The notes under the pieces were generated by a model that saw nothing but the letters and a program-made list of their open reading frames with translations, did no database searches and had not been told where the DNA came from. 64,000 nt of DNA from Roseomonas haemaphysalidis (GTDB lineage Bacteria > Pseudomonadota > Alphaproteobacteria > Acetobacterales > Acetobacteraceae), in the NCBI RefSeq assembly GCF_017355405.1, contig NZ_CP061179.1, positions 124,001 to 188,000 of the forward strand, read 5' to 3'. Position numbers and translations under genes: made by a program. Positions 1 through 64,000 of this stretch are shown here, piece by piece. Position 1 is the first letter of the stretch. Each line of letters opens with the position of its first letter.

Positions 1-286
1 AGCTCCATGATTCCGCGAGCCGCCCTTCGAAGCGGCTGAAATCCAGGCGGCGGATGCCTTCCTCGTTCTCGCCCGCGACGGGGAAGTCGACCAGCGTGTC
101 CATCATGTTGATGAAGCCGGTCTGCGAGGTGTTCACGGACACCGACGGTCCGTCGTAGTCGAGGCCCGCCGGCACGTCCTCCGCCAGATACAGCAGCTGA
201 TTGCCCTGGGCGGCGGCGGCCAGCGGCCAGCACAGCGGCAGCAGGGCCAAGGCGGCGGCAGACAATCGTTTGCACAAGCGCGCCAT
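1..286 (-). CDS. ABC transporter substrate-binding protein, family 5 (N-terminal fragment)
   Basis: Only the first 95 codons are in the window; the gene runs off the left edge. It starts at an ATG and has a signal peptide of about 25 residues (basic start MARLCKR, hydrophobic core, AAAAQ cleavage region). The mature part (GNQLLYLAED..., then a GRLAESWS stretch) resembles the opening of peptide/nickel-type periplasmic binding proteins, which would deliver a solute to an inner-membrane ABC importer. The assignment rests on the leader and the LAESW-type motif only, so the ligand cannot be inferred. It reads in the same direction as the MmgE/PrpD gene, 24 bases downstream of it, and may share its transcript. 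Confidence 0.7.
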   Translation of the reverse strand, partial: MARLCKRLSAAALALLPLCWPLAAAAQGNQLLYLAEDVPAGLDYDGPSVSVNTSQTGFINMMDTLVDFPVAGENEEGIRRLDFSRFEGRLAESWS

Positions 287-310
287 GTTCAGAGTTCCTT
301 TTCTGCGTTC

Positions 311-1675
311 CTAGGGCGCCAGCAAGGCGGTGAGGTCCCGCACGTCCGCGAGGCTTTCCAGCGCATCCACCATTTCGATCAGCTTCTCCCGCGCGGTTGT
401 GGGCAGCGGTGCCTCCGCGAATTCCCAGCAGCGGCGAAACTTCGTCAGGTGCTGCTCGCGGCTCAGCCGGCGGCCGGGGCTGGCTAGCATCTGCTCGCAG
501 CCCCAGTTACGGACTTCGCCGTTGCGCAGCGTCATCTCCACCGATACCGGCACCAGCGCATTGGGGTCCGTGCCGCCGTCGGACTGCATGCGGACACGCT
601 GTGCCAGCGCGTGCGTCGCCGTGTCCGTCAGCTCTGCACCGCGGTAATGCGCCAGGTCAATCTCGCCGTGCAGCATCACCTTGGCGGCGACATAGGCCAT
701 GCACAGGCGCGCGTAGTTGGGCGAGGGGTCCGGTAGGTCGGGCCGTCCGCACAGCCGCGCGGTGACGGGCGGGCCGGTGACGACGACGCCGGCGACCTCG
801 TCCGGCGTCACCCCCCGCATCAATTCCAGCAACCCTTCCACGCCGCCATGAGTAGCGCGGCCAGCGGGATAGGGCTTGTGACTCAATTCCGCGATCAGCC
901 AGCGGCGGCCGGACAGGGCCTCCAGCGTGTCTGCCAGATCCCATTCGCCTTCGAACAAGCGGAGGTATCCGTACGGGCCTTCAAAGACGTCACGCATGCC
1001 GGGTACACCGGCGCGCGCCAAGTCGCAGGACTGCAGGGCGGCGCGGCTGTTGAATCCGACCTGCAGCGGCAGGGCGGCACTGCCTTCCACATGCGCTTGC
1101 AGCGTGCCGCTGGTTTGGGCGTATTGCAGGCCGAAGGCGCCTGTCAGCGCATCCTGGCCGAGGCCCATCAGCCGGCCAACCGCCGCCGTCGCGCCGAAGC
1201 CGCCGGCGGTCGCCGGGCGGAAGAACCGCATGGCGGAGCGGGACGCGATGCCGAGCCCGGCCGAAACGGATACACCCACCGCGCAAGCAGTGATCAGCTC
1301 CCGCCCCGAGATGCGGCCGCCACGCTCGGCCAGCGCAAGGATGGCCGGCAGTGCGGTGGCAAGCGGGTGCAGCACCGCGCCCTCGTGCACGCAGTCGTAT
1401 TCCTGGCAATGCACCTGGAACGCATTGGCCATGGCGGCCGTGGTGGCCGGCACACGCTCGCGCCGCCCCCAGACGGTTGCCTCCGCATCGCTTCCCCAGC
1501 CGCCAGCCGCCACCAGAACGCCGTCCGCGCCAAAGGCGCTGGATCCGGCGATGCCGACGCCGAGCGTATCCAAGATGAAGACCTTGGCCTGCCCGACTGC
1601 ATCTTCCGAAAGGTCTTCAAAGCGGGTCTGCAGAGCGTGCGCTGCGAAGCGCTCGGCCAGGAACGGTGCGGTCAT
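311..1675 (-). CDS. MmgE/PrpD family protein
   Basis: A 454-residue protein of the MmgE/PrpD family (2-methylcitrate dehydratase and cis-aconitate decarboxylase relatives), cytoplasmic. Visible family features are the opening FAAHALQTRFEDL, the LDTLGVGIAGS stretch near residue 45, an HCQEYDC motif and a SHKPYPAGRATHG region. The frame stays open upstream to 1765, but the extra 30 residues look unlike the family, so I start at the ATG giving MTAPFLAERF. It is divergently transcribed from a GntR/UTRA regulator and is followed by an ABC binding protein. That suggests a regulated pathway for a carboxylic acid, but the true substrate cannot be read from sequence. Confidence 0.85.
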   Translation of the reverse strand: MTAPFLAERFAAHALQTRFEDLSEDAVGQAKVFILDTLGVGIAGSSAFGADGVLVAAGGWGSDAEATVWGRRERVPATTAAMANAFQVHCQEYDCVHEGAVLHPLATALPAILALAERGGRISGRELITACAVGVSVSAGLGIASRSAMRFFRPATAGGFGATAAVGRLMGLGQDALTGAFGLQYAQTSGTLQAHVEGSAALPLQVGFNSRAALQSCDLARAGVPGMRDVFEGPYGYLRLFEGEWDLADTLEALSGRRWLIAELSHKPYPAGRATHGGVEGLLELMRGVTPDEVAGVVVTGPPVTARLCGRPDLPDPSPNYARLCMAYVAAKVMLHGEIDLAHYRGAELTDTATHALAQRVRMQSDGGTDPNALVPVSVEMTLRNGEVRNWGCEQMLASPGRRLSREQHLTKFRRCWEFAEAPLPTTAREKLIEMVDALESLADVRDLTALLAP

Positions 1676-1805
1676 GCGGAGGGAGAACAGCGGAGCAAGG
1701 GATGCACGAAATGCCTCTCCTTTATGTCTGGACAAATTCAGCGCAGAGCTTTCCGCGGCTGTCAACGCGCATAAATCTGGCCTAGAACCTTTTTGCCGAT
1801 GCCGA

Positions 1806-2594
1806 ATGAGCCGGATGCAGCTGGATGATGAAGAAGCGCGCAGACCCTGGCGAATTCATGGGCTGGACGGACTGATGGCGGACCTTCCGCTTTACCGTCA
1901 GATCCTGGAGACCTTGCAGGACCGGGTTGCCCGGGAGGTCTATCCAATCGGCAGCCAGCTCCCCACGGAGGCGGAACTGTGCGCTGAGTTCTCAGCCTCC
2001 CGCTACACGGTGCGGGAAGCACTGCGGCGGCTGGTGCAGCGCGGGCTGCTGAGCCGGCGCCGCAAGACCGGCACGGTCGTGATCGCGCGCGAGGATCACC
2101 CTGCCTACGTACAATCGATCGGATCGGTCGCGGAACTGTTCCAGTTTTCTGTCGACACGCACTTGGCTGTGCTATCTGTCGAGCGCGTCGAAAGCCCGCC
2201 GCCGCCGGTACCGTCAGATGGCGGGCCTTGGCAGCGCATCGATGGCATCCGCAGCGAGCACCGAGGCGGCCGTCAAATCTGCTACAACACGTCCTACATC
2301 CCCGTCCGCCTGGCCAATCTTGCCAAGGAGCGTCCGGCTTCCTTCGGCCCCTTCTACACTTTGCTGGAAGGCCAAGTGCCGGAGCCGATTACGCATGTGG
2401 TACAGGAGGTCACGGCCGCGCCAATGCCGGCGCATGTTGCAGCGGCGCTCGACCTGCCGCCGAATACTATCGGCCTCTGCGTGCACCGCCGCTATGTGTC
2501 CGGATCCGGTACTCTGATTGCATCGTTTAATTGGCACGCAGCTGAACGCTTCGTGCTGCGATCGCAACTGCAGCGCTCCGAATCAAATTCGTAA
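1806..2594 (+). CDS. GntR family regulator with UTRA domain
   Basis: A 262-residue transcriptional regulator. Residues about 25-95 form a GntR winged helix (LPLYRQILETL, then GSQLPTEAELC, SRYTVREALRRL and RRKTGTVV). The C-terminal half resembles the UTRA effector-binding fold (the ICYNTSYIP strand and the GLCVHRRYV region). The start is uncertain: ATG codons at 1806, 1815 and 1875 are in frame, and none has a strong ribosome site. It is divergent from the MmgE/PrpD gene and probably controls it. A short imperfect palindrome (TGTC-TG-GACA, 1725-1734) lies between them and is a weak operator candidate. Confidence 0.85.
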   Translation: MSRMQLDDEEARRPWRIHGLDGLMADLPLYRQILETLQDRVAREVYPIGSQLPTEAELCAEFSASRYTVREALRRLVQRGLLSRRRKTGTVVIAREDHPAYVQSIGSVAELFQFSVDTHLAVLSVERVESPPPPVPSDGGPWQRIDGIRSEHRGGRQICYNTSYIPVRLANLAKERPASFGPFYTLLEGQVPEPITHVVQEVTAAPMPAHVAAALDLPPNTIGLCVHRRYVSGSGTLIASFNWHAAERFVLRSQLQRSESNS

Positions 2595-2795
2595 AAGTAA
2601 TGACGGTTGTAGAAAATGCAGAATCGATGTAAGTGAGCAGATTTTATAAGAGTTCATAGTGAAATACAATAATTACGAGGAAGACTTTGCCGGATCACTC
2701 TGGCTTTGGGATTTATGCTGTCGTGGCCATTGGAAAGGCTGTTCCGAGTGAAGGAAGGATGCGGTACCTCAGATCACTGCTCGCTAACTGGCGAT

Positions 2796-3991
2796 TCAGG
2801 GCGCAAATCCGTTCAGCAGGCGGCGGATTGAGCAGCGTTGGATGCGCCAGGTTCGCCAGATCAGCATCTGGGTCGCTTGGTTCAGCAACATTGGGTGGAG
2901 AGGCGCAGCGGTAGCCTGAGCCAGCGCGGCCAAGCTCTTTGGTCCATGGGCCAGAGACTTCAGCAGTGGATCAAACAGCGTTGCCTCACCCTCGACCGGT
3001 CCGATCGGTGTTTGAAACGTCAAGCCGCCGCTGACGGGCGCGTCTGGCAACGCTGCCAGGACCAAGGTCGCAAGGGCTGAGGCGTGTGCGGGCGGTGACA
3101 ATGGTTCATCACCCATGCGGTACAGGTCACGACGAAAGGACTGGTTGCGGGCGATGTCGCGCATCGTTTCTGCCGTTGTAATAGTCCTGGCTCGAGCTAG
3201 CAATCTACGTGTTGCAGCTGGCAAGCAAACGGCATCAATATTATCGAAGGGCGCAGCACTGCCGATGTAGCAGCAACCTATGCCATGGAAAGCTTCCACC
3301 ATGTCTCCGACATGAAGGGGCTCCTAGGGCGCTGGTAACAGTTCATGTGCCAGCGCTGCCGCAGCCTGCCCACGCGCGGCGTCTAGGCGCTGCCGCTCTT
3401 GCGGTGCTGCCACGAACAGACCCGCGCCGGCCTTATCCATCTGCAGGAGCAAGGCTAGTCCTGCGTACGCGCCTCGGGCGGAACCGCCTGGTGTCTGAGC
3501 CGCCATTTGGCGCACGAGGCGCTGTGCCGCCGCGGTCGCGGACATGTCAGGATGCGTCATGTAGTGCGCGCATAAACCAACCCACCCGGCTGGAGCCGCC
3601 TTGCGATGACATCCAGCGCCGCCTGCCGCGCGCCGGGGGAGGTCCAGGACAGCACACCATGCGTGGCAACGACGTCGAAGGGCTTGCCCGCTTGCTCATC
3701 CGAAAGCGTTCGAACAGCGGAGTGGACCGCCTGCAGGTTGTCCGGCCCGGCTGCATCCCGCCGCAGTCGGGCGATCTGCGCGGAATCCGTGTCCATAGCG
3801 ACAACCTGTGCCAGGGGGTGAACCGCAGCGGTGACCAGCGCGTTCAACCCGGCACCGCAGCCCAGTTCGCACCAGCGAAACGGCCGTGACAGGTCTGGCC
3901 CCGCTTCCCCCAACGCGCGGGTAACGGCGTCCAGCCAGGCCGGCATCATCTCCCGGTGGAACCGCGGCGGGTAGGGAATGTCGCTGGACAT
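2796..3991 (-). pseudogene. Broken SAM-dependent methyltransferase with methyltransferase regulatory domain
   Basis: Three fragments in order make one protein. The first (3991 down to about 3560) is a class I methyltransferase domain with the SAM-binding motif ELGCGAGLN and an MDTDSAQ acidic loop. A frameshift near 3560-3570 (VYARTT-stop versus VYAHYMTHPDMS in the next frame) leads into a second fragment. That fragment is cut by an in-frame TAG at 3324-3326, and reading resumes at EPLHVGDMVEAF. The last piece, with DNIDAVCLPAATRRLL, matches the regulatory domain found C-terminal in this family. Two independent lesions argue against a sequencing error. Base composition is lower in G+C than in the neighbours. 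Confidence 0.75.
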
Positions 3992-4000
3992 AGCCGTCTG

Positions 4001-4480
4001 TCACCGCCTGCTCCTGTGCGACCAGCGGCGGGGGGCGATGCGCAGCATCGTATCACCATCTTGGTTCCGGCCGGTACCCGACTTGTAGACGGCATTGACA
4101 ATCCCGTCGCGGCCGAGGGAGGCATGGTTGGCCAGTCGCGCGGGGCCGAGGTTGGCCATGATCCTGCCGTCCGCATCGGTCACCGTCACTGTACTGCGGC
4201 TCGACTGCTGACATTGGCCCGGCGCTGCATGGGATCGAACGCCACATTCAATGCGTCAGCGCCCACCGGCGTATCGGCGACCACGGCACCGCTTCCGCCG
4301 TCCAGCACCGTCCGGGTGTCGCTACCCTGGGCCGCCACATAGATGCGGCCGCTACGCGGATCATGCGAAGGAACTTGCAGAACAAGTCCTGGACCAAATC
4401 CGCTACCCGTTCGTGGCAGCGCACCCAGCCCCTGAGCCAAGCCAGGAGCTAACTGCGGTGGTCAGCATAAAGGCAGGCAG
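4001..4480 (-). pseudogene. Remnant of a YncE-like beta-propeller protein
   Basis: Two frames carry pieces of one secreted propeller protein. One (about 4480 to 4186) has a leader-like stretch and then repeat-like text (DPRSGRIYVAAQGSDT, VAFDPMQRRA). The other (4189 to 4001) continues with TVTVTDADGRIMANL and ends after DGDTMLRIAP. The join near 4187 needs a frameshift, and the protein is far shorter than a full seven-bladed propeller. It lies directly upstream of the broken methyltransferase in the same low-GC patch, so both are probably debris of one older insertion. The family call is from repeat texture only. Confidence 0.5.
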
Positions 4481-4849
4481 CAAAGATCTGGGACATCTGG
4501 GATGATTACGTCAAAATATTGTCGAACTGACGTATAGCAGCGTTGCTGCGCAACGTTTTCAATCAGCCTCTCTGACGAAAAGGTGCGGTTCCCTACCCAA
4601 CAGCACCCGACATCGGCAGCCAAGGAGCGCTGGTTACGTTCACCAGCAGTGCTCTCCAACCCTCATGGCCTGTGCATAGTCCAAGACACATGAACTGCAC
4701 GATCACTCCTCACTGTGGCCATAATGAACCATAAGTAGATGCTGTGTCTGCCCAGTAACAAAAATCTGTGATGTTCCGGTATCGCCTCTGGCTATTCTCT
4801 CTGCCACACACAGTTACCGAGCGATTACCAACATCCGGTTGTTGAAAGC
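4481..4849. other. Intergenic stretch without a recognisable gene
   Basis: About 370 bases of lower G+C than the flanks. Short open frames exist on both strands but none has a family resemblance, a plausible ribosome site or coding-like third positions. It looks like the continuation of the decayed patch that begins near 2595. Confidence 0.5.
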
Positions 4850-5065
4850 ATGGTAGAATTTTCGATCCTTCGGACCGAGTGGGGAGACGGTCAGGTCGTA
4901 TACTCCATTGTTGCGGTCGATTGGAGTTCTGGGAGCCTGCAGATGCGGGAGAGCGCGGTGCTGTTCGATAGCTACGAGGACGCCAGCGTGATGCTGGAGC
5001 AACTGCGCAGCGACGCCAATGATGACGCGGGCATGGACGCAACGAAGTGGCAAGACTTCATATGA
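4850..5065 (+). CDS. Hypothetical small acidic protein
   Basis: A 71-residue open frame whose composition looks protein-like: acidic, with balanced hydrophobics and no arginine/proline excess of the kind seen in shadow frames. It reads MVEFSILRTEW..., then a helix-like segment YEDASVMLEQLRSD, and ends TKWQDFI. I do not recognise a family. The ribosome site is weak (GAAAG upstream). It stands alone, convergent with the GH15 gene, at the edge of the low-GC patch, so it may be a genuine small gene or an accessory leftover. Confidence 0.45.
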   Translation: MVEFSILRTEWGDGQVVYSIVAVDWSSGSLQMRESAVLFDSYEDASVMLEQLRSDANDDAGMDATKWQDFI

Positions 5066-5110
5066 CGTCTGTTGCCAAGCGTCGCGATACTTGCGAATCC
5101 CCGGTTGCCC

Positions 5111-6895
5111 CTACAGATCTGCTTTACCGCCCTTCCCCAAATCAAATCGCTTGAGGGCGAGGACCGCTTGAACCAAGGCCAGATGACTGAGAGCCTGTGG
5201 GAGGTTGCCTGCAAGACGGCGGGATCCGGTGTCATATTCCTCCGACAAAAGTCCAGTACGGCCGGAGATGCCTATCACCGCCTCGATAGTTTTTGCCGCA
5301 TCCTCCCGTCTCCCGGCACCCAGCATACATTCGGCTAACCAGAACGAGCACGCCAGGAATGCACCTTCCGGGACAAGGGCAGCCATACGGTGTCTCCGCA
5401 CAAACCCATCATCAACGAGATGTGCTTCGATGGCTGCAAGTGTTCCCATCATGCGCGGATCACTCATCGGCAAGAAGCCGATCTTTGGTAGCAGCAGGAG
5501 CGAGGCATCGACTTCGGCCCCGCCGAAGAACGACGTGAAGCTGTTGCGGCCATGGTCGAAGCCTTCGGCGCAGATCGTCGCATGCATATGATCGCGCAAC
5601 GCCACAAGGTCGGCCCGGCATTCGGAGCTGAGCTCATTTCCTCCCTGGCCCTTGAGGAACCGTTCCAGCACCACCCAAGCCATGGCTTTGGAGTAGACGT
5701 AGTGCCGCGGTTCGCCACGGCTTTCCCAAAGCCCTTGATCGGGTTCAGTCCATACCCTTGACACATGGGCAACCACGGCATGCTCCAGATGGCGGCCCTG
5801 GTCGTTCCGCTCCATGCCGGCCCGCTCGGCGATATGCAGGGCGGACATCAATTCACCCCAGACATCAAGTTGCAGTTGCCCCGCAGCCGCATTGCCGACA
5901 CGAACTGGTTTGGCGAAGCGGTGGCCCGGAAGCCAATCGATCTCGGCCTCATCGAGGCGGCGGGATCCATCGACCCGGTACATGATCTGCATCTTCTCCG
6001 GGGCCCCCGCGACCGCGCGAAGGATCCAGTCACGCCAGGCACGGGCCTCGTTGACAAAGCCGCATTCGACGAAGGCGTCCAGCGTGAAGGCGGCGTCACG
6101 CAACCAGCAATAGCGGTAGTCCCAATTCATGGCCCCACCGGGCTGCTCGGGCAGGGATGTCGTCGGCGCGGCGACAAGCCCGCCGGTTGGACGGTGAATC
6201 AAGTTCCGAAGCGTCAACAGCGAACGCCGCACCGCGTCGGCGTAGCTCAACTGTGTGGTGTCCAAGGTGCGGAGCCATTCGCGCCCGCTGCGTTCCGTAT
6301 CATCAAGGGCTGATCGAGCATCCACCCCATCGCTGATATGCTCGTTGGACCGCCCGTAGGCCAGAACGAACGTACGGCTTTCACCGGCTTTCAAGGCAAG
6401 TCGAGCAACGGCTGACTCGTCCTCGATGCTCAGGGACGCATCCGAATGCAAGGCCAGCTTGTCCGGACCGACATGCATGGCGAGACCTGAACCTTCATGG
6501 ACGATCCAGGGCGGCATGTTGCCGTAGTCAAACCGGAATGCGGCGCGCGAAACAAGCTCGGCGCATCCGTCCACGACCTGCGCGATGCGAACCAGCAACG
6601 GGCGCCCCTGCCGCTCCGGCATAAAGTCCGTGACAACCAGGGTTCCGGTCTCGCACTGAAACTCGGTGTCCAGGACCATCGTATCGCGGCGGTAGCTTTG
6701 CCGCCGCGCAAGCACGGGGCCCGCAGGGGCAAGGCTCCAGAAGCCATGCCGCTCATCACCAAGAAGGGCAGCGCAGCAGGCGGGGGAGTCGAACCGCGGC
6801 AGGCAGAGCCAATCGATGGACCCATGCTTCGATACGAGCGCGACGGTCTCGCCATCGCCGATCATCGCGTAGTCTTCCAGGGGGACGGTCACCAC
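5111..6895 (-). CDS. Glycoside hydrolase family 15 protein (glucoamylase/trehalase-like)
   Basis: A 594-residue GH15 enzyme of the bacterial type, with an N-terminal beta-sandwich followed by an (alpha/alpha)6 barrel. Motifs in order: EDYAMIGDGETVALVS and GSIDWLCLPRFDSP at the start, MNWDYRYCWLRDAAF in the barrel, GNAAAGQLQLDVWGE, GLWESRGEPRHYVYSK (with the expected acid/base glutamate), and GLLSEEYD (with the expected base glutamate). Such proteins hydrolyse alpha-glucans or trehalose. No signal peptide is visible, so a cytoplasmic trehalase-like role is reasonable. The start is GTG, nine bases after the upstream SDR gene, so the two probably share a transcript. Confidence 0.9.
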   Translation of the reverse strand: MVTVPLEDYAMIGDGETVALVSKHGSIDWLCLPRFDSPACCAALLGDERHGFWSLAPAGPVLARRQSYRRDTMVLDTEFQCETGTLVVTDFMPERQGRPLLVRIAQVVDGCAELVSRAAFRFDYGNMPPWIVHEGSGLAMHVGPDKLALHSDASLSIEDESAVARLALKAGESRTFVLAYGRSNEHISDGVDARSALDDTERSGREWLRTLDTTQLSYADAVRRSLLTLRNLIHRPTGGLVAAPTTSLPEQPGGAMNWDYRYCWLRDAAFTLDAFVECGFVNEARAWRDWILRAVAGAPEKMQIMYRVDGSRRLDEAEIDWLPGHRFAKPVRVGNAAAGQLQLDVWGELMSALHIAERAGMERNDQGRHLEHAVVAHVSRVWTEPDQGLWESRGEPRHYVYSKAMAWVVLERFLKGQGGNELSSECRADLVALRDHMHATICAEGFDHGRNSFTSFFGGAEVDASLLLLPKIGFLPMSDPRMMGTLAAIEAHLVDDGFVRRHRMAALVPEGAFLACSFWLAECMLGAGRREDAAKTIEAVIGISGRTGLLSEEYDTGSRRLAGNLPQALSHLALVQAVLALKRFDLGKGGKADL

Positions 6896-6904
6896 TGCCG
6901 CTCG

Positions 6905-7891
6905 TCACACATCGAAGCGGCGTGCGAGACGATGCAATCCGAAGACGGCCAGAATGCCGGCAAGGCTCCAGAAAGCGGTGCGGTGCCGCTCCGTGAACAT
7001 CTGAATGCTGCGCGGTTTGGAACGCGCATCGAACCGCCCGTGTGACCCGTAATCACCCTTCACGGGCACGAACAGATTGTTGGGAGCATCATCGGGATGC
7101 TTTTCGTCCGTCAATTGTGCGGAATAGCCGCTCTTGGCGAGATACCGGTCCAGGAATGCGGGCGCGATGCGGTTTGCGAGAATGGCCTGGACAGTGGGAT
7201 AGCCTACCCACACGTTGCGCCGATCGTGCTCCGCAGCAAAACGGATGGCACGCGCCGGAACCTCGGGCTCGAAGATCGGCGCCACGGGCTGGGCACGCCG
7301 CCCCATCTTGTTGAGGGCCCAGTCGAACTGTGGCGTGTTCACGGCCGGCAGATCCACCATGGTGAGACGAACATTCAGCTTGTCGTGAATGATCTCAGAC
7401 CGAAGCGAGTCCGTGAATCCGCGAATGGCCGCCTTGGCTCCACAGTAGACGGACTGAAGGGGAACAGATCGGTACGCCAATGCCGACCCGACATTCACGA
7501 TGACGCCCCTGTCGCGGGTGCGCATGCGTTTCAGTGCCGACATCATGCCATGAACCTGGCCAAGATAGGTGACACGCGTTCCGCGCTCGACTTCCTCGGC
7601 CGTCAATTTCGCTACCGGCGAGAACACGGTCGCCATCGCCACGTTCACCCAAATGTCGATAGGCCCAAGCTCATGCTCGACCTTCTCCGCCGCGGCCTCA
7701 ACCGCCGCGGCATCCGCGACGTCAGTGGGGATCGTCAGGGCGCGGACACCTTGTTCGCGTGCGTAGTCGGCGGCCTGTTCCAGCCGGTCCGGGTCACGCG
7801 ACAGCAAAGCGACATCGTATCCGGCGCGGGCGAACTCGTCGGCCGTCGCGCGTCCAACGCCAGCGCCGGCACCTGTTATGACAACAATCAT
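6905..7891 (-). CDS. SDR family oxidoreductase with C-terminal membrane anchor
   Basis: A short-chain dehydrogenase/reductase of about 328 residues. It has a Rossmann motif GAGAGVG right at the N-terminus, an NVGSALAYRS strand with the catalytic serine region, and the YCGAK active-site pair. After the usual 250-residue SDR core comes a linker and a hydrophobic helix near the end (AFWSLAGILAVFGL followed by RLARRF), suggesting membrane attachment. I start at the ATG giving MIVVITG, which has GGAT upstream; an earlier ATG at 7906 is possible. It is the upstream partner of the GH15 gene. The substrate is unknown. Confidence 0.85.
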   Translation of the reverse strand: MIVVITGAGAGVGRATADEFARAGYDVALLSRDPDRLEQAADYAREQGVRALTIPTDVADAAAVEAAAEKVEHELGPIDIWVNVAMATVFSPVAKLTAEEVERGTRVTYLGQVHGMMSALKRMRTRDRGVIVNVGSALAYRSVPLQSVYCGAKAAIRGFTDSLRSEIIHDKLNVRLTMVDLPAVNTPQFDWALNKMGRRAQPVAPIFEPEVPARAIRFAAEHDRRNVWVGYPTVQAILANRIAPAFLDRYLAKSGYSAQLTDEKHPDDAPNNLFVPVKGDYGSHGRFDARSKPRSIQMFTERHRTAFWSLAGILAVFGLHRLARRFDV

Positions 7892-8111
7892 GACTGATGG
7901 ATCCATCCTGTCGACCGAGGCGACCAATCACATTGCGTCCCGGCCAAGCTAGGCAATGGAACCAAACAAAATTTAACGCCTTGGATAGTATTACGAGCGT
8001 CGGAGGAGGGCATCGAAGTGATCAGCAGCGGTCGACTGCCAGCCCGCATAAACGTTCACGCGAAGACGTGGGCGGCTCCGTTGAAACACGCCACCCATGT
8101 CTGCCGTTCTC

Positions 8112-9203
8112 TCATTTCATAGCGGAGATCGGGCGCTCAACGGCGAGGTCGAGGACATGGTCAGCAGTGTCCAGGGCACGGTCCAGCATATCCATGCGGG
8201 TGACAAATTCAGCGCGCATGATGGCCTTGCGGTCCTCGGGCAGCCAGCTGGCTTCCAGGCCGGCCAAGCTGAGTTGACGCGCATCCCCAGGCAACCAGGC
8301 TGCAGCCGCGAACATGGTTCGCCAGCAATGGCCCATGTTGGTCCCAAAGAAAGTGGGATCGTCCGTTCCCAGTACGATATTCAAACCAGCCTCGCGCATG
8401 CGGCGGATGCGTTGCTGGCGCGGCTCGCGGTTGCCGCGAATGGATGACCAGCAGGCCATCGTGAACGGTACCTGCTCCGCCGCCGCGCGGGCGACGATCG
8501 CAGGATTGGCCAGCATGTTGTACCCATGGTCGAGCCGATCACACCCCAGGGCGTCGCGGCAATGCGTGAAGTGGACCGGTGGTCCCTCGAACATCGTCTG
8601 GTTGTCTTCGCAAACATGGGCGGTGCGGCGCAGGCCGGCACGGCCGGCGCGCCGCCAGGCCTCCACCCAGACCAGCGGCGGCCCGGCACGCTCCGCGCCG
8701 TCCAGCCCGATGCCGATCACCTGGGGGCGGGGATGTTGCTCCATCCAGTCCAGCATCTCCAGCGCTTCGGACGGCAGACAGACGCTGCGATCGATGCAGG
8801 CGATCAGCAGCGCCGTGGTGCCGAAGGCTTTTTCAGCGCGGGTCAGCCCGTCGATCAACCCGTCCACGATGACGGGATAGGTGGTGCCACTCGGCGTGTA
8901 GTAATGCGGATTGAAGAAGATCTCGGCGTGGCGGACATTGCCGTGGCGGTGCAGGTCCTCGATGCATTCGAAGGCGATGCGCGCGAACTCTTCCCGCCGC
9001 CGCACCGCCAGGGCGCCGAGCCGCAGCATTTCCAGGAAGCCGTAGAAGTCGGGCCACTGGTACAGTGTGTCTGCCGGGCGTGGCAGCCGCACGCCGTTGG
9101 CGGCCGCCAGCTCCACCAGCGTCGTCGCCCGCACCGCCCCGGCGATGTGCAGGTGCAGCTCCACCTTGGGAACGAGGTCGAGATAATCGGAATAATTCAG
9201 CAT
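8112..9203 (-). CDS. add: Adenosine deaminase
   Basis: A 363-residue amidohydrolase-fold enzyme of the adenosine/adenine deaminase family. Metal-binding HLH (H17, H19) lies in VPKVELHLHI. HVCED follows, then CDRLDHGYN with the conserved histidine/aspartate region, and GTDDPTFFGT carries the late metal-site aspartates. It converts adenosine, or a related purine, to the deaminated base or nucleoside in the cytoplasm. The frame is open far upstream, but that part is arginine/serine-rich shadow text, so I start at MLNYSDYL. It begins four bases after the stop of an ABC binding-protein gene, implying a joint transcript. Confidence 0.85.
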   Translation of the reverse strand: MLNYSDYLDLVPKVELHLHIAGAVRATTLVELAAANGVRLPRPADTLYQWPDFYGFLEMLRLGALAVRRREEFARIAFECIEDLHRHGNVRHAEIFFNPHYYTPSGTTYPVIVDGLIDGLTRAEKAFGTTALLIACIDRSVCLPSEALEMLDWMEQHPRPQVIGIGLDGAERAGPPLVWVEAWRRAGRAGLRRTAHVCEDNQTMFEGPPVHFTHCRDALGCDRLDHGYNMLANPAIVARAAAEQVPFTMACWSSIRGNREPRQQRIRRMREAGLNIVLGTDDPTFFGTNMGHCWRTMFAAAAWLPGDARQLSLAGLEASWLPEDRKAIMRAEFVTRMDMLDRALDTADHVLDLAVERPISAMK

Positions 9204-9207
9204 GGCG

Positions 9208-10785
9208 TCACCTGCCCGCGCGCGCGATGTTCCACAGGAACATGGCCGGACCCGTCGGGACATTGGATAGCTCGGCGCGCCAGGCCGAAGCGGCGACAAA
9301 TTGTCCGAGCGGCATGTAGAACCCTTCTGCGGCGGCACGGGCGTGCAAGGCCCCAGCCAGCTGCTTGCGCTCCGGCTCGCTGCCGGCGGCGGCGAAGGCG
9401 GCGCGCAGCTGCTCCACTTCCCTGTCCGCCGGCCAGCCGGCAAATCCTGCCGGCCCGGCGCCAGCACCGTTCAGATAAGCGTTCTGCAAAGGTGTCTGCA
9501 TGTCCGGCACGGTGTTCGTGGTGTGGAAGATGTTCCACCCCCCCGGCTGGGCGCGGCGGCCGAAGAAGGTGTTCAGGTCCATGACCTGCAGCTCTACGGT
9601 GAAGCCGAGCCGGGTCAGCAGGTCCTGCGTCACCAGACCGAGCGAGGCGATGCCGGGCGCATCGGCAGGGTGCAGAATGACCACGGGGCGGGAAAGATCG
9701 GCGCCGCTTTCCGCCAGCAGCCGACGCGCGCCTTCCAGGTCCGGTGCGGTCGGCATGCCGGCATCGGTCTCATAGGGCGTGCCGCATCCGTAGAAGGACC
9801 GGCATTCGCGCCCGTATTCGGCGCGCCCGGCGACGCCGGGCAGGTAGTCCGCCTGGTCGACCGCCAGCATCACGGCCCGCCGCACCTTGGCATTGTCGAA
9901 AGGCGGCAGGAGGTGGTTGAAGCGCAGGATGCCCTGGTAGCCGAAGGGGCTGACCACCTGCACCTTCACCTGCCGGTTCCGCTCCAGGATGGGCAAGACG
10001 TCGGCGGGCAGGCGCTCCAGGTAATCCACCTCGCCGGTGGACAGCGCACTGACCTGGCTCGACACATCGGGCATGGCGATCAGCTCCACCCGGTCGAAGG
10101 TGGCATGCTTGCCGCCACTGGCCCAGATCGCCGGTTCGGGGCGCGGCTTGTAAGCGTTATGGCGCGCCAGGACGATGCGGTCGCCCGCGCGGTATTCCTC
10201 CGCCACAAAGCGGTAAGGACCGCAGCCGACGGGCTCGGTGATCGGGCGGGTAGCCGGTGTTTCGGCCAGCCGGCGCGGCATGATCATCGGCACCATGGCG
10301 CCAGGCTTGGCCAGGGCCTCCAGCACCAGCCCGAAGGGCTGTCCCAGCGACAGGCGGAACGTGGCGGCATCCATGGGCTCCAGCGATGCGGTCGCGCGCA
10401 GGAGCAGGCCACCCAGCGCGTCCCGTGCCCCCCATCGGCGCAAACTGGTAACGCAGTCTTCCGCCGTGACCGGGCTGCCATCGTGGAACACCAGGCCTTC
10501 CCGCAACGTGAAGGTCCACACCATGCCATCATCGCTGCGCGTCCAGCGTTCCACCATCTGCGGCTGCGGGCGCCACTGGTTGTCCACCGCGAAGAGCGTA
10601 TCGAATACCAGGTACGAGAAGTCGCGGGCCGTGAAGCTGGTGGTGAAGTGCGGATCCAGAATGGTGGTCAGGGTTTCGGGAACCACACGCAACGTCCGCG
10701 CCCGGTTGGGGCTCTGGCCCCACGCATGGCGAGACACCAGTGCCGGGGCGGCTAGAATGGTCGTCAGGAGAGTGCGGCGATGCAT
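9208..10785 (-). CDS. ABC transporter substrate-binding protein, family 5, Tat-like leader
   Basis: A 525-residue periplasmic binding protein of the peptide/nickel class. The leader contains a twin arginine (HRRTLLTTILAAPALV) and should direct export. Typical landmarks follow: VFDTLFAVD, an SDDGMVWTFTLREGLVFHDG segment and VTAEDCVTSLRRW. No permease or ATPase gene is adjacent, so its membrane partners lie elsewhere. Its close link to adenosine deaminase suggests a nitrogenous ligand, but that is only context. Confidence 0.85.
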   Translation of the reverse strand: MHRRTLLTTILAAPALVSRHAWGQSPNRARTLRVVPETLTTILDPHFTTSFTARDFSYLVFDTLFAVDNQWRPQPQMVERWTRSDDGMVWTFTLREGLVFHDGSPVTAEDCVTSLRRWGARDALGGLLLRATASLEPMDAATFRLSLGQPFGLVLEALAKPGAMVPMIMPRRLAETPATRPITEPVGCGPYRFVAEEYRAGDRIVLARHNAYKPRPEPAIWASGGKHATFDRVELIAMPDVSSQVSALSTGEVDYLERLPADVLPILERNRQVKVQVVSPFGYQGILRFNHLLPPFDNAKVRRAVMLAVDQADYLPGVAGRAEYGRECRSFYGCGTPYETDAGMPTAPDLEGARRLLAESGADLSRPVVILHPADAPGIASLGLVTQDLLTRLGFTVELQVMDLNTFFGRRAQPGGWNIFHTTNTVPDMQTPLQNAYLNGAGAGPAGFAGWPADREVEQLRAAFAAAGSEPERKQLAGALHARAAAEGFYMPLGQFVAASAWRAELSNVPTGPAMFLWNIARAGR

Positions 10786-11422
10786 GCTGGGCCTTAATGG
10801 AAAACGATGACGCGCGCGAATACCGCGCCGAACGCTCCAGTGTCAGTACAAATCTGCCAAGATTGCGCCGGCTGCCGCTACGTGAGGGGGGAACTGAATT
10901 AGGTGACGCAGGCTTCGTTCGCCTATGAGGCCACTCACTGTTTGCTAGCGGCTGCGCGGCAGCAGCCCTCGGGAACAGCGGATGTTTGATCCATTGTCCC
11001 ACTATCAATGATACAGGCCTTCAATAGACAGGGGTCCGGTCTGCTAAACGGTTTGCAGCGCAGTTATCGCCGGTCTCCAGATATTCAGAGATGGCCCACT
11101 CGCGTCTCACCTCGCAAGACCTGCTGTCGCTTGGCACTGCCGATGTCATCGGACTCCCGCATCAATTGTGCAAGGTCTCGGTGAAGTTCGACCGGTCTGC
11201 CTGCCGCGTTCATAGGAACCCGCAGGTTATGTCCAGGCGCGAGAGGCATAACAATGCCCTCCCCTTCTGGTCTCGCTATAGATCGGGATAGATGCCGCGA
11301 TGCATCTCTGTGACGGCCCGAGGCAGTCGATCAAAGCGGTCGAAGGCAGGCAACTCTTCGTGCTGAGGATGCGCCAACCCTGGCCGCGAAGCAAAGATCG
11401 AGGCAGGAAAGATGATCCGTCC
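10786..11422. other. Intergenic stretch, no supported gene
   Basis: About 640 bases between two genes transcribed to the left. It must hold the promoter for the binding protein/deaminase pair at its left end. The remainder has lower G+C than its surroundings and contains only short open frames without family resemblance. I see no tRNA, no clear inverted repeats and no transposase text. Confidence 0.5.
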
Positions 11423-12058
11423 CTACTTGTCGTGACCCTTTGGCCAAGCCATCAGCGCCGCCCGCGCGACAGCCAGGAGCTCCCCACCCGGCGCACCATC
11501 CAGGGCTTGCACCGAGAGCCCCTGCAGAACGGAGGCGACGAGGCGCGACAGCGTGGCCGCATCCGTCCCGGCAGGAAGCATCCCTTCCGACACATCCCGC
11601 TCAATGCGCTCTTGCAGCGCCACGCGCAGGGTCGCACGAAGGGCGCGAAGCTCGCCAGCGAGAGCGGCATTCTCCGGCCCTGCCATCAGCATTCCGCTTG
11701 AGATCATGCAGCCCAGCGGTCGGCCCGGCCGGGTGACGGCGGCGACGCCGCGCTCCAGCATCCGCCGCGCCGCTTCCAGGGCCGAAGGGGTCGCGGCGAT
11801 GTCCGCCGCGCTCATGCCGTCGGCGCCGTAACGACGCAGGACGGCACGGTAGAGTTCCGCCTTGTTGCCGAAGGCATGGTAGAGGCTGGGCGCCGCGATG
11901 CCCATGGCCGAGGTCAGGTCGGCAAGGCTCACGCCCTCATAGCCGTGCCGCCAGAAGAGCTCGAGCGCCGTCAGCAGCGCTTCATCCCGGTCGAAGGTGG
12001 ATTGTCGGCCACGCGGCTTCGTCGGCGTGGGGCGGCCCGCGGCGGGCTTCGTGCTCAT
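11423..12058 (-). CDS. TetR/AcrR family regulator
   Basis: A 211-residue repressor-type regulator. Residues about 20-65 form the TetR DNA-binding domain (FDRDEALLTALELFW, GYEGVSLADLTSAMGI, SLYHAFGNKAELY). The C-terminal ligand domain has the LGCMISSGM stretch typical of the YcdC/TetR_C class. The frame is open upstream, but MSTKPAAGRPTPTK is a sensible start and sits next to the shared promoter. It diverges from an alpha/beta hydrolase gene 80 bases away, with a palindrome between them, so autorepression and control of the hydrolase are likely. Confidence 0.9.
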   Translation of the reverse strand: MSTKPAAGRPTPTKPRGRQSTFDRDEALLTALELFWRHGYEGVSLADLTSAMGIAAPSLYHAFGNKAELYRAVLRRYGADGMSAADIAATPSALEAARRMLERGVAAVTRPGRPLGCMISSGMLMAGPENAALAGELRALRATLRVALQERIERDVSEGMLPAGTDAATLSRLVASVLQGLSVQALDGAPGGELLAVARAALMAWPKGHDK

Positions 12059-12099
12059 TCCCCTTGGATAACGCCTTGACAGCCGATCGCCAAGACATT

Positions 12100-12119
12100 T
12101 GTTTAGCAATCGATAAACA
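12100..12119. promoter_or_regulatory. Palindromic operator between TetR gene and hydrolase
   Basis: A 20-base imperfect palindrome, TGTTTAGC-AATC-GATAAACA, with arms matching at 7 of 8 positions. It sits in the 80-base divergent spacer. A TTGACA box at 12076-12081 reading towards the hydrolase places the palindrome over its -10 region. This is the classic layout for a TetR operator that blocks the target promoter. Confidence 0.6.
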
Positions 12120-12138
12120 GAAGTACGGAAGACCACCA

Positions 12139-13086
12139 ATGACCCCGGACACCCAGTTCGCCCGCCGTTCCCTGGTGCTGGGCGCAACGGCGGCCCTGGC
12201 GGGAGGCCTGGCGCGGCCGTTTGCCGCCCAGCCGGGTCCGCCCCAGCGCCCCTCTGGGCCCGGTGGCAGCTTCCAGGCCCGGTCCGCCGATGGCACGGTT
12301 CTGACCGGCGACGCGCTGGGCGATCCCGCCGCCCCGGAGATCCTGTTCATTCATGGCCTGCGCCAAAGCCGGCTGAGCTGGGAGAGGCAGTTCGCCGACC
12401 CCGCCCTTTCAGGTTTCCGACTGGTGCGGTTCGACCTGCGGGGACACGGGGATTCCGACAAGCCGGCCACCCCCTCGGCCTATGCCGATGCCGATCGCTG
12501 GGCGGAGGATGTGGCGGCGGTCATTGCCGCTGCCGGCCTTCGCCGGCCAGTGCTGGTGGGCTGGTCCCTGGGTGGGTACGTCGCCGGCGCATACCTGCGT
12601 CAGCAAGGCGCCGGGCGGGTGTCCGGGGTCAATCTGGTTGATGCCGTCAGCAAGTTGTCGCCGGACCTCCTGACACCCTTGGCAGGCCGGTTCGCGCGAA
12701 GCACCAGTTCTCATGACCTCACCGAGCGTGTGGCGGAGACGGCGGACTTTCTCGCAGCCTGCTTCCATCGTCCGCCGACTGGTGCGGACCTGCACCGCAT
12801 GTTGGTGGTCAATGGCATGACCGCCCGCGCAGTGAACGAGGGCTTCACCTCCGCGGCGGTGACCGATTTCGAGCCGACCTTCCAGGCTTATTCCGGCCCA
12901 GTCCTGGTAACGCATGGCGCGCATGATGCGCTGGTCCGTCTCGCAATGTCGGAACGCGTTGCGGCGCAGCGGCCCGGCCGGCGCCTGTCGGTCTTTCCGC
13001 AAAGTGGCCACACGCCATTTTGGGAGGAGCCGGAGCGCTACGGACAGGAACTGGCCGCCTTCGTCACGGCCATCGCCAAGGGGTGA
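12139..13086 (+). CDS. Alpha/beta hydrolase, exported
   Basis: A 315-residue alpha/beta-hydrolase. The leader FARRSLVLGATAALAGGLA, with a twin arginine, suggests Tat export. The fold motifs are FIHGLRQSRLSW (oxyanion loop), FDLRGHGDSDKP, nucleophile elbow GWSLGG (Ser), acid in THGAHDALV and base histidine in QSGHTPFWEEP, so the catalytic triad is complete. Substrates of this broad class include esters, lactones and haloalkanes and cannot be chosen here. I use the ATG at MTPDTQFARR; upstream codons overlap the operator. It is probably induced by the ligand of the neighbouring TetR protein. Confidence 0.85.
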   Translation: MTPDTQFARRSLVLGATAALAGGLARPFAAQPGPPQRPSGPGGSFQARSADGTVLTGDALGDPAAPEILFIHGLRQSRLSWERQFADPALSGFRLVRFDLRGHGDSDKPATPSAYADADRWAEDVAAVIAAAGLRRPVLVGWSLGGYVAGAYLRQQGAGRVSGVNLVDAVSKLSPDLLTPLAGRFARSTSSHDLTERVAETADFLAACFHRPPTGADLHRMLVVNGMTARAVNEGFTSAAVTDFEPTFQAYSGPVLVTHGAHDALVRLAMSERVAAQRPGRRLSVFPQSGHTPFWEEPERYGQELAAFVTAIAKG

Positions 13087-13141
13087 TGAGGCTGGCAGGA
13101 GCATCGCATTCCAGCCGAGCCCCTTATTGCACCCCTTTGCG

Positions 13142-13164
13142 GGAGGCGCCCCCGTCGCGCCTCC
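13142..13164. terminator. Hairpin between convergent genes
   Basis: Perfect 8-base arms GGAGGCGC / GCGCCTCC with a seven-base loop, placed between the stops of the rightward hydrolase gene and the leftward ABC ATPase gene. There is no T-tract on either side, so it may be a rho-assisted or bidirectional stop. Confidence 0.45.
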
Positions 13165-13194
13165 TCACAGGGATCACCAGCATGGAACGCGGCG

Positions 13195-14883
13195 TCAGCC
13201 CACCGCCAGCGGGCGGGGTGCTCCATCCTCCACCGCCCTGCCGCCGGGAATTGCGGCCAGCAAGTCCTGTGTATACGGGTCTTGCGGGGCTTCGAAGATC
13301 CGGGCGCAGGCTCCCTTCTCCACCATGTGGCCCCGGTACATCACCCCCACCGCATGGCTGAGCTGCCGCACCACGGCGAGGTCATGCGAGATCATGAGAT
13401 AGGTCAGCCCGAACTCCGCCTGTAGCTCGGCCAGCAGCCGCAGGATCTGGTCCTGGACCGAGACATCCAGTGCCGAAACGGGTTCGTCCAGCACCAGCAG
13501 GTCTGGCCGGAGGGCCAGCGCGCGGGCGATGGCAACCCGCTGCCGCTGGCCGCCCGACAAGGCACCCGGGTGGCGGGCCAGGAACGCGCGCGGCAGCGCG
13601 ACCTGGTCCAGCAGTGCCGCGGCCCGGGCAGCGCGCGCGGCACGATCCCCTTGCCGGAAGGCGCGCAGGGGCTCCGTCAGGATGTCCTCGATGCTCATGC
13701 GCGGGTCGAGCGAGCTGTAGGGGTTCTGGTAGACCAGCTGGAAGCGGGCGCGGAGCTTACGCAGCGGCTCGCCCTGCAACGCCGTCAGCTCCACCCCGTC
13801 GAACAGCACGGAGCCGCGCGTGGCGGTTTCCAGCCGCGAGATCATTCGCGCGGTGGTCGATTTCCCTGAGCCACTCTCGCCGACGATCGAGAAGGTCTGG
13901 CCGCGCGGGATGCTGAAGGAAACGTCCCGCACCGCCTGCAGCTCCCGCCCCGGCCCCAGGCGGAACGATTTGCAAAGGCCCGAGACGGTGAGCAGCGGCG
14001 GCGCTTCCGCCGCCATGCCCTGGCGCGGCGTGGGGGGCAACGTGGCGCGGCGCGTGGCGAGGCCGGGTGCGGCGGCCAGCAGCGCGCGGGTATAGGGGTG
14101 CTGCGGGCGCTCCAGGATCTCACGCGCAGGGCCCTGTTCCACCACCTGGCCGTTCTGCATCACCACCACGCGGTCCGCGCGGTCGGCGGCGACGCCGAGA
14201 TCGTGGGTGATCAGCAGCACGGCGGTGCCGGCGCGCGCTGTCATCTCGGCCAGCAGGTCCAGCACGCGGCGCTGCACGGTCACGTCCAGCGCGCTGGTCG
14301 CCTCGTCGGCGATGACGAGCTGTGGCTGGCAGGCCAGCGCGATGCCGATCAGCACGCGCTGGCGCATGCCGCCCGACAGCTCGTGCGGGTATTGCCGGGC
14401 GCGCAGCTCGGGATCGTGCAGGCCGACGTCGCGCAGGATCTCGACGGCGCGCGCGGCGGCCTCGGCGCGGCGGGCGCGGCCGTGCAGGCGCAGCACCTCG
14501 GCCACCTGCTCGCCCACCCGCAGGACCGGGTTCAGCGCCACCCCGGGGTCCTGCGGGATCAGGCCGATGGCCGAGCCGCGCATCTGCGCGATGCGGCCGC
14601 GGCTGGCGCGGGTGATGTCTTCACCGCCGAAGCGGATCGCACCGCCGCTGACGCGCCCGCCGGACAGCAGGTGGATGACGGCATGCGCGGTGGTGGACTT
14701 GCCCGAGCCGGATTCACCAACGATGGCCACCACCTCGCCCGGCTGGACTGCGAGGGTGACACCGCGCACCGCATGCACCGGCTTGTCCTCCCGCCCGTAT
14801 TCGACGTGCAGGTTCTCGATCTCCAGCAGCGGCGGCAGGCTCGCCAGGGTGGGGGCGGGCGCGCTCAAGGTCTCGACGGTCAT
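13195..14883 (-). CDS. ABC transporter ATP-binding protein, fused DppD-DppF type
   Basis: A 562-residue protein with two complete nucleotide-binding domains in tandem. Each has a Walker A GESGSGKST, and the signature motifs are LSGGMRQR in the first half and LSGGQRQR in the second. Walker B text LVIADEATSALD and LVLDEPVSALD is also visible. It powers a peptide/opine/nickel-class importer at the inner membrane; in many species the two halves are separate genes. It is the last gene of a four-gene ABC operon read leftward (binding protein, permease, permease, ATPase). The frame is open upstream, but MTVETLSAPAP is the sensible start. Confidence 0.9.
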   Translation of the reverse strand: MTVETLSAPAPTLASLPPLLEIENLHVEYGREDKPVHAVRGVTLAVQPGEVVAIVGESGSGKSTTAHAVIHLLSGGRVSGGAIRFGGEDITRASRGRIAQMRGSAIGLIPQDPGVALNPVLRVGEQVAEVLRLHGRARRAEAAARAVEILRDVGLHDPELRARQYPHELSGGMRQRVLIGIALACQPQLVIADEATSALDVTVQRRVLDLLAEMTARAGTAVLLITHDLGVAADRADRVVVMQNGQVVEQGPAREILERPQHPYTRALLAAAPGLATRRATLPPTPRQGMAAEAPPLLTVSGLCKSFRLGPGRELQAVRDVSFSIPRGQTFSIVGESGSGKSTTARMISRLETATRGSVLFDGVELTALQGEPLRKLRARFQLVYQNPYSSLDPRMSIEDILTEPLRAFRQGDRAARAARAAALLDQVALPRAFLARHPGALSGGQRQRVAIARALALRPDLLVLDEPVSALDVSVQDQILRLLAELQAEFGLTYLMISHDLAVVRQLSHAVGVMYRGHMVEKGACARIFEAPQDPYTQDLLAAIPGGRAVEDGAPRPLAVG

Positions 14884-14894
14884 GGCGGGCCCCT

Positions 14895-15767
14895 TCAATG
14901 CAGCGTCGGTTCGGCGTGTTGCAGCGCGTGGCCCAGCCGGTTGACCGCCAGCACGACTGCGACGACCACGAGGCCCGGCATCGCCGTCAGCCACCAGGCG
15001 GTGGCCAGGTAGTCGCGCCCCTCGGCCACCAGCGAGCCCCATTCCGGCGCCGGCGGCGGCGCGCCGAAGCCGAGGAAGCTGAGCGAGGAAACGGACAGGA
15101 TGGCGGCGCCGAATTCCAGCCCCGCCAGCGCCAGCACCGGCCCCGCCGCGTTGGGCAGCACGTGGCGGAACAGGTTGGGTAGCCAGCGCACGCCATTGGC
15201 CATCGCCGCCTCGACATACAGGTTCGACTTCACCCGCAGCACCTCGGCCCGCATGACGCGCGCGAAGACGGCGATGGTGGAGACGCCGACGGCGATGGCG
15301 ACGTTAACGGTGCCGAAGCCCAGCACGGTCATGATGGTCAGCGACAGCAGCAGGCCCGGGATGGCCAGCAGCACGTCGATGACGCGCATCAGCGCATCCT
15401 CCACCCGCCCGCCGGCGAAGCCCGCCACCAGCCCGATCAGGCAGCCGGCCAGCAGGCCGATGCCGACGGCGATGACCGTGGCTTTCAGCGACAGCGCGGC
15501 GCCATGGACCGCGCGGGTATAGAGATCCCGCCCCAGGTAGTCGGTGCCGAACCAAGCCTCGGCCGAGGGCGGCCGCAGCCGCAAGGCGGTGTTGGTGCGG
15601 TAGGGGCTGAGGCTGGTGAACAGCTCGGGGAAGAAGGCCCAGCCCAGCGCCAGCAGGATGACGGCGGCGGCCAGCAGTAGGCTGCCCTGGCGCCAGGCCG
15701 TGCCGGAGAGGAGCCGCAGCCGCCGCCCGGTGCCGAGCACGGGGGCGGCGAGGGTTGCTTCGCTCAT
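14895..15767 (-). CDS. ABC transporter permease, DppC type
   Basis: A 290-residue inner-membrane permease with about six hydrophobic helices. Family landmarks are the FGTDYLGRDLYTRAVHGA segment, typical of DppC-like permeases after the first helix, and the cytoplasmic coupling loop around YVEAAMANGV. It pairs with the DppB-type permease just upstream. The following ATPase gene starts 11 bases after its stop. Confidence 0.9.
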   Translation of the reverse strand: MSEATLAAPVLGTGRRLRLLSGTAWRQGSLLLAAAVILLALGWAFFPELFTSLSPYRTNTALRLRPPSAEAWFGTDYLGRDLYTRAVHGAALSLKATVIAVGIGLLAGCLIGLVAGFAGGRVEDALMRVIDVLLAIPGLLLSLTIMTVLGFGTVNVAIAVGVSTIAVFARVMRAEVLRVKSNLYVEAAMANGVRWLPNLFRHVLPNAAGPVLALAGLEFGAAILSVSSLSFLGFGAPPPAPEWGSLVAEGRDYLATAWWLTAMPGLVVVAVVLAVNRLGHALQHAEPTLH

Positions 15768-15780
15768 CGGGGGCGCCTCC

Positions 15781-16731
15781 TCAGCGGTTGCGCGGCGCGC
15801 CGCGGACGATGCGCGGGTCGGCCAGGGGGTAGAGCAGGTCCACGGCGAAGTTGGCGAGCACGAAGACCAGGGTGGAGAGCACCACGAGGCCCTGCACCAT
15901 CGGCACGTCCTGCGCCTTGACCGCCTGCTCGGTCAGCCGGCCGATGCCGATGCGGGAGAACACCGTCTCGGTGACGACCGAGCCTGCCAGCAGCTGGCCG
16001 AAGCTGATGCCGATCATGGTCAGCGCCGGGATCAGTGCGTTCGGCAGGGCGTGGCGCAGGTGCACGCGCAGCGGCCGCGCGCCCTTGGCCAGCGCGGTGG
16101 TGACGAAGGGCTGGCTCCAGCTGGCCAGCAGGCTCTTGGCCAGCAGTTGCGCGAAGGCGGCGGCGGTGGGGATGGCGAGCGTGACGGCCGGCAGCACCAG
16201 CGAGGCCGGGCCGCCATTGCCCATGGCCGGCAGCCAGCCGAGCCTGAAGGAGAACAGCTGCAGCAGCAGCAGCCCGACCCAGAACACTGGCACCGAGACG
16301 CCCAGCGCCGGCAGCGAGAGCAGCAGGTTGCGCAGCCAGGGCTGCCGCAGATAGGTGGCGACCGCCGCCAGCAGGAAACCCGTGACCAACGCGATGGCCA
16401 GCGCCAGCCCCGCAAGCTGCAGCGTCTGCGGCAGGGCCTTCAGGATAGCCCCGGCCACCGGCCCGCCAAGCTGGATGGACTGGCCGAAATCGCCCTGCAG
16501 CGCGTGCCACAGGCGGGTGACGTATTGCACCGGCACCGGTTGGTCGAAGCCGTATTGCGCGCGCAGCCCGGCGACCTCCGCCTCATCCACCATCAGCCCC
16601 TCGCCGCGCGAGTCCAGCATGATCAGGATCGGGTCGCCGGGCAGCACGTAGAGGATGAGGAAGCTGACGGTGAAGGCCGCCCAGAGCACGAACAGCGCCT
16701 GGCCGAGCCGGTTCAGCAGGTAGTGCCCCAC
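15781..16731 (-). CDS. ABC transporter permease, DppB type
   Basis: A 316-residue inner-membrane permease. The N-terminus (HYLLNRLGQALFVLWAAFTVSF) and the segment FLILYVLPGDP are characteristic of DppB-like proteins, and LPNALIPALTMIG marks the EAA-like coupling loop region. It forms the channel with the DppC-type partner and lies four bases after the binding-protein gene, so the four transporter genes are one transcript. Confidence 0.9.
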   Translation of the reverse strand: MGHYLLNRLGQALFVLWAAFTVSFLILYVLPGDPILIMLDSRGEGLMVDEAEVAGLRAQYGFDQPVPVQYVTRLWHALQGDFGQSIQLGGPVAGAILKALPQTLQLAGLALAIALVTGFLLAAVATYLRQPWLRNLLLSLPALGVSVPVFWVGLLLLQLFSFRLGWLPAMGNGGPASLVLPAVTLAIPTAAAFAQLLAKSLLASWSQPFVTTALAKGARPLRVHLRHALPNALIPALTMIGISFGQLLAGSVVTETVFSRIGIGRLTEQAVKAQDVPMVQGLVVLSTLVFVLANFAVDLLYPLADPRIVRGAPRNR

Positions 16732-16735
16732 CCGC

Positions 16736-18304
16736 TCAGCCCCCCTGCGCGATGTAGGTGTCGTGGAACACCGGCCAGCGCGGGGTGGAAAGCCACAGCC
16801 CGTGCACGTCCGGCCGCACGCCGAGGATCGTGCTGCTCTCCTTGATCGGATAGCCGTAGCCCTGGCCGATGATCATCTCCTGCACCTGCCGCACCAGCGC
16901 GTTGCGGGCGGCGGGGTCCATGGCGGTGCTCTGCTGCTCCAGCAGCGCGTCCAGCTCCGGCTGCGGCGCCTTAATCAGGTTGTTGAAGCGGCTGGAGAAG
17001 ATGCCAAGCATCACGTCCGGGTCCGGCCGCGTGAAGTCCGACAGCCGCAGGTCCCAGCGGCCGGCGCGGATCACCTGGGTGATCTCGGCATCCGTGCGCA
17101 GCCGCAGCAGCAGGTCGATGCCGACATTGGCGAGCTGCGCCTTGATCAGCTCCATGTCGGGGCGGAAGCCGGGATAGCTCCAAAGCAGTTCCAACTGCAG
17201 CTTGCGGCCGTCTTTGCTCCGCATCCCGTCGGGACCCGCGACCCAGCCAGCCTCGTCCAGGATCTTCGCGGCCTTCGCCGGGTCGAAGGCCATCAGCGCG
17301 GACACGTCGGCATGGCCCGGCACGGTGCTGGACAGCACGCTGGTGGAGGCATTGTCGTAGTCGGAATACAATGCCTTCAGCACCTCGTGGCGGTCGATCG
17401 CATGCGCCATCGCCTGCTGCACGGCGCGGTCCGCCATCACCGGGCGGGCGCGGTTGGTGATCAAGGTCAGGCCGACGCCGCCGGCGGTGCGGGCGACGAT
17501 GCGGGCGCCGGAGTTGCGCACCAGGGCCAGGGATTCGGTCGGGATCTCGTCGATCGCGCCGACCTGGCGGCTGGTCAGGATGCCGGTCCGCACGCTGCCT
17601 TCCGGCACCGTCTGGAAGGTCACGGAGTTGAGCCAGGCCGGCCCCTGGTGCAGCGCGTTGGGCGAGGCCCAGTTGTAGTCCGGCCGCCGTGTCAGCACGA
17701 TCCGGTCGTTGATGGCGACCTGGGTGATGACGAAGGGCCCGGTGCCGATCAGCTGCCCGTTGCAGCGCTCTTCCGGCGTTTTCGCCAGCGTCGCCGGCGC
17801 CAGCATGGACAGCGGCTTCTCGGACAGCGATTGCAGCAGCCCGGCCTTGGGCTGCTCGAAGGCGATGGCCACTGTCAGCGGGTCGATCACCGTGGCGCCG
17901 AGGTAGCCGGAAAGATAGCCCGCCGCCTGCGCGGCGCGGCCCTCCTTGCCCAGGTTCACCAGGTTGTCGAAATTGGCCTTCACCGCCGCGGCGTCCAGCT
18001 TCTCGCCGTTGCTGAAGGTGACGCCGTCGCGCAGCGTCAGGACCAGCTTGCGGCCCTCCTCCTCGAAGCGCCACGCGGTCGCCAGCCAGGGCACCGGCTG
18101 GCCGGTGGCCTTGTCCTGCTCCACCAGGTTGTCCAGCGCCTGGCGGGTGGCGTTCTGCGCCCGCGCGCTTTGCGCCAGGTCGAGGCAGGGGGGGAAAGAG
18201 CTCTGCGCGTAGATCAGGTCGCCGCCCTGGCGCGGCGCGGGCTGCGCCTGCGCCGTGGCGGCCAGGGCCAGGGTCGCGGCCAGGGAAAGAGAAGCGAGCT
18301 TCAT
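16736..18304 (-). CDS. ABC transporter substrate-binding protein, family 5
   Basis: A 522-residue periplasmic binding protein with a Sec-type signal peptide (MKLASLSLAATLALAATAQAQ). Family text includes QALDNLVEQD, LVLTLRDGVTFSNGEKLDAAAV and TGPFVITQVAINDRIVL. It is the first gene of a Dpp-type ABC operon and lies about 100 bases downstream of two NtaA/DszA-type flavin monooxygenase genes read in the same direction. The ligand is therefore probably the compound, or class of compounds, that those enzymes cleave. The start at 18304 gives a clean signal peptide; the open frame continues upstream without one. Confidence 0.9.
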   Translation of the reverse strand: MKLASLSLAATLALAATAQAQPAPRQGGDLIYAQSSFPPCLDLAQSARAQNATRQALDNLVEQDKATGQPVPWLATAWRFEEEGRKLVLTLRDGVTFSNGEKLDAAAVKANFDNLVNLGKEGRAAQAAGYLSGYLGATVIDPLTVAIAFEQPKAGLLQSLSEKPLSMLAPATLAKTPEERCNGQLIGTGPFVITQVAINDRIVLTRRPDYNWASPNALHQGPAWLNSVTFQTVPEGSVRTGILTSRQVGAIDEIPTESLALVRNSGARIVARTAGGVGLTLITNRARPVMADRAVQQAMAHAIDRHEVLKALYSDYDNASTSVLSSTVPGHADVSALMAFDPAKAAKILDEAGWVAGPDGMRSKDGRKLQLELLWSYPGFRPDMELIKAQLANVGIDLLLRLRTDAEITQVIRAGRWDLRLSDFTRPDPDVMLGIFSSRFNNLIKAPQPELDALLEQQSTAMDPAARNALVRQVQEMIIGQGYGYPIKESSTILGVRPDVHGLWLSTPRWPVFHDTYIAQGG

Positions 18305-18409
18305 CGTGTCGTCTCCAGGAGTACGGCCAGTGACTGATGGTGACTCACGCGTTCCCGCCACGGGCGCGGCGCCGGCTTGGTCGCCGGCTTGTCCGCGCCG
18401 CGGCGCCGT

Positions 18410-19783
18410 CTAGTTGCCTGCGGCGAGATGCGCCGGCTGGCGGTGATGGAAATGCCCGGGCCGCGCGAGGCCAAGATTCTCGCGCAGCGTGCTGCCGGCG
18501 TATTCGGTGTGGAACAGGCCGCGCCGCTGCAGCTCCGGCACCAGCAGGTGGAAGACGTCGCGCACCGGCTGCGGGTAGAAGGGCGGCAGGATGTTGAAGC
18601 CGTCGCAGCCGCGGTGCTCGAACCAGTCCTGCATTTCGTCCGCGATGCTCTCCGGCGTGCCGACGATGAGGTGGTGGCCGGAAGCGGCGCGGAACTGGTA
18701 GAGCTGGCGGATGGTCAGCGCGCGGCCGTCGAGGAACTTGGCCAGCCGCACGTGCGCGCTCTTCACCGCGTTGCTGTCCGCCAGCATCGGCGGCAGCGGC
18801 CCGTCGACGTCGTAGGCCGAGAGATCGCCAAAGGAGCCGGCCAGCGCGGCGAGGCCGAGCTGCGGGTGGATCAGCTCCTGCAGCCGCTCGAACAGATCGC
18901 GCGCCTCCTGCATCGTGCGGCCGATGATCGGCATCATCCCCGGCATCACCAGGGCGGAATCCGGCGAGCGGCCATAGCGCGCGAAGCGGCCCTTGACGCT
19001 GGCGTAGAAGGCGGCCGCCTCGTCGCGGTCCTTCTGCATGGTGTAGATCACCTCCGCCGTGCGGGCGGCGAGGTCCTGCCCGGGGCCGGAGGAGCCGGCC
19101 TGGGCGATGACGGGATAGCCCTGGATCGGCCGCGCCGCGTTCAGCGGGCCGCGCACCTTGAAGTGCTCGCCGTGGTGATGCAGCGTGTGCAGCTTGGCGG
19201 GGTCGAAATACTGGCCGCTTGCCTTGTCGCGGATGAAGGCATCGTCCTCCCAGCTGTCCCAGAGACCGAAGACGACGTCGATGTATTCCTCGGCGCGGCG
19301 GTAGCGGGAGCTGTGCTCCATGTGCTTGTCGCGGCCGAAGTTCAGCGCCTCGTCCTCGCTCCAGGAGGTGACGACGTTCCAGCCGACGCGCCCCTCGCTG
19401 ATATGGTCGAGCGAGGCCAGCTTGCGCGCCATGTTGTAGGGCTCGTTATAGGTGGTCGACGCCGTGGCGATGAAGCCCATCTTCTCGGTCACCGCCGAGA
19501 GCGCGGCCAGCAGCGTCAGCGGCTCGAACACGTCGATGCGGCTGTCGTAGCTGAGCTGCTCCTCGTCCTTGGCCGAGGAGCGCACGGCGATGCCATCGGC
19601 CCAGAACATGAAGTGAAACTTGGCCGCCTCGGCCTCGCGTGCCATCTGCTTCCAGAAGCGGATGTCCATGGCGGCGTCGGTCTTGGCCTCCGGCATGCGC
19701 CAGCCGCCGCCATGCGCGCCGGCGGCGACCAGGTTGAGGCCGAGGGCCATCTGTCGCGGGGTATCGCTCACGGGGTTCTCCAT
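18410..19783 (-). CDS. LLM-class flavin monooxygenase, NtaA/SnaA/DszA family (second of a pair)
   Basis: A 457-residue FMN-dependent monooxygenase with a luciferase-like TIM barrel. Landmarks are FHFMFWADGIAV, the ATASTTYNEPYNMARK segment, SEGRVGWNVVTS and QAGSSGPGQDLAARTAE. Such enzymes use reduced FMN from a separate reductase to oxidise C-S or C-N bonds of sulfones, sulfonates or aminopolycarboxylates. No flavin reductase gene is present nearby. The start is the ATG overlapping the stop of the preceding paralogue by one base (TGATG). Much longer upstream reading of this frame is shadow text. Confidence 0.9.
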   Translation of the reverse strand: MENPVSDTPRQMALGLNLVAAGAHGGGWRMPEAKTDAAMDIRFWKQMAREAEAAKFHFMFWADGIAVRSSAKDEEQLSYDSRIDVFEPLTLLAALSAVTEKMGFIATASTTYNEPYNMARKLASLDHISEGRVGWNVVTSWSEDEALNFGRDKHMEHSSRYRRAEEYIDVVFGLWDSWEDDAFIRDKASGQYFDPAKLHTLHHHGEHFKVRGPLNAARPIQGYPVIAQAGSSGPGQDLAARTAEVIYTMQKDRDEAAAFYASVKGRFARYGRSPDSALVMPGMMPIIGRTMQEARDLFERLQELIHPQLGLAALAGSFGDLSAYDVDGPLPPMLADSNAVKSAHVRLAKFLDGRALTIRQLYQFRAASGHHLIVGTPESIADEMQDWFEHRGCDGFNILPPFYPQPVRDVFHLLVPELQRRGLFHTEYAGSTLRENLGLARPGHFHHRQPAHLAAGN

Positions 19784-21117
19784 CACTCGGCCGCCGCCCG
19801 CAGGCGCAGGCTGGTGTAGCGGTTGACGGGGCGCTCCAGCCCCAGGTTCTCGCGCAGCGTCGGGCCTTCGTATTCCCGGCGAAACAGCCCGCGCCGCTGC
19901 AACTCGGGCGTGACGTACTCGACGAATTCCTCGCAGCCGGCGGGCAGATGCGTCGGCAAGATGTTGAAGCCGTCGCAGGCCCCGGCCTCGAACCATTCCT
20001 GCAAGCCGTCGGCGATGTCGGCAGCGGTACCGACTAGGCAAAAGCCCCCGGCGGTGATGCGCTTGTAAAGCTGGCGGATGGTCAGATTTTCGGCCCGTGC
20101 CAGGCGCATCACGCTCTCGGTGCTGCTGCGGATCTGCGCATCGCGCGTCGGCTCCGGCACCGGGCCGTCGAGGTCGTGGCCGCTGAGGTCGCCGAGCGCG
20201 GCATAGACGCGGGCGAGGCCCACCATCGGGTCCAGCAGGTCCTGCAACTGGTCCAGCTTCGCCTGCGCCTCGGCCCGCGTGCGGCCGACGACGGTGCGCA
20301 CGCCCGGCATGATCTTGAGCTGGTGCGGCTCCCGCCCATGCGCCGCCATGCGGGCCTTGACGTCGTCGTAATAGGTCTTGGCGATGGCGATGTCGGCGGC
20401 GGCGGAATAGACCACGTCGGCCGTGGCGGCGGCGATGTCGCGCCCCTGGCCGGCGGCGCCGGCCTGGAACAGCACCGGCCGCCCCTGCGGCATGCCGGCG
20501 ACGTTCAGCGGGCCCTTGACCTGGAAATGCTTGCCCTGGTGGTTGAGCAGGTGCATCCGGCTTTCGTCGTAGAACACGCCGGACGCGCGGTCGTAGAGCA
20601 GCGCGTCGTCTTCCCAGGAATCCCACAATCCCTTGACGACCTCGACGAACTCGGCGGCGCGCTCGTAGCGCGTGTCGTAGTCCAGGTGCTTGGCGCGGCT
20701 GAAATTCTGCGCCTCGGCATCCGACCAGGAGGTGACGATGTTCCAGCCGGCGCGGCCGCCGCTGATCAGGTCCAGCGTCGCGAACTTGCGGGCGATGTGA
20801 TAGGGCTCATTATAGGTGGTGGATGCCGTGGTGACGAGGCCGATGTTCCTGGTCAGCGGCGCCAGGGCCGGCAGCAGCGTCAGCGGCTCCATCTCGACCA
20901 GCTCGTAGCCGGAGCGGGCGAGCGAGCCGCGTGGTTCATCCTTCTCGCGGATGCCGATGCCGTCTGCGAAGAAGATCATGTCGAACTTGCCACGCTCCGC
21001 CGCCTGGGCGTTGCGGACGTAGTGTTCGAAGCGCAGCGTGCCATCGGCGGGCACGTCCGGGTGCATCCAGGCGGCAGGGTGGTAGCCGATACCGCGCATG
21101 GACATGCCAAGCTTCAT
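19783..21117 (-). CDS. LLM-class flavin monooxygenase, NtaA/SnaA/DszA family (first of a pair)
   Basis: A 444-residue paralogue of the next gene, same fold: FDMIFFADGIGI, ASTTYNEPYHIARK, SGGRAGWNIVTSWSD, FQAGAAGQGRDIAA. The start at MKLGMSMRGIGYHP fits the family; the frame stays open upstream with unlike text. The two monooxygenases and the downstream ABC importer look like one scavenging unit: uptake of a small compound followed by oxidative cleavage, for sulfur or nitrogen. Whether the two enzymes act in sequence, as in dibenzothiophene-sulfone pathways, or on related substrates cannot be told from sequence. Confidence 0.9.
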   Translation of the reverse strand: MKLGMSMRGIGYHPAAWMHPDVPADGTLRFEHYVRNAQAAERGKFDMIFFADGIGIREKDEPRGSLARSGYELVEMEPLTLLPALAPLTRNIGLVTTASTTYNEPYHIARKFATLDLISGGRAGWNIVTSWSDAEAQNFSRAKHLDYDTRYERAAEFVEVVKGLWDSWEDDALLYDRASGVFYDESRMHLLNHQGKHFQVKGPLNVAGMPQGRPVLFQAGAAGQGRDIAAATADVVYSAAADIAIAKTYYDDVKARMAAHGREPHQLKIMPGVRTVVGRTRAEAQAKLDQLQDLLDPMVGLARVYAALGDLSGHDLDGPVPEPTRDAQIRSSTESVMRLARAENLTIRQLYKRITAGGFCLVGTAADIADGLQEWFEAGACDGFNILPTHLPAGCEEFVEYVTPELQRRGLFRREYEGPTLRENLGLERPVNRYTSLRLRAAAE

Positions 21118-21350
21118 CTGGCCACGCCGGCTCACAAGCTGCGATCCCTCGCAGTCGGGCCAAGCAAGATCGTGAAACGCATCACTCACCTCCAATCCAG
21201 GCCACCGCCGCGGCATGCGCCGCGGCAACAGGGCGACCCGCGCATGCGGACCACTGGGATGCGAGGGCCACGATGATCCGTGGCCCGAGGGTGAGAAACC
21301 ACAGCATGCAGACGGACGGACCGCCCGGCAAGAACTTTGTTGCAGTGCGG

Positions 21351-22283
21351 TCAGGAAAGGCGGTTACGGTCCATCTGCTGGAGCAGCACCGGCATGGTGG
21401 CACTGTCGCGGATCATCCCTGCCAGCCGGTCGACTGGCCTGGAGCGCGGCACGGCGGCGGGAAAGGCCATGGCGACCTCATACGGGATCGACGGTTCGAA
21501 GCGCAGCACGCGCAGCCGGTCCTGCCGGACCGCAGCGCCGGTGAAAGGGTCGATCACCGCGATGCCCATGCCCTCCGCCACCAAGCTGCACAACACCTCT
21601 GACGCCGTGGCTTCCGCGACCACCGGCGCCTGGATGCCAGCCACCTCCAGCAATGCGTCGAGCCGCACGCCGATGCGGCTGGCATGGCCGAGCGAGAGCA
21701 GCGGCTGGTCCCGCAGGTCCTGCAGCGTCACGACCTCGCGTGCCGCCAGTGCATGACCGGCCGGCACGGCGCAGAGTGCCTCCAGCCCCGGCACCGGCTC
21801 GATCTCGACGCCCGGATAAGCGCCCGGCGTATAGGCCATGCCGATATCGAATTGCCGCAGCGAGACGCGTTCCAACGTGGTCATGCCGACATTGTTGTGG
21901 ATTGAGACAAAGGTGTCCGGATGTTCCGCCGCGAAGCGTGCGATCAGCGGTGGCAGGAAGGAAAGCGCCGGCCCCGCCATGGCCGAGACCCGCAGGCTGC
22001 CGCGCCGTGCGCGGCGGAGATCCTGCGCCGTGCGCTCGATCCGCCCCAGGCTGATGAAGCTCATCGCCACTTCCTGCTGCAGCAGGATCGCCTCGGCGTT
22101 CGGGATCACCTGGCCGCCCTGGCGATCGAAAAGCTGCAGCCGCAACGTCTGCTCCATGTCACGCACCAGGCGGCTGACCGCCGGCTGGGTGAGGTTCATC
22201 AGTTGTGCGGCTCCGGACACGGAGCCCCGCAGCATGACGGCCCGAAAGGCCTCGATCTGTCGCCATGTCAGCCGCCCGGCCAT
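21351..22283 (-). CDS. LysR family transcriptional regulator
   Basis: A 310-residue LysR-type regulator. The N-terminal winged helix is clear (LTWRQIEAFRAVML, GSVSGAAQLMNLTQPAVSRLV), followed by a linker helix and a periplasmic-binding-like effector domain (GSLRVSAMAGPALSFLPP, FDIGMAYTPG). I choose the ATG at 22283, which has GGAGAG seven bases upstream, rather than the one at 22304. It lies upstream of the monooxygenase/ABC genes in the same orientation and may activate them. Confidence 0.88.
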   Translation of the reverse strand: MAGRLTWRQIEAFRAVMLRGSVSGAAQLMNLTQPAVSRLVRDMEQTLRLQLFDRQGGQVIPNAEAILLQQEVAMSFISLGRIERTAQDLRRARRGSLRVSAMAGPALSFLPPLIARFAAEHPDTFVSIHNNVGMTTLERVSLRQFDIGMAYTPGAYPGVEIEPVPGLEALCAVPAGHALAAREVVTLQDLRDQPLLSLGHASRIGVRLDALLEVAGIQAPVVAEATASEVLCSLVAEGMGIAVIDPFTGAAVRQDRLRVLRFEPSIPYEVAMAFPAAVPRSRPVDRLAGMIRDSATMPVLLQQMDRNRLS

Positions 22284-22745
22284 GTATGTCTCTCCGCTGC
22301 CCATAACATTGAGGCATAGACACTGACCGTTTTACAAATTGACCCTCTGTCGCGCTTCTACCTAGGCTTCACCGACGGCCGGAAACCGAGGCAATCGTGC
22401 CCGGCGCATCAGGAAACATCATCACGCGGTACGACGTCGTTTCGACGCACCGCCGCCGCCGAGGACGATCCGAGGGTGAGAGCGAGGATCGATCTATTCG
22501 GAGGTTGGGTGAGTCGTGTGCGTTTGGTGGGGAGGCCTGTGTCTGAAAGTATTGTCGGCGAAGTATTGACAGGCTGACAGTACGAGGCCGCTTCAGAGCG
22601 GGCGGTCAAGCGATCTGGCCAGGACTATTGAAAGTATCGTAGGGCCTCATCCGGCTAAAGCTCAGCGACGTGAACGTCTGAGTGGGCGATGTGGACCACC
22701 CCGTTGGTGGCGCCGCCTTGTTGGTCCTGATTCCCCGGCCAGGCG
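22284..22745. other. Intergenic stretch of lower G+C
   Basis: About 460 bases separating the LysR gene from the next operon's last gene. The left end must carry the LysR promoter. The middle has lower G+C and two near-identical 10-mers (TGAAAGTATT at about 22542 and TGAAAGTATC at about 22629). I see no convincing open frame; residual transposon DNA is possible but unproved. Confidence 0.45.
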
Positions 22746-23495
22746 TCAGCCGGCGGCTAGCCCGCCATCCACCAGCATCTCGATGCCACAGACATAGGAC
22801 GCCGCCGGGGAGCACAGGAACAGTGCCACTTGCGCTACCTCCTCCACCTGACCGAGACGTCCGGCCGGGATGCGCTCCTCCACCCGGCGGCGATAGGCCG
22901 GGTCGGCCAGTGCGGCGGCGTTGCCCTCCGTCTCAATAGCGCCGGGGCAGAGGATATTCAGCGCGATGCCTCCCGGTGCCAGTTGGCGCGCCAGGTTGCG
23001 GCCGAGGTTGCCGATCGCCGCCTTGCTGGCGGCATAGGCCAGCTGGTGCGGGTTGGGCCGCCATTGTTGCACGCTGCCCAGCAGCAGTACCCGCCCCTGC
23101 CCTGCCGCGACCAACCCGGGCCGCGCCGCCCGCACGAGCTCCAGGCTGCCCCGCACGTTGACGGCCCAGTGGCGATCGGTGTCCAGCGGGTCGGTCTCGT
23201 CCAGCGGCACCCGCTGCTCGAACGCAGCGTTGCATACCAGGATGCCGAGTGGCCCGCCCAGCACCGTCTCCGCGGCCCGCAGCAGCGTGGTGGGGGCCGC
23301 CGGGTCCGCCAAATCCGCCGGCAGCGCGGCCGCGGCGCCGATGGCGGCGGCCGTGGCGGCAGCCTCCGCAGCATCATGCGCGCCCTCGTGCGAGATGGCG
23401 ACCGCCGCCCCCGCCTGCGCGAGTGCCGCCGCAATGGCGCGCCCCAGCCCGCGCCGGCCGCCCGTCACCAGCGCTCGGCGCCCGGCCAGCATCAT
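22746..23495 (-). CDS. SDR family oxidoreductase
   Basis: A 249-residue classical short-chain dehydrogenase. The cofactor motif is TGGRRGLG, then VCNAAFEQ, LLLGSVQQW with the catalytic serine, YAASKAAI with Tyr and Lys, and a C-terminal EMLVDGGLAAG, the usual ending of this family. It probably oxidises or reduces a sugar or sugar-acid intermediate. It is the last gene of a seven-gene operon running leftward from 28856 and overlaps the binding-protein gene by four bases (ATGA). The long open frame upstream is not part of it. Confidence 0.88.
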   Translation of the reverse strand: MMLAGRRALVTGGRRGLGRAIAAALAQAGAAVAISHEGAHDAAEAAATAAAIGAAAALPADLADPAAPTTLLRAAETVLGGPLGILVCNAAFEQRVPLDETDPLDTDRHWAVNVRGSLELVRAARPGLVAAGQGRVLLLGSVQQWRPNPHQLAYAASKAAIGNLGRNLARQLAPGGIALNILCPGAIETEGNAAALADPAYRRRVEERIPAGRLGQVEEVAQVALFLCSPAASYVCGIEMLVDGGLAAG

Positions 23496-24766
23496 GCCGG
23501 CAGCAGCGGCTTGATGCGGGCGGCGCTGTCCTCCACCGCCCGTGCCGGCTCCTTGCGCCCCAGCACGGCGGACTGCACCTCCTCCACGAAGATCGCCTCC
23601 GCCCGGCTGGCTTCCGCGAAAGCCGGGAAGGGTACGCGGGCGCGGGACAGCGCCTCGGCCTCCACCGCCGCCACGGGGTTGTCCCGCGCGAAGCCGGCGT
23701 CGGCATAGGTGGAGAGCCGCACGCTGCCATTGCCGTTGCGCGCGGCGCCAAGCGTGACATCGGGCGCCGACATGGCGCGCAGGAAGCTCCAGGCCAGCAG
23801 CTTGTCCCGTGCATTGGCGGGGATGGCCATGGACCAGAACTCCACCGCCGCCGCCATGCGGCTGCCGGCGGGCGCGGTGGTGGACATCGGCATCTCCATC
23901 GCCTGGATGCGGCCGGGGAAGCGCGACTGCTCGGCCCGGTTGAGCTGCGCGTGGCGGCTGAAGGGCAGGATGGCGAAGGCGGCGCGGCCTTGCTGCAGCC
24001 AGGTCACCTGGTCCTCGTTGGTGATGGTGGCGTAGCTGCGCGGCAGGGCACCAGCCTCGAACAGCCCGCGGATGGCGGCGATGGCCTTCGTCATCGCCTC
24101 CGGGTCCGGGATCACCTTGTAGTCGAGGGTGATGAAGTCGCCGCCGAAGGCGCGGGCGAACATCACGGGATAGGCCGCCAGCGCCGCCGTCATCACCAGC
24201 CCGGTCACCGGCGCGGCGCCAGCGGGGCGGAAGGTCAGCCGGCGGCACAGGTCGAGGAACTCCTCGAACGAGCCGGGCGGCGCGGCGATGCCCTGCTGTT
24301 CCAGCAGCGCCTGGTTGTAGAACAGCCCGTTGGTGGCGTGGCGCACGGGAATGGCGATGGTGCGGCCGTTGACGCGCATCGCCTCCCGCAGCCCGGGGGC
24401 GATGTCATCGTATTGTGCGACGGGCTGGTCGCGCAGCAGGTCGTCGAGCGGTGTCAGCAGTCGCGCGACCTCCGGCGTCGCGCGGCTGTTGAGAAGATAG
24501 CCAATGCCGAAGTCGCTCGACGGCAGGCTGGCCTCGCGCAGCAGGCGGTCCTGCAGCGGGCCGATATCGGCGGTGGTCCAGGACAGCTCGGCGCCATTGG
24601 CCTGCCGCCAGGGGGCGGTCAGGTCACCCGCGGCACCCTGCGTCAGCACCTGCTGGTGCACGCGGTGCGACAGGATGTCGAGGCGCTTCGCCTGGGCACG
24701 GGCCAGCCCGGGCAGGGCCAGCGTGGCGATGGCGGTGCCGAGGGCGGCACGGCGGGTCAAACGCAT
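23492..24766 (-). CDS. ABC transporter substrate-binding protein, family 1 (CUT1-like)
   Basis: A 424-residue periplasmic binding protein with a twin-arginine leader (LTRRAALGTAIATLALPG). I start at the ATG preceded by GGGAGGA; an ATG five codons earlier is also in frame. The mature part (LDILSHRVHQQVL, ADIGPLQDRLLREASL, FITLDYKVIPDPEAM) is clearly paralogous to the binding protein at 29724-31007. With the two permeases upstream it forms a carbohydrate or sugar-acid importer. No ATPase gene lies in the cluster, so a shared MsiK/MalK-like ATPase elsewhere is implied. Confidence 0.88.
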   Translation of the reverse strand: MRLTRRAALGTAIATLALPGLARAQAKRLDILSHRVHQQVLTQGAAGDLTAPWRQANGAELSWTTADIGPLQDRLLREASLPSSDFGIGYLLNSRATPEVARLLTPLDDLLRDQPVAQYDDIAPGLREAMRVNGRTIAIPVRHATNGLFYNQALLEQQGIAAPPGSFEEFLDLCRRLTFRPAGAAPVTGLVMTAALAAYPVMFARAFGGDFITLDYKVIPDPEAMTKAIAAIRGLFEAGALPRSYATITNEDQVTWLQQGRAAFAILPFSRHAQLNRAEQSRFPGRIQAMEMPMSTTAPAGSRMAAAVEFWSMAIPANARDKLLAWSFLRAMSAPDVTLGAARNGNGSVRLSTYADAGFARDNPVAAVEAEALSRARVPFPAFAEASRAEAIFVEEVQSAVLGRKEPARAVEDSAARIKPLLPA

Positions 24767-24786
24767 GCGTGATCCTCCCATGTTGC

Positions 24787-25629
24787 TTATCCCTTGGTGG
24801 CGCCGGCGGTCAGCCCCGCCACCAGGTATTTCTGCGTGATCCAGACGAAGGCCAGCACCGGCAGCAACTGCACGGTGGCCGCGGCGAAGAGCGTGCCCCA
24901 TTCCACGCCGTCGAAGCTGCCCACCACCTCCGCCAGCACCAGCGGCGCGGTCTTGGCGCGGGTGGAGGTGAAGATGAAGGCGAAAAGGAACTCGTTCCAG
25001 GCATAGACGACGACGAAGACGGCCACCGCCATCATGCCCTGCGCCGCCAGCGGGGTGATGACGCGCCACAGCGTGGTGAAGCGCCCGGCGCCGTCCACCG
25101 CCGCCGCCTCGTCCAGCTCGCGCGGGATCTGGTCGATGAAGGCGCGCATCACGAAGGAGCCGAGCGACACGAAGAAGGTGGCGTAGAGCACGGCCAGCAG
25201 CACATGCGTATCCTGCACGCCCAACGCGTTGGCGACCGGGAACAGCGGCAGCGTGGTGACGATGGGCGGGATCAGCCGCACCACGATCAGCAGAAAGGCC
25301 GAGCCGGCCAGCCAGCGGCTGCGGAAGCGCGAATAGGCATAGCCCGAGAGCAGGCTGGCGAAGACCGCGATGACGGTGGCCAGCGCCGTGATGATGGCGC
25401 TGTTCAGCAGGGCGCGGAAGAAGTCCGGCCACTTCCCCCATAGCGCGGCGTAGTGCGCGAAGGTGGGCGTGAAGAACAGGCTCGGCGGCACCGCGAAGAT
25501 CTCGCCCTCCGGCTTCAGGGAGGAGGAGACGATCAGCAAGATCGGCGCCAGCGACCAGACCAGCACGGCCAGCACCGCCAGGGCCTTCAGGGCGCCCAGC
25601 AACAGGCGCTGCAACGGGTGCCTACGCAT
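24787..25629 (-). CDS. Carbohydrate ABC transporter permease, MalG type
   Basis: A 280-residue inner-membrane permease with about six helices. The EAA coupling loop is visible as EAAAVDGAGRFTTLW followed by a VITPLAAQ segment. The N-terminus has the long first helix and a periplasmic loop typical of MalG-like proteins. It overlaps the MalF-type gene by eight bases and is followed by the binding-protein gene. Confidence 0.9.
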   Translation of the reverse strand: MRRHPLQRLLLGALKALAVLAVLVWSLAPILLIVSSSLKPEGEIFAVPPSLFFTPTFAHYAALWGKWPDFFRALLNSAIITALATVIAVFASLLSGYAYSRFRSRWLAGSAFLLIVVRLIPPIVTTLPLFPVANALGVQDTHVLLAVLYATFFVSLGSFVMRAFIDQIPRELDEAAAVDGAGRFTTLWRVITPLAAQGMMAVAVFVVVYAWNEFLFAFIFTSTRAKTAPLVLAEVVGSFDGVEWGTLFAAATVQLLPVLAFVWITQKYLVAGLTAGATKG

Positions 25630-26491
25630 CGCCGCGCTGCTCCTTCGCCAGCCGCCAGAGATAGGGGGCCGCCAGCAGCAGGGACGCCACCACCATCACC
25701 CAGCCGGTCGCCGCGGCACCGCCGAAGGCGTTGTAGCGGAAGGCCTCCAGGTACAGGTACACGGCCACCACCTCGGTGGAGCGGGCGGGGCCGCCGCCGG
25801 TGAGCAGCCAGACCTCGCTGAACAGGCGGAAGGCGAAGATCAGGCGGAACAGCATGGCCATCAGCATCGCCGGCAGCAGCAGCGGCAACGTCACGCGGCG
25901 GAAGGTCTGCCACAGGCTGGCACCGTCGATCTTGGCGGCCTCGTAGACATCGCCGGGCAAAGCGAGGCGCGCGGCGTAGAGGATCATGAAGGTGAAGGGC
26001 AGGTGCAGCCAGATGGACAGCAGCGAGACCAGCACCAGCCCGTGCGCCGGCGTCACCGCCCATTCCAGCCCCGGCAGGCCGAGGGCATGCAGCAGGTAGG
26101 AGACGTGGCCGACATCGGGGTCGAACAGGAAGCGCCACATCACCACCGCCGCCACCTCGCTGACCGCGTAGGGGGCCAGCACGATGGCGATCAGCAGCCG
26201 GCGGAACGGCACCCCCTGGGCGAACAGCAATGCAATTCCGAGGCCGAGCAGCAGCTCCAGATGCACCACCACCAGCACGACGATGGCGGTGTTCCACAGC
26301 GCCCGCCAGAAATAGCCGTCCGACAGGATGCGGGCGTAGTTGGCGAAGCCGACGAAGCGCGCATCGGCGCCGAAGGAGGAGGCGTGGAAGGACAGCCAGA
26401 TCAGGTAGAAGGACGGCACCACCAGCACCGCCCAGATCATCGCCTGCACCGGCAGCACCATCAGCAGGCGCGTGAGGACACTCTCCCGCAT
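25622..26491 (-). CDS. Carbohydrate ABC transporter permease, MalF type
   Basis: A 289-residue inner-membrane permease with about six helices. It has the FVGFANYARIL segment after the first helix, typical of MalF-like CUT1 permeases, and the EAA loop EAAKIDGASLWQTF with VTLPLLLP. It forms a heterodimer with the MalG-type partner. It follows the small conserved gene by seven bases within one operon. Confidence 0.9.
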   Translation of the reverse strand: MRESVLTRLLMVLPVQAMIWAVLVVPSFYLIWLSFHASSFGADARFVGFANYARILSDGYFWRALWNTAIVVLVVVHLELLLGLGIALLFAQGVPFRRLLIAIVLAPYAVSEVAAVVMWRFLFDPDVGHVSYLLHALGLPGLEWAVTPAHGLVLVSLLSIWLHLPFTFMILYAARLALPGDVYEAAKIDGASLWQTFRRVTLPLLLPAMLMAMLFRLIFAFRLFSEVWLLTGGGPARSTEVVAVYLYLEAFRYNAFGGAAATGWVMVVASLLLAAPYLWRLAKEQRGDA

Positions 26492-26498
26492 CGCCGCC

Positions 26499-26837
26499 TC
26501 ATTCCTTCAGGTGCAGGGTGACGAGCAGGGTGATGCCGGCGCCCTCGGGCAGTTCCGCCACCAGCCGCAGCCAGCCGCCGAAATGGGTCACGCGGGCGAA
26601 GCGCAACTCCTGCGCCGCCTGCGGCAGCGCCAGGGTGGTGCCCTCGTCCGTCCAGTGCATGCCATCCGGGCTGATCTGCACCCGCGCCACGGTGCCCGGT
26701 GGCAGCAAAGGCGCCTTCAGTGCGCGCACGAAGACGATGGCCTCCCGCGCCCAACCGCATTCATAGGGCTCGGTCGCGCAGGCACCCGTCCAATGCTCGT
26801 TGCGGCAGACGACGGCGGCGATGTTCTGCGCCAGCAT
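26499..26837 (-). CDS. Conserved small protein of unknown function in sugar-acid operon
   Basis: A 112-residue protein without a signal peptide or membrane helix. Its pattern of alternating hydrophobic strands (VARVQISPDGMHWTDEG, LRFARVTHFGGWLRLVAEL, GITLLVTLHL) looks like a small beta-sandwich of the type used to hold carbohydrate. Cysteines near the start (VVCRNEHWTGACAT) are of unknown role. It lies one base after the DUF6772-like gene and just before the permeases, so it is translated as part of the operon. I do not recognise the family with certainty. Confidence 0.65.
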   Translation of the reverse strand: MLAQNIAAVVCRNEHWTGACATEPYECGWAREAIVFVRALKAPLLPPGTVARVQISPDGMHWTDEGTTLALPQAAQELRFARVTHFGGWLRLVAELPEGAGITLLVTLHLKE

Positions 26838-26838
26838 C

Positions 26839-27729
26839 TCAGAAGTCCCCCGACAGGCAAACGCCGTCCAGCGCCAGGAAGGCGCGCTTGTCCGCGTCCG
26901 TCTCGACGAAGAAGACGATGTTCAGCATGCACCACAGGTTGCGCCAGGCGGGCATCCGCATCGGCTGGAAGGCCGAGACATCCAGCTCCCGGTCGTTGAT
27001 CCGCAGGCCCGTGGCGCGCCAGGTGGCGAGGTCGAAGTCGAAGCAGGCGTAATGCCAGTTCACCTTGGTGGCGATCTCGTTGTAGCAGAGCTTCTGCGCG
27101 CCGCCGGGCAGGTCCTCCCAGCCCTCAGGCGAAAGGTGGTCGTGCGTCGCGGTCTTGCCCTCGGTGCCCAGGTCCTTGGCCGGCTGCAGCGCCTGCTTGA
27201 ACTGCCACTTCTGCAGGTGCTGGCCGTCCAGCGCGTTGAGGAAGCGGAAGTGCGGCATCACCCGCTCGCCGCCCGCCGACTGGTCGCCTGACTGCAGGTC
27301 GTAGAGGAAGCCGAAGGAGCGCACGTCGGTCTCGGACAGCCGCAGCTCCGTCGCTTCCGGCTTGAAGGTAAAGTAGAATTCCAGGCGGATCGGCCCTGCC
27401 TTGCGGAAGGTCAGCCGCTTGATGGCGGTGTTGCGCGAGCCTTTGCGGGCACGGCTCTGCACCTTCAGCACGTAGCCGCCGTCCAGCCCGTGGTGGCTTC
27501 CGGAATCCCAGTTGGGCAGGGTGCTGAGCATCGGCTGGGTGTGCTGCGCGTAGCTCGGCAGCATGGAATCCAGCGTGTCCTCGTAGTTGCCCACCAGCTG
27601 CGTCCAGCCGCAGAAGCCGCGGTCGAAATCGTCGCAGAAGACGATGCGCGGCAGCGGGTCGAAACGCGACAGCGCGGGGTCGGCGTCGCGCAGCGCGCGG
27701 CGCAGGGTTGCGGCATCCATCCCGGTCAT
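26839..27729 (-). CDS. DUF6772-like conserved protein
   Basis: A 296-residue cytoplasmic protein. It opens with a helix (AATLRRALRDADPALSRFDPLPR), then IVFCDDFDRGFCGWTQLVGNYE, followed by strand-rich text ending in a WCMLNIVFFVE segment. The overall texture (DDFD...GW near the start, LRLSETDVRSFGF, CFDFDLATWRATGLRIND) is that of a jelly-roll or concanavalin-like sugar-binding fold. I recall this as the DUF6772 family, seen beside CUT1 transporters, but that is from memory. It overlaps the enolase-superfamily gene by four bases (ATGA). The function is unknown; sugar lyase or binding roles are possible. Confidence 0.7.
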   Translation of the reverse strand: MTGMDAATLRRALRDADPALSRFDPLPRIVFCDDFDRGFCGWTQLVGNYEDTLDSMLPSYAQHTQPMLSTLPNWDSGSHHGLDGGYVLKVQSRARKGSRNTAIKRLTFRKAGPIRLEFYFTFKPEATELRLSETDVRSFGFLYDLQSGDQSAGGERVMPHFRFLNALDGQHLQKWQFKQALQPAKDLGTEGKTATHDHLSPEGWEDLPGGAQKLCYNEIATKVNWHYACFDFDLATWRATGLRINDRELDVSAFQPMRMPAWRNLWCMLNIVFFVETDADKRAFLALDGVCLSGDF

Positions 27730-28856
27730 TCCTTGATCCTCATCCGCTCCAGGGCATCCGGCAGCAGGTCGATGCCGAGGCCGGGGCGGTCCGGTACCAC
27801 CAGTTGCCCCTCCTCCAGCCGTGCCACGTCGCCTTCCAGCGGGGCGCAGAGCGCCTGCCGCAGCGGGTTGTCGAACACCATGCATTCGAAGGTCATGAAG
27901 CTCTCGGCTGCGGCGGCGAGGTGCAGGCTGGCGGCGGCGCAGATGGCGCCGGACCAGCCGATATGCGGCGCATAGGCGACGTTGTGCAGCGCCGCATGCT
28001 CGGCGATGCGCCAGGTCTCGGTGATGCCGCCGGAGCGCGCGACGTCGGGCTGCACCAGCCCCAGCACGTGGTCGGCCACCAGGGCGGCAGACTGGTGCGC
28101 CAAGAAGTCGCTCTCCCCGGCGGCCAGGCGGATCGGCAGATGCTGCGCCAGGCGGCGGTAGCCGGCGTGGTCGTCGGGGGGCAGCGGTTCCTCGAACCAG
28201 CCGTAGTCCTCGTCGGCCAGGACGCGGCCGACGCGCAGCGCGTCGTCGGCGTCATAGATCCAGTTGGCATCGACGTAGAGCGCGACCTCGGGCCCCGCAA
28301 TCTGCCGGGCGCGGCGGGCCCAGGCGGTAGCCTCGCGCACCGGGCGGCCGACCTTCAGCTTCACCTGCCGGAAGCCGCGCGCCAGCGCCGCCTCCAACTC
28401 CGCCTCCATCCGCCCCTGGTCCGCCCAGTTGACGGAGGAGGCATAGGCATCCACCCGCCCGCGCCCGATGCCGCCCAACAGCCGCCACACCGGCTGCCCG
28501 GCCGCCTTCCCCGCCAGGTCCCACAAAGCGATGTTGAGGCCGGCGATCGCCTCCACCAGCATGCCGCCGCCGCGCCCGGTCAGCACCCCGCGCATCGCGG
28601 CCCACAGGGCGCGGCGGTCATGCGCGCTGCGGCCGATGAGTTTCGGCGCCAAGGCATCGGTGATGAAGCGGGCGTAGCCGGCGGCGCCGCGCCGGGCCAG
28701 GCATTCGCCGATGCCGACCAGCCCGCTCTCGGTGCGCAGCTCGACGACGACGATTTCCAGCGCCGGCCAGTCACCCTGGCTGGTGCGCTGCACGGTGGGC
28801 AGGACGGCGCGCAACGGATGCGCCACCACCTGCCGGATGAGCAGAGGATCGGACAC
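27726..28856 (-). CDS. Mandelate racemase/muconate-lactonizing enzyme family protein
   Basis: A 376-residue enolase-superfamily enzyme with an N-terminal capping domain and a barrel. Active-site residues are in place: the KxK pair at K166/K168 (VKLKVG), metal ligands D196 (VDANW), E222 (FEEP) and E248 (AGES), and a base histidine H298 in APHIG. This is the pattern of acid-sugar dehydratases and racemases acting on a carboxylate through an enolate. It is the first gene of the leftward seven-gene operon and diverges from a GntR regulator. It probably dehydrates the sugar acid brought in by the encoded transporter. Confidence 0.88.
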   Translation of the reverse strand: MSDPLLIRQVVAHPLRAVLPTVQRTSQGDWPALEIVVVELRTESGLVGIGECLARRGAAGYARFITDALAPKLIGRSAHDRRALWAAMRGVLTGRGGGMLVEAIAGLNIALWDLAGKAAGQPVWRLLGGIGRGRVDAYASSVNWADQGRMEAELEAALARGFRQVKLKVGRPVREATAWARRARQIAGPEVALYVDANWIYDADDALRVGRVLADEDYGWFEEPLPPDDHAGYRRLAQHLPIRLAAGESDFLAHQSAALVADHVLGLVQPDVARSGGITETWRIAEHAALHNVAYAPHIGWSGAICAAASLHLAAAAESFMTFECMVFDNPLRQALCAPLEGDVARLEEGQLVVPDRPGLGIDLLPDALERMRIKE

Positions 28857-28938
28857 GAACGTTATCTCCCTTGCCTCACCGCTTATCGGATAGGTTGCTT
28901 AGTTGCAAGCACCTCGGCGACTCGGGTAGGATGCCCGG

Positions 28939-29691
28939 ATGAGCGCCCCCGCCCTGGACGACCCCTTCGACGGCTTGCCCCTGCAGCAGACCCGCCTGGC
29001 TGACGGCGTGATCGGCGCGCTGTCCGAGGCCATCCTGGCCGGCCGCATAGGCCCCGGTCAGGCGCTGCCATCCGAGGCGCGCATGGCCGCGCGCTTCGGT
29101 GTCTCCAAGCAGGTGGTGCGGGAGGCGGTGCGGCAGCTTGAGGCGCTCGGTGCTGTGCAGATCGGCCAGGGCCGCCCGACCCGGGTGGTGGAGGCGCTGG
29201 ACGCCCAGCCGCTCAGCCGCTTCTGGCGCTTCGCCGCCGGTGGCACCCGCGCCGGCCTTGCCGAGGCGGTGGAGCTGCGCCGCATCCTGGAGCCGCAGGT
29301 GGCCCGCCTCGCCGCCGCCCGCGCCACGCCTGGGGGCATCGCGGAGCTGGAGGCGATCCTGGCGCGGATGGAGGCGGCGATGGGGGACGTGCCGCGCTGG
29401 ATCACCGCTGACCTCGACTTCCACGACCACCTCGGCCAGCTTTCCGGCAACCGGCTGGTGCGGCTGCAGGTGCACGGGCTGCGACCGGTGATCGAGGCGG
29501 TGATGCATTTGTTCAACGACCGTGGCGAACGCGGCCCGGCCGACTGGCGCGCCACTTGGCAGCGGCACCGCCGCGTGGCCGACACCATCCGCGCCGGCGA
29601 TGCCGAGGGTGCGGCGCAGGCGATGCTCGCCCACTTCGCCGCCGCCGACGAGGCCATCGCCGAGATCTTCCCGCCACGCGGCCCGGACTGA
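28939..29691 (+). CDS. GntR/FadR-type transcriptional regulator (FCD domain)
   Basis: A 250-residue regulator. The winged helix spans residues about 15-80 (LADGVIGALSEAILAG, LPSEARMAARFGVSKQVVREAVRQL), followed by an all-helical FCD ligand domain with metal-binding-type residues (ADLDFHDHL, WQRHRRVADTI). It diverges from the sugar-acid operon and precedes a paralogous binding protein. In the 82-base spacer, TTGC (28895-28898) and GCAA (28905-28908) form a small inverted repeat that could be an operator. The start has TAGGA eight bases upstream. Confidence 0.88.
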   Translation: MSAPALDDPFDGLPLQQTRLADGVIGALSEAILAGRIGPGQALPSEARMAARFGVSKQVVREAVRQLEALGAVQIGQGRPTRVVEALDAQPLSRFWRFAAGGTRAGLAEAVELRRILEPQVARLAAARATPGGIAELEAILARMEAAMGDVPRWITADLDFHDHLGQLSGNRLVRLQVHGLRPVIEAVMHLFNDRGERGPADWRATWQRHRRVADTIRAGDAEGAAQAMLAHFAAADEAIAEIFPPRGPD

Positions 29692-29723
29692 ACGAGGCCG
29701 CGGCGGGCCAAGGGAGTTGACCC

Positions 29724-31007
29724 ATGACCGCCATCGACCGCCGGGCCCTGCTGGCCCTCTCCGCCCTCGGCACGCTTGCCGCGCCCCGCCTGGCGCGGGC
29801 GCAGGCCGCGCCGCTCGCCGTGCTGTCCCACCGCGTGCACCAGACCGTCGCCACGGCGGCGCCGGGCGGCGATGTCACGGCGCCCTTCAGCCGCGCCAGC
29901 GGCGCGGCGGTGCAGTGGACCACCTTCGACATCGGTCCGCTGTGGGACCGGCTGCAGCGCGAGGCCTCGCTGTCCGAGGGCAACGTCGATGTCGGCTTCG
30001 TGCTGAACACCCAGGTCACGCCGCGCGCCGCCGCGCTGTTCGAGCCGCTGGACGCGTGGATGGCGCGCGACCCGATCGAGGCGCCGGAGGACCTGTTCCC
30101 CGGGCTGGTGCAGGGCTTCCGCGTCGGCGGGGCGCAGGTGGCGCTGCCAGTACGCCATTCCTCCTCCGGCCTGCACTACAACGCCGAGATCCTGGAGAAG
30201 CGCGGTATCACGGAGCCGCCGCGCACGATCGAGGCGCTGGAGGAGGTGGCGCTGCGCTGCTCCTACCGCGAGGGTGGGCCGCCGGTGGTCGGGCTGGTGA
30301 TCCCCGGCGTCGCCTACGCCAATGTCATCGATATCGCCCGCGCCTGGAACGGCGACTTCATCACCCCCGACTTCCGCTGCGTCGCCGCCGAGCCGCCAAT
30401 GCTCAACGCCATCCGCCTGCTGCGTCGGCTGTTCGAGGCCAATGCCTTTCCGCGCACCTTCTCGGCCATCGGCACCGAGGACGTGAACACCTGGATGCAG
30501 ACCGGCCGCGCCGCCATGGCGCTGACGGGGATGAGCCGCAACCGGTTGTACAACGACCCCTCCAAGGGCCGCTTCGCCGGGCGGATCATGACCGCCGCCG
30601 TGCCGGTCAGCGAAACGTTGCGCGGGCAGTTTGAGGTGGCGCCGGCGAAGGTGGAATTCTGGGGCATGGCGATCCCGCGCAACGCCCGGCGCAAGGACCT
30701 GTCCTGGGCCTTCATCAAGGCGATGCTGACGCGGCAAGCCACGCTGGCCATGGCACTCGGTGGCAACGGCCCGGTCCGCAACAGCACCTATGAGGATCCA
30801 CAATTGAAGGCCACGATCCCCTATGCGGAGGAGGAGCGCCGCGTGTTGCGCGTCGCCCGCGTGCCGCTGCCGGCCTTCGACGAAGCAGCCCGCGCTGGAG
30901 ACCTGTTCAAGGAGGAGGCGGAAGCCGCAGTGCTCGGCATGAAGACGCCTGAAGCCGCCATGCGCAGTCTGACAGAGCGGGTGGCGCCCTTGTTGCCGCG
31001 CCCTTAG
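29724..31007 (+). CDS. ABC transporter substrate-binding protein, family 1, paralogue
   Basis: A 427-residue binding protein with a twin-arginine leader (IDRRALLALSALGTLAAPR) and a good ribosome site (AAGGGAG). It shares segment after segment with the binding protein at 23492-24766: LAVLSHRVHQTV, FDIGPLWDRLQREASL, then NGDFITPDF. No permease genes follow it, so it probably feeds the permease pair of the facing operon. The two could recognise different sugars or different anomers. It sits 32 bases after the GntR gene, in the same direction. Confidence 0.88.
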   Translation: MTAIDRRALLALSALGTLAAPRLARAQAAPLAVLSHRVHQTVATAAPGGDVTAPFSRASGAAVQWTTFDIGPLWDRLQREASLSEGNVDVGFVLNTQVTPRAAALFEPLDAWMARDPIEAPEDLFPGLVQGFRVGGAQVALPVRHSSSGLHYNAEILEKRGITEPPRTIEALEEVALRCSYREGGPPVVGLVIPGVAYANVIDIARAWNGDFITPDFRCVAAEPPMLNAIRLLRRLFEANAFPRTFSAIGTEDVNTWMQTGRAAMALTGMSRNRLYNDPSKGRFAGRIMTAAVPVSETLRGQFEVAPAKVEFWGMAIPRNARRKDLSWAFIKAMLTRQATLAMALGGNGPVRNSTYEDPQLKATIPYAEEERRVLRVARVPLPAFDEAARAGDLFKEEAEAAVLGMKTPEAAMRSLTERVAPLLPRP

Positions 31008-31402
31008 CGGCAGCGCCGTTCGCGAGCGCCTTTACCAGTGGCAGCGCAAGCCCTGCGGCCGCTGCGCCCAGGGCGGCAGCAAGATCTCTTTTGAAGGCTC
31101 TCAGCCTGCTGAGGGAAAATCCTGACGCATTGATCGTCCGCGTCAGCCTCAAGACCGAAGCATCCTTGCTTGGCAAACTCCAGCACTTCCCGTTTCCTGG
31201 ACTGGAGATTGCCTGAGGCACGCCATGTGCACTGACCCGAATGCTCTGCCAGTCTATCGTGCGGTGTATCCTGTCCTCGCACAGCACCTGGAGATAACCC
31301 GATGGCCAGGGTTACCGAAAACGAGAGATAACGGCATCGATACTTCCAAGGCGGCAGTGGCCAAGTCGAAGGCCGTTTGGTTGATATCTTATGCCGGGCT
31401 TC
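31008..31402. other. Intergenic stretch between convergent genes
   Basis: About 395 bases separating the binding protein from the sphingolipid region. Third-position G+C falls and several short frames are open, but none has a recognisable family or ribosome site. I see no strong hairpin. It marks the left boundary of the sphingolipid cluster. Confidence 0.5.
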
Positions 31403-32359
31403 TCAGTGCGTTCTCGAGGAATGCGTTTGCCACCATCGCAGCGTGTCTTGCATTCCCGCAGCCAGGGATATTCTCGGTGACCAAAGACCCCGTGGGATGG
31501 TAGCGCCGGGCCGGACACTCCAGTCGCGGTGCAGCAGCTCGCGTGTCTTGCCGTAGCCGAAGATACCCTGCCGGCCGGTCGCCAATGCGAAGCCATCCGC
31601 CGCCATGCCCGCCAAGTTGAAGACCTGATCCGGCAGCGTCACCATGCGCGGAGGGCGGCGCCCGAGCAGTTCGGCCACCAGATGCAGAATCTCCTCCATG
31701 CCGTATCCTTCGGGGCGATGATCGGCGATCTCGTAGCGGCCCCCGGCCTCATCGTCCGCGCACAGCGCGGCGATGGCCTCCGCCAGGTCCGTGGCATGCA
31801 CCATGGCCAGTTTCACGGCAGGGGCGCGGACCCGCGCTGCAAAGGGGGCCCTGGCCAGCCTTTGCAGCGCGCGGCCTTCCTGGTCACCGGGCCCGTAGAC
31901 GACGCCTGGGCGCAGGATGGTCCAAGCCGGGCCGACCACATCCTCGCCCGCCCGTTTGCTGGCGGCGTAGGCAGAAAGAGCCGGCTCCCGCGCGGCCAGC
32001 GAGGAAACGAGAACGCAGCGTGCCGCCGGGTTTTCCGCTGCCACCGTCCGGGACAGCAGGGCCGTGCCATCCCGGTTGACCTGCATGAAGCCATCGCGGT
32101 TCCGGGCCTTGGTCAGCCCGGCCAAGTGCACCACGGCGGTTGCGCCTGCCACAAGGCGGCGCAGTGCGGCGGGGTCGGCCAGGTCGCCCAGCACCAGTTC
32201 AGGCGTGACGTCGGCCAGGCGGGGGGAAACAATGTCGCGCCGGCACAGCAGCCGCACCTTCCAGCCGGCGGCGGCCAAAGCCGCCGCGACATGCTGCCCG
32301 ATGAAACCAGTGCCCCCCGTCAGCGCCGCGACAGGACGCGCCGGTTCCGCATCGGTCAC
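31403..32359 (-). CDS. cerR: NAD-dependent epimerase/dehydratase family, probable ceramide reductase
   Basis: A 318-residue extended SDR. The N-terminal Rossmann motif is TGGTGFIGQHV, then VVHLAGLTK and a catalytic YAASK motif, followed by LRPGVVYGPGDQ. In Caulobacter the homologous enzyme CerR reduces 3-oxo-dihydroceramide, the product of serine palmitoyltransferase and ceramide synthase, to dihydroceramide. Here the assignment rests on the family plus strong context: its start overlaps by four bases the stop of an acyl-AMP ligase gene, and serine palmitoyltransferase, a carrier protein and a GNAT-type ceramide synthase are nearby. An unrelated sugar-nucleotide role is the main alternative. 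Confidence 0.75.
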   Translation of the reverse strand: MTDAEPARPVAALTGGTGFIGQHVAAALAAAGWKVRLLCRRDIVSPRLADVTPELVLGDLADPAALRRLVAGATAVVHLAGLTKARNRDGFMQVNRDGTALLSRTVAAENPAARCVLVSSLAAREPALSAYAASKRAGEDVVGPAWTILRPGVVYGPGDQEGRALQRLARAPFAARVRAPAVKLAMVHATDLAEAIAALCADDEAGGRYEIADHRPEGYGMEEILHLVAELLGRRPPRMVTLPDQVFNLAGMAADGFALATGRQGIFGYGKTRELLHRDWSVRPGATIPRGLWSPRISLAAGMQDTLRWWQTHSSRTH

Positions 32360-34098
32360 GCGATTTCCCGTCTTTCATCCCGGGACGTGAAATCCCCGGC
32401 GAGATAGCGCCGGCGGGCCCAGGCACGGCTCAGCTTGCCGGACGAGGTTTGCGGCAGGCTGCCAGGGCGCACCAACACGACCCGCGCTTCCAGCCCGTGG
32501 CGGGCGCGCAACACGCCGCTGGCCTCCGTCACCAGCTGCTCCTGCGCATCCGGCCCGGCAGCGCCACGGGCCTCGATCAGCACGACCACATGCTCGCCGG
32601 CGTCGCCCTGCTCCAGCGAAAAGGCGGCGACATCGCCGGCGCGCACGCCCGGCATGGCCTGCTCGATGGACCATTCCAGGTCCTGCGGCCAGATGTTGCG
32701 GCCGTTGACCAGCATCAGGTCCTTGGCGCGGCCGGTGATGACGATCTCGCCGTCCAGGAGGTAGCCGATGTCGCCGGTGTCCAGCCAGCCATCGGCGGAC
32801 AGCACCTCGGCGGTCTTCTCGGGCTGCCCGTCATAGCCGAGCATGATGCTCGGCCCCTGAACCAGAATGCGGCCGGCCTGGCGTTCCGGCAGCAGGGCCC
32901 CCTCGGCGTCGCGGATCTCCACGCGGTGGCCTGGCAGCGGCGCGCCGCAGCGGACGAATTCGCGGCGCTGCGTGGCGCCGGGCTCCGCCGGCACCGCCCA
33001 GCCTTCCCGCTCCAGGTGCCCGAGGTCGATCTCGTCCGTCCGCACGCCCTCGCCCAGCTTGGCGAAGCTGATGGCCAGCGTCGCTTCGGCCATGCCGTAG
33101 CTCGGCACGAAAGCCTCGGCGCGGAAGCCGTTGGGCGCGAAGGCCTCGGCGAAGCCGGCCAACACGCCGGGGCGGATCATGTCGCCGCCCAGCCCGGCGA
33201 CGCGCCAGGACGACAAATCGAACTCAGGTTGCGTGGCGGCACGACGGCGGACGCAGAGCTCGTAGCCGAAGCTGGGGCTGAAGGACAGCGTGCCGCGGTT
33301 GTCCGACAGGATGGACAGCCAGCGCAGCGGGCGGCGGGCAAAGTCCGACGTCGGCATCAGGTCGATCGAGAGCTGCGCCGTCATGGGCGTCAGCAGAAAG
33401 CCCACCAGTCCCATGTCATGATAAAACGGCAGCCAGGACATCGCCCGGTCGCCATCCCGGACCTTCAGGCCATGCAGCATGATCCCGGAAGCGTTGCTGA
33501 TGACGGCGTGCTGGTGCACCGCGACGCCGGTCGGGTACCGGGTGCTGCCGGATGAAAACTGCAGGTAGGCGATGTCGTCCGGCCCACTCGGCACGGCCGG
33601 CGCCGCCGCGGGCTGCACGGCATCAAGCTCCGCCAGGGTCCCGAAGACCTTGAGCCCGAGCTGCCCGGCCAGCGGCTCCAGCCAGGACAGGAAGTCGGCG
33701 GGCGTGAACAGGGCCGAAACCCGCGCGCCGCGCATCAGCCGCTCGATCAGCGCGATATAGGTGTCGCGGCCGCCGAAGGGCGGCGGCAGCGGCAACGGCA
33801 CCGGCACCAGCCCGGCATACTGGCTGGCGAAGAAGGCGCGCACGAAGTCGGGCGAGGTATCGGCCAGCATCGCGACGCGGTCGCCGCGCCGCAGGCCGGC
33901 GCCGAGCAGCCGCTGCGCCAGGGCGCGGGCGTCCTCGCGCAGGGCATGGTAGGTTAGGCTGGCCATGTGGCCGTCCCGCGCCGTGTGGAAGGCCAGCCCC
34001 GTGGCGCCCTGCGCGGCATAGTCCAGCGCGTCGATCAGCGTCGTGAAGTCGTTGCGACGCCGCGGCAGGCCGCTCGCGGTCGGGATGGATGCCAACAT
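32356..34098 (-). CDS. aasR: Fatty acyl-AMP ligase, probable acyl-ACP synthetase for sphingolipid synthesis
   Basis: A 580-residue adenylate-forming enzyme. The AMP-binding signature is YLQFSSGSTRYPTG, followed by WLPFYHDMGL, SYGMAEATL and GWLDTGDIGYL, and by a C-terminal hinge/lysine region (QTSSGKLSR). The architecture fits fatty acyl-AMP ligases and acyl-ACP synthetases. In Caulobacter and relatives the enzyme named AasR loads the dedicated carrier AcpR with a fatty acid for serine palmitoyltransferase. Here an equivalent carrier and Spt lie at 44.3-45.8 kb. It starts at MLASIPTASG and overlaps the ceramide reductase gene by four bases. Use of CoA as acceptor is the alternative. Confidence 0.78.
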   Translation of the reverse strand: MLASIPTASGLPRRRNDFTTLIDALDYAAQGATGLAFHTARDGHMASLTYHALREDARALAQRLLGAGLRRGDRVAMLADTSPDFVRAFFASQYAGLVPVPLPLPPPFGGRDTYIALIERLMRGARVSALFTPADFLSWLEPLAGQLGLKVFGTLAELDAVQPAAAPAVPSGPDDIAYLQFSSGSTRYPTGVAVHQHAVISNASGIMLHGLKVRDGDRAMSWLPFYHDMGLVGFLLTPMTAQLSIDLMPTSDFARRPLRWLSILSDNRGTLSFSPSFGYELCVRRRAATQPEFDLSSWRVAGLGGDMIRPGVLAGFAEAFAPNGFRAEAFVPSYGMAEATLAISFAKLGEGVRTDEIDLGHLEREGWAVPAEPGATQRREFVRCGAPLPGHRVEIRDAEGALLPERQAGRILVQGPSIMLGYDGQPEKTAEVLSADGWLDTGDIGYLLDGEIVITGRAKDLMLVNGRNIWPQDLEWSIEQAMPGVRAGDVAAFSLEQGDAGEHVVVLIEARGAAGPDAQEQLVTEASGVLRARHGLEARVVLVRPGSLPQTSSGKLSRAWARRRYLAGDFTSRDERREIA

Positions 34099-34394
34099 GC
34101 AGGACGCTCCGGTTCTGGCGGCCCGGCGACCGGGCGGGCGGGCAGGACGCGTCAGCCACCCGACCCTTCGCCGGAAGCGCCTCCGACGCCAGACCAAGCG
34201 ACTGCCTAGGATGCCGCCGGAAGCACGTCAAATTCCCCCTGAACAACCCTGCGTTGCGGTGCACCAACGCCCCTGGCACGGAAGGGCGCCAACTGCTTAA
34301 GTCCGCGCCCTTTCCGGCAGGCCCCGCTGCGCGGCGTGCTGCGCCGCCGCCCCGGGGCGTGGATTTTGGCCGGACAGTAGACAAGGATGATAAA

Positions 34395-35156
34395 TTGCGC
34401 GCTGTGATATTGTGTGCTGGTCAGGGCCGGCGGCTTTTACCTCTCACGCAAAATCGGCCAAAATGCATGCTGCCTGTGGCCGGCCGCCCCGTGCTGGAAT
34501 GGCAACTCCGCGCCCTGGCGGAGAATGGCATCACCGACGTCACCGTGGTGACCGGCTTCGCCGCCGAGGTGGTGGACGCCATGCTGCTGGAGGTGGGCGA
34601 GCTGGGCCGCGGGGTCCGCACGCAGTTCAATCCCTTCTTCGCGGTGTCCGACAACACCGGAAGTTGTTTTCTGGTGCGGGACGTGATCGAGGGCGGCAGC
34701 CGCTATTCGGGCGGCTGCGTGCTGCTGAACGGCGACACGCTGTTCGAGCCCGGTATCCTGCGCGCCCTTCTGGCAAACGCCGCCAATGCCATCACGGTCA
34801 CCATCGACCGCAAGCCCACCTACGATGCCGACGACATGAAGGTCTCGCTTGAAGGCGACCGGCTGCGTGCCATCGGCAAGGCCTTGCCGCTGGACACGGT
34901 GCACGGGGAATCCATCGGCATGCTGCTGTTCCGGGAGGAAGGCGGCCGGCATTTCGCCGAGGGCGTGGAAGCGGCGCTGCGCCAGCCCGAGGGGCTGAAG
35001 CGCTGGTACCTGTCGGTGATCAACGCGCTGTCCGCCAGCATCCCGGTCGGCGTCGTCTCGATCGAGGGACTGTCCTGGGGCGAGATCGACTTCCCGGCCG
35101 ACGTGGCGCAGGCCGAGCTGCTCGGGCAACGCTGGCTGCAGGCGGAAGCGGGCTAG
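34395..35156 (+). CDS. Nucleotidyltransferase (LicC/sugar-phosphate type) in sphingolipid cluster
   Basis: A 253-residue NTP transferase that condenses an NTP with a phosphorylated alcohol or sugar. It starts at a TTG preceded by AAGGA seven bases away, giving the family N-terminus (residues 2-5 RAVI). Motifs are LCAGQGRRLLPLTQNRPKC with the phosphate-binding loop and lysine, LLNGDTLF with a metal aspartate, and EIDFPADVAQAE at the end. The family includes phosphocholine and inositol-phosphate cytidylyltransferases. In this cluster it plausibly supplies a CDP-linked headgroup for a sphingolipid. Its last four bases overlap the end of the convergent nucleotidyltransferase gene. Confidence 0.82.
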   Translation: MRAVILCAGQGRRLLPLTQNRPKCMLPVAGRPVLEWQLRALAENGITDVTVVTGFAAEVVDAMLLEVGELGRGVRTQFNPFFAVSDNTGSCFLVRDVIEGGSRYSGGCVLLNGDTLFEPGILRALLANAANAITVTIDRKPTYDADDMKVSLEGDRLRAIGKALPLDTVHGESIGMLLFREEGGRHFAEGVEAALRQPEGLKRWYLSVINALSASIPVGVVSIEGLSWGEIDFPADVAQAELLGQRWLQAEAG

Positions 35157-35920
35157 CGCCGGGCCAGGACGGCCTCGGCCAGCGCCAGGTCGTCCGGTTT
35201 GTCGACATCCACCGCGGCCTCGGCGAAGGGCAGCTCCACCGCGGCCAGCCGGGCGCCGCCGGCGCGGCGGCCCAGCAGCCCGAGCGCCGCGTCCAGCCGC
35301 AGCCGGCCGAGCGCGAAGCGCAGCAGTGCCAGCGGCCCGAGCAGCGAGATCATGGCCAGCGGCACCTTGCGGTTTTCTTCCACCCGCCGCCAGAACCGCA
35401 CCACCGCCGCCGCACCGGGGCCACCCATCCAGAACAGGTTGCAGCCGCTGAAGCGCCCGTCGCGGAAGCGCAGCCAGGTGCGGCGCGTGCCCGGCCAGGC
35501 GGCCAGCACCGTTTCGGCCCGCGCCAGCCCGGCCGCGACATCGGTGCCGGGCGGCACGTTGTCCATGAAGTGCGCCACCATTGCCGGCGTCAGCAGCGCG
35601 TGGTCGGCGGTGGTGACCAGCAGCGGCGTGCCAAATTCTTCCAGCGCGGCGGCGACGCTGCGGCTGGGCGAGCCCGCGGCCTCGCGCAACAGCAGCCCGG
35701 ACGGGGCCGCGTAGCCCGACAGGCTGCGTGCCGGCGCCTCGATCATCACCACCACCTGGCCGATGCCGGGGCTGGCCCGCAGTGCCTGGACGACGCGCGA
35801 CAGCATCGGCACCCCGCCCACCGGCAGCAGCGCCTTGTGCGACACCCCGCCGGCGACGGCCATCGGGTCGGCGGCCCCCGCCCGGCTGCCGGCCAGGATG
35901 ACGGCAGTGACGCCGCTCAC
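35153..35920 (-). CDS. MobA-like NTP transferase in sphingolipid cluster
   Basis: A 255-residue nucleotidyltransferase starting at a GTG that overlaps the stop of the GNAT gene by four bases (GTGA). The N-terminus reads VTAVILAGSRAGAADP, then SHKALLPVGGVPML, with the loop and lysine that bind NTP. TTADHALLTP holds the metal aspartate and VDVDKPDDLALAEAVL closes the domain. It is the last gene of the leftward operon HIT, LptF/G-like, LptF/G-like, ceramide synthase, NTP transferase. A role in making a nucleotide-activated headgroup is inference from family and place. The open frame upstream of the GTG is shadow. Confidence 0.8.
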   Translation of the reverse strand: MSGVTAVILAGSRAGAADPMAVAGGVSHKALLPVGGVPMLSRVVQALRASPGIGQVVVMIEAPARSLSGYAAPSGLLLREAAGSPSRSVAAALEEFGTPLLVTTADHALLTPAMVAHFMDNVPPGTDVAAGLARAETVLAAWPGTRRTWLRFRDGRFSGCNLFWMGGPGAAAVVRFWRRVEENRKVPLAMISLLGPLALLRFALGRLRLDAALGLLGRRAGGARLAAVELPFAEAAVDVDKPDDLALAEAVLARR

Positions 35921-37077
35921 GCCGCAAGGCTCCGGCCATAGATCCGGTAGGTCTTGTAGGCTTCCCCGCCCACCGCCTCGGCCAGCCGGCGCATCGGCCG
36001 GTTGCCGGCCAGCACCCAGGACATCTCGATGGTTTGGATGCCCTGGGCTAGCGCCTCGCGCCGCAGCGTGTCGACGATGAACAGCGGCAGCAGCCGGCCC
36101 AGCATGCCATCCGCATAGTCCCGCCGCACGCCCATCAGCGGTACCCGGGCGGTGGTGGTCCGGCCGGCCTTCAGCCGCCACAGCAGCTTGGCCCAGCCCA
36201 GCGGCAGCAGCCGGCCCGACAGGTCGCGGATCGCCTCGTTCAGGTTGGGCAGGCAGACCGCGAAGGCCACGGCGCGTCCCTCGGTCTCCGCGAACCACAC
36301 CAGCCGCTCCCGCAGCAGGGGCTTCAGCGCGGCGGCCATGGCATCCACTTCCTCCGGCGTCAGCGGCACGAAGCCCCAGTTGCCGGACCAGGCCTCGTTG
36401 AAGATCTCGACCAGCAGCCCGACCTCCTGCCGCAGCCGGTCGCGCCGCAGCGGCCGCAACACGATGCCTTCCGGCAGGCCGCGCCGGACCAGTGCGGTGG
36501 TCGCCGCCGGCAGCGGCGGCGCGGTGTCCACGCGGTAGGCCAGCAGGTCCTGCTCGCCCTGGTAGCCCAGGCGTTCCAGATGCGCGCCGGCATAGGGTGG
36601 GTCGTGCGGCATCATCAGCATCGGCGGCGTGTCGAAGCCCTGCACCAGCAGCCCGGTTTCCTCGTTGATCGACAGGCTGAACGGGCCGCTGACATGCCCC
36701 AGGCCGCGCGCCCGGCACCAGGCCTCGGCCGTGCCGAGCAGCGCCGCGAAGACCGCCGGGTCGTCCTCGGCCGCCAAGAGGCCGAAATGCCCGGCTGCGC
36801 TGCCGTCGGCGGCGGTGGGTGCCAGTCGGTCGTGTTGCGCGCTGATGCGCCCGACCACCCGGCCGCCGCGCCGGGCCAGCCAGAAGGCGGCCTCGGCATG
36901 GCGGAAGAACGGGTTGTGCCGGGCGGACAGCGCCATGCGCCGCTCCTGGCGCAACGGCGCGATCCAGCTTGAGTCGCCCGCCATCAGCCGCTCCGGCAGC
37001 CGGATAAAGGCTTCCATCGCCGCCCGGCCGGCCGCGGGCACCACCTCCACCGGCGGGCTGCCCCATTCAGCGCTCAT
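35917..37077 (-). CDS. cerS: GNAT-family protein, probable bacterial ceramide synthase
   Basis: A 386-residue protein with two acetyltransferase-like halves. Landmarks are WIAPLRQERRMAL near residue 40, then GRISAQHDRL, a GPFSLSINEETGLLVQGFDTPP stretch, VEIFNEAWSGNWGFVPLT and IEMSWVLAGNRPM. Proteins of this exact build, often listed as GNAT or dATP pyrophosphohydrolase, include the bacterial ceramide synthase shown in Caulobacter to N-acylate 3-oxo-sphinganine; it is unrelated to eukaryotic ceramide synthases. The neighbourhood supports the same role here. It overlaps the upstream LptF/G-like gene by 11 bases and the downstream NTP transferase by four. Confidence 0.82.
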   Translation of the reverse strand: MSAEWGSPPVEVVPAAGRAAMEAFIRLPERLMAGDSSWIAPLRQERRMALSARHNPFFRHAEAAFWLARRGGRVVGRISAQHDRLAPTAADGSAAGHFGLLAAEDDPAVFAALLGTAEAWCRARGLGHVSGPFSLSINEETGLLVQGFDTPPMLMMPHDPPYAGAHLERLGYQGEQDLLAYRVDTAPPLPAATTALVRRGLPEGIVLRPLRRDRLRQEVGLLVEIFNEAWSGNWGFVPLTPEEVDAMAAALKPLLRERLVWFAETEGRAVAFAVCLPNLNEAIRDLSGRLLPLGWAKLLWRLKAGRTTTARVPLMGVRRDYADGMLGRLLPLFIVDTLRREALAQGIQTIEMSWVLAGNRPMRRLAEAVGGEAYKTYRIYGRSLAA

Positions 37078-38134
37078 CGTAATGCATCAGCAGCATGGCC
37101 CCGATCGTCGCGAAGACCACCGGCACCGACCAGACCGCCAGCGGCGCCGGCAGGATGGCGGCCTCTCCCAGGGCACCAAGCAGGCCACCGGACAACAGGA
37201 AGCCCAGCCCCAGCGCCAGGCACAGCAGTGGCGCCAGCATCTGCGCGCCACGCCGCGGCGTGGCGAAGGCCATGGGCGCCGCCAGCAGCAGCATGACCAG
37301 GGGGGACAGCAGGCGGGCGGCGCTTTCGTGCAGCCGGGTGGTGAAAAAGGCGGGGCCACGTGCGGCCGGCTGCTCGCCGCGCAGCGAGCGGGTCAACAGG
37401 CCCGGCGTCTGCGCATTGGTCGGCCGCGCGGCCTCGACGATCTCGGCCGGCGCGGGGCCTTGCGGCCAAGGCTGCTCGGCAAGGTGGCGCAGCGTTTCGC
37501 CGCCGGGGGCCGCGACGCTGACATCGTGCAGCACCCAGCCTTCCGTTGTCCGGCTGGCCCGCCGCGCGTCCGTGCGCGCCAGGATCAGCCGCTCGGGCGA
37601 GCGGGTGACCAGCAGCACGCCCTGCAATTCCCGCCCGTCCGGCGAGATGCGGTCGATGCCGACGATGTCCCGCCCCACGCGCATCCAGATGCGCGGCGGG
37701 TTGGCGGAAGGCGGCTTGATGGCGCGGCTGTCGGTGCGCGCCATCCATTCTGCCAGCGCCCGCTCGGTGCGCGGCGCCACGACGCTGGACAGCACGCCCT
37801 GGGCCAGCACCGCCAGCAGGCAGACCGGCAGCATGGCGGACAGCACGGAGCGCACCGGCACGCCGGCCGAGCGCAGCGCCGCCATCTCCGACGTCATCGC
37901 CAAACGGCGCAACGACAGCATGGCCGCGATCAGCACCGCCAGCGGCATCATCTGCGCCAGCACGCTGGGCAGCCGCCGCGCGGCATACAGCCACAGCTCG
38001 CCGGAACCGCCGCGCGACAGCACGTCGCTGGCATTGTCCAGCAGGTCGAGCAGCTGCAGCAGCCCGGCGAGGCCGAGCAGCGCCGCGACCACCCGCCCGA
38101 GGAACAGTCGCGACAGATAGCGGCGGCGGATCAC
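37067..38134 (-). CDS. LptF/LptG-like permease (YjgP/YjgQ family)
   Basis: A 355-residue inner-membrane protein starting at GTG, overlapping the stop of the paralogous permease by four bases. It has three N-terminal helices (YLSRLFLGRVVAALLGLAGL opens the first), a periplasmic beta-jellyroll region (DIVGIDRISPDGRELQGV) and three C-terminal helices. EMAALRSAGVPV is the cytoplasmic coupling helix that in LptF/LptG contacts the ATPase LptB. With its partner it would form a second Lpt-like extractor, separate from the lipopolysaccharide one. No LptB, LptC or LptA gene is in the window. Its place between sphingolipid genes suggests sphingolipid export. Confidence 0.85.
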   Translation of the reverse strand: MIRRRYLSRLFLGRVVAALLGLAGLLQLLDLLDNASDVLSRGGSGELWLYAARRLPSVLAQMMPLAVLIAAMLSLRRLAMTSEMAALRSAGVPVRSVLSAMLPVCLLAVLAQGVLSSVVAPRTERALAEWMARTDSRAIKPPSANPPRIWMRVGRDIVGIDRISPDGRELQGVLLVTRSPERLILARTDARRASRTTEGWVLHDVSVAAPGGETLRHLAEQPWPQGPAPAEIVEAARPTNAQTPGLLTRSLRGEQPAARGPAFFTTRLHESAARLLSPLVMLLLAAPMAFATPRRGAQMLAPLLCLALGLGFLLSGGLLGALGEAAILPAPLAVWSVPVVFATIGAMLLMHYDER

Positions 38135-39327
38135 CGCGCCGCCCCGCGCCGGCGCGGCAGGCGCGCCAGCCCGGCGCCCATAATGTCCTCGATCCTGGCG
38201 AAGAAGGCATCGAACGGGCCTTCCTGCGGGTGCCGCTGCGCCCGGCGGAAGGTCATCACGCAGAACAGTGTGAAGGCCGCGAAGACACCCCACAGCATGA
38301 TCCGCGGGTCCATCACCCCGAGGTCGCCCAGCGATTCCGCGAGCTGCACCGCGTGGTGGTAGAACATCAGGATCAGCGCCGACAGCACCGCCCCGTACCA
38401 GCGCCGCGAGCGCTGCGCGCCGAGCGCCATGGGCACCGCCAGCAGGGGCAGCACGGCCAGCGAGGCGGCGCGCACCAGGCGGCCGTGCAGCTCCGCCACC
38501 AACCGGCGGGCCGGCACCGGCGCGGTGCCCTCCGGCGGCGGCGTCAGCGTCGTGCGGCGGGTCCAGAGCTCGTCCAGCGTCATCTCCCGTTCGTCGTCGC
38601 CGCGCGGGCGGAACACGGCGACAGCGATGGTGAAGTGGCGGGTCAGGCTGGAGGTGCCGAACTGCAGCGTCGTCACCTGGCCATCGGGCGCTACGGTGAC
38701 CTGCGCGCCGTCCTGCAGCTCCAGCACCAGCTGGCCGGCATCCGTCTGGCTGGTCAGCCAGCCGGCCTGCGCCGTGGTGGTGGAGACGGCGCCGTCCGGG
38801 TGCCGCTGCTCGATGAACACGCCGCTCAGCTGGCCGGTCGCCTCGTCGACCCGGTCGGCGGTGACGCTCAGCCGGCGGCCGATGCGGATGAATTCGCCCG
38901 GCACCACGGCGGCGTTCCAGCCCGCATGCGTCGCCGCATCCAGCGCCGCGCGGTAGTGGTAGCGCCCCAGCGGCTGCAGGTAGCCGTAGAGGCCAAGACC
39001 ACCCACCGCCAGCAGCACGCTGACCCACAGGAACGGCCGGCACAGCCGCGCCAGCGATACGCCGATGCTTTGCAGGGCGTCCAGCTCATGGTGCTCGCTG
39101 CTGGCCGCGATCACGGAAAAGACGCTGATGAACAGCGCCGCCGGCAAGGCAAGCCCGATGTAATGCGGCGAAAGATACAGCAGCAGCTGGATGATCGGGC
39201 TCATCGCCCCGCTGGGTGCCAGCAGGTCGAACAACCGCAGCAGCCGTTCGAGTAGCAGCGCCGGCAGCACCACGACCAGCGTGGTCAGCAGCGGCCGCAC
39301 CAGCAGCCGCAGCAGGTAGCCGCGCAC
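38131..39327 (-). CDS. LptF/LptG-like permease (YjgP/YjgQ family), partner
   Basis: About 398 residues with the same build: paired helices at each end and a periplasmic jellyroll in the middle (RIGRRLSVTADRVDEATGQL, then SGVFIEQRHPDG). HHELDALQSIGVSL is the coupling helix. I place the start at a GTG giving VRGYLLRLLV because it is the first usable codon ahead of the first helix; no ATG precedes it, so the start is uncertain. It follows the HIT gene and overlaps the next permease. The pair likely heterodimerises. Confidence 0.82.
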   Translation of the reverse strand: MRGYLLRLLVRPLLTTLVVVLPALLLERLLRLFDLLAPSGAMSPIIQLLLYLSPHYIGLALPAALFISVFSVIAASSEHHELDALQSIGVSLARLCRPFLWVSVLLAVGGLGLYGYLQPLGRYHYRAALDAATHAGWNAAVVPGEFIRIGRRLSVTADRVDEATGQLSGVFIEQRHPDGAVSTTTAQAGWLTSQTDAGQLVLELQDGAQVTVAPDGQVTTLQFGTSSLTRHFTIAVAVFRPRGDDEREMTLDELWTRRTTLTPPPEGTAPVPARRLVAELHGRLVRAASLAVLPLLAVPMALGAQRSRRWYGAVLSALILMFYHHAVQLAESLGDLGVMDPRIMLWGVFAAFTLFCVMTFRRAQRHPQEGPFDAFFARIEDIMGAGLARLPRRRGAAR

Positions 39328-39392
39328 CAGGGGGCTGTGCCCGGTGGGGACCTGCCCGAAGGGGACCGTGGCGGCGGCGGTGCTGTCCGGGC

Positions 39393-39836
39393 TCAGCTGG
39401 ACTGTCCGTCCCAGAGCGCCCGCAATGCCGCGACCAACTGGGCCTGCTGCGCGGCATCGGGGGTGACCGCCTGGCCCAGCGCGGGCGCCGCCGGCCAGCC
39501 GTGGTCCTCGACCATCACGCCGGCCTGGCTGCGGCTGCCCGCATAGCGGGGGATCACATGGAAATGCACGTCCGGATCGAGCATCATCAGCATCAGATAG
39601 TTGATTTTCTCGTATTGCACGAAGCGCCCGAGCGTGGCTTCGATCCGCGCCACGACGGTCGCGAGCCCGGCAAAGGCCGCGGGGCTGGCCGCGCCGAAGG
39701 CTGTCACCGGCTCGCGGCAGATCAGCACCAAGCTGCCCAGGGTCGGTTGCTCGGGCCGCAGCAGCACGGTCCAATGCTCGGTCTGGCCGACCAGGTTTGA
39801 AGGATATCCGAATTTGCTCAACGTCGCGCTTGTCAT
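39393..39836 (-). CDS. HIT-family protein in sphingolipid cluster
   Basis: A 147-residue histidine-triad protein. The signature is DVHFHVIPRYAG, with the HxH and following PR typical of HIT hydrolases/transferases, which act on nucleotide-phosphoryl bonds through a nucleotidyl-histidine. It starts at MTSATLSKFGYP, with the divergent DUF2141 gene 79 bases away. It leads the operon that contains the two Lpt-like permeases and the ceramide synthase. A role in recycling nucleotide-lipid or nucleotide-headgroup intermediates is possible; this is inference. Confidence 0.78.
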   Translation of the reverse strand: MTSATLSKFGYPSNLVGQTEHWTVLLRPEQPTLGSLVLICREPVTAFGAASPAAFAGLATVVARIEATLGRFVQYEKINYLMLMMLDPDVHFHVIPRYAGSRSQAGVMVEDHGWPAAPALGQAVTPDAAQQAQLVAALRALWDGQSS

Positions 39837-39915
39837 GCAGGGTCTCGAATATCTGTCGGAACGATGGAAGCTCTTAGCTTCTCCCGCGGTGGGTGACGAG
39901 GGGCGGCGGGCCACC

Positions 39916-40395
39916 ATGGTCCTGCTGCCGCTGCTGCCGCTGCTGCCGCTGCTGGCGCTGGCATCGCCGGCCGGGGCGGCGACCCCGGTGACCGCGACGG
40001 CCTGTGCCGCGGGCCCGGCAGGCGCGCCGCAGATCCAGGTCCGCGTGCACGGGGCCCGCAGCACGCAGGGTAACATGACCGTGACCCTGTATGGCAGCGA
40101 CCCCGCGCGCTTTCTGGCCTCTGGTGGCAAGCTGGCGCGGCAGCGTGTGCCGGTGCAGCCCGGCGGCAAGGCGGAAGCCTGCTTTTCCGTGTCTGCCCCC
40201 GGCATCTACGCGGTCGCGATCTACCACGACGAAAACAACGACCACGACTTCAACCTGTCGGTGATCGGCATGCCGCAGGAGGGCTACGGCTTCTCCAACG
40301 ACGCCCAGGGCCGGTTCGGTGCGCCCTCCTTCGAGGCGGTGCGGTTCAGGGTGGAGCAGGCTGGCGGCGTGGTGCCGGTGCTGCTGCGCTACTGA
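39916..40395 (+). CDS. DUF2141 family secreted protein
   Basis: A 159-residue protein with a signal peptide made largely of a repeated LLP unit (LLPLLPLLPLLALASPAGAA), followed by a small beta-sandwich: IQVRVHGARSTQGNMTVTLY, PGIYAVAIYHDENNDHDFN, GMPQEGYGFSNDA. These match the DUF2141 pattern of a periplasmic domain with an acidic DENND-type loop that may hold calcium. The start could also be an ATG at 39835, but 39916 sits right at the signal peptide. Its 3' end overlaps the convergent phosphoesterase gene by 50 bases. Confidence 0.8.
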   Translation: MVLLPLLPLLPLLALASPAGAATPVTATACAAGPAGAPQIQVRVHGARSTQGNMTVTLYGSDPARFLASGGKLARQRVPVQPGGKAEACFSVSAPGIYAVAIYHDENNDHDFNLSVIGMPQEGYGFSNDAQGRFGAPSFEAVRFRVEQAGGVVPVLLRY

Positions 40396-41275
40396 CCGGC
40401 AGCCGCCAGCGGCCCAGCGTCGCGAAGCAGCGGGCCTCTGGCTGCCAGCCGCGCACCAGCGTTTCCACCACCCAGCCCCCCGGCGCGGGCGCGATGGCGT
40501 AGCGGTGCCATCGCGCCGGGTGCCGCCGCCCGCCCCCGGCCAGCGCCGGCGGCACGCCCACCGCCGCCAAGCCGCGCCCCCCGGGGCCGGGCAGCACCGT
40601 CAGGCCCGGCCGGTGGCTGTGGCCGTGCAACAACAACTCGGCGCCCGCCGCCGCCAGCACCCGGAGCAGCGCCGTGCGGTCCTGCAAGCCGCGCCGCCGG
40701 CCCTCGCCATGCGGCGGGTGATGGATCAGCACGACGCGGAACAGCCCGTCCTCGCCCAGCCGGCGCAACAGCGTTTCCAGCCGGTCGAGCTGTGCCGGAC
40801 CAAGCCGGCCGGCCGCCCAGCCCGGCGGCGTCACCACCGCTGAACCCAGCCCGACCAGCGCGACGCCGCCCCGCTGGCGGACAACGGGAAAACCGGCCGC
40901 CCCGGCGTCGTCGCGCATCCAGGGCATCCATTGCCCGAGGCCGTCCGCCGGCGGCACCGCCACCAGCGCGTCATGATTGCCGGGGATGACCATCACGTCC
41001 TCGGTCCGGCCCAGGCTTCGCAGGAAGCCGGCGGCGGCGGCGAATTCGCCCGGCAGCGCGAAGTTCGTCAGGTCGCCGGTCAGTGCCAGCATGTCCGGTG
41101 CGAAAGCGGCCAGATCCGCTGCCAGAAGCGCGGGCGGAATGTCACCCTGGCGAATGCCACGCTTGCGCCGCCACGCCATGTAGGACAGCAAGCGCTTGCC
41201 AAAGAGCTGCCGGATCGTCGGCGTGTCATCGGGCGGCAGGTGGAGATCGGAGAGATGGGCCAGGACGAACGTCAT
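40346..41275 (-). CDS. Metallophosphoesterase
   Basis: A 309-residue calcineurin-like phosphoesterase. All five metal-ligand blocks are visible: SDLHLP, TGDLTN, IPGNHDAL, LIHHPP and LLHGHSHR. No signal peptide is seen. Enzymes of this fold remove phosphate or cleave phosphodiesters, including lipid-linked ones (LpxH is a distant cousin). In this cluster it could dephosphorylate a sphingolipid phosphate, for example in a PgpA-like step after headgroup transfer, but that is inference. It diverges from the headgroup operon at 41.4 kb. Confidence 0.85.
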   Translation of the reverse strand: MTFVLAHLSDLHLPPDDTPTIRQLFGKRLLSYMAWRRKRGIRQGDIPPALLAADLAAFAPDMLALTGDLTNFALPGEFAAAAGFLRSLGRTEDVMVIPGNHDALVAVPPADGLGQWMPWMRDDAGAAGFPVVRQRGGVALVGLGSAVVTPPGWAAGRLGPAQLDRLETLLRRLGEDGLFRVVLIHHPPHGEGRRRGLQDRTALLRVLAAAGAELLLHGHSHRPGLTVLPGPGGRGLAAVGVPPALAGGGRRHPARWHRYAIAPAPGGWVVETLVRGWQPEARCFATLGRWRLPVSSAAAPAPRRQPAPP

Positions 41276-41359
41276 GCGGGGGCGACACTAGCGGCTGCGG
41301 ATACCCCGGCAAGCACCGCTTCTATCACCGGCCCGGCCCCCCTGCCCGCCGCCGTGCTG

Positions 41360-42463
41360 ATGGGCGAAGGGCCGGTTCCGATCTGGAGCATGCCCTCCTC
41401 CGCCCTGCTGCGGCGCGCGCTGCAGCGCGCCGGCGTGGCGGAATGGTCCGGCCCCGGAGCACCCGGCGGTCAGGGACTGCTGTTGCTGCGGGCCGACCAC
41501 GTCTTCGACGCCGCCGTGATCGCGCAGCTAGCGCGCAGTCCGGGCACGGCGCTGCTGCGCGCCGAGGACCGCCTGCCCGTGGCCCTGCACCTGCCGGCCG
41601 GGGCGGACGCGGCGGCACGGGACGCTGCCACCGCCGCCCTGACCCAGGGCGGCGCGTTGCCGCCCGGCCTGACCGCCGCGACGCCGGCCGAGCTGGTGGG
41701 CGCCTACAACCAGGCGCTGCGCAAGCGCGGCACGCCCTATGTGCTGGAGTTGACGGCCGCCAGCCGCCGCGCCGTGGAATGGCGGATGTTCGGCGGCGCC
41801 TACAAGGGCGTGACCGACTTCGTGACCAAGCACGTCTGGCCACGCCCGGCCTTCGCGGTGACGCGCGCCTGCGCGGCGCTGGGCATCACGCCCAACATGG
41901 TCACCGCCCTCAGCCTGGTGATGGTGTTCCTGGCGCTGTGGTGGTTCTCGCAAGGGCAGTTCTGGCCCGGCCTCGCCGCCGCCTGGGTGATGACCTTTCT
42001 GGACACGGTGGACGGCAAGCTGGCGCGCGTCACCCTGACCTCCACCAAGTTCGGCAACTGGTTCGACCACCTGATCGACATGATCCACCCGCCCTTCTGG
42101 TGGCTGGCCTGGATCGCCGGCTGCGGCGCGGTCGGGCTGCCGCTGGACTACCCGGTGGCCGCGGGGGTGGTGATCTTCGGTGGCTACGTGCTGCAGCGGC
42201 TGCAGGAAGGCCTGTTCATCATTGCCTTCAAGATGCAGATCCACATCTGGCGGCGGTTCGACAGCCTGTTCCGCCAGGTCATCGCCCGGCGCAACCCCAA
42301 TTTGGTGATGCTGACCATCGCGACCCTCTGCGGCCGCCCGGACCTGGGCATCCTGGCCGTCGCGGCCTGGACCGCCTTCGGCTGCGTGGAGCAGCTGTTC
42401 GTCACGCTGCAGGCGGCGCTGGCCCGCCGGCACGGGCCGCTGCGCTCCTGGCTGGACGGCTAA
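41360..42463 (+). CDS. CDP-alcohol phosphatidyltransferase with degenerate nucleotidyltransferase-like N-terminus
   Basis: About 367 residues. The C-terminal half is a membrane CDP-alcohol phosphatidyltransferase with the full motif D215-x2-D218-G-x2-A-R-x8-G-x3-D236-x3-D240 (DTVDGKLAR...FGNWFDHLID) and about six helices. The first 140 residues resemble a nucleotidyltransferase domain (LLLLRADHVFD with a metal-type aspartate) but lack the N-terminal GxGxR...K loop, so that half is probably inactive. The domain order recalls fused inositol-phosphate cytidylyltransferase/phosphatidyltransferase enzymes. The start is uncertain: GTG 41354 or ATG 41360. It heads a three-gene operon with a lipid kinase and a Tam41-like protein, pointing to sphingolipid headgroup transfer. 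Confidence 0.82.
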   Translation: MGEGPVPIWSMPSSALLRRALQRAGVAEWSGPGAPGGQGLLLLRADHVFDAAVIAQLARSPGTALLRAEDRLPVALHLPAGADAAARDAATAALTQGGALPPGLTAATPAELVGAYNQALRKRGTPYVLELTAASRRAVEWRMFGGAYKGVTDFVTKHVWPRPAFAVTRACAALGITPNMVTALSLVMVFLALWWFSQGQFWPGLAAAWVMTFLDTVDGKLARVTLTSTKFGNWFDHLIDMIHPPFWWLAWIAGCGAVGLPLDYPVAAGVVIFGGYVLQRLQEGLFIIAFKMQIHIWRRFDSLFRQVIARRNPNLVMLTIATLCGRPDLGILAVAAWTAFGCVEQLFVTLQAALARRHGPLRSWLDG

Positions 42464-42470
42464 GCCCGCC

Positions 42471-43409
42471 TTGCAGCGCCTTGGAATCATCAGCAACCCG
42501 CGCAGCCGGGGGCACCTGGACGGCGTGGCCGGGCTGGACGGCGCCGACGCCGGCCTGCCGCACGCCCTGCCGCCCGACCGCGCCGCGTTGCGCGCCACGC
42601 TGGCCGACTTCGCAGCCCAAGGCGTGACGCTGCTGGTGGTCAATGGCGGCGACGGCACCTTGCGGGAAGTGCTCGGCGCCTTGCCGGAGGCCTGGCCCGG
42701 ACCGCCGCCGGCCCTGGCGCCGCTGGCCGCCGGCCGCACCAACCTGCTGGCGCGCACCCTGGGCCAGCGCGGCAAGGGCCCGGCGGCGCTGCAGGCGTTG
42801 CGGGACGCCGCCGCGGCCGGCCGGCTGCGGCGCGAGTTGCGCCCGGTGCTGGAGGTCCACCGCGCGGGCCTGGGCGAGGCCCCCCTGCGTGGCCTGTTGT
42901 TCGGCGCGGCGGGCTTCGTGCACGCGACGCGCATGGCCAATGGCGCCCCCCGCCAGCGCGGCCTGAAGGACAACGCCGCCGTCGGCGCGACGGCGCTGCT
43001 GACGGCGGTGCAGACCCTGTCCGGGCGTGGCCCCCAGGCGCGGGCCCTGCGGCAGGGCACGCCGATGCGAGTGGCGGTGGACGGCGCTGCCGGCGTGGAG
43101 GCGCCCCGCTTCATCCTGCTCGCCACCACGCTGGACCGGCTGATGTTCGGCCTTTGGCCCTTCTGGGGCGACGGCGCCGGGGCACTGCGCTGGCTCGACG
43201 TCGCGGCACCGCCGCCGCGTCTGCTGGGCGGGCTGTGGTCGTTGCTGCGGCGCCGGCCACCCGGCCTTCCTGGCTGGCACAGCGGCCGCGCGGACGCGCT
43301 GGACCTGTCGCTCGACGAGCCTTTCGTGCTGGACGGCGAGCTGTTCGACCCCGGGCCCGCCGGCGTGCGGCTGCGCCCCTCCACTCCCCTCGTCTTCGTG
43401 TCCGCATGA
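42471..43409 (+). CDS. Diacylglycerol/sphingoid kinase family protein, possible ceramide kinase
   Basis: A 312-residue lipid kinase of the DAGK catalytic family, starting at TTG. ISNPRSRGH binds near the start, and the nucleotide motif is VVNGGDGT at residues 57-63, then LAAGRTNLLARTLG. In Caulobacter the DAGK-family protein CpgB, needed for ceramide phosphoglycerate, has been shown to phosphorylate ceramide. The neighbours here (CDP-alcohol phosphatidyltransferase before, Tam41-like protein after) fit the same pathway. The alternative is an ordinary diacylglycerol or long-chain-base kinase. The stop overlaps the next start by four bases (ATGA). Confidence 0.8.
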   Translation: MQRLGIISNPRSRGHLDGVAGLDGADAGLPHALPPDRAALRATLADFAAQGVTLLVVNGGDGTLREVLGALPEAWPGPPPALAPLAAGRTNLLARTLGQRGKGPAALQALRDAAAAGRLRRELRPVLEVHRAGLGEAPLRGLLFGAAGFVHATRMANGAPRQRGLKDNAAVGATALLTAVQTLSGRGPQARALRQGTPMRVAVDGAAGVEAPRFILLATTLDRLMFGLWPFWGDGAGALRWLDVAAPPPRLLGGLWSLLRRRPPGLPGWHSGRADALDLSLDEPFVLDGELFDPGPAGVRLRPSTPLVFVSA

Positions 43410-44338
43410 CGCCGCGGGACGGCTGGCAGGCGCTGGAAGCCAGGGCGGCGGCCGGCATGGCGGTGCCGCGCCCGGCGTCCCCCGCCATGCGGGCGGCGCT
43501 GGCCCTGAGCGACCGGCTGCGGCTGGAGCATGGCGATGCGATCGCCGCCATCCTGTTCTACGGGTCGGCCCGCCGCACCGGCGAGGCGGACGGGCTGCTG
43601 GACCTTTATGTGTTGTATGACGATCACCGTCGCTTCCACCGGCGCTGGCTGCCTTCCCTGCTGAACGCCGCCCTGCCGCCGACGGTGCTGCTGAGGACGG
43701 CGGAGGTGGAGGGCCTCGGCGCGGTGCGGGCCAAGGTCGCCGTGCTGTCCCGCCGGCAGTTCGCCCGGCGGCTGCGGCCGGGAAGTTGGGACACCACCAT
43801 CTGGGCCCGTTTCTGCCAGCCGGTCACCCTGCTGCATGCCCGGGGCGAGGCGGAAGCGGCCTGGGTGGCGCAAAGCTGCGCGCAGGCTTTCGCGACTGCG
43901 GCGCTCTGGGCCGTCTGGCTCGGCCCGCCCGGGGCCACCCCCGCCGAACGGTGGCAGGGGCTGTTCGCCCGCACCTACGGCGCCGAGTTGCGGACCGAGC
44001 GCGGCAGCCGGGCGGTGACGATCCTTGACGCGGCGCCGGACTGGTTCGATGGCGGTCTGCCCTTCGCCCTGGCGGCGCAGGGGCTGCCAGGCGCCCCGCC
44101 GCCGCCGGGCCGGGCGGAGCGGGGCTGGCGCTGGCGGCGGCGCTTCGGCAAGGCGCTGAACGTGGCCCGGCTGGTGAAGGCGGCCTTCACCTTTGAGGGG
44201 GGCGCCGACTACCTGGCCTGGAAGATCCAGCGCCACACCGGCCAGCCGCTGCCGCTCACGCCGTGGCAGCGGCGCCACCCGGTGCTGGCAGCACCCTTGC
44301 TGCTGTGGCGGCTGCGGCGGCAGGGGCTGGTGCGGTAG
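43406..44338 (+). CDS. Tam41-like nucleotidyltransferase, possible CTP:ceramide-phosphate cytidylyltransferase
   Basis: A 310-residue protein with a polymerase-beta-type nucleotidyltransferase motif: ILFYGSARR at residues 49-57, then LLDLYVLYDD (D66, D72, D73), followed by FHRRWLPSLLNAALPP. That order, GS motif then DxxxxxDD then a conserved N-containing helix, recalls Tam41, the mitochondrial enzyme making CDP-diacylglycerol from phosphatidic acid. Its operon partners are a lipid kinase and a CDP-alcohol phosphatidyltransferase. A role activating ceramide-1-phosphate to CDP-ceramide is therefore attractive, but it is inference from motif and context. One of the two acidic metal positions is less clear than in canonical nucleotidyltransferases. 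Confidence 0.62.
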   Translation: MTPRDGWQALEARAAAGMAVPRPASPAMRAALALSDRLRLEHGDAIAAILFYGSARRTGEADGLLDLYVLYDDHRRFHRRWLPSLLNAALPPTVLLRTAEVEGLGAVRAKVAVLSRRQFARRLRPGSWDTTIWARFCQPVTLLHARGEAEAAWVAQSCAQAFATAALWAVWLGPPGATPAERWQGLFARTYGAELRTERGSRAVTILDAAPDWFDGGLPFALAAQGLPGAPPPPGRAERGWRWRRRFGKALNVARLVKAAFTFEGGADYLAWKIQRHTGQPLPLTPWQRRHPVLAAPLLLWRLRRQGLVR

Positions 44339-44344
44339 TCGCCG

Positions 44345-45550
44345 CTACTCGGCCGCGTCCACCGTCTGGAAGAACCCCAGCGAGGCGGCGATCTCGCGGA
44401 TGGTCACGACCGCGTGGTCGATCTGCTCCGGCGTGTGCTCGGCGCAGATGCTGGTCCGCAGCAGCGGCTTACCGCCCGGCGTCGCCGAGCCAATGGCCAG
44501 GTTGACGTAGATGCCCGCGGCAAGCAGCCGGTTCCAGAACACGATCGCCGTGCCCTGGTCCGGGCAGCGGATCGAGGCCACGGGGCTGGCGGACGGCCCG
44601 GTGCTCAGCCCGGCCGCGGCCAGCCCGGCATGGAACCGCGCGACGTTGCGGTGCAGCCGGCCCCGCAGCAGCGGCTGGGTTTCCAGCACCGTGATCGCCT
44701 GCGTGACCGAAGCGATCACGGAAGGCGGCAGCGAGGCGGTGAACATGTAGGGGCGGGAGGCGAGCCGCAGCAGATCGAAGTCCTCGGCGTCCGAGGCCAG
44801 AAAGCCACCCACGGCGCCGAGGCTCTTGCTGAAAGTGCCGACCACATAGTCCACGTCCGGCTCGACGCCGTGGGCCTCCGCCAGGCCACGCCCCGCCTCG
44901 CCCAGCACGCCCAGCGAATGCGCCTCGTCCACCATCAGCCAGGCGCCGGCTTCGCGCTTGACGGCGGCGATGTCGCGCAGCGGCGCGACGTCGCCCAGCA
45001 TGCTGTAGACACCCTCGACCACCACGAGCTTCTCGCCCGGCTGGTCCGCCAGGTGGCGCAGGCGGCGGCGCAGGTCCTCGGGGTCGTTGTGGCGGAAGCG
45101 GGTCACCTGGGCGCCCGCCATCCGTGCGCCGTCGTAGATGCTGGCGTGCGAGTCGGCGTCCAGCAGCAGGTGATCCTGCGGCCCGGCGAGCCCCGCCAGC
45201 GCGCCCAGGTTCGCCTGGTAGCCGGTGGAAAAGACCATGGCGTGCCGGCGCTTCAGGAAGCCCGCCAGCCGCGCTTCCAGCGCCGCGTGGCCGCCATAGG
45301 AGCCGTTGGCGATGCGCGAGCCGGTGGTGCCGGTGCCTTCCTCGCGCACCGCGCGGGCGGCCGCGTCCATGCAGCTCTGGTCGAAGGTCAGCCCCAGGTA
45401 GTTGTTGGTGCCCAACAGCACCACCCGGTTGCCGTCCAGCGTCGCCTCGGTCGCGGACAGGATGCGGTCGAACACCACGCCGAAGGGGTCCTGCCCCAAC
45501 TGCATCACGCCGGCGCGAGCATTGCGCAGCTCACGGTACTTGGCCAGCAT
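44345..45550 (-). CDS. spt: Serine palmitoyltransferase
   Basis: A 401-residue PLP-dependent alpha-oxoamine synthase. Landmarks are LGTNNYLGL, SRIANGSYGGH, DADSHASIYDG with H135 stacking on PLP, VDEAHSLG (D208, H211), and FSKSLGAVGG with K242 forming the Schiff base. The family also holds 8-amino-7-oxononanoate and 5-aminolevulinate synthases and KBL. Serine palmitoyltransferase is chosen because a dedicated carrier protein lies one base upstream and an acyl-AMP ligase, GNAT ceramide synthase and ceramide reductase are in the cluster. It would condense serine with an acyl-ACP to 3-oxo-sphinganine in the cytoplasm. It is convergent with the headgroup operon. Confidence 0.85.
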   Translation of the reverse strand: MLAKYRELRNARAGVMQLGQDPFGVVFDRILSATEATLDGNRVVLLGTNNYLGLTFDQSCMDAAARAVREEGTGTTGSRIANGSYGGHAALEARLAGFLKRRHAMVFSTGYQANLGALAGLAGPQDHLLLDADSHASIYDGARMAGAQVTRFRHNDPEDLRRRLRHLADQPGEKLVVVEGVYSMLGDVAPLRDIAAVKREAGAWLMVDEAHSLGVLGEAGRGLAEAHGVEPDVDYVVGTFSKSLGAVGGFLASDAEDFDLLRLASRPYMFTASLPPSVIASVTQAITVLETQPLLRGRLHRNVARFHAGLAAAGLSTGPSASPVASIRCPDQGTAIVFWNRLLAAGIYVNLAIGSATPGGKPLLRTSICAEHTPEQIDHAVVTIREIAASLGFFQTVDAAE

Positions 45551-45551
45551 G

Positions 45552-45797
45552 TTAGGCGATCTTCTTGGAAGCGATGATGACCTGGGTCAGGTCGCCAACC
45601 GTCTGAATTTCAGCGAATTGGTTCATCGGGATCATGGTATCGAACTGCGTCTCGATATGTAGGATGACGTCCATCACGGCGACGGAATCGAGGCTGAGAT
45701 CACGGAGGATGTTGGTTTCCGCGGTGATGCGGTGCTCGGGGCCTATGACAGACTGGATGGCCGCCACCACCTGCTGATGGATTTCGTCCTGTTGCAA
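45552..45797 (-). CDS. acpR: Acyl carrier protein for sphingolipid synthesis
   Basis: An 81-residue carrier protein with a four-helix pattern and a phosphopantetheine site at S38 in LSLDSVAVMD, preceded by the acidic NILRDLS approach. It starts at TTG with GGAGA upstream. In sphingolipid-making alphaproteobacteria a special carrier, AcpR, delivers the acyl chain to serine palmitoyltransferase. Here the Spt gene follows at a distance of one base. The acyl-AMP ligase at 32.4 kb is the likely loading enzyme. Confidence 0.85.
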   Translation of the reverse strand: MQQDEIHQQVVAAIQSVIGPEHRITAETNILRDLSLDSVAVMDVILHIETQFDTMIPMNQFAEIQTVGDLTQVIIASKKIA

Positions 45798-45900
45798 ACG
45801 GGGTCTCCGGGAAAGCTGCTGAGATCTGGCGTTAGGTCATAAAGAAGTTTTAATCAAATGGTAGCGTCGTTGCGGTTTACCATCGGGGTTCCGCCATGCG

Positions 45901-47244
45901 TCAGGCGAAGATGTCGGAGGCTGACCGGGCCTGTGCGGCGGAGATCACGATCGCCGTGAAGATGGCGGCCAGGCCCGCGCCTGGAAGGCCGTAGGCGGAG
46001 ATCGTGGCCAGCGCCACGGGGATGTACAACAGGGCCGCCAGCAGCCGCGCCCCGAGCGCCGCCTTCTGCCGCCCGGTTGAGATCAACAGTGGTTCAAGCG
46101 CGAAGGACGCGAAGCCGATGGCCGAGGCGCCGGCCAGCATCAGCATGACCGGAAAGGCCGGCAATGCCTGCGCGCCGCCGATCAGCTGCAGCAATGGCGA
46201 GCCCAGCAGCGCCAACGCCCCGAGGATGAGCACCGAGCCTGCCGTCGACACCAGCAGCACCCGGCGCAGCAGCGCCGCGATCGCCGTCTTGTCACGGACT
46301 GCGGCAAGGCGCGCGAGCTCCGGATAGATGGCGGGGCTGAGGAAGCGGCTGGGCTTCAGGGCGGCATCCCCGACCTGCAGAGCAATGGCGAACAGCGCGG
46401 CCTCCGCCGGGCCCAGCATCAGCCCGACGCTGAGCGTGCCCAGATGCCCCGATACCAGGGACAAGGTCGTGGTCAGGTTGGTGGACCAGACAAACGACCA
46501 CAGCCCGGGATGGGCGGCCGTGACCGACGGCAGCGGCGCCTTGTCGCCGGCATCACCTAGAAGACCCCGGCGGCCCAGTTCGCGATACGCCGCATAAGCC
46601 AGCGACAGGCCACCCAGCACCGTGGCCAGGTACCAGACGGCCAGGAAGCCGTTGACGCCCCAGCCCAGCAACGCGCCGAGCGACGCGCCCGCCAGCCGGA
46701 ACAGGGCACCAAGCGTGTCCCGGGTGGCCAGTACGTCAAACCTGTCGAACAACCGCAGCAGCCCGGTCGGTGTCGCCATCACCATGAAGGCGGTCGAGGT
46801 GGCGTAGGCCGTGGCTACCAGCGCCAGGCCCGGTGGGATGTCAAAGAAACGCCCGAACAGAAAGGCCAGAGCGCCGCACAGCACGATTCCAAAAAGACCA
46901 GCGCCGGCATCCAGCCAAACGGTGAAGCGCACCAGCGCGCGGAACTCCGGCCTCCGCTGCTGTTCGAGGCTGGCCGCGCCGAAGCGCAGCACCGCCTGCC
47001 AGGACTGGAACTTGGTGAAGGCCGCCGTAGCCTGCGCGAAGGTATGGATCAGGATCAGCGTGCCAAAGACCTCGGCGCCGAGCGAGCGGAGAGCGATGCC
47101 TGTGGCGGCAAGGTTCAGCAACCCCATGGCGACCTTGCCGCCCATCAGCGTGCCAGCGTTGCGGAGCATGCGGCGGAAGACGGTCTGTTTGGCGGCGCCC
47201 CCACGGGATGCGGGCTGCGTGGTGTTTTGCGGGGGGATCAGCAT
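45901..47244 (-). CDS. Polysaccharide/lipid flippase-like membrane protein (MOP superfamily)
   Basis: A 447-residue membrane protein with roughly 12-14 helices and the Wzx-like texture of oligosaccharide flippases (NAGTLMGGKVAMGLLNLAAT, ATGIALRSLGAEVFGTLILIH). I start at MLIPPQNTTQ; earlier methionines overlap the upstream lipoprotein gene. Such proteins move lipid-linked glycans, or perhaps lipids, across the inner membrane. Located just outside Spt/AcpR and in the same direction, it might serve a sphingolipid or an unrelated surface glycan; no glycosyltransferase is near. Confidence 0.78.
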   Translation of the reverse strand: MLIPPQNTTQPASRGGAAKQTVFRRMLRNAGTLMGGKVAMGLLNLAATGIALRSLGAEVFGTLILIHTFAQATAAFTKFQSWQAVLRFGAASLEQQRRPEFRALVRFTVWLDAGAGLFGIVLCGALAFLFGRFFDIPPGLALVATAYATSTAFMVMATPTGLLRLFDRFDVLATRDTLGALFRLAGASLGALLGWGVNGFLAVWYLATVLGGLSLAYAAYRELGRRGLLGDAGDKAPLPSVTAAHPGLWSFVWSTNLTTTLSLVSGHLGTLSVGLMLGPAEAALFAIALQVGDAALKPSRFLSPAIYPELARLAAVRDKTAIAALLRRVLLVSTAGSVLILGALALLGSPLLQLIGGAQALPAFPVMLMLAGASAIGFASFALEPLLISTGRQKAALGARLLAALLYIPVALATISAYGLPGAGLAAIFTAIVISAAQARSASDIFA

Positions 47245-47287
47245 CGGATCAATGATTTCAGCGCGAACGGCTTGGGTGGCGGCGGTC

Positions 47288-47755
47288 TCATTCTGCCTGC
47301 TGGCGCGTCGCCTCATACCGGTAGGTGCAGGAATGGCGGCGCACCACATCCATCTCCGGCGGAATATCGGCGGCCATCAGCTGGTCGCCGCGGATCAACC
47401 CCGAGGCTGACCTGTCAAGGGCCTGCGGCCGCAGCACCACCCTGCCGTCGGCGGCCACGGACCCGTCCAGCAGGATGTGCCGTACCGCCGACCGGCGGTG
47501 CCGCGAGGCGTACATCTCGATCTCTTGCCCGTGCACCCTGAACCAGACTTTTTTCTCCTGACCCCGGCACAGTGCGGTCTGCCCGACCGGCAGCTGCCGC
47601 CCTTCGTACCATCCGTCCAAGGGCGTAGCAGGTGCGGGCGCCTGTTCGAGCGGAGCGGCGCGGCTTTGCAGGGGGGCGTCCGATGAGGGTGCCGCGCAGC
47701 CGGCGAGGAGCAGCATACCACACAAAGCCGTTCGGACAGATCGTGCCGCCATCAT
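47288..47755 (-). CDS. Small lipoprotein of unknown function
   Basis: A 155-residue lipoprotein. The signal ends in a clear lipobox, MLLLAGC, followed by an Ala/Pro/Ser-rich linker and a beta-strand-rich domain of about 100 residues (DGWYEGRQLPVG, VWFRVHGQEIEMY, DGSVAADGRVVLRP, CTYRYEA). Two cysteines could form a disulfide. The start at 47755 has AGGGA upstream; the longer frame before it is not protein-like. It precedes the flippase gene in the same direction. I do not recognise a family. Confidence 0.72.
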   Translation of the reverse strand: MMAARSVRTALCGMLLLAGCAAPSSDAPLQSRAAPLEQAPAPATPLDGWYEGRQLPVGQTALCRGQEKKVWFRVHGQEIEMYASRHRRSAVRHILLDGSVAADGRVVLRPQALDRSASGLIRGDQLMAADIPPEMDVVRRHSCTYRYEATRQQAE

Positions 47756-48031
47756 ATCGAGGTCCCTTTTGCCATAGAACTGTAGCACAATCGGCCTGAC
47801 CCCGCTTCGGCCGAGTGTGAAGGGCCCGGCGCACAGGCCATCATTGTGGCTCTGGCCTGAGCCAGACCAGGGAAATGCCAGGCATAAGGGACGTCCAGGG
47901 CCATCCTGGCTAAGGGTAATGGTACGACGAACGAAATCGCCGGCTTCGATCAACCCTGCCGGGTTTCTCGGCGGCGTGGCCGCGATGTCCAACCTTCTTG
48001 ACCAACGCAACCGAAGCTGCGGGGCCCGGCG

Positions 48032-49069
48032 CTAAGGCAGGTTCTCCCGCAGCAGGATCTCGCCGACCGGCCGGCCGACGTTCTGCTCCGTCGGCAATCC
48101 GGCGCGGAGGTTGTCGAAGATCGCCGCGCAGTCCATCAAGAGCGCCCGCGGGTTCTGCGTGATCACGACGTCCATCGTCCCGTCGATCAGCAGCGCCCTG
48201 GTGTCCGACGTCAGGCCGTGGCCGATGAACACGATCTCCTGCTCCTTCCGGGCCTCTCGCAGCGCGCGCGCGATGCCGGCCGATGCACCACCGATATTAT
48301 AAAGGCCCGCCAGGTCAGGGTGACGGGCCAGCAGCGCCTTGGCCTGCCGGTAATTCTCCGCTTCGTCGTCATGCCCTTCCCGCACACCGAGCACCTCCAC
48401 GGCCGGGAACAATTCGGCGAACAGGTGCAGGAACCCCATCTCCCGCTCCTCATGCGCCCGGTAGCTCAGGCTGCCGGCAATCATCGCCACCTTGGCGGGG
48501 CGCGGCCCGATGAACCGCGCCATCATGTAGCCCGCGGTACGCCCGGTGGAACGATTGTCGAGCCCCACATAGGCCGCCCGCCGGGTGTTCGCGATGTCGG
48601 AGATCAGCGTCACCGTCGGGATGCCGGCTTCTGCCAGAGCGTCCACGGCCTCGCGCACGGCAGGGTGTTCCAACGCCATGAAGGCTACGCCCTCGGCCTC
48701 GCGCCCCGCATCGCGCAGGGCGCGTGCCAGCAGCGCCGGGTTGAAGGACCGGATGAACTCCACCCGCGCCGTGAAGCCGAAGGCCTCGAACCGCGCCCGC
48801 GTTTCCGCGACCAGCTGTCCGAGCATCGCCAGAAAGCGGTTGGAGCCTTCCGGCAACAGGAACACCAGGCGCTGCGGGCGCCGCGTCTTCGCGATGTAGG
48901 GGCCGCTGTCCAGAATGTAGCCGAGCGCCGCTGCAGCGCGCACCACGCGCTCCACCGTCACCGCGCGCACCCCGGCGCGGCCGTGCAGCACGCGGTCCAC
49001 CGTCGCGGTCGATACGCCAGCCGCGCGGGCCACATCGGGCACGCGCGAACGCGCTAGAGGCTTGTCCAT
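48032..49069 (-). CDS. LacI family transcriptional regulator
   Basis: A 345-residue regulator. The HTH is at the N-terminus (VPDVARAAGVSTATVDRVLHG), followed by a periplasmic-binding-like sensor domain (RLVFLLPEGSNRF, YVGLDNRSTGRTAGY, NIGGASAGIARAL, VVITQNP). It diverges from a TRAP/RuBisCO-like catabolic operon. The start codon itself lies within one of two identical 15-base repeats that flank the promoter region, suggesting autoregulation together with control of the operon. Confidence 0.9.
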   Translation of the reverse strand: MDKPLARSRVPDVARAAGVSTATVDRVLHGRAGVRAVTVERVVRAAAALGYILDSGPYIAKTRRPQRLVFLLPEGSNRFLAMLGQLVAETRARFEAFGFTARVEFIRSFNPALLARALRDAGREAEGVAFMALEHPAVREAVDALAEAGIPTVTLISDIANTRRAAYVGLDNRSTGRTAGYMMARFIGPRPAKVAMIAGSLSYRAHEEREMGFLHLFAELFPAVEVLGVREGHDDEAENYRQAKALLARHPDLAGLYNIGGASAGIARALREARKEQEIVFIGHGLTSDTRALLIDGTMDVVITQNPRALLMDCAAIFDNLRAGLPTEQNVGRPVGEILLRENLP

Positions 49070-49081
49070 CAGAATCCATCA
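49067..49081. promoter_or_regulatory. 15-base repeat, copy 1 (LacI operator candidate)
   Basis: CATCAGAATCCATCA, overlapping the LacI start codon. An identical copy sits 72 bases downstream, ahead of the TRAP operon. Each copy is itself two CATCA units spaced by five bases, and a reverse-oriented relative (TTTGATGCAT) lies between the copies. Confidence 0.6.
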
Positions 49082-49138
49082 GAAATCGGGTTTGACGCTC
49101 GATGTTTGATGCATATAGCGTAGCCGAACCTCAAAACA

Positions 49139-49153
49139 CATCAGAATCCATCA
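49139..49153. promoter_or_regulatory. 15-base repeat, copy 2 (LacI operator candidate)
   Basis: An exact second copy of CATCAGAATCCATCA, 27 bases before the DctP start and just upstream of its ribosome site GAGGGAGGGG. The two copies bracket the divergent promoters, a layout that would allow repressor binding at both ends and possibly looping. Confidence 0.6.
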
Positions 49154-49179
49154 AAAAATCGAGGGAGGGGATCGAAGCC

Positions 49180-50193
49180 ATGACCACCATGACGCGCCGT
49201 GCCGCATTCGGCCTTGCCGCCGGCCTTCCGGCCGCCCTGCTCGCCGCGCCGCGCATCGCACGTGCTGCGGAGTTCGACTGGAAGTACGGGCACAACCTGC
49301 CCGTCACCCACCCTCTGCACATCCGCGCGCAGGAGGCGGTGGAGCGCATCGCGCGCGAATCCAACGGCCGCGTGGACATCAAGATCTTTCCCAACAACCA
49401 GCTCGGCGGCGATACCGACATGCTGTCGCAGGTGCGCAGCGGCGGCATCACCTTCTTCACGCCCTCGGCGCTGGTCATCGCCACGCTGGTGCCGGTCGCC
49501 GCCATCAACGCGGTGGGCTTCGCCTTCGCGGATTATGACCAGGTCTGGAAGGCGATGGATGGCGGCGTCGGTGCCGCGGTGCGCCAGGCGATCAGCAAGG
49601 TCAACCTGCATGCCTTCGAGAAGATGTGGGACAATGGCTTCCGCCAGATGACCACCAGCGGCCGCGCCATCGACGGTGCCGCCGCCATGGACGGGCTGAA
49701 GATCCGCGTGCCGGTCTCGCCGCTGTCCATCTCGATGTTCCGCGGCCTGGGCGCCTCGCCGGCCAGCCTGCAGTTCAGCGAGGTCTATTCCGCGCTCCAG
49801 ACCAAGATCGTCGACGCGCAGGAAAACCCGCTGCCGATCATCCAGGTCGCCAAGCTCTACGAGGTGCAGAAGAGCTGCGCGCTGACCAATCACATCTGGG
49901 ATGGCTATTGGTTCATCGCCAGCGGCCGCGTGTGGCGCGGCGTGCCGGCGGACCTGCAGTCGATCGTCTCCAATGCCATCAACGAGGCAGGTCTTGCCCA
50001 GCGCGGCGACATCGCGGGCCTGAACGCGACCGTGCAGGCGGACCTTCAGTCCAAGGGGCTCGCCTTCAACCGCACGGACCCGGACAGCTTCCGCGCCAAG
50101 CTGCGCGCCGCTGGCTTCTATGGCGAATGGAAGACGCGCTTCGGCGACGAGGCCTGGGGCCTGCTCGAAACCGCCGTCGGCAAGCTGGCCTGA
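49180..50193 (+). CDS. TRAP transporter substrate-binding protein, DctP family
   Basis: A 337-residue periplasmic binding protein with a twin-arginine leader (MTRRAAFGLAAGLPAALLAAP). DctP landmarks are FDWKYGHNLPVTHPLHIRA, VDIKIFPNNQLGGDTDML, GLKIRVPVSPLS and AQENPLPII, which includes the conserved region that binds the ligand carboxylate. It delivers an organic or sugar acid to the fused membrane component encoded 11 bases downstream. First gene of the operon after the LacI operator. Confidence 0.92.
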   Translation: MTTMTRRAAFGLAAGLPAALLAAPRIARAAEFDWKYGHNLPVTHPLHIRAQEAVERIARESNGRVDIKIFPNNQLGGDTDMLSQVRSGGITFFTPSALVIATLVPVAAINAVGFAFADYDQVWKAMDGGVGAAVRQAISKVNLHAFEKMWDNGFRQMTTSGRAIDGAAAMDGLKIRVPVSPLSISMFRGLGASPASLQFSEVYSALQTKIVDAQENPLPIIQVAKLYEVQKSCALTNHIWDGYWFIASGRVWRGVPADLQSIVSNAINEAGLAQRGDIAGLNATVQADLQSKGLAFNRTDPDSFRAKLRAAGFYGEWKTRFGDEAWGLLETAVGKLA

Positions 50194-50204
50194 GGACCGC
50201 GCGC

Positions 50205-52082
50205 ATGGCCGGCCAGCTCACCGCCCTCGATCCCGTGGCGCTGCCCGGCGGCATGCTCGCGCGCGCCGCCTTCGGCTTTGACCGCGTGCTTGGCGGCGTG
50301 CTGGAAGCCACCGCCGCGGCGCTGGTGCTGGCCGAGATCCTGATCCTCGGCACCGGCGTCACCGCGCGCTACGTGTTCCACGCGCCGATCATCTGGACCG
50401 ACGAGCTGGCGTCCATCCTGTTCCTGTGGCTGTCCATGCTGGGCGCCGTGGTGGCGCTGCGGCGGGGCGAGCACATGCGGATGACCGGGCTGGTCAGCCG
50501 CGTCGGGCCACGCACCCGCGCGGTGCTGGAAGCGCTGGCGCTGACCGCCTCGCTCGCCTTCGTGCTGCTGGTGCTGCACCACGCGATGGAATACGCAAGC
50601 GAGGAGTCCTTCATCGTCACGCCGGCGCTGGAAATCAGCAACGCCTGGCGCGCCGCGGCACTGCCGGTGGGCCTCGCGCTGATGATCCCGGTGGGGCTGG
50701 TGCGGCTGCTGCGCCTGGGCCAGCCGCTGGCCGTGCTGCTGGCGCTGGCGCTGACGGCGGGCACGGTGCTGGCCTTCTGGCTGCTGGGGCCGACGTTGCG
50801 GCCGCTCGGCCAGATCAACCTGCTGATTTTCTTCGTGGGGCTGGTGGCGGTGAACGTCTTCGCCGGCGTGCCCATCGCCTTTTCCTTCGCGCTCGCTACC
50901 TTTGCCTATCTCGCCTGCACCACCTCGACACCGCTGCTGGTGGTGGTGGGGCGGCTGGACGAAGGGATGTCGCACCTCATCCTCCTGGCGGTGCCGCTGT
51001 TCGTGTTCCTCGGCGCGCTGATCGAAATGACGGGCATGGCGCGCGCCATGATCGGCGTGCTGGCTGGCCTGCTCGGCCATGTGCGCGGCGGGCTGTCCTA
51101 CGTGCTGATCGGCGCGATGTACCTGGTATCCGGTATTTCCGGCTCCAAGATCGCCGACATGGCGGCGATCGCCCCCGTGCTGTTCCCCGAGATGAAGGCG
51201 CGCGGCGCCAAGCCGGGTGACCTGGTGGCACTGCTTTCGGCCACCGGCGCGCAGACCGAGACCATCCCGCCATCCATCGTGCTGATCACCATCGGCTCGG
51301 TCACCGGCATCTCCATCGCGGCGCTGTTCACCGGCGGGATGGTGCCGGCGCTGGTGCTGGGTGCCTGCCTTTGCTTCGTGGTGTGGCGCCGCTACCGGCA
51401 CGAGGACCTCAGCCACGTCGCGCGCCCCTCCTGGCCGCAGGTGGGGCGGCTGGCCATCGTGGCGCTGCCCGCCATCGCGCTGCCCTTCATCATCCGCGCG
51501 GCGGTGGTGGAAGGCATCGCGACGGCGACCGAGGTTTCCACCATCGGCATCGGCTATGCCACGCTGATGGGGCTGTTCGTGTACCGGCAGTTTGACTGGC
51601 GGCGCCTCGGCCCCATGCTGGCGGATACCGCGGCGCTGACGGGCGCCATCATCTTCATCATCGGCTGCGCGACCGCCATGGCCTGGGGCCTGACGCAGTC
51701 CGGCTTCAGCCAAAGCTTGGCACGCCTGATGGGCGCCATTCCCGGCGGCACCTACGGCTTCCTGGCGGTGTCCATCGTCGCCTTCATCGTCCTGGGGTCG
51801 GTGCTGGAAGGCATCCCCGCCATCGTGCTGTTCGGCCCTTTGGTCTTTCCGCTGGCCAAGGCGGCGGGGGTGCACGAGGTGCACTATGCGATGGTGGTGA
51901 TCTTCGCGATGGGCATCGGGCTTTTCGCGCCGCCCTTCGGGGTTGGCTACTACGGCGCCTGCGCCACCAGCAAGGTCAACCCGGACGAGGGGCTCCGCTA
52001 CATCTGGGGCTACATGGCCGCGCTGCTGGTCGGGCTGGTGCTGGTCGCCGCCGTTCCCTGGTTTTCCATCGGCTTCCTCTAA
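50205..52082 (+). CDS. TRAP transporter fused permease, DctQM
   Basis: A 625-residue inner-membrane protein joining the small DctQ subunit (about residues 1-180, four helices, with TDELASILFLWLSMLGAVV) to the large DctM subunit (about twelve helices; GVPIAFSFAL, VSGISGSKIADMAA, PSIVLI). Together with the DctP protein it forms a sodium- or proton-driven high-affinity importer. DctQ and DctM are separate genes in many species, so the fusion is worth noting but not rare. The likely cargo is the acid degraded by the RuBisCO-like protein and kinase downstream. Confidence 0.92.
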   Translation: MAGQLTALDPVALPGGMLARAAFGFDRVLGGVLEATAAALVLAEILILGTGVTARYVFHAPIIWTDELASILFLWLSMLGAVVALRRGEHMRMTGLVSRVGPRTRAVLEALALTASLAFVLLVLHHAMEYASEESFIVTPALEISNAWRAAALPVGLALMIPVGLVRLLRLGQPLAVLLALALTAGTVLAFWLLGPTLRPLGQINLLIFFVGLVAVNVFAGVPIAFSFALATFAYLACTTSTPLLVVVGRLDEGMSHLILLAVPLFVFLGALIEMTGMARAMIGVLAGLLGHVRGGLSYVLIGAMYLVSGISGSKIADMAAIAPVLFPEMKARGAKPGDLVALLSATGAQTETIPPSIVLITIGSVTGISIAALFTGGMVPALVLGACLCFVVWRRYRHEDLSHVARPSWPQVGRLAIVALPAIALPFIIRAAVVEGIATATEVSTIGIGYATLMGLFVYRQFDWRRLGPMLADTAALTGAIIFIIGCATAMAWGLTQSGFSQSLARLMGAIPGGTYGFLAVSIVAFIVLGSVLEGIPAIVLFGPLVFPLAKAAGVHEVHYAMVVIFAMGIGLFAPPFGVGYYGACATSKVNPDEGLRYIWGYMAALLVGLVLVAAVPWFSIGFL

Positions 52083-52115
52083 GCCGCTCCCCCTTCCGCA
52101 AGCGAGACACGAACG

Positions 52116-52655
52116 ATGAGCCGCTTCTTCGGCGAGATCCGCCAGCTTGGCTACGTGGTGCCCGACATCGAGGCCGCCATGGACTACTGGACCCGCGAGC
52201 TGGGCGTCGGTCCCTTCTTCTACAATCCGCGCGTGCCTATCGAGAACTATCGCTACCGGGGTGAAAGCCACGTGCCGCACAACTCGGTCGCCCTGGCCAA
52301 TTCCGGTGCGCTTCAGGTGGAGCTGATCCAGTGCCGCAACGCGGTGCCGTCCATGTACAAGGACTTCACCGATGCCGGGCGCAGCGGGCTGCAGCACGTC
52401 GCCTACTGGACCAGCGACTACGACGCCGACCTTGCCCGTCTGACCGCCGAGGGCTTCGAGCCGGTGATGAGCGGCGAGGTCGGCACGCGCGGACGCTTCG
52501 TGTATTTCGATACCGAGTACCACCCGGGCACCGTGATCGAACTGTCCGAGGTAGCGGGGCCCAAGGGTGAGATGTTCCGCTTGATCCGCGAGGCTTCCGA
52601 AGGCTGGGACGGCAGCGACCCGGTGCGCCCCTTCCCCGACCTGTCGAAACTCTGA
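52116..52655 (+). CDS. VOC family protein (glyoxalase-like)
   Basis: A 179-residue metalloprotein of the vicinal-oxygen-chelate superfamily, with two paired beta-alpha-beta-beta-beta modules: IRQLGYVVPDIEAAMDYW with GVGPFF, then GLQHVAYWTSDYDADLARL with TVIELSEV. Candidate metal ligands are the histidine in LQHVAY and glutamates in QVELIQ and VIELSE. Family members act as isomerases, epimerases, dioxygenases or lyases. Located between the transporter and the RuBisCO-like gene, it may isomerise the imported acid before phosphorylation. That is inference. Confidence 0.82.
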   Translation: MSRFFGEIRQLGYVVPDIEAAMDYWTRELGVGPFFYNPRVPIENYRYRGESHVPHNSVALANSGALQVELIQCRNAVPSMYKDFTDAGRSGLQHVAYWTSDYDADLARLTAEGFEPVMSGEVGTRGRFVYFDTEYHPGTVIELSEVAGPKGEMFRLIREASEGWDGSDPVRPFPDLSKL

Positions 52656-52659
52656 TCCG

Positions 52660-53928
52660 ATGCGCGACGACCGCTTCCAGGCGACCTACCTGATCGAGAC
52701 GCCGCTCGACCCCGCCAAGGTGGCGGAGGTGATGGCGGGCGAGCAGTCCTGCGGCACCTTCACCCGCGTGGAGGGCGAGACGGACGCGCTGCGCGAGCGG
52801 GCGCGGGCCACGGTGGTGTCGGTCGAGCGGCTGGACGCGGTGGCCGCGCCGTCCCTGTCCAATGCCTGGCTGGAACGGCGCGGCACGGCGGGCCCGTGGC
52901 AGCGCGCGCGCATCGTTCTGGATTTCCCGGTGGCCAATGTGGGCGCCAACCTGCCGACGCTGGCTTCCATCGTCGCCGGCAACCTGTTCGACCTCGGCGA
53001 GGTGACGGGGATGCGGCTGGAGCGCATCGACCTGCCGCCCGCCTATCGCCGCCGCTTCGCGATGCCGGCGCAGGGGCTGGCCGGCACGCGGCGGCTGGCG
53101 GGCGTGCCACGCGGCGTGCTGGTCGGCTCCATCATCAAGCCGAATGTCGGGCTGAGTGCCGCCGAAACGGCGGAACTGGTGAGCCGGCTGTGCGACGCCG
53201 GCCTCGACTTCATCAAGGATGACGAGATCAGCGCCGACCCGGACCACGCGCCGCTGCGCCAGCGCATCCCCGCCGTGATGGCGGCGGTGCGGCGGCACCA
53301 GGACCGCACCGGCAAGCACGTGATGGTCGCCTTCAACATCACCGACGAGACGGACGCCATGCGGCGACACGCCGAGCTGGTGGCGCGAGAAGGCGGCTCC
53401 TGCATCATGGCCAGCCTGAACTGGTGCGGCTTCTCTGCCATCGAGACGCTGCGCCGCTCCACCGATTTGGCGCTGCATGGCCACCGCAACGGCTATGGCG
53501 CGATGTCGCGCCATGCGCTGCTCGGCATCGGCTTCCAGGCCTACCAGGTGCTTTGGCGACTGGCCGGCGTGGACCACATGCACGTGCACGGCCTGCAAGG
53601 GAAGTTCGCGCAGGAGGACAGCGAGGTCGTTGAATCGGCCCATGACTGCGTTGCGCCGCTGGCGGGTGAGGTGGACGACCGCGTGATGCCCGCCTTTTCG
53701 TCCGGCCAGTGGGCCGGCACGGCGCCCGCCACCTTTGCCGCCATCGGGCACGAGGACCTGCTGTTCATGGCCGGCGGCGGCATCATGGCGCATCCCTCCG
53801 GCCCCGCCGCCGGTGTGGCCAGCATCCGCGAGGCCTGGGACGCCACGGCGCGCGGCGAACCGCTGGAGCAGGCCGCCGCCAGCCACCCGGCGCTGCGCGA
53901 GGCGCTCGGCTTTTTCGGTGGCCGATGA
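52660..53928 (+). CDS. oiaX: RuBisCO-like protein, possible 3-oxo-isoapionate-4-phosphate transcarboxylase/hydrolase
   Basis: A 422-residue member of the RuBisCO large-subunit superfamily. The catalytic lysine block reads SIIKPNVGLS (K160; N162 where true RuBisCO has a second lysine), and the carbamylated-lysine/metal block is DFIKDDE (K186, D188, E189). HMHVHGLQGKF holds the loop-6-like lysine and GGGIMAHPSG the phosphate site. It is not a carbon-fixing RuBisCO because of the altered block and no small subunit. Its stop overlaps a DUF1537 kinase gene (ATGA). RuBisCO-like protein plus DUF1537 kinase is the OiaX/OiaK pair of apionate breakdown, giving 3-phosphoglycerate and glycolate. Another RuBisCO-like role is possible. 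Confidence 0.78.
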   Translation: MRDDRFQATYLIETPLDPAKVAEVMAGEQSCGTFTRVEGETDALRERARATVVSVERLDAVAAPSLSNAWLERRGTAGPWQRARIVLDFPVANVGANLPTLASIVAGNLFDLGEVTGMRLERIDLPPAYRRRFAMPAQGLAGTRRLAGVPRGVLVGSIIKPNVGLSAAETAELVSRLCDAGLDFIKDDEISADPDHAPLRQRIPAVMAAVRRHQDRTGKHVMVAFNITDETDAMRRHAELVAREGGSCIMASLNWCGFSAIETLRRSTDLALHGHRNGYGAMSRHALLGIGFQAYQVLWRLAGVDHMHVHGLQGKFAQEDSEVVESAHDCVAPLAGEVDDRVMPAFSSGQWAGTAPATFAAIGHEDLLFMAGGGIMAHPSGPAAGVASIREAWDATARGEPLEQAAASHPALREALGFFGGR

Positions 53929-55196
53929 GCGCGCCGGAATACGGCTGGTTCGGGGACGACTTCACCGGCGCCACGGACACGCTGGCGGAGCTCGCCGCCC
54001 GCGGCCTGCGCGCGCTGCTGTTCCTCGGCCTGCCGGATGCGGCTCGGCTGAAACGCGCCGGGCCGCTGGACGCGGTGGGCATCGCCGGTGCCACCCGCAC
54101 CATGGCCCCGGATGCCATGGCGGCGGCATTGCGGCCGGTGGGGGCGTTCTTCCAGGCGCTCGGCGTGCGGTTGATGCACTACAAGTGCTGCTCGACCTTC
54201 GACAGCGCGCCGGATGTCGGCAACCTGGGCGCCGCCCTGGCCGCACTGTCCCCCTGCTTTCCGCATGACTTCCGCCCGATCCTCGGCGGCCAGCCGAACC
54301 TGGGTCGGTTTCTGCTGTTCGCCAACCTGTTCGCCGCCGCCGGAACGGGGGGCGCGGTGCATCGCATCGACCGCCATCCCACCATGAGCCGCCACCCCGT
54401 CACGCCGATGCGGGAAGCGGACCTGCGGCTGCATCTCGCGGCACAGGGGGTCGCCGCGGCGCATCTTGCCTACCCGGCCTTGCAACAGGACCGGGCGGCG
54501 CTGGCGCAGGTGCTGGATCACCTGCTGCGGTCCGCGCCGCCGGCCATCCTGATGGATGTCAGCCGGGAAGAGGACCTGGCCGCGATCGGCGCCTTGCTGC
54601 ACCGGCAGGCGGAGCGTGGCCCGCTGCTGGCCATCGGGCCCAGCAGCGTCGCCCAGGCCTGGTGCGCCGGGCGTGCCAGCAAGCCGGGCATGGCGGCCCT
54701 GGGGCCGAGCCCGGGGCCGGTCCTGGTGCTGGCGGGCAGCCTGTCGCCGGTCACGCGGGTGCAGGTGGAGGCGGCATCGGGCTACCACCGCCTGACGTTC
54801 GACCCGGCACGCCTCGTGGGGGATGCCGGCGCCAGCGACGCCGTGGTGCAGGATGCCTGCCGGCGGCTGGACGCGGGACAGGACATCCTGCTGCTGACCG
54901 AAACGCCCGGCGCCGCCGCCTTGGCGCCAGGCGAGGCGGCGGCGGCGACCGCGCGGCTGCTGGCCGCCGTCACCCGCCTGCGGCCGGTTCGCCGGCTCGG
55001 CATCGCGGGGGGCGATACATCCAGCATCGGGGTCCAGGCGCTGGACCTGTGGGGGCTGTCCCATGCTGGCACCCTCGCGCCCGGTGTCGCGCTGTGCCAC
55101 GGGCATAGCGACGACCCGGCGCTGCATGGCGTGGAGATCATGCTGAAAGGCGGCCAGATGGGGCCGCCCGACCTGCTGGCACGCTTCCGCCTGTAG
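53925..55196 (+). CDS. oiaK: DUF1537 four-carbon acid sugar kinase family, possible 3-oxo-isoapionate kinase
   Basis: A 423-residue kinase of the OtnK/DtnK/OiaK family. The N-terminal domain opens with GWFGDDFTGATDTLAEL, the family's DDFTGATD motif, then KCCSTFDSAPD. The C-terminal nucleotide domain has VLAGSLSPVTRVQ and LGIAGGDTSSIGVQAL. It phosphorylates a sugar acid in the cytoplasm. Beside a RuBisCO-like gene it probably makes the phosphorylated substrate for that enzyme, as OiaK does for OiaX. It is the last gene of the operon, followed by a hairpin. Confidence 0.82.
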   Translation: MSAPEYGWFGDDFTGATDTLAELAARGLRALLFLGLPDAARLKRAGPLDAVGIAGATRTMAPDAMAAALRPVGAFFQALGVRLMHYKCCSTFDSAPDVGNLGAALAALSPCFPHDFRPILGGQPNLGRFLLFANLFAAAGTGGAVHRIDRHPTMSRHPVTPMREADLRLHLAAQGVAAAHLAYPALQQDRAALAQVLDHLLRSAPPAILMDVSREEDLAAIGALLHRQAERGPLLAIGPSSVAQAWCAGRASKPGMAALGPSPGPVLVLAGSLSPVTRVQVEAASGYHRLTFDPARLVGDAGASDAVVQDACRRLDAGQDILLLTETPGAAALAPGEAAAATARLLAAVTRLRPVRRLGIAGGDTSSIGVQALDLWGLSHAGTLAPGVALCHGHSDDPALHGVEIMLKGGQMGPPDLLARFRL

Positions 55197-55198
55197 CG

Positions 55199-55217
55199 GG
55201 CGGCGCTTATGGCCGCC
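55199..55217 (+). terminator. Hairpin after the DUF1537 kinase gene
   Basis: GGCGGC and GCCGCC, six-base arms with a seven-base loop, begin three bases after the stop codon of the kinase gene. There is no T-tract, so it is a weak terminator or an RNA-end stabiliser. Confidence 0.35.
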
Positions 55218-55532
55218 GATGTTGTCCTCCGGGGCGATCACTCCGCAATCCTGTCGCGAGATCTCCATGTGGGAAGAGTGCTCGTAGGCCATGCGTGCGC
55301 CGCTGGCCTCGCCGGTCGCTGCCCAATGGGCCGATCGCGCCGGCGTAGCCTCACTGCCTGGGTGGACCACCCGGCCTCCGTCAACCGTTTGCCGGTGCCG
55401 ATCGGCCTGCGCCCCTGGGGAGGGCTGACGGAGCAGATTGGCACCCGATCCGGCCTGCTGCGCCGTCCTCTGCCACGGGCCGTCGGCCAATGGTGCGGAT
55501 CGGGAGCAGGCAGGGATGGCCCCGCCGCCCTG
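55218..55532. other. Intergenic stretch between convergent genes
   Basis: About 315 bases between the kinase operon and the LysR gene. Short open frames exist but none has family resemblance or a ribosome site. Nothing else is seen. Confidence 0.5.
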
Positions 55533-56465
55533 TCAGGCCGCCTGCCCGGCCGCCCGGGCCAGCGCGGCGGCGAGGTGTTCCGCGAACATGCCGGCGGCAA
55601 CCGACAAGGGCGATTCGGCGCGGCTGTACAGCCCGAGCTGGCTTTGGATGTCGCCCCCGCCATGCCGCAGCGGCACATGCACCAGGGCCCCGGATGCCAG
55701 TTCCTTTTCCAGGCCGATGGGCGTCATCAGGCCGATGCCGACCCCGCGCAGGACCAGCTGCTTCATCAGGTCGATCGACCCGGCCTCGCAGCGCCCCTGC
55801 TCCAGCAGCCCTGCCTGGGCCAGCAGGGGGTGCAGCTGCTCGCGGTTGGCGAAGTTCTTGCGGGGCAGGATCAGCGGCTGGCCGCGCAGCTCGTCCAGCG
55901 CGGCATGCGACAGCGCGGCGAGCGGCGACCCCGGCGGCAGCACGGCGCCGAGCCGGAACGGCGCGGCGGCGATCCGCCGCAGGTCCGCGCGCGGTTTGAC
56001 CTCGAAGGCCAGGCCGAGATCGGCATCGCCGTTGCTGATCGCCGCCGGGATGGCGTCGGTATCCAGAATACCCACCCCGATGCTGACCCGCGGAAAGCGG
56101 CGGCTCATGGCGGCCATGGCGGCGGGTACCATGTCGTGGCACAGGCCCTCCAGCGTCGCCAGCTCGGCATGGCCGGCTTCCAGCCCCTTCAGGGCATCCA
56201 GTCGCGACTGCACGCCTTCCGCGTCGCGCAGCACATGCACCACGTGCTGCGCCACCACCTCGCCCGCCGGGGTCAGCTTCAGCCCGCCGGCCAGCCGCTC
56301 GAACAGCGGCGCCTGCAGCTCGGCTTCCAGCGCCAGCACCTGCCGGTTGACCGCCGAGGACGCGACGTTGAGCCGGCGGGCGGCTTCCCGGATGCCGCCG
56401 GCACGGCGCACGGCATCGAAATAGATCAGCGAGGCCGCATGGATGCGCAGGCGGGGCCGCTTCAA
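55533..56465 (-). CDS. LysR family transcriptional regulator of the pyrimidine-related operon
   Basis: A 310-residue LysR-type regulator. The HTH is at residues about 10-55 (AASLIYFDAVRRAGGIREAARRL, VASSAVNRQVLAL) and the effector domain follows (LGLAFEVKPRADL, KQLVLRGVGIGLM). It diverges from an MFS/PyrK/PyrD operon. A perfect palindrome starts 15 bases upstream of its start codon, in the usual position for a LysR recognition site that also limits the regulator's own expression. Confidence 0.9.
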   Translation of the reverse strand: MKRPRLRIHAASLIYFDAVRRAGGIREAARRLNVASSAVNRQVLALEAELQAPLFERLAGGLKLTPAGEVVAQHVVHVLRDAEGVQSRLDALKGLEAGHAELATLEGLCHDMVPAAMAAMSRRFPRVSIGVGILDTDAIPAAISNGDADLGLAFEVKPRADLRRIAAAPFRLGAVLPPGSPLAALSHAALDELRGQPLILPRKNFANREQLHPLLAQAGLLEQGRCEAGSIDLMKQLVLRGVGIGLMTPIGLEKELASGALVHVPLRHGGGDIQSQLGLYSRAESPLSVAAGMFAEHLAAALARAAGQAA

Positions 56466-56479
56466 AGGCCGTCTCCCAA

Positions 56480-56498
56480 TGATGCCGGAACGGCATCA
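56480..56498. promoter_or_regulatory. LysR-type palindrome
   Basis: TGATGCCG-GAA-CGGCATCA, perfect 8-base arms with a three-base spacer, in the 203-base spacer between the divergent LysR and MFS genes. Its length and position suit a LysR recognition-binding site. Confidence 0.6.
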
Positions 56499-56668
56499 GC
56501 ATGCACTGAATCTTGCGCTTGTTCGAGCGCCGGCTTCCTGGCGAAGCTGCACGCCATGGCCTGGTTTCCCGGGGATGCGGCATTCGCCACGGCGCGGCGG
56601 ATCACCCATAGGAGCGCGAAGGCCCCCTGTCGGTGGCCTCGCCCCTGCCCGGAAAGGAAAGACTGACG

Positions 56669-57928
56669 ATGACCAGGCCCACGGATGGTTCGACGGCCCC
56701 GCCCCCCGGCGGCGCCCTGGCGGACGGAGATGCCGTCTCGCCCGAGGGGTGGAAGGCCCTGTGGGGCTCCGCCCTCGGCTATGCCATGGACGGCTTCGAC
56801 CTGCTGATCCTGGGCTTCATGCTGCGCGTCATCACGGCCGACCTCGGCCTCAGCCAGGCGGAAGGCGCCTCGCTGGTCACCGCCACGCTGGTCGGCGCCG
56901 TGATCGGCGGCGTCGGCTTCGGCATGCTGTCGGACCGGCTGGGCCGGGTGCGGGTGCTGACCTGGACCATCATACTGTTCGCCGTGTTCACCGGCCTGTG
57001 CGCCGTGGCGCAGAGTTACTGGGACCTCCTGCTGTACCGCACCATCGCCGGCATCGGCCTGGGCGGCGAGTTCGGCATCGGCATGGCGCTGGTGGCCGAG
57101 GCCTGGCCTGCCTCCAAGCGTGCCCGCGCCTCCTCCTATGTGGGGCTGGGCTGGCAGCTCGGCGTGCTGGCCGCTGCCCTGCTGACGCCGCTGCTGCTGC
57201 CGGTGATCGGCTGGCGCGGCATGTTCGCCGTGGGGCTGTTCCCGGCCGTCGCCGCCTATTTCATCCGCAAGGGGCTGCATGAGCCGGAGGTCTTCGTGGC
57301 CAAGGCCACCGCGCCGCGCCCGGCCCGCTCCTCGCTCGGCCTCCTGGTGGCCGACAGGGCGACTACGCGCTGCAGCATCGGCCTCGTGATCCTCTGCTCG
57401 GTGCAGAACTTCGGCTACTACGGCGTGATGATCTGGCTGCCGAACTACCTAGCCACGCGGTTCGGCTTCGATCTCACCCAGTCCGCCACCTGGACCGCCG
57501 TCACCATCCTCGGCATGGCGGTGGGCATCTACGCCTTCGGCCACGTGGCCGACCGCGTCGGGCGCAAGCCGGCCTTCTTCGGCTGGATGCTGGGCGCCGC
57601 CGTCATGGTGGTGCTGTATTCCCGGCTGACGGACCCCTTCGCGCTGCTGGTCGCCGGCGCGGTGATGGGCTTCTTCGTCAACGGCATGCTGGGCGGCTAC
57701 GGCGCGCTGATCAGCGAGCTCTACCCCACCGCCGCGCGGGCCACGGCGCAGAACGTGCTGTTCAACATCGGCCGCGCCGTCGGCGGCTTCGGTCCGGTGG
57801 TGGTGGGCGCGGTGGCCGTGGCCTGGGGCTTCGACACCGCCATCGCCCTGCTGGCCCTGCTGTATCTGCTGGACATGGTGGCGATGTGGCTGCTGATCCC
57901 CGAGCGCAAGGGGGAAGCGCTGTCGTGA
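56669..57928 (+). CDS. MFS transporter
   Basis: A 419-residue major facilitator with 12 predicted helices. Family motifs are GYAMDGFDLLILGFML in the first helix, GMLSDRLGRVRVL in loop 2-3, YRTIAGIGLGGEFGIG, and ADRVGRKPAF in loop 8-9. This pattern belongs to the aromatic acid:proton symporter/metabolite:H+ symporter group, which imports organic anions. It starts at ATG with GGAAAGGAAAGA upstream. First gene of the operon with PyrK and PyrD, so orotate or dihydroorotate is a good candidate cargo; this is context-based. Confidence 0.85.
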   Translation: MTRPTDGSTAPPPGGALADGDAVSPEGWKALWGSALGYAMDGFDLLILGFMLRVITADLGLSQAEGASLVTATLVGAVIGGVGFGMLSDRLGRVRVLTWTIILFAVFTGLCAVAQSYWDLLLYRTIAGIGLGGEFGIGMALVAEAWPASKRARASSYVGLGWQLGVLAAALLTPLLLPVIGWRGMFAVGLFPAVAAYFIRKGLHEPEVFVAKATAPRPARSSLGLLVADRATTRCSIGLVILCSVQNFGYYGVMIWLPNYLATRFGFDLTQSATWTAVTILGMAVGIYAFGHVADRVGRKPAFFGWMLGAAVMVVLYSRLTDPFALLVAGAVMGFFVNGMLGGYGALISELYPTAARATAQNVLFNIGRAVGGFGPVVVGAVAVAWGFDTAIALLALLYLLDMVAMWLLIPERKGEALS

Positions 57929-58767
57929 CCGGCGCCGCGGGCCCTGCCGAAGGCGGCTGCGGCGGCTTCCGCCCCCGCGCCGCGGAGGAACGGGCGGAGG
58001 TGATCTCCAACGCCCCGGTCAACGGCGAATACCGCCACCTGGTGGTGGCCTGCGGCGCGCTGGCGGCGGGTGCCGCCCCCGGCCAGTTCTTTCAGCTCCA
58101 GTGCCCGGCGCCGCCGGGCGAGGCGCCGTTCCTGCGCCGCCCGATGAGCCTGTACGGCGCCGACCCGGCGGCCGGGCGGGTGGAGTTCCTGTACAAGGTC
58201 ACGGGGGCCGGCACCCGGGGGCTGGCCACGCTGGCCCCTGGCGATAGGCTGCCCATGCTCGGCCCGCTGGGCCAGGGCTTCACGCTGGACCCGGCGTGGC
58301 GCCACATCGTCGCGGTGGGGCGCGGCGCCGGCCTCGCCACGCTGGGGCCGGTAGCCCGCGCGGCGGAAGCGGCCGGGATCGGCGTCACCGCCGTGCTGTC
58401 CGCACGTCGTCCGGATCTGGTGGTGTCGGACGCGCTGTTCCGCGCCCATGGCGCCGCCGTGGTCACGGTCACGGATGCCGAGGGCAACAGTGGGCCCGCG
58501 CATGTCGAACGCATCCTGCGCGGGCTGATCGCCGAAGGGCGGTGCGACGCGCTGTTCACCTGCGGCTCCTCGCGCCTGCTGCGCGTGCAGCAGGGGCTGG
58601 CGCGCGAGTTCGGCCTGCCCGGCCAGGTGGCCATGGAGCAGCAGATGGCCTGTGGCCTCGGCATGTGCTTCTGCTGCGTGCGCGACTTCAACGTGGGCGG
58701 CGAGATCCTGCACCGCCGCGTCTGCTGGGACGGCCCGGTGTTCGACATGCTGGAGGCGCTGCCGTGA
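57925..58767 (+). CDS. pyrK: Dihydroorotate dehydrogenase electron-transfer subunit (PyrK-like)
   Basis: A 280-residue flavin/iron-sulfur protein starting at a GTG that overlaps the MFS stop by four bases. FAD-binding text FLRRPMSLYG lies in the first half. The 2Fe-2S cysteines are in the pattern CGLGMCFCC followed by a later RRVCWDG. PyrK links NAD(H) to the FMN of class 1B PyrD. Class 1B pairs are typical of Firmicutes, while alphaproteobacteria usually make pyrimidines with quinone-linked class 2 PyrD, so a catabolic rather than biosynthetic role is plausible. The pyrD gene follows with the same GTGA overlap. Confidence 0.85.
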   Translation: MTGAAGPAEGGCGGFRPRAAEERAEVISNAPVNGEYRHLVVACGALAAGAAPGQFFQLQCPAPPGEAPFLRRPMSLYGADPAAGRVEFLYKVTGAGTRGLATLAPGDRLPMLGPLGQGFTLDPAWRHIVAVGRGAGLATLGPVARAAEAAGIGVTAVLSARRPDLVVSDALFRAHGAAVVTVTDAEGNSGPAHVERILRGLIAEGRCDALFTCGSSRLLRVQQGLAREFGLPGQVAMEQQMACGLGMCFCCVRDFNVGGEILHRRVCWDGPVFDMLEALP

Positions 58768-59711
58768 CCGACATGTCCGTAGAGGTCGGCGGGCTGCGGC
58801 TGGCCAACCCCGTGATGCCGGCGTCCGGCACCTTCGCCGAGGGTCTGGGCGCGGCGGTGGACCTGGACCGCATCGGCGCCTTGGTCACCAAGACCATCAC
58901 GCGCGAGCTGCGGGACGGCAACCCGCTGCCCCGCGTGGCCGAGGTGGCGGGCGGCATGCTGAATGCCATCGGCATCCCGTCCAAGGGCATTCCCTACCTG
59001 CTGGAGCAGACCCTGCCGCTGCTGCGGCAATGGAGCCCGCCGCTGGTGGTCTCCATCTCCGCGCCCACCGCCGAGGGCTTCGCCTCGCTGGCCGCCGAGA
59101 TCAGCGTGCCCGGGGTCGCGGCCATCGAGGCCAACATCTCCTGTCCCAACATCGAGGAGGACGGCAAGGCCTTCGCCATGCGCACCGCCTCCACGGAAGC
59201 GGTGGTGCGCCAGTTGCGGGCGGCGACCGCGCTGCCGCTCTGGGTCAAGCTCACCCCCAACACCGGCGACATCGCCGAGGTGGCCCGCGCGGCCGAAGGG
59301 TCGGGCGCCGACGCCCTGGTGGTCGCCAACACCGTGCTGGCCATGGCGATCGACCTGCAAACCTTCCGGCCGCGCCTGGGCAACGTCATGGGCGGCCTGT
59401 CCGGCCCCGCCATCAAGCCAATGATCCTGCGCCAGGTGTATCAATGCGCCCGGGCCGTGCGGACCCCCGTGATCGGCTGCGGTGGCATCAGCACGGCGGC
59501 GGACGCGGCCGAATACATGCTGGCCGGCGCGGCCGCCGTGCAGGTGGGCACCGCCACCTTCGTCAACAGCCGCGCCATGATCGAGGTGATCGAAGGCCTG
59601 GACCGTTTCTGCGAGGCACGGGGCATCGCCCGCGTTTCCGACCTGACCGGCGCCCTGCGCCATGAGGAAGCCGACGAGGACGACCTGTCATGGGTGTCCC
59701 CCGCGCCATGA
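58764..59711 (+). CDS. pyrD: Dihydroorotate dehydrogenase, class 1B catalytic subunit
   Basis: A 315-residue FMN-dependent TIM barrel starting at GTG. NPVMPASGTFAEG opens the flavin site, then KTITRELRDGNPLPR, IEANISCPN with the active-site cysteine that marks class 1, WVKLTPNTGDI, and VIGCGGIS with GAAAVQVGTA at the phosphate end. Together with PyrK it would interconvert orotate and dihydroorotate with NAD(H). Direction in the cell is unknown; in an operon with an importer and a carbamoyl-amino-acid hydrolase, reduction of orotate is likely. The class also includes dihydropyrimidine dehydrogenases, a possible alternative. It overlaps the next gene by four bases. Confidence 0.85.
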   Translation: MTDMSVEVGGLRLANPVMPASGTFAEGLGAAVDLDRIGALVTKTITRELRDGNPLPRVAEVAGGMLNAIGIPSKGIPYLLEQTLPLLRQWSPPLVVSISAPTAEGFASLAAEISVPGVAAIEANISCPNIEEDGKAFAMRTASTEAVVRQLRAATALPLWVKLTPNTGDIAEVARAAEGSGADALVVANTVLAMAIDLQTFRPRLGNVMGGLSGPAIKPMILRQVYQCARAVRTPVIGCGGISTAADAAEYMLAGAAAVQVGTATFVNSRAMIEVIEGLDRFCEARGIARVSDLTGALRHEEADEDDLSWVSPAP

Positions 59712-60988
59712 GCGCCGCCCTGTTCGCCGAGGCCGACGCGCCCGGCCGCGCCCTGGCGGAAGAGCTGTTCGCCGCGCTGCGCCAGGCGGGCGACGACGGC
59801 GTCGGCATCACCCGTGACAGCTTCGGCGTCGGCGAAAGCCAGGCGCTGGACATCATTCAGGCGGCGGCGGAACGCCACGGGTTGCCCGCCGCGCGCGACG
59901 CCGGCGCCAACCTGGTGGTGACGCTGGCCGGCACTGACCCGTCCCTGCCCGTGCTGGCCTGCGGCTCGCACCTCGATTCCGTGCCGCAGGGCGGCAATTT
60001 CGATGGCGCCGCCGGGGTGATCGCGGGGCTGATGGCGCTGGTCCGCATCGCCGCGTCCGGCCGCCCACCCCGGCGGGGCCTCCACCTTTATGCCTTGCGG
60101 GGTGAGGAAAGCGCCGCCTTCGGGCGGGCCTACATGGGCTCCTCCGCCCTGTTCGGGCAGTTGTCGGCGGCCGACCTCGCCCTGCCGCACGCCAAAACCG
60201 GGCGAAGCCTGCACGACTGTATGGCCGGCGTCGGCGCCGACATGGCGCGCATTTCGCGCGGGGAGCCGCTGCTGGACCCCGCCTCCCTCGCCGGCTGGCT
60301 GGAGCTGCATATCGAGCAGGGGCCGGTCATGGTGGCGCGCGGCCTGCCGGTGTCGGTGGTCACCGGCATTCGCGGCAACGTGCGGCACCGCGCCGTCACC
60401 TGCCATGGCGAGGCCGGCCATTCCGGCGCCGTGCCACGATGGCTGCGCAAGGACGCCGCCTTTGGCGCGGTGGAGCTGTTGCACCGGCTGGATGGCCACT
60501 GGCAGGCGCTGCTGGGCCAGGGCCACGACCTGGTGGTGACCACGGGGGTGCTGGGCACCGACCCGGCGGAGCACGCCATCGCCCGCATCCCCGGCCTGCT
60601 GCGCTTTTCCTTCGAGGTGCGCAGCCAATCCCAGGCCACGCTGGACGCCTTTTATGACCTGTTCCTGGAGGAATGCCGCGCCATCGAGGCCGAGCGCGGC
60701 GTGCGTTTCTCCATGGAGCGGCGGCTGGACACGGCGCCCGCCGTGATGGACCCGGGGCTGGTGGAGCGGCTGCGCCGCGTGATCCGCGACCTCGGCCTGC
60801 CGGACGAGCCGATGGCCAGCGGCGCGGGGCATGATTCGGCGGTGTTCAGCAATGCCGGCGTGCCCAGCGCCATGCTGTTCGTCCGCAACGAGCACGGCTC
60901 CCACAACCCGCGCGAGGCGATGGAGATGGCCGACTTCATGGCCGGTGCCGAGGTGTTGTGGCGCGTCCTGGCCGAGGCCGCCGCGTGA
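59708..60988 (+). CDS. M20-family Zn-dependent hydrolase (N-carbamoyl-L-amino acid hydrolase/allantoate amidohydrolase type)
   Basis: A 426-residue binuclear metal amidase. Metal and catalytic blocks in order: CGSHLDSVPQGGNFDG, LRGEESAAFG, ELHIEQGPVM, CHGEAGHSGAVP (dimer domain) and SGAGHDSAVF with HGSHNPREAM. Members hydrolyse ureido compounds such as N-carbamoyl amino acids, allantoate or ureidopropionate. Next to PyrD/PyrK the best guess is N-carbamoyl-L-aspartate, giving aspartate, ammonia and CO2. No dihydroorotase gene is seen in the window, which leaves a gap in that scheme. The ATG overlapping the pyrD stop is the preferred start; 59690 is possible. Confidence 0.82.
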   Translation: MSAALFAEADAPGRALAEELFAALRQAGDDGVGITRDSFGVGESQALDIIQAAAERHGLPAARDAGANLVVTLAGTDPSLPVLACGSHLDSVPQGGNFDGAAGVIAGLMALVRIAASGRPPRRGLHLYALRGEESAAFGRAYMGSSALFGQLSAADLALPHAKTGRSLHDCMAGVGADMARISRGEPLLDPASLAGWLELHIEQGPVMVARGLPVSVVTGIRGNVRHRAVTCHGEAGHSGAVPRWLRKDAAFGAVELLHRLDGHWQALLGQGHDLVVTTGVLGTDPAEHAIARIPGLLRFSFEVRSQSQATLDAFYDLFLEECRAIEAERGVRFSMERRLDTAPAVMDPGLVERLRRVIRDLGLPDEPMASGAGHDSAVFSNAGVPSAMLFVRNEHGSHNPREAMEMADFMAGAEVLWRVLAEAAA

Positions 60989-61066
60989 GCATGCTCCTGC
61001 ACACCATGCCCTTGCGTTCCGGGGCGGAGGCGGTACCTCCCCGCCTGTGGAGAAGGAGTGCCGGCC

Positions 61067-61762
61067 ATGCGTGACCCAGCAACCGAGGCCGGCGCGGCCA
61101 TGGCCCGCCTGCTGCTGGAAGCCGGGGCGGTCCAGGTCAGCGCGGACCGCTCCTTCGTGCTCGCATCCGGCTGGGCCAGCCCGGTCTACGTCGATTGCCG
61201 GCGGCTGATCGGCATGCCCGGGCCCCGCGCCCGCGCGACGGAACTGGCGCTGGACTTCATCCGTCGGCGCTTCGGCGATGCCCCGCCCTTTGATGCCGTG
61301 GCGGGTGGCGAGACTGCCGGCATCCCCTGGGCATCCTGGATCGCCGACCGGCTCGGCCTGCCGCTGCTCTACGTGCGCAAGCGCCCGCTCGGCTTCGGCC
61401 GCAGCGCACAGGTGGAAGGCGGGGCGCCGGACGGCGCGCGGGTGCTGCTGGTCGACGATCTGGCGACGGACGCCGCCAGCAAGGTCGCCTTCGCCAAGGG
61501 GTTGCGGACTGCCGGCATGCGCCTGTCCGACGCGCTGGTGCTGTTTCACAACCGCGCCTTTCCGGGCTGGCACGAGCGCCTGCTCCGGCTGGACCTGTCG
61601 CTGCACGCGCTGGCGAGCTGGGACGACGTGCTGCGGCTGCCGGCGGACGACCCCCTGCTGCCGCCGGCCGACAGGCAGGTCATCGAGCGGTTTCTCCGCG
61701 ACCCGGCCGGCTGGTCGGCCGACCATGGCGGCCGCTCGGCGCCCATGCAGCCGCCGCTGTAA
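61067..61762 (+). CDS. pyrE: Orotate phosphoribosyltransferase
   Basis: A 231-residue phosphoribosyltransferase. The PRPP motif is VLLVDDLATDAASK, preceded by LASGWASPVYVDCRRL (the orotate-side loop), VAGGETAGIPWA and YVRKRPLGFG. It turns orotate and PRPP into OMP. I use the ATG with AGAAGGAG eight bases upstream rather than an earlier GTG. In this operon it could let imported orotate enter UMP synthesis alongside reductive breakdown. It may be a paralogue of a housekeeping pyrE elsewhere, which cannot be checked here. Confidence 0.85.
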   Translation: MRDPATEAGAAMARLLLEAGAVQVSADRSFVLASGWASPVYVDCRRLIGMPGPRARATELALDFIRRRFGDAPPFDAVAGGETAGIPWASWIADRLGLPLLYVRKRPLGFGRSAQVEGGAPDGARVLLVDDLATDAASKVAFAKGLRTAGMRLSDALVLFHNRAFPGWHERLLRLDLSLHALASWDDVLRLPADDPLLPPADRQVIERFLRDPAGWSADHGGRSAPMQPPL

Positions 61763-61914
61763 CGCCCAGGTCCAGCCACGGTGCAAGGCCCCTGCCGCCG
61801 ATTTGCGATAGGCACCGGCCCCGGTGCAAGGTGGCGGCCGTGCCAGCCGGACCACGACGGTCCGCGCCGGAGCATGGCATCGCGCGCGATCGCCGCCGCA
61901 AGGGGAGAAGCAGG

Positions 61915-63489
61915 ATGATGGGACGGAACTGGCGCATCGCCGCCGCGGCGGTGCTGTTGGGCACGGCGGCGACGGCCGCGCGGGCCGCCGACCTGCGGAT
62001 GGGCGTCAGCGCCTTTCCGCTGTCCGTCGATCCGCACTTCTACAACGGCATCGGCGACCGCAACCTGTCCCTGCACCTGTTCAGCCGCCTGGTGGAGCAG
62101 AAGGGCGACATGTCGCTCGCGCCCGGCCTCGCCGCCGAATGGAAGCTCGTGAACGACACGGTGTGGGAGTTCACGCTGCGCGAGGGCGTCACCTGGTCGG
62201 ACGGCAAGCCGCTGACGCCGGAGGACGTGGTATTCTCGTTGACGCGTTCGGCCAACATCCCGAACAGCCCGCTGGGCTACGCGCCGTTTACCCGTGACAT
62301 CGCCAGCGTCGAGGTGGCGGGGCCGCGCACGGTGCGCATCGTCACCAAGCAGCCCTCCCCGATCCTGCCGGTCAACATGAGCGCGCTGTCCATCGTCGCG
62401 AAGCACGCGGCCGAGGGCAAGGATAGCGGCGAGTTCGACAACGCGGCCGTCTCCACCGGCACCGGCCCGTTCCGCCTCGTGTCCTTTGCCCGCAACGACC
62501 GTGCGGTGCTGGAGCGCAATCCAGCCTTCTGGGGCGAGAAGCCCGAATGGGACCGGGTGGAGATGCGCTTCATCGCCAACGAGGGCGCGCGCAGCGCCGC
62601 GCTGCTGGCCGGCGACGTGGACCTGATCGACGCGCCCAGCCGCAACGACCTGCCGCGCCTGCGCCAGGACGAGCGGTTCCGCGTGGTGTCCACGCCCGGC
62701 AACCGCTCCATCATGCTGCTGCCCAACGTCATCGCCGAGGGCGGTTCCCCGGAGGCCACCGACAACGACGGCAAGCCGCTGGCGCAAAACCCGTTGCGGG
62801 ACCTGCGGGTGCGGCAGGCCCTGTCGCTCGGTATCGACCGCAAGGGACTGGCCGAGCGGGTGCTGGAAGGCACCGCGCAGGCCGCCGGGCAGTTCATGTG
62901 GCCGGGCGCCTATTCCTTCACGCCGGACATCCAGACCCCGCCCTTCGACCAGGCCCGCGCCAAGGCGCTGCTGGCCGAGGCGGGGTTCCCCGCCGGCTTC
63001 CGCCTGACGCTGAGCGCCTTTGCCGACCGCCCGGACTTCCGCACCGTCGCGCAGGCCATCGCGCAGATGTGGACCCGCATGGGCGTGCGGACGGAGGTCA
63101 ATGCCGTGCCGGCGGCGGTGTACCTCGGGCGCGGCGCCAAGCACGAATACCTGATGCCGTTCTTCAGCTGGGGCATCAGCACGGGCGAAGCCGGCTATGT
63201 GCTGAACAACATCTTCACCACCATGGACAGCCAGACCGGCGCGGGGCCCGCCAATTGGGGTGGCTATTCCAACCCGGCGCTGGACGCGCTGATCGCGCGG
63301 GCGCAATCGACCATGGATGACGCGGCGCGGGAGGCGCTGCTGGTCCAGGGCCAGAAGGCCGTGGCCGACGACGTGGCGGCGATCCAGCTCTACCAGCTCG
63401 TCAACTTCTGGGCGACGCGGCGCGGCGTGGCCTACGGGGCCCGGCAGGACCAGCGCACGGTAGCCACCAGCGCGCATTCCGTGCGCTAA
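61915..63489 (+). CDS. ABC transporter substrate-binding protein, family 5
   Basis: A 524-residue periplasmic binding protein with a Sec signal (NWRIAAAAVLLGTAATAARA). Family landmarks are LFSRLVEQKGDMSLAPGLAAEW, VWEFTLREGVTWSDG, TPEDVVFSLTR, and TGTGPFRLVSFARND. No permease follows. It has a good ribosome site (AAGGGGAG). It lies 150 bases after the orotate phosphoribosyltransferase gene in the same direction; whether it belongs to that operon is open. Confidence 0.88.
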   Translation: MMGRNWRIAAAAVLLGTAATAARAADLRMGVSAFPLSVDPHFYNGIGDRNLSLHLFSRLVEQKGDMSLAPGLAAEWKLVNDTVWEFTLREGVTWSDGKPLTPEDVVFSLTRSANIPNSPLGYAPFTRDIASVEVAGPRTVRIVTKQPSPILPVNMSALSIVAKHAAEGKDSGEFDNAAVSTGTGPFRLVSFARNDRAVLERNPAFWGEKPEWDRVEMRFIANEGARSAALLAGDVDLIDAPSRNDLPRLRQDERFRVVSTPGNRSIMLLPNVIAEGGSPEATDNDGKPLAQNPLRDLRVRQALSLGIDRKGLAERVLEGTAQAAGQFMWPGAYSFTPDIQTPPFDQARAKALLAEAGFPAGFRLTLSAFADRPDFRTVAQAIAQMWTRMGVRTEVNAVPAAVYLGRGAKHEYLMPFFSWGISTGEAGYVLNNIFTTMDSQTGAGPANWGGYSNPALDALIARAQSTMDDAAREALLVQGQKAVADDVAAIQLYQLVNFWATRRGVAYGARQDQRTVATSAHSVR

Positions 63490-63585
63490 GGGCAGGCGCC
63501 TGCCGCCACCCCGGGCGGTGCTGGCGCGTTGTCCGGCAAAGGCCGGCATTGTCGCCGGCCCCGCCCTGACCGCAGGAGAGCACCC

Positions 63586-63882
63586 TTGCCGACATTCACC
63601 AGCTTCCTCCGGGCCCTTCCGCTCAGCCTCGTCCTGGCCTCGCCGGCCCTGGCGCAGCAGACCCCGCCGGCGGCCGACAACGGCCCGATCCGCAACGGCC
63701 GCCAGCAGCAGCCATCCCGCGACGCAACGGCCGACCGCCTCCGTCAGCAGGGCGTCGGCGTTCCGGGGCAGGAGCAGGACCGCGAGCTGAAGGACCTCAA
63801 TGACCTGTCCCGCCAGCTCCTGCCGCCGGGCAGCGCGGTGCCGGCGCCGGAGGTGGAGCGGCCCCCCGCCACTAGGCGCTGA
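63586..63882 (+). CDS. Small secreted protein of unknown function
   Basis: A 98-residue protein from a TTG start preceded by AGGAGAG. The signal peptide is FLRALPLSLVLASPALAQ. The mature part is hydrophilic, rich in Gln, Arg and Pro (NGRQQQPSRD, GQEQDRELKDLNDLSRQLLPP), and probably disordered. I recognise no family. It is convergent with the partial gene at the window's end. Confidence 0.65.
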   Translation: MPTFTSFLRALPLSLVLASPALAQQTPPAADNGPIRNGRQQQPSRDATADRLRQQGVGVPGQEQDRELKDLNDLSRQLLPPGSAVPAPEVERPPATRR

Positions 63883-63908
63883 AGGCAGCCTTCTCCCCGG
63901 GGCATCCC

Positions 63909-63929
63909 CCGAGGCACTGGCCGCCTCGG
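63909..63929. terminator. Hairpin between convergent genes
   Basis: CCGAGGC and GCCTCGG, seven-base arms with a seven-base loop, between the stop of the small secreted protein and the stop of the leftward partial gene. No T-tract. Confidence 0.4.
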
Positions 63930-63952
63930 CCGCCATGCCCGGTGCCCTCCGC

Positions 63953-64000
63953 TCAATGGCGCGAGGCGGTGGGGCGGACGACGATCTCGTTCACGTCCAC
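63953..64000 (-). CDS. C-terminal end of a probable SDR oxidoreductase (partial)
   Basis: The last 15 codons of a gene entering from the right, ending DVNEIVVRPTASRH. This ending resembles NAD(P)-dependent short-chain dehydrogenases that finish in VNEIVVRPT-type text. Too little is present for a firm call. Confidence 0.45.
   Translation of the reverse strand: MDVNEIVVRPTASRH

Follow-up and report, generated by a model that had tools for sequence, protein, structure and literature searches.

A probable Caulobacter-type acidic sphingolipid locus on a repABC-type replicon of Roseomonas haemaphysalidis

Within a 64,000-nucleotide stretch of Roseomonas haemaphysalidis DNA (the whole of which is called the window below), a first-pass annotation had read positions 31403-47755 as an island that makes a decorated sphingolipid and moves it to the cell surface. 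This raises two questions: whether the island is a new kind of locus, and which lipid it would make. The island does not represent a new type of locus, as it matches the published cluster CC_1152-CC_1168 of Caulobacter crescentus/vibrioides, which is reported to make the ceramide phosphoglycerates CPG and CPG2 (PMC11324152, PMC12275187). We are confident that the locus is of the Caulobacter type, serving an acidic sphingolipid of the outer membrane, and that it is situated on a repABC-type replicon; the chemistry is carried over from Caulobacter. Our observations concern gene content, collinearity, conserved CpgD residues, predicted folds and co-occurrence. The pathway is already known from publication; what is new is the location, namely a contig of 421 kb encoding a repABC-type RepB, the co-occurrence of a HIT-family protein with CpgA and CpgD, and the folds predicted for CpgC and CpgA. 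Its place here and the link of HIT to the last step are worth testing.

Gene content and collinearity with the Caulobacter cluster

Gene calls together with Pfam and NCBIfam scans revealed open genes for all five steps to dihydroceramide, with 37-60% identity to Caulobacter. These are a CerR-type reductase of the epimerase/SDR family (31403..32359, -; PF01370, 5e-19; 43% identity to cerR, CC_1164), the fatty acyl-AMP/acyl-ACP ligase AasR (32356..34098, -; NF006624, 789 bits, cut-off 600; 52% to CC_1165), the GNAT-type bacterial ceramide synthase bCerS (35917..37050, -; PF00583, 24.1 bits, cut-off 20.7; 53% over 374 aa to CC_1154), the serine palmitoyltransferase Spt (44345..45550, -; NF047599, 625.5 bits, cut-off 500; 60% to CC_1162, and placed in a tree) and the dedicated acyl carrier protein AcpR (45552..45797, -; PF00550, 1e-12; 37% to CC_1163). 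Together they span 31403-45797, or 14.4 kb, in agreement with the earlier statement that all lie within 15 kb. Each of the other gene types named in the first-pass annotation was also found where it had been placed.

The comparison with Caulobacter proteins that had been proposed gave counterparts for 15 of the 17 cluster genes (32-60% identity), Spt, AcpR, AasR, CerR and bCerS among them. The order flip, acpR, spt, cpgC, cpgB, cpgA, CC_1158, CC_1157, lptF2, lptG2, bcerS, CC_1153, cpgD is common to both, and the sole exception to collinearity is aasR-cerR, which is relocated beside cpgD in R. haemaphysalidis. This collinearity with an experimentally studied sphingolipid cluster supports the reading of the region as a sphingolipid island. 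A counterpart of CC_1167 was not found within the window, and Caulobacter LptC2 (CC_1168) is absent from the R. haemaphysalidis genome. Chance can be excluded as the cause of the grouping, because 16 genes of the island recur in Roseomonas marmotae, with order and orientation unchanged.

Two genes are additional to the Caulobacter set. One encodes a DUF2141 protein (39889..40395, +; PF09912, 7e-30) with, by eye, an N-terminal signal-like stretch; DUF2141 does not occur in the Caulobacter cluster, is also found in Roseomonas relatives and is annotated beside cpgB-cpgC on a Qipengyuania plasmid. The other, an optional member with which the interval ends, encodes a small lipoprotein (47288..47755, -; lipobox LLLAGC by eye). 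Homologues of 39-43% identity lie in or beside three other loci (L067, L093 and L095).

Headgroup genes and a co-occurring HIT protein

All six headgroup genes (CC_1152, CC_1153 and CC_1158-1161) have counterparts, at 38-50% identity by tblastn. CpgD, a CTP:phosphoglycerate cytidylyltransferase and the counterpart of CC_1152/CCNA_01210, lies at 34395..35156 (+; 51% identity; PF00483, 48.5 bits) and appears, after correction, to start at or near 34395 with TTG. When it was aligned to Caulobacter CpgD, the active-site residues R16, K26 and D112 and the glycerate contacts N90, N110 and S170 were all conserved (6/6; residue list from PMC12275187 and PMC13228409). Since the locus matches a Caulobacter cluster that makes CPG and CPG2, with these six ligand residues conserved, the earlier claim of a decorated sphingolipid can be sharpened to a ceramide phosphoglycerate, probably CPG2.

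CpgB, the ceramide kinase and counterpart of CC_1160 (42471..43409, +; PF00781, 2e-10; GGDGT in the sequence; 38% identity), appears to start near 42471 with TTG. This corrected start is unsure because the published Caulobacter start codon is 78 bases upstream of the one our script chose there. CpgC (43406..44338, +; 44% identity to CC_1161) is a proposed CTP:ceramide-1-phosphate cytidylyltransferase. It gave no hit in the Pfam scan and no significant sequence match to Tam41, and a PDB profile search returned only kanamycin nucleotidyltransferase (E 2). Its predicted fold is a nucleotidyltransferase fold resembling that of the Tam41 CDP-diacylglycerol synthase (7ecd, 6ig4), but with only 12% identity. 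The three nucleotidyltransferase-type proteins of the first-pass annotation are CpgD, CpgC and, at 35153..35920 (-), a MobA/CofC-like NTP transferase that is the counterpart of CC_1153 (PF12804, 1e-14; 45% identity).

CpgA (41354..42463, +; PF01066; 48.5% identity to CC_1159) combines a CDP-alcohol phosphotransferase with an N-terminal nucleotidyltransferase-like domain. The CDP-alcohol phosphotransferase motif, DxxDGxxAR(8x)GxxxDxxxD, can be read from D217 to D242, and none of its residues varies among 14 aligned proteins. The predicted fold is like that of AF2299/IPCT-DIPPS, the model sharing the two-domain architecture of Archaeoglobus IPCT-DIPPS and AF2299 (4mnd, 4o6n). However, unlike these, the N-terminal domain of CpgA is without the GxGxR and PK motifs (by eye). 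It is CpgD that resembles the cytidylyltransferase half of IPCT-DIPPS; in R. haemaphysalidis the cytidylyltransferase activity probably resides in a separate protein. CpgD and CpgA match the two halves of NF041135, both far under its cut-off. A paper of 2024 and a preprint of 2026 leave the steps of CpgC and CpgA open, and the predicted folds narrow both.

The sixth headgroup counterpart, that of CC_1158, is a calcineurin-like metallophosphoesterase (40346..41275, -; PF00149, 2e-10; 47% identity); the Caulobacter protein likewise belongs to PF00149. Published work on Caulobacter places CC_1153 and CC_1158 at the step from CPG to CPG2. In this family that place may not hold, because their counterparts are retained in 14/16 and 11/16 loci without CpgA.

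On the Caulobacter model, AasR would load a fatty acid onto AcpR, Spt would condense serine with the acyl-AcpR, bCerS would N-acylate the product and CerR would reduce the oxidised ceramide to dihydroceramide. The ceramide would then be phosphorylated by CpgB and the ceramide-1-phosphate activated by CpgC, most likely as CDP-ceramide judging by the predicted fold, leading to CPG. CpgD would supply CDP-glycerate, from which CpgA would transfer a second phosphoglycerate to give CPG2. Finally, CPG2 would reach the outer membrane through the flippase and LptF2/LptG2, which presumably work together with the housekeeping LptB and LptC.

A further gene, the counterpart of CC_1157, encodes a HIT-family protein (39393..39836, -, with a corrected start at 39836; PF01230, 23.3 bits, cut-off 21.5; 58% identity). 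Aligned to 2oik, it departs from the HxHxH triad in that the first histidine is replaced by aspartate, as in CC_1157, and the other two are kept (DVHFHV). The Caulobacter protein was described in the published text as "probably unrelated". In our survey of 70 family genomes, CpgA, CpgD and HIT all occurred in the same 10 and in none of the other 60; HIT therefore may serve the CPG2 step, a role open to testing for a gene that published work had left aside. HIT was not nearby in 3/16 CpgA loci. A more detailed scheme, which we put forward only tentatively, is that CpgA, CpgD and the divergent HIT form a separable sub-module for the last step, in which HIT might handle CDP-glycerate or the nucleotide by-product of the CpgA reaction, with DUF2141 or the housekeeping LptC replacing LptC2.

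Transport genes and alternative readings

Three transport genes are present. LptG2 (37067..38134, -; PF03739, 3e-57; 32% identity to CC_1155) and LptF2 (38131..39327, -; PF03739, 1e-56; 36% to CC_1156) are second LptG-like and LptF-like permeases, and both are below equivalog level (193 bits to TIGR04408, cut-off 240, and 182 bits to TIGR04407, cut-off 230, respectively); another LptF/LptG pair is encoded on C1. The flippase of the first-pass annotation (45901..47244, -) is a flippase-like membrane protein without a hit in the Pfam scan, named from a weak NCBIfam match (NF041503 WZX_like, 25 bits, cut-off 300) and from 35% identity over 413 aa to the Caulobacter flippase, CC_1166. LptC2 was not found: the single PF06835 match in the genome is LptC, above the NCBIfam cut-off and, by eye, beside LptA- and LptB-like genes, and phmmer with CC_1168 gave no match in the window. 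Caulobacter LptC2 itself scores 84 bits to the family used in the genome search. According to the 2024 paper, N. eutropha, A. vinelandii and P. luteola are likely CPG2 makers although they too are without LptC2, and the protein is therefore not defining for CPG2 makers there.

Could the locus have another product? The alpha-oxoamine synthase family is broad and a second such enzyme of the genome sits in a polyketide synthase/capsule locus, so that Spt might instead yield 8-amino-7-oxononanoate, 2-amino-3-ketobutyrate or a sulfonolipid or capsule-lipid precursor. We regard this as scarcely credible. Spt scores 125 bits above the curated Spt cut-off and below those of bioF and kbl, its ten best solved-structure matches are SPT, and CerR, bCerS, AcpR and AasR share the locus. 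For the proposed check against 8-amino-7-oxononanoate synthase, the evidence is the score under the bioF cut-off. In a tree of 34 rows (30 different), Spt clustered with further Spt of the Roseomonas type, apart from the outsiders, which were the genome's own 5-aminolevulinate synthase and a BioF-like enzyme itself under the bioF cut-off, and included no proven BioF or Kbl. It is also unlikely, though less markedly so, that the same ceramide pathway and export end in a lipid other than CPG2, either with CpgA and CpgD using another phospho-acid or phospho-alcohol or with synthesis stopping at CPG. Substrates vary among CDP-alcohol transferases and MobA-like nucleotidyltransferases, and the loci that keep CC_1153 and CC_1158 counterparts without CpgA suggest that members of the family may differ in headgroup chemistry. 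Against this stand the 6/6 CpgD residues and the identities of CpgA and CpgC to Caulobacter, which span most of each protein's length.

Transport of the sphingolipid to the cell surface would follow the Caulobacter model, where the part of LptF2/LptG2 is likewise presented as inference in the published text. The pair could instead export LPS as a second system or act on a different lipid, with the sphingolipid reaching the outer membrane otherwise; we think this rather doubtful. In its favour are the missing LptC2 and three loci (L046, L057 and L058) in which spt and bcerS are present and lptF2, lptG2 and cpgC are all missing from the 20 kb covered. However, lptF2 and lptG2 lie in the middle of the island and occur together in 35 of the 45 loci examined, and lptF2 with cpgC in 32/45, within 14 kb; among the other ten, L085-L088 are flanks without the island, the contigs of L090 and L092 are short, and only cpgB-cpgC is present in L068. 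Moreover, lptF-lptG pairs lie near Spt on one Pseudomonas and one E. coli plasmid record. Export of CPG2 by LptF2/LptG2 is the reading we prefer.

Replicon and related loci

Unlike the Caulobacter cluster, the island is on a repABC-type replicon, its 421-kb contig encoding a repABC-type RepB above cut-off, and Spt is above cut-off in 5/17 genomes of the genus. Caulobacter survival without LPS is reported to depend partly on CPG2 (PMC12275187), and with a full set of the CPG2 type located on a plasmid-like replicon, the capacity for outer-membrane remodelling could therefore come or go with the replicon. The R. marmotae island is on plasmid p1318-4 (NZ_CP061095.1, L069; 57-78% identity); its flanking genes differ, and no match to the lipoprotein was found in the locus.

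Another related locus is on pDCB2 of Diaphorobacter sp. JS3051 (NZ_CP065408.1, L066), an IncP plasmid typed conjugative by PLSDB. It shares counterparts of spt, acpR, aasR, cpgD, CC_1153, bcerS, lptG2, lptF2, HIT, the phosphoesterase, cpgA and cpgC. In this locus no significant match to cpgB of the island was found; it carries a kinase annotated as DAGK-family and, where the stretch ends, an SDR gene that matches cerR in part (31%). Genes for an NRPS, a P450, a second CDP-alcohol transferase, a desaturase, DUF3108 and an ABC transporter are additional, with mercury-resistance genes nearby.

Gene content and comparison with Caulobacter

Gene calling by a codon-usage script and family scans bore out the gene list that the first-pass annotation gave for a sphingolipid synthesis, decoration and export island at 31403-47755, and its wording of the finding was right. 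No stop interruptions were found in the called genes of this interval. The genes nearest the island on both sides are of kinds other than its own: to the left lie a GntR-type regulator, identified by family scan, and a gene without family assignment that by eye appears solute-binding-protein-like; to the right, family scans identified a LacI-type regulator as well as a TRAP solute-binding protein of DctP type. The best named homologues of ceramide synthase (bCerS) and CpgC came from Roseomonas/Pseudoroseomonas and kin.

The cpgB primer given in PMC10331486 exactly matched one record, Caulobacter vibrioides DSM 9893, whose genes received CC numbers by order and the descriptions available in PMC11324152. 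There the order is LptC2, CC_1167, flippase, aasR, cerR, acpR, spt, cpgC, cpgB, cpgA, phosphoesterase (CC_1158), HIT (CC_1157), lptF2, lptG2, bcerS, CC_1153, cpgD. Counterparts of 15/17 genes occur in the window in the same order, save aasR-cerR, which stand beyond cpgD. Identities are 60% for spt, 57% HIT, 53% bcerS, 52% aasR, 50% cpgD, 48.5% cpgA, 47% phosphoesterase, 45% CC_1153, 44% cpgC, 43% cerR, 38% cpgB, 37% acpR, 36% lptF2, 35% flippase and 32% lptG2. The CC_1158 counterpart is present here, unlike in six other genomes described as lacking it in PMC11324152. A DUF2141 gene (39889-40395) is not in the Caulobacter cluster; it recurs adjoining lptF2, lptG2, cpgB or cpgC in Roseomonas-type loci, in L055, L056 and L062, and, by annotation, in a Qipengyuania plasmid (L068).

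In Caulobacter, 3-oxo-sphinganine is reported to be made by Spt, AcpR and AasR (PMC9386255), the bCerS step to precede that of CerR (PMC11087976), CpgB to be a ceramide kinase (PMC10331486; likewise PMC11324152) and CpgD to make CDP-glycerate (PMC12275187); PMC13228409 has CpgC acting "via an unidentified mechanism". All six CpgD residues listed in PMC12275187 and PMC13228409 are kept in the window's CpgD. We judge the island to be a copy, well preserved and of plasmid type, of a pathway already known; the present analysis adds the probable specific product, the absence of LptC2, the replicon and the co-occurrence of HIT.

Replicon and spread

The window spans bases 124001-188000 of contig C3 (421,392 bases; genome 4.9 Mb). 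This contig encodes a repABC-type RepB at 1215-2207 (363 bits, cut-off 201.5); two further matches to the model, on C1 and C2, fall below the cut-off. C3 is read as either a megaplasmid or a chromid. Among 72,556 plasmid records, 14 contained CpgC: 12 from Roseomonas and one each from Diaphorobacter and Qipengyuania. Of these, 13 are typed non-mobilizable; Diaphorobacter pDCB2 was assigned to IncP and classed as conjugative. Mercury-resistance genes lie close to its CPG-type locus (L066, 1-26636), which also has additional genes for NRPS, P450, desaturase and a second CDP-alcohol transferase. The Roseomonas marmotae plasmid carries the 16-gene island in the same order as the window. Nucleotide similarity to the same island in genome G539 starts at 31504 and stops at 47176, the island borders. 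Spt exceeded its cut-off in 5/17 genomes of the window's genus, the remaining 12 being listed as 95-100% complete. The locus also occurs on a chromosome-sized contig (G407, 5.4 Mb). Spt-acp-cerR-ligase sets near lptF/lptG were seen in an E. coli plasmid record and an IncP-typed Pseudomonas plasmid (L108, L109).

A possible sub-module: co-occurrence of CpgA, CpgD and HIT

CpgC was present in 68/249 genomes of the family sample (E 1e-15). These, with G539 and G544, were searched for CpgA (E 1e-20), CpgD (E 1e-20) and HIT (E 1e-10), Caulobacter being added for the latter two. The same 10 of 70 genomes contained all three proteins and, at these limits, the other 60 contained none; Caulobacter matched both CpgD and HIT, and CpgA is also present in its locus. 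As the 10 genomes belong to 4/30 genera, the co-occurrence may go back to a single event or a few events in evolution rather than to ten.

Forty-five fetched loci were examined, and 32 with lptF2 and cpgC within 14 kb were counted, scoring CpgA at >=42% identity. CpgA and HIT occurred together in 13, neither in 16 and CpgA without HIT in three (L051, L052, L061); HIT without CpgA occurred in none of the 32. Two of the fetched loci, L069 and L091, are both the R. marmotae plasmid. The three loci with CpgA but no HIT, together with the low co-fitness given for CC_1157 mutants in PMC11324152, weigh against HIT being essential. In eight loci of the family that lack CpgA, CpgD and HIT (L097-L104), counterparts of CC_1153 and CC_1158 are kept in every case, which does not fit the published place of these two in the CPG-to-CPG2 step.

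Putative export and variant loci

The window's genome contains two LptF/LptG pairs and a single LptC-family match, which by eye adjoins LptA-like and LptB-like genes. Caulobacter LptC2 scores 84 bits against the same family, therefore a similar LptC2 should have shown in a genome 99.6% complete. This exporter would need to recruit the housekeeping LptC or a different partner, or else function without any. In L046, L057 and L058, three of the fetched loci that contain spt and bcerS, neither lptF2 nor lptG2 was found within 20 kb.

L051, L052, L053, L061 and L066 each have, between lptG2 and bcerS, a second CDP-alcohol transferase gene whose product shares 31-38% identity with CpgA. In R. mucosa (L067, 10820-11599) a fatty acid hydroxylase gene (PF04116) lies between bcerS and lptG2, and is a candidate hydroxylase of the ceramide acyl chain. 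Lastly, the window's genome encodes a second bCerS-like protein (39% identity) in L039 (C1, 36000-55000; ORFs 2413-13650), alongside another alpha-oxoamine synthase, a ketoacyl synthase ORF, a 1905-aa AT-DH-ER-KR-ACP protein and a Capsule_synth protein. This gene set is reminiscent of rkp-type capsule loci. It also recalls the SgaAB polyketide sphingolipid pair described in PMC12134224.
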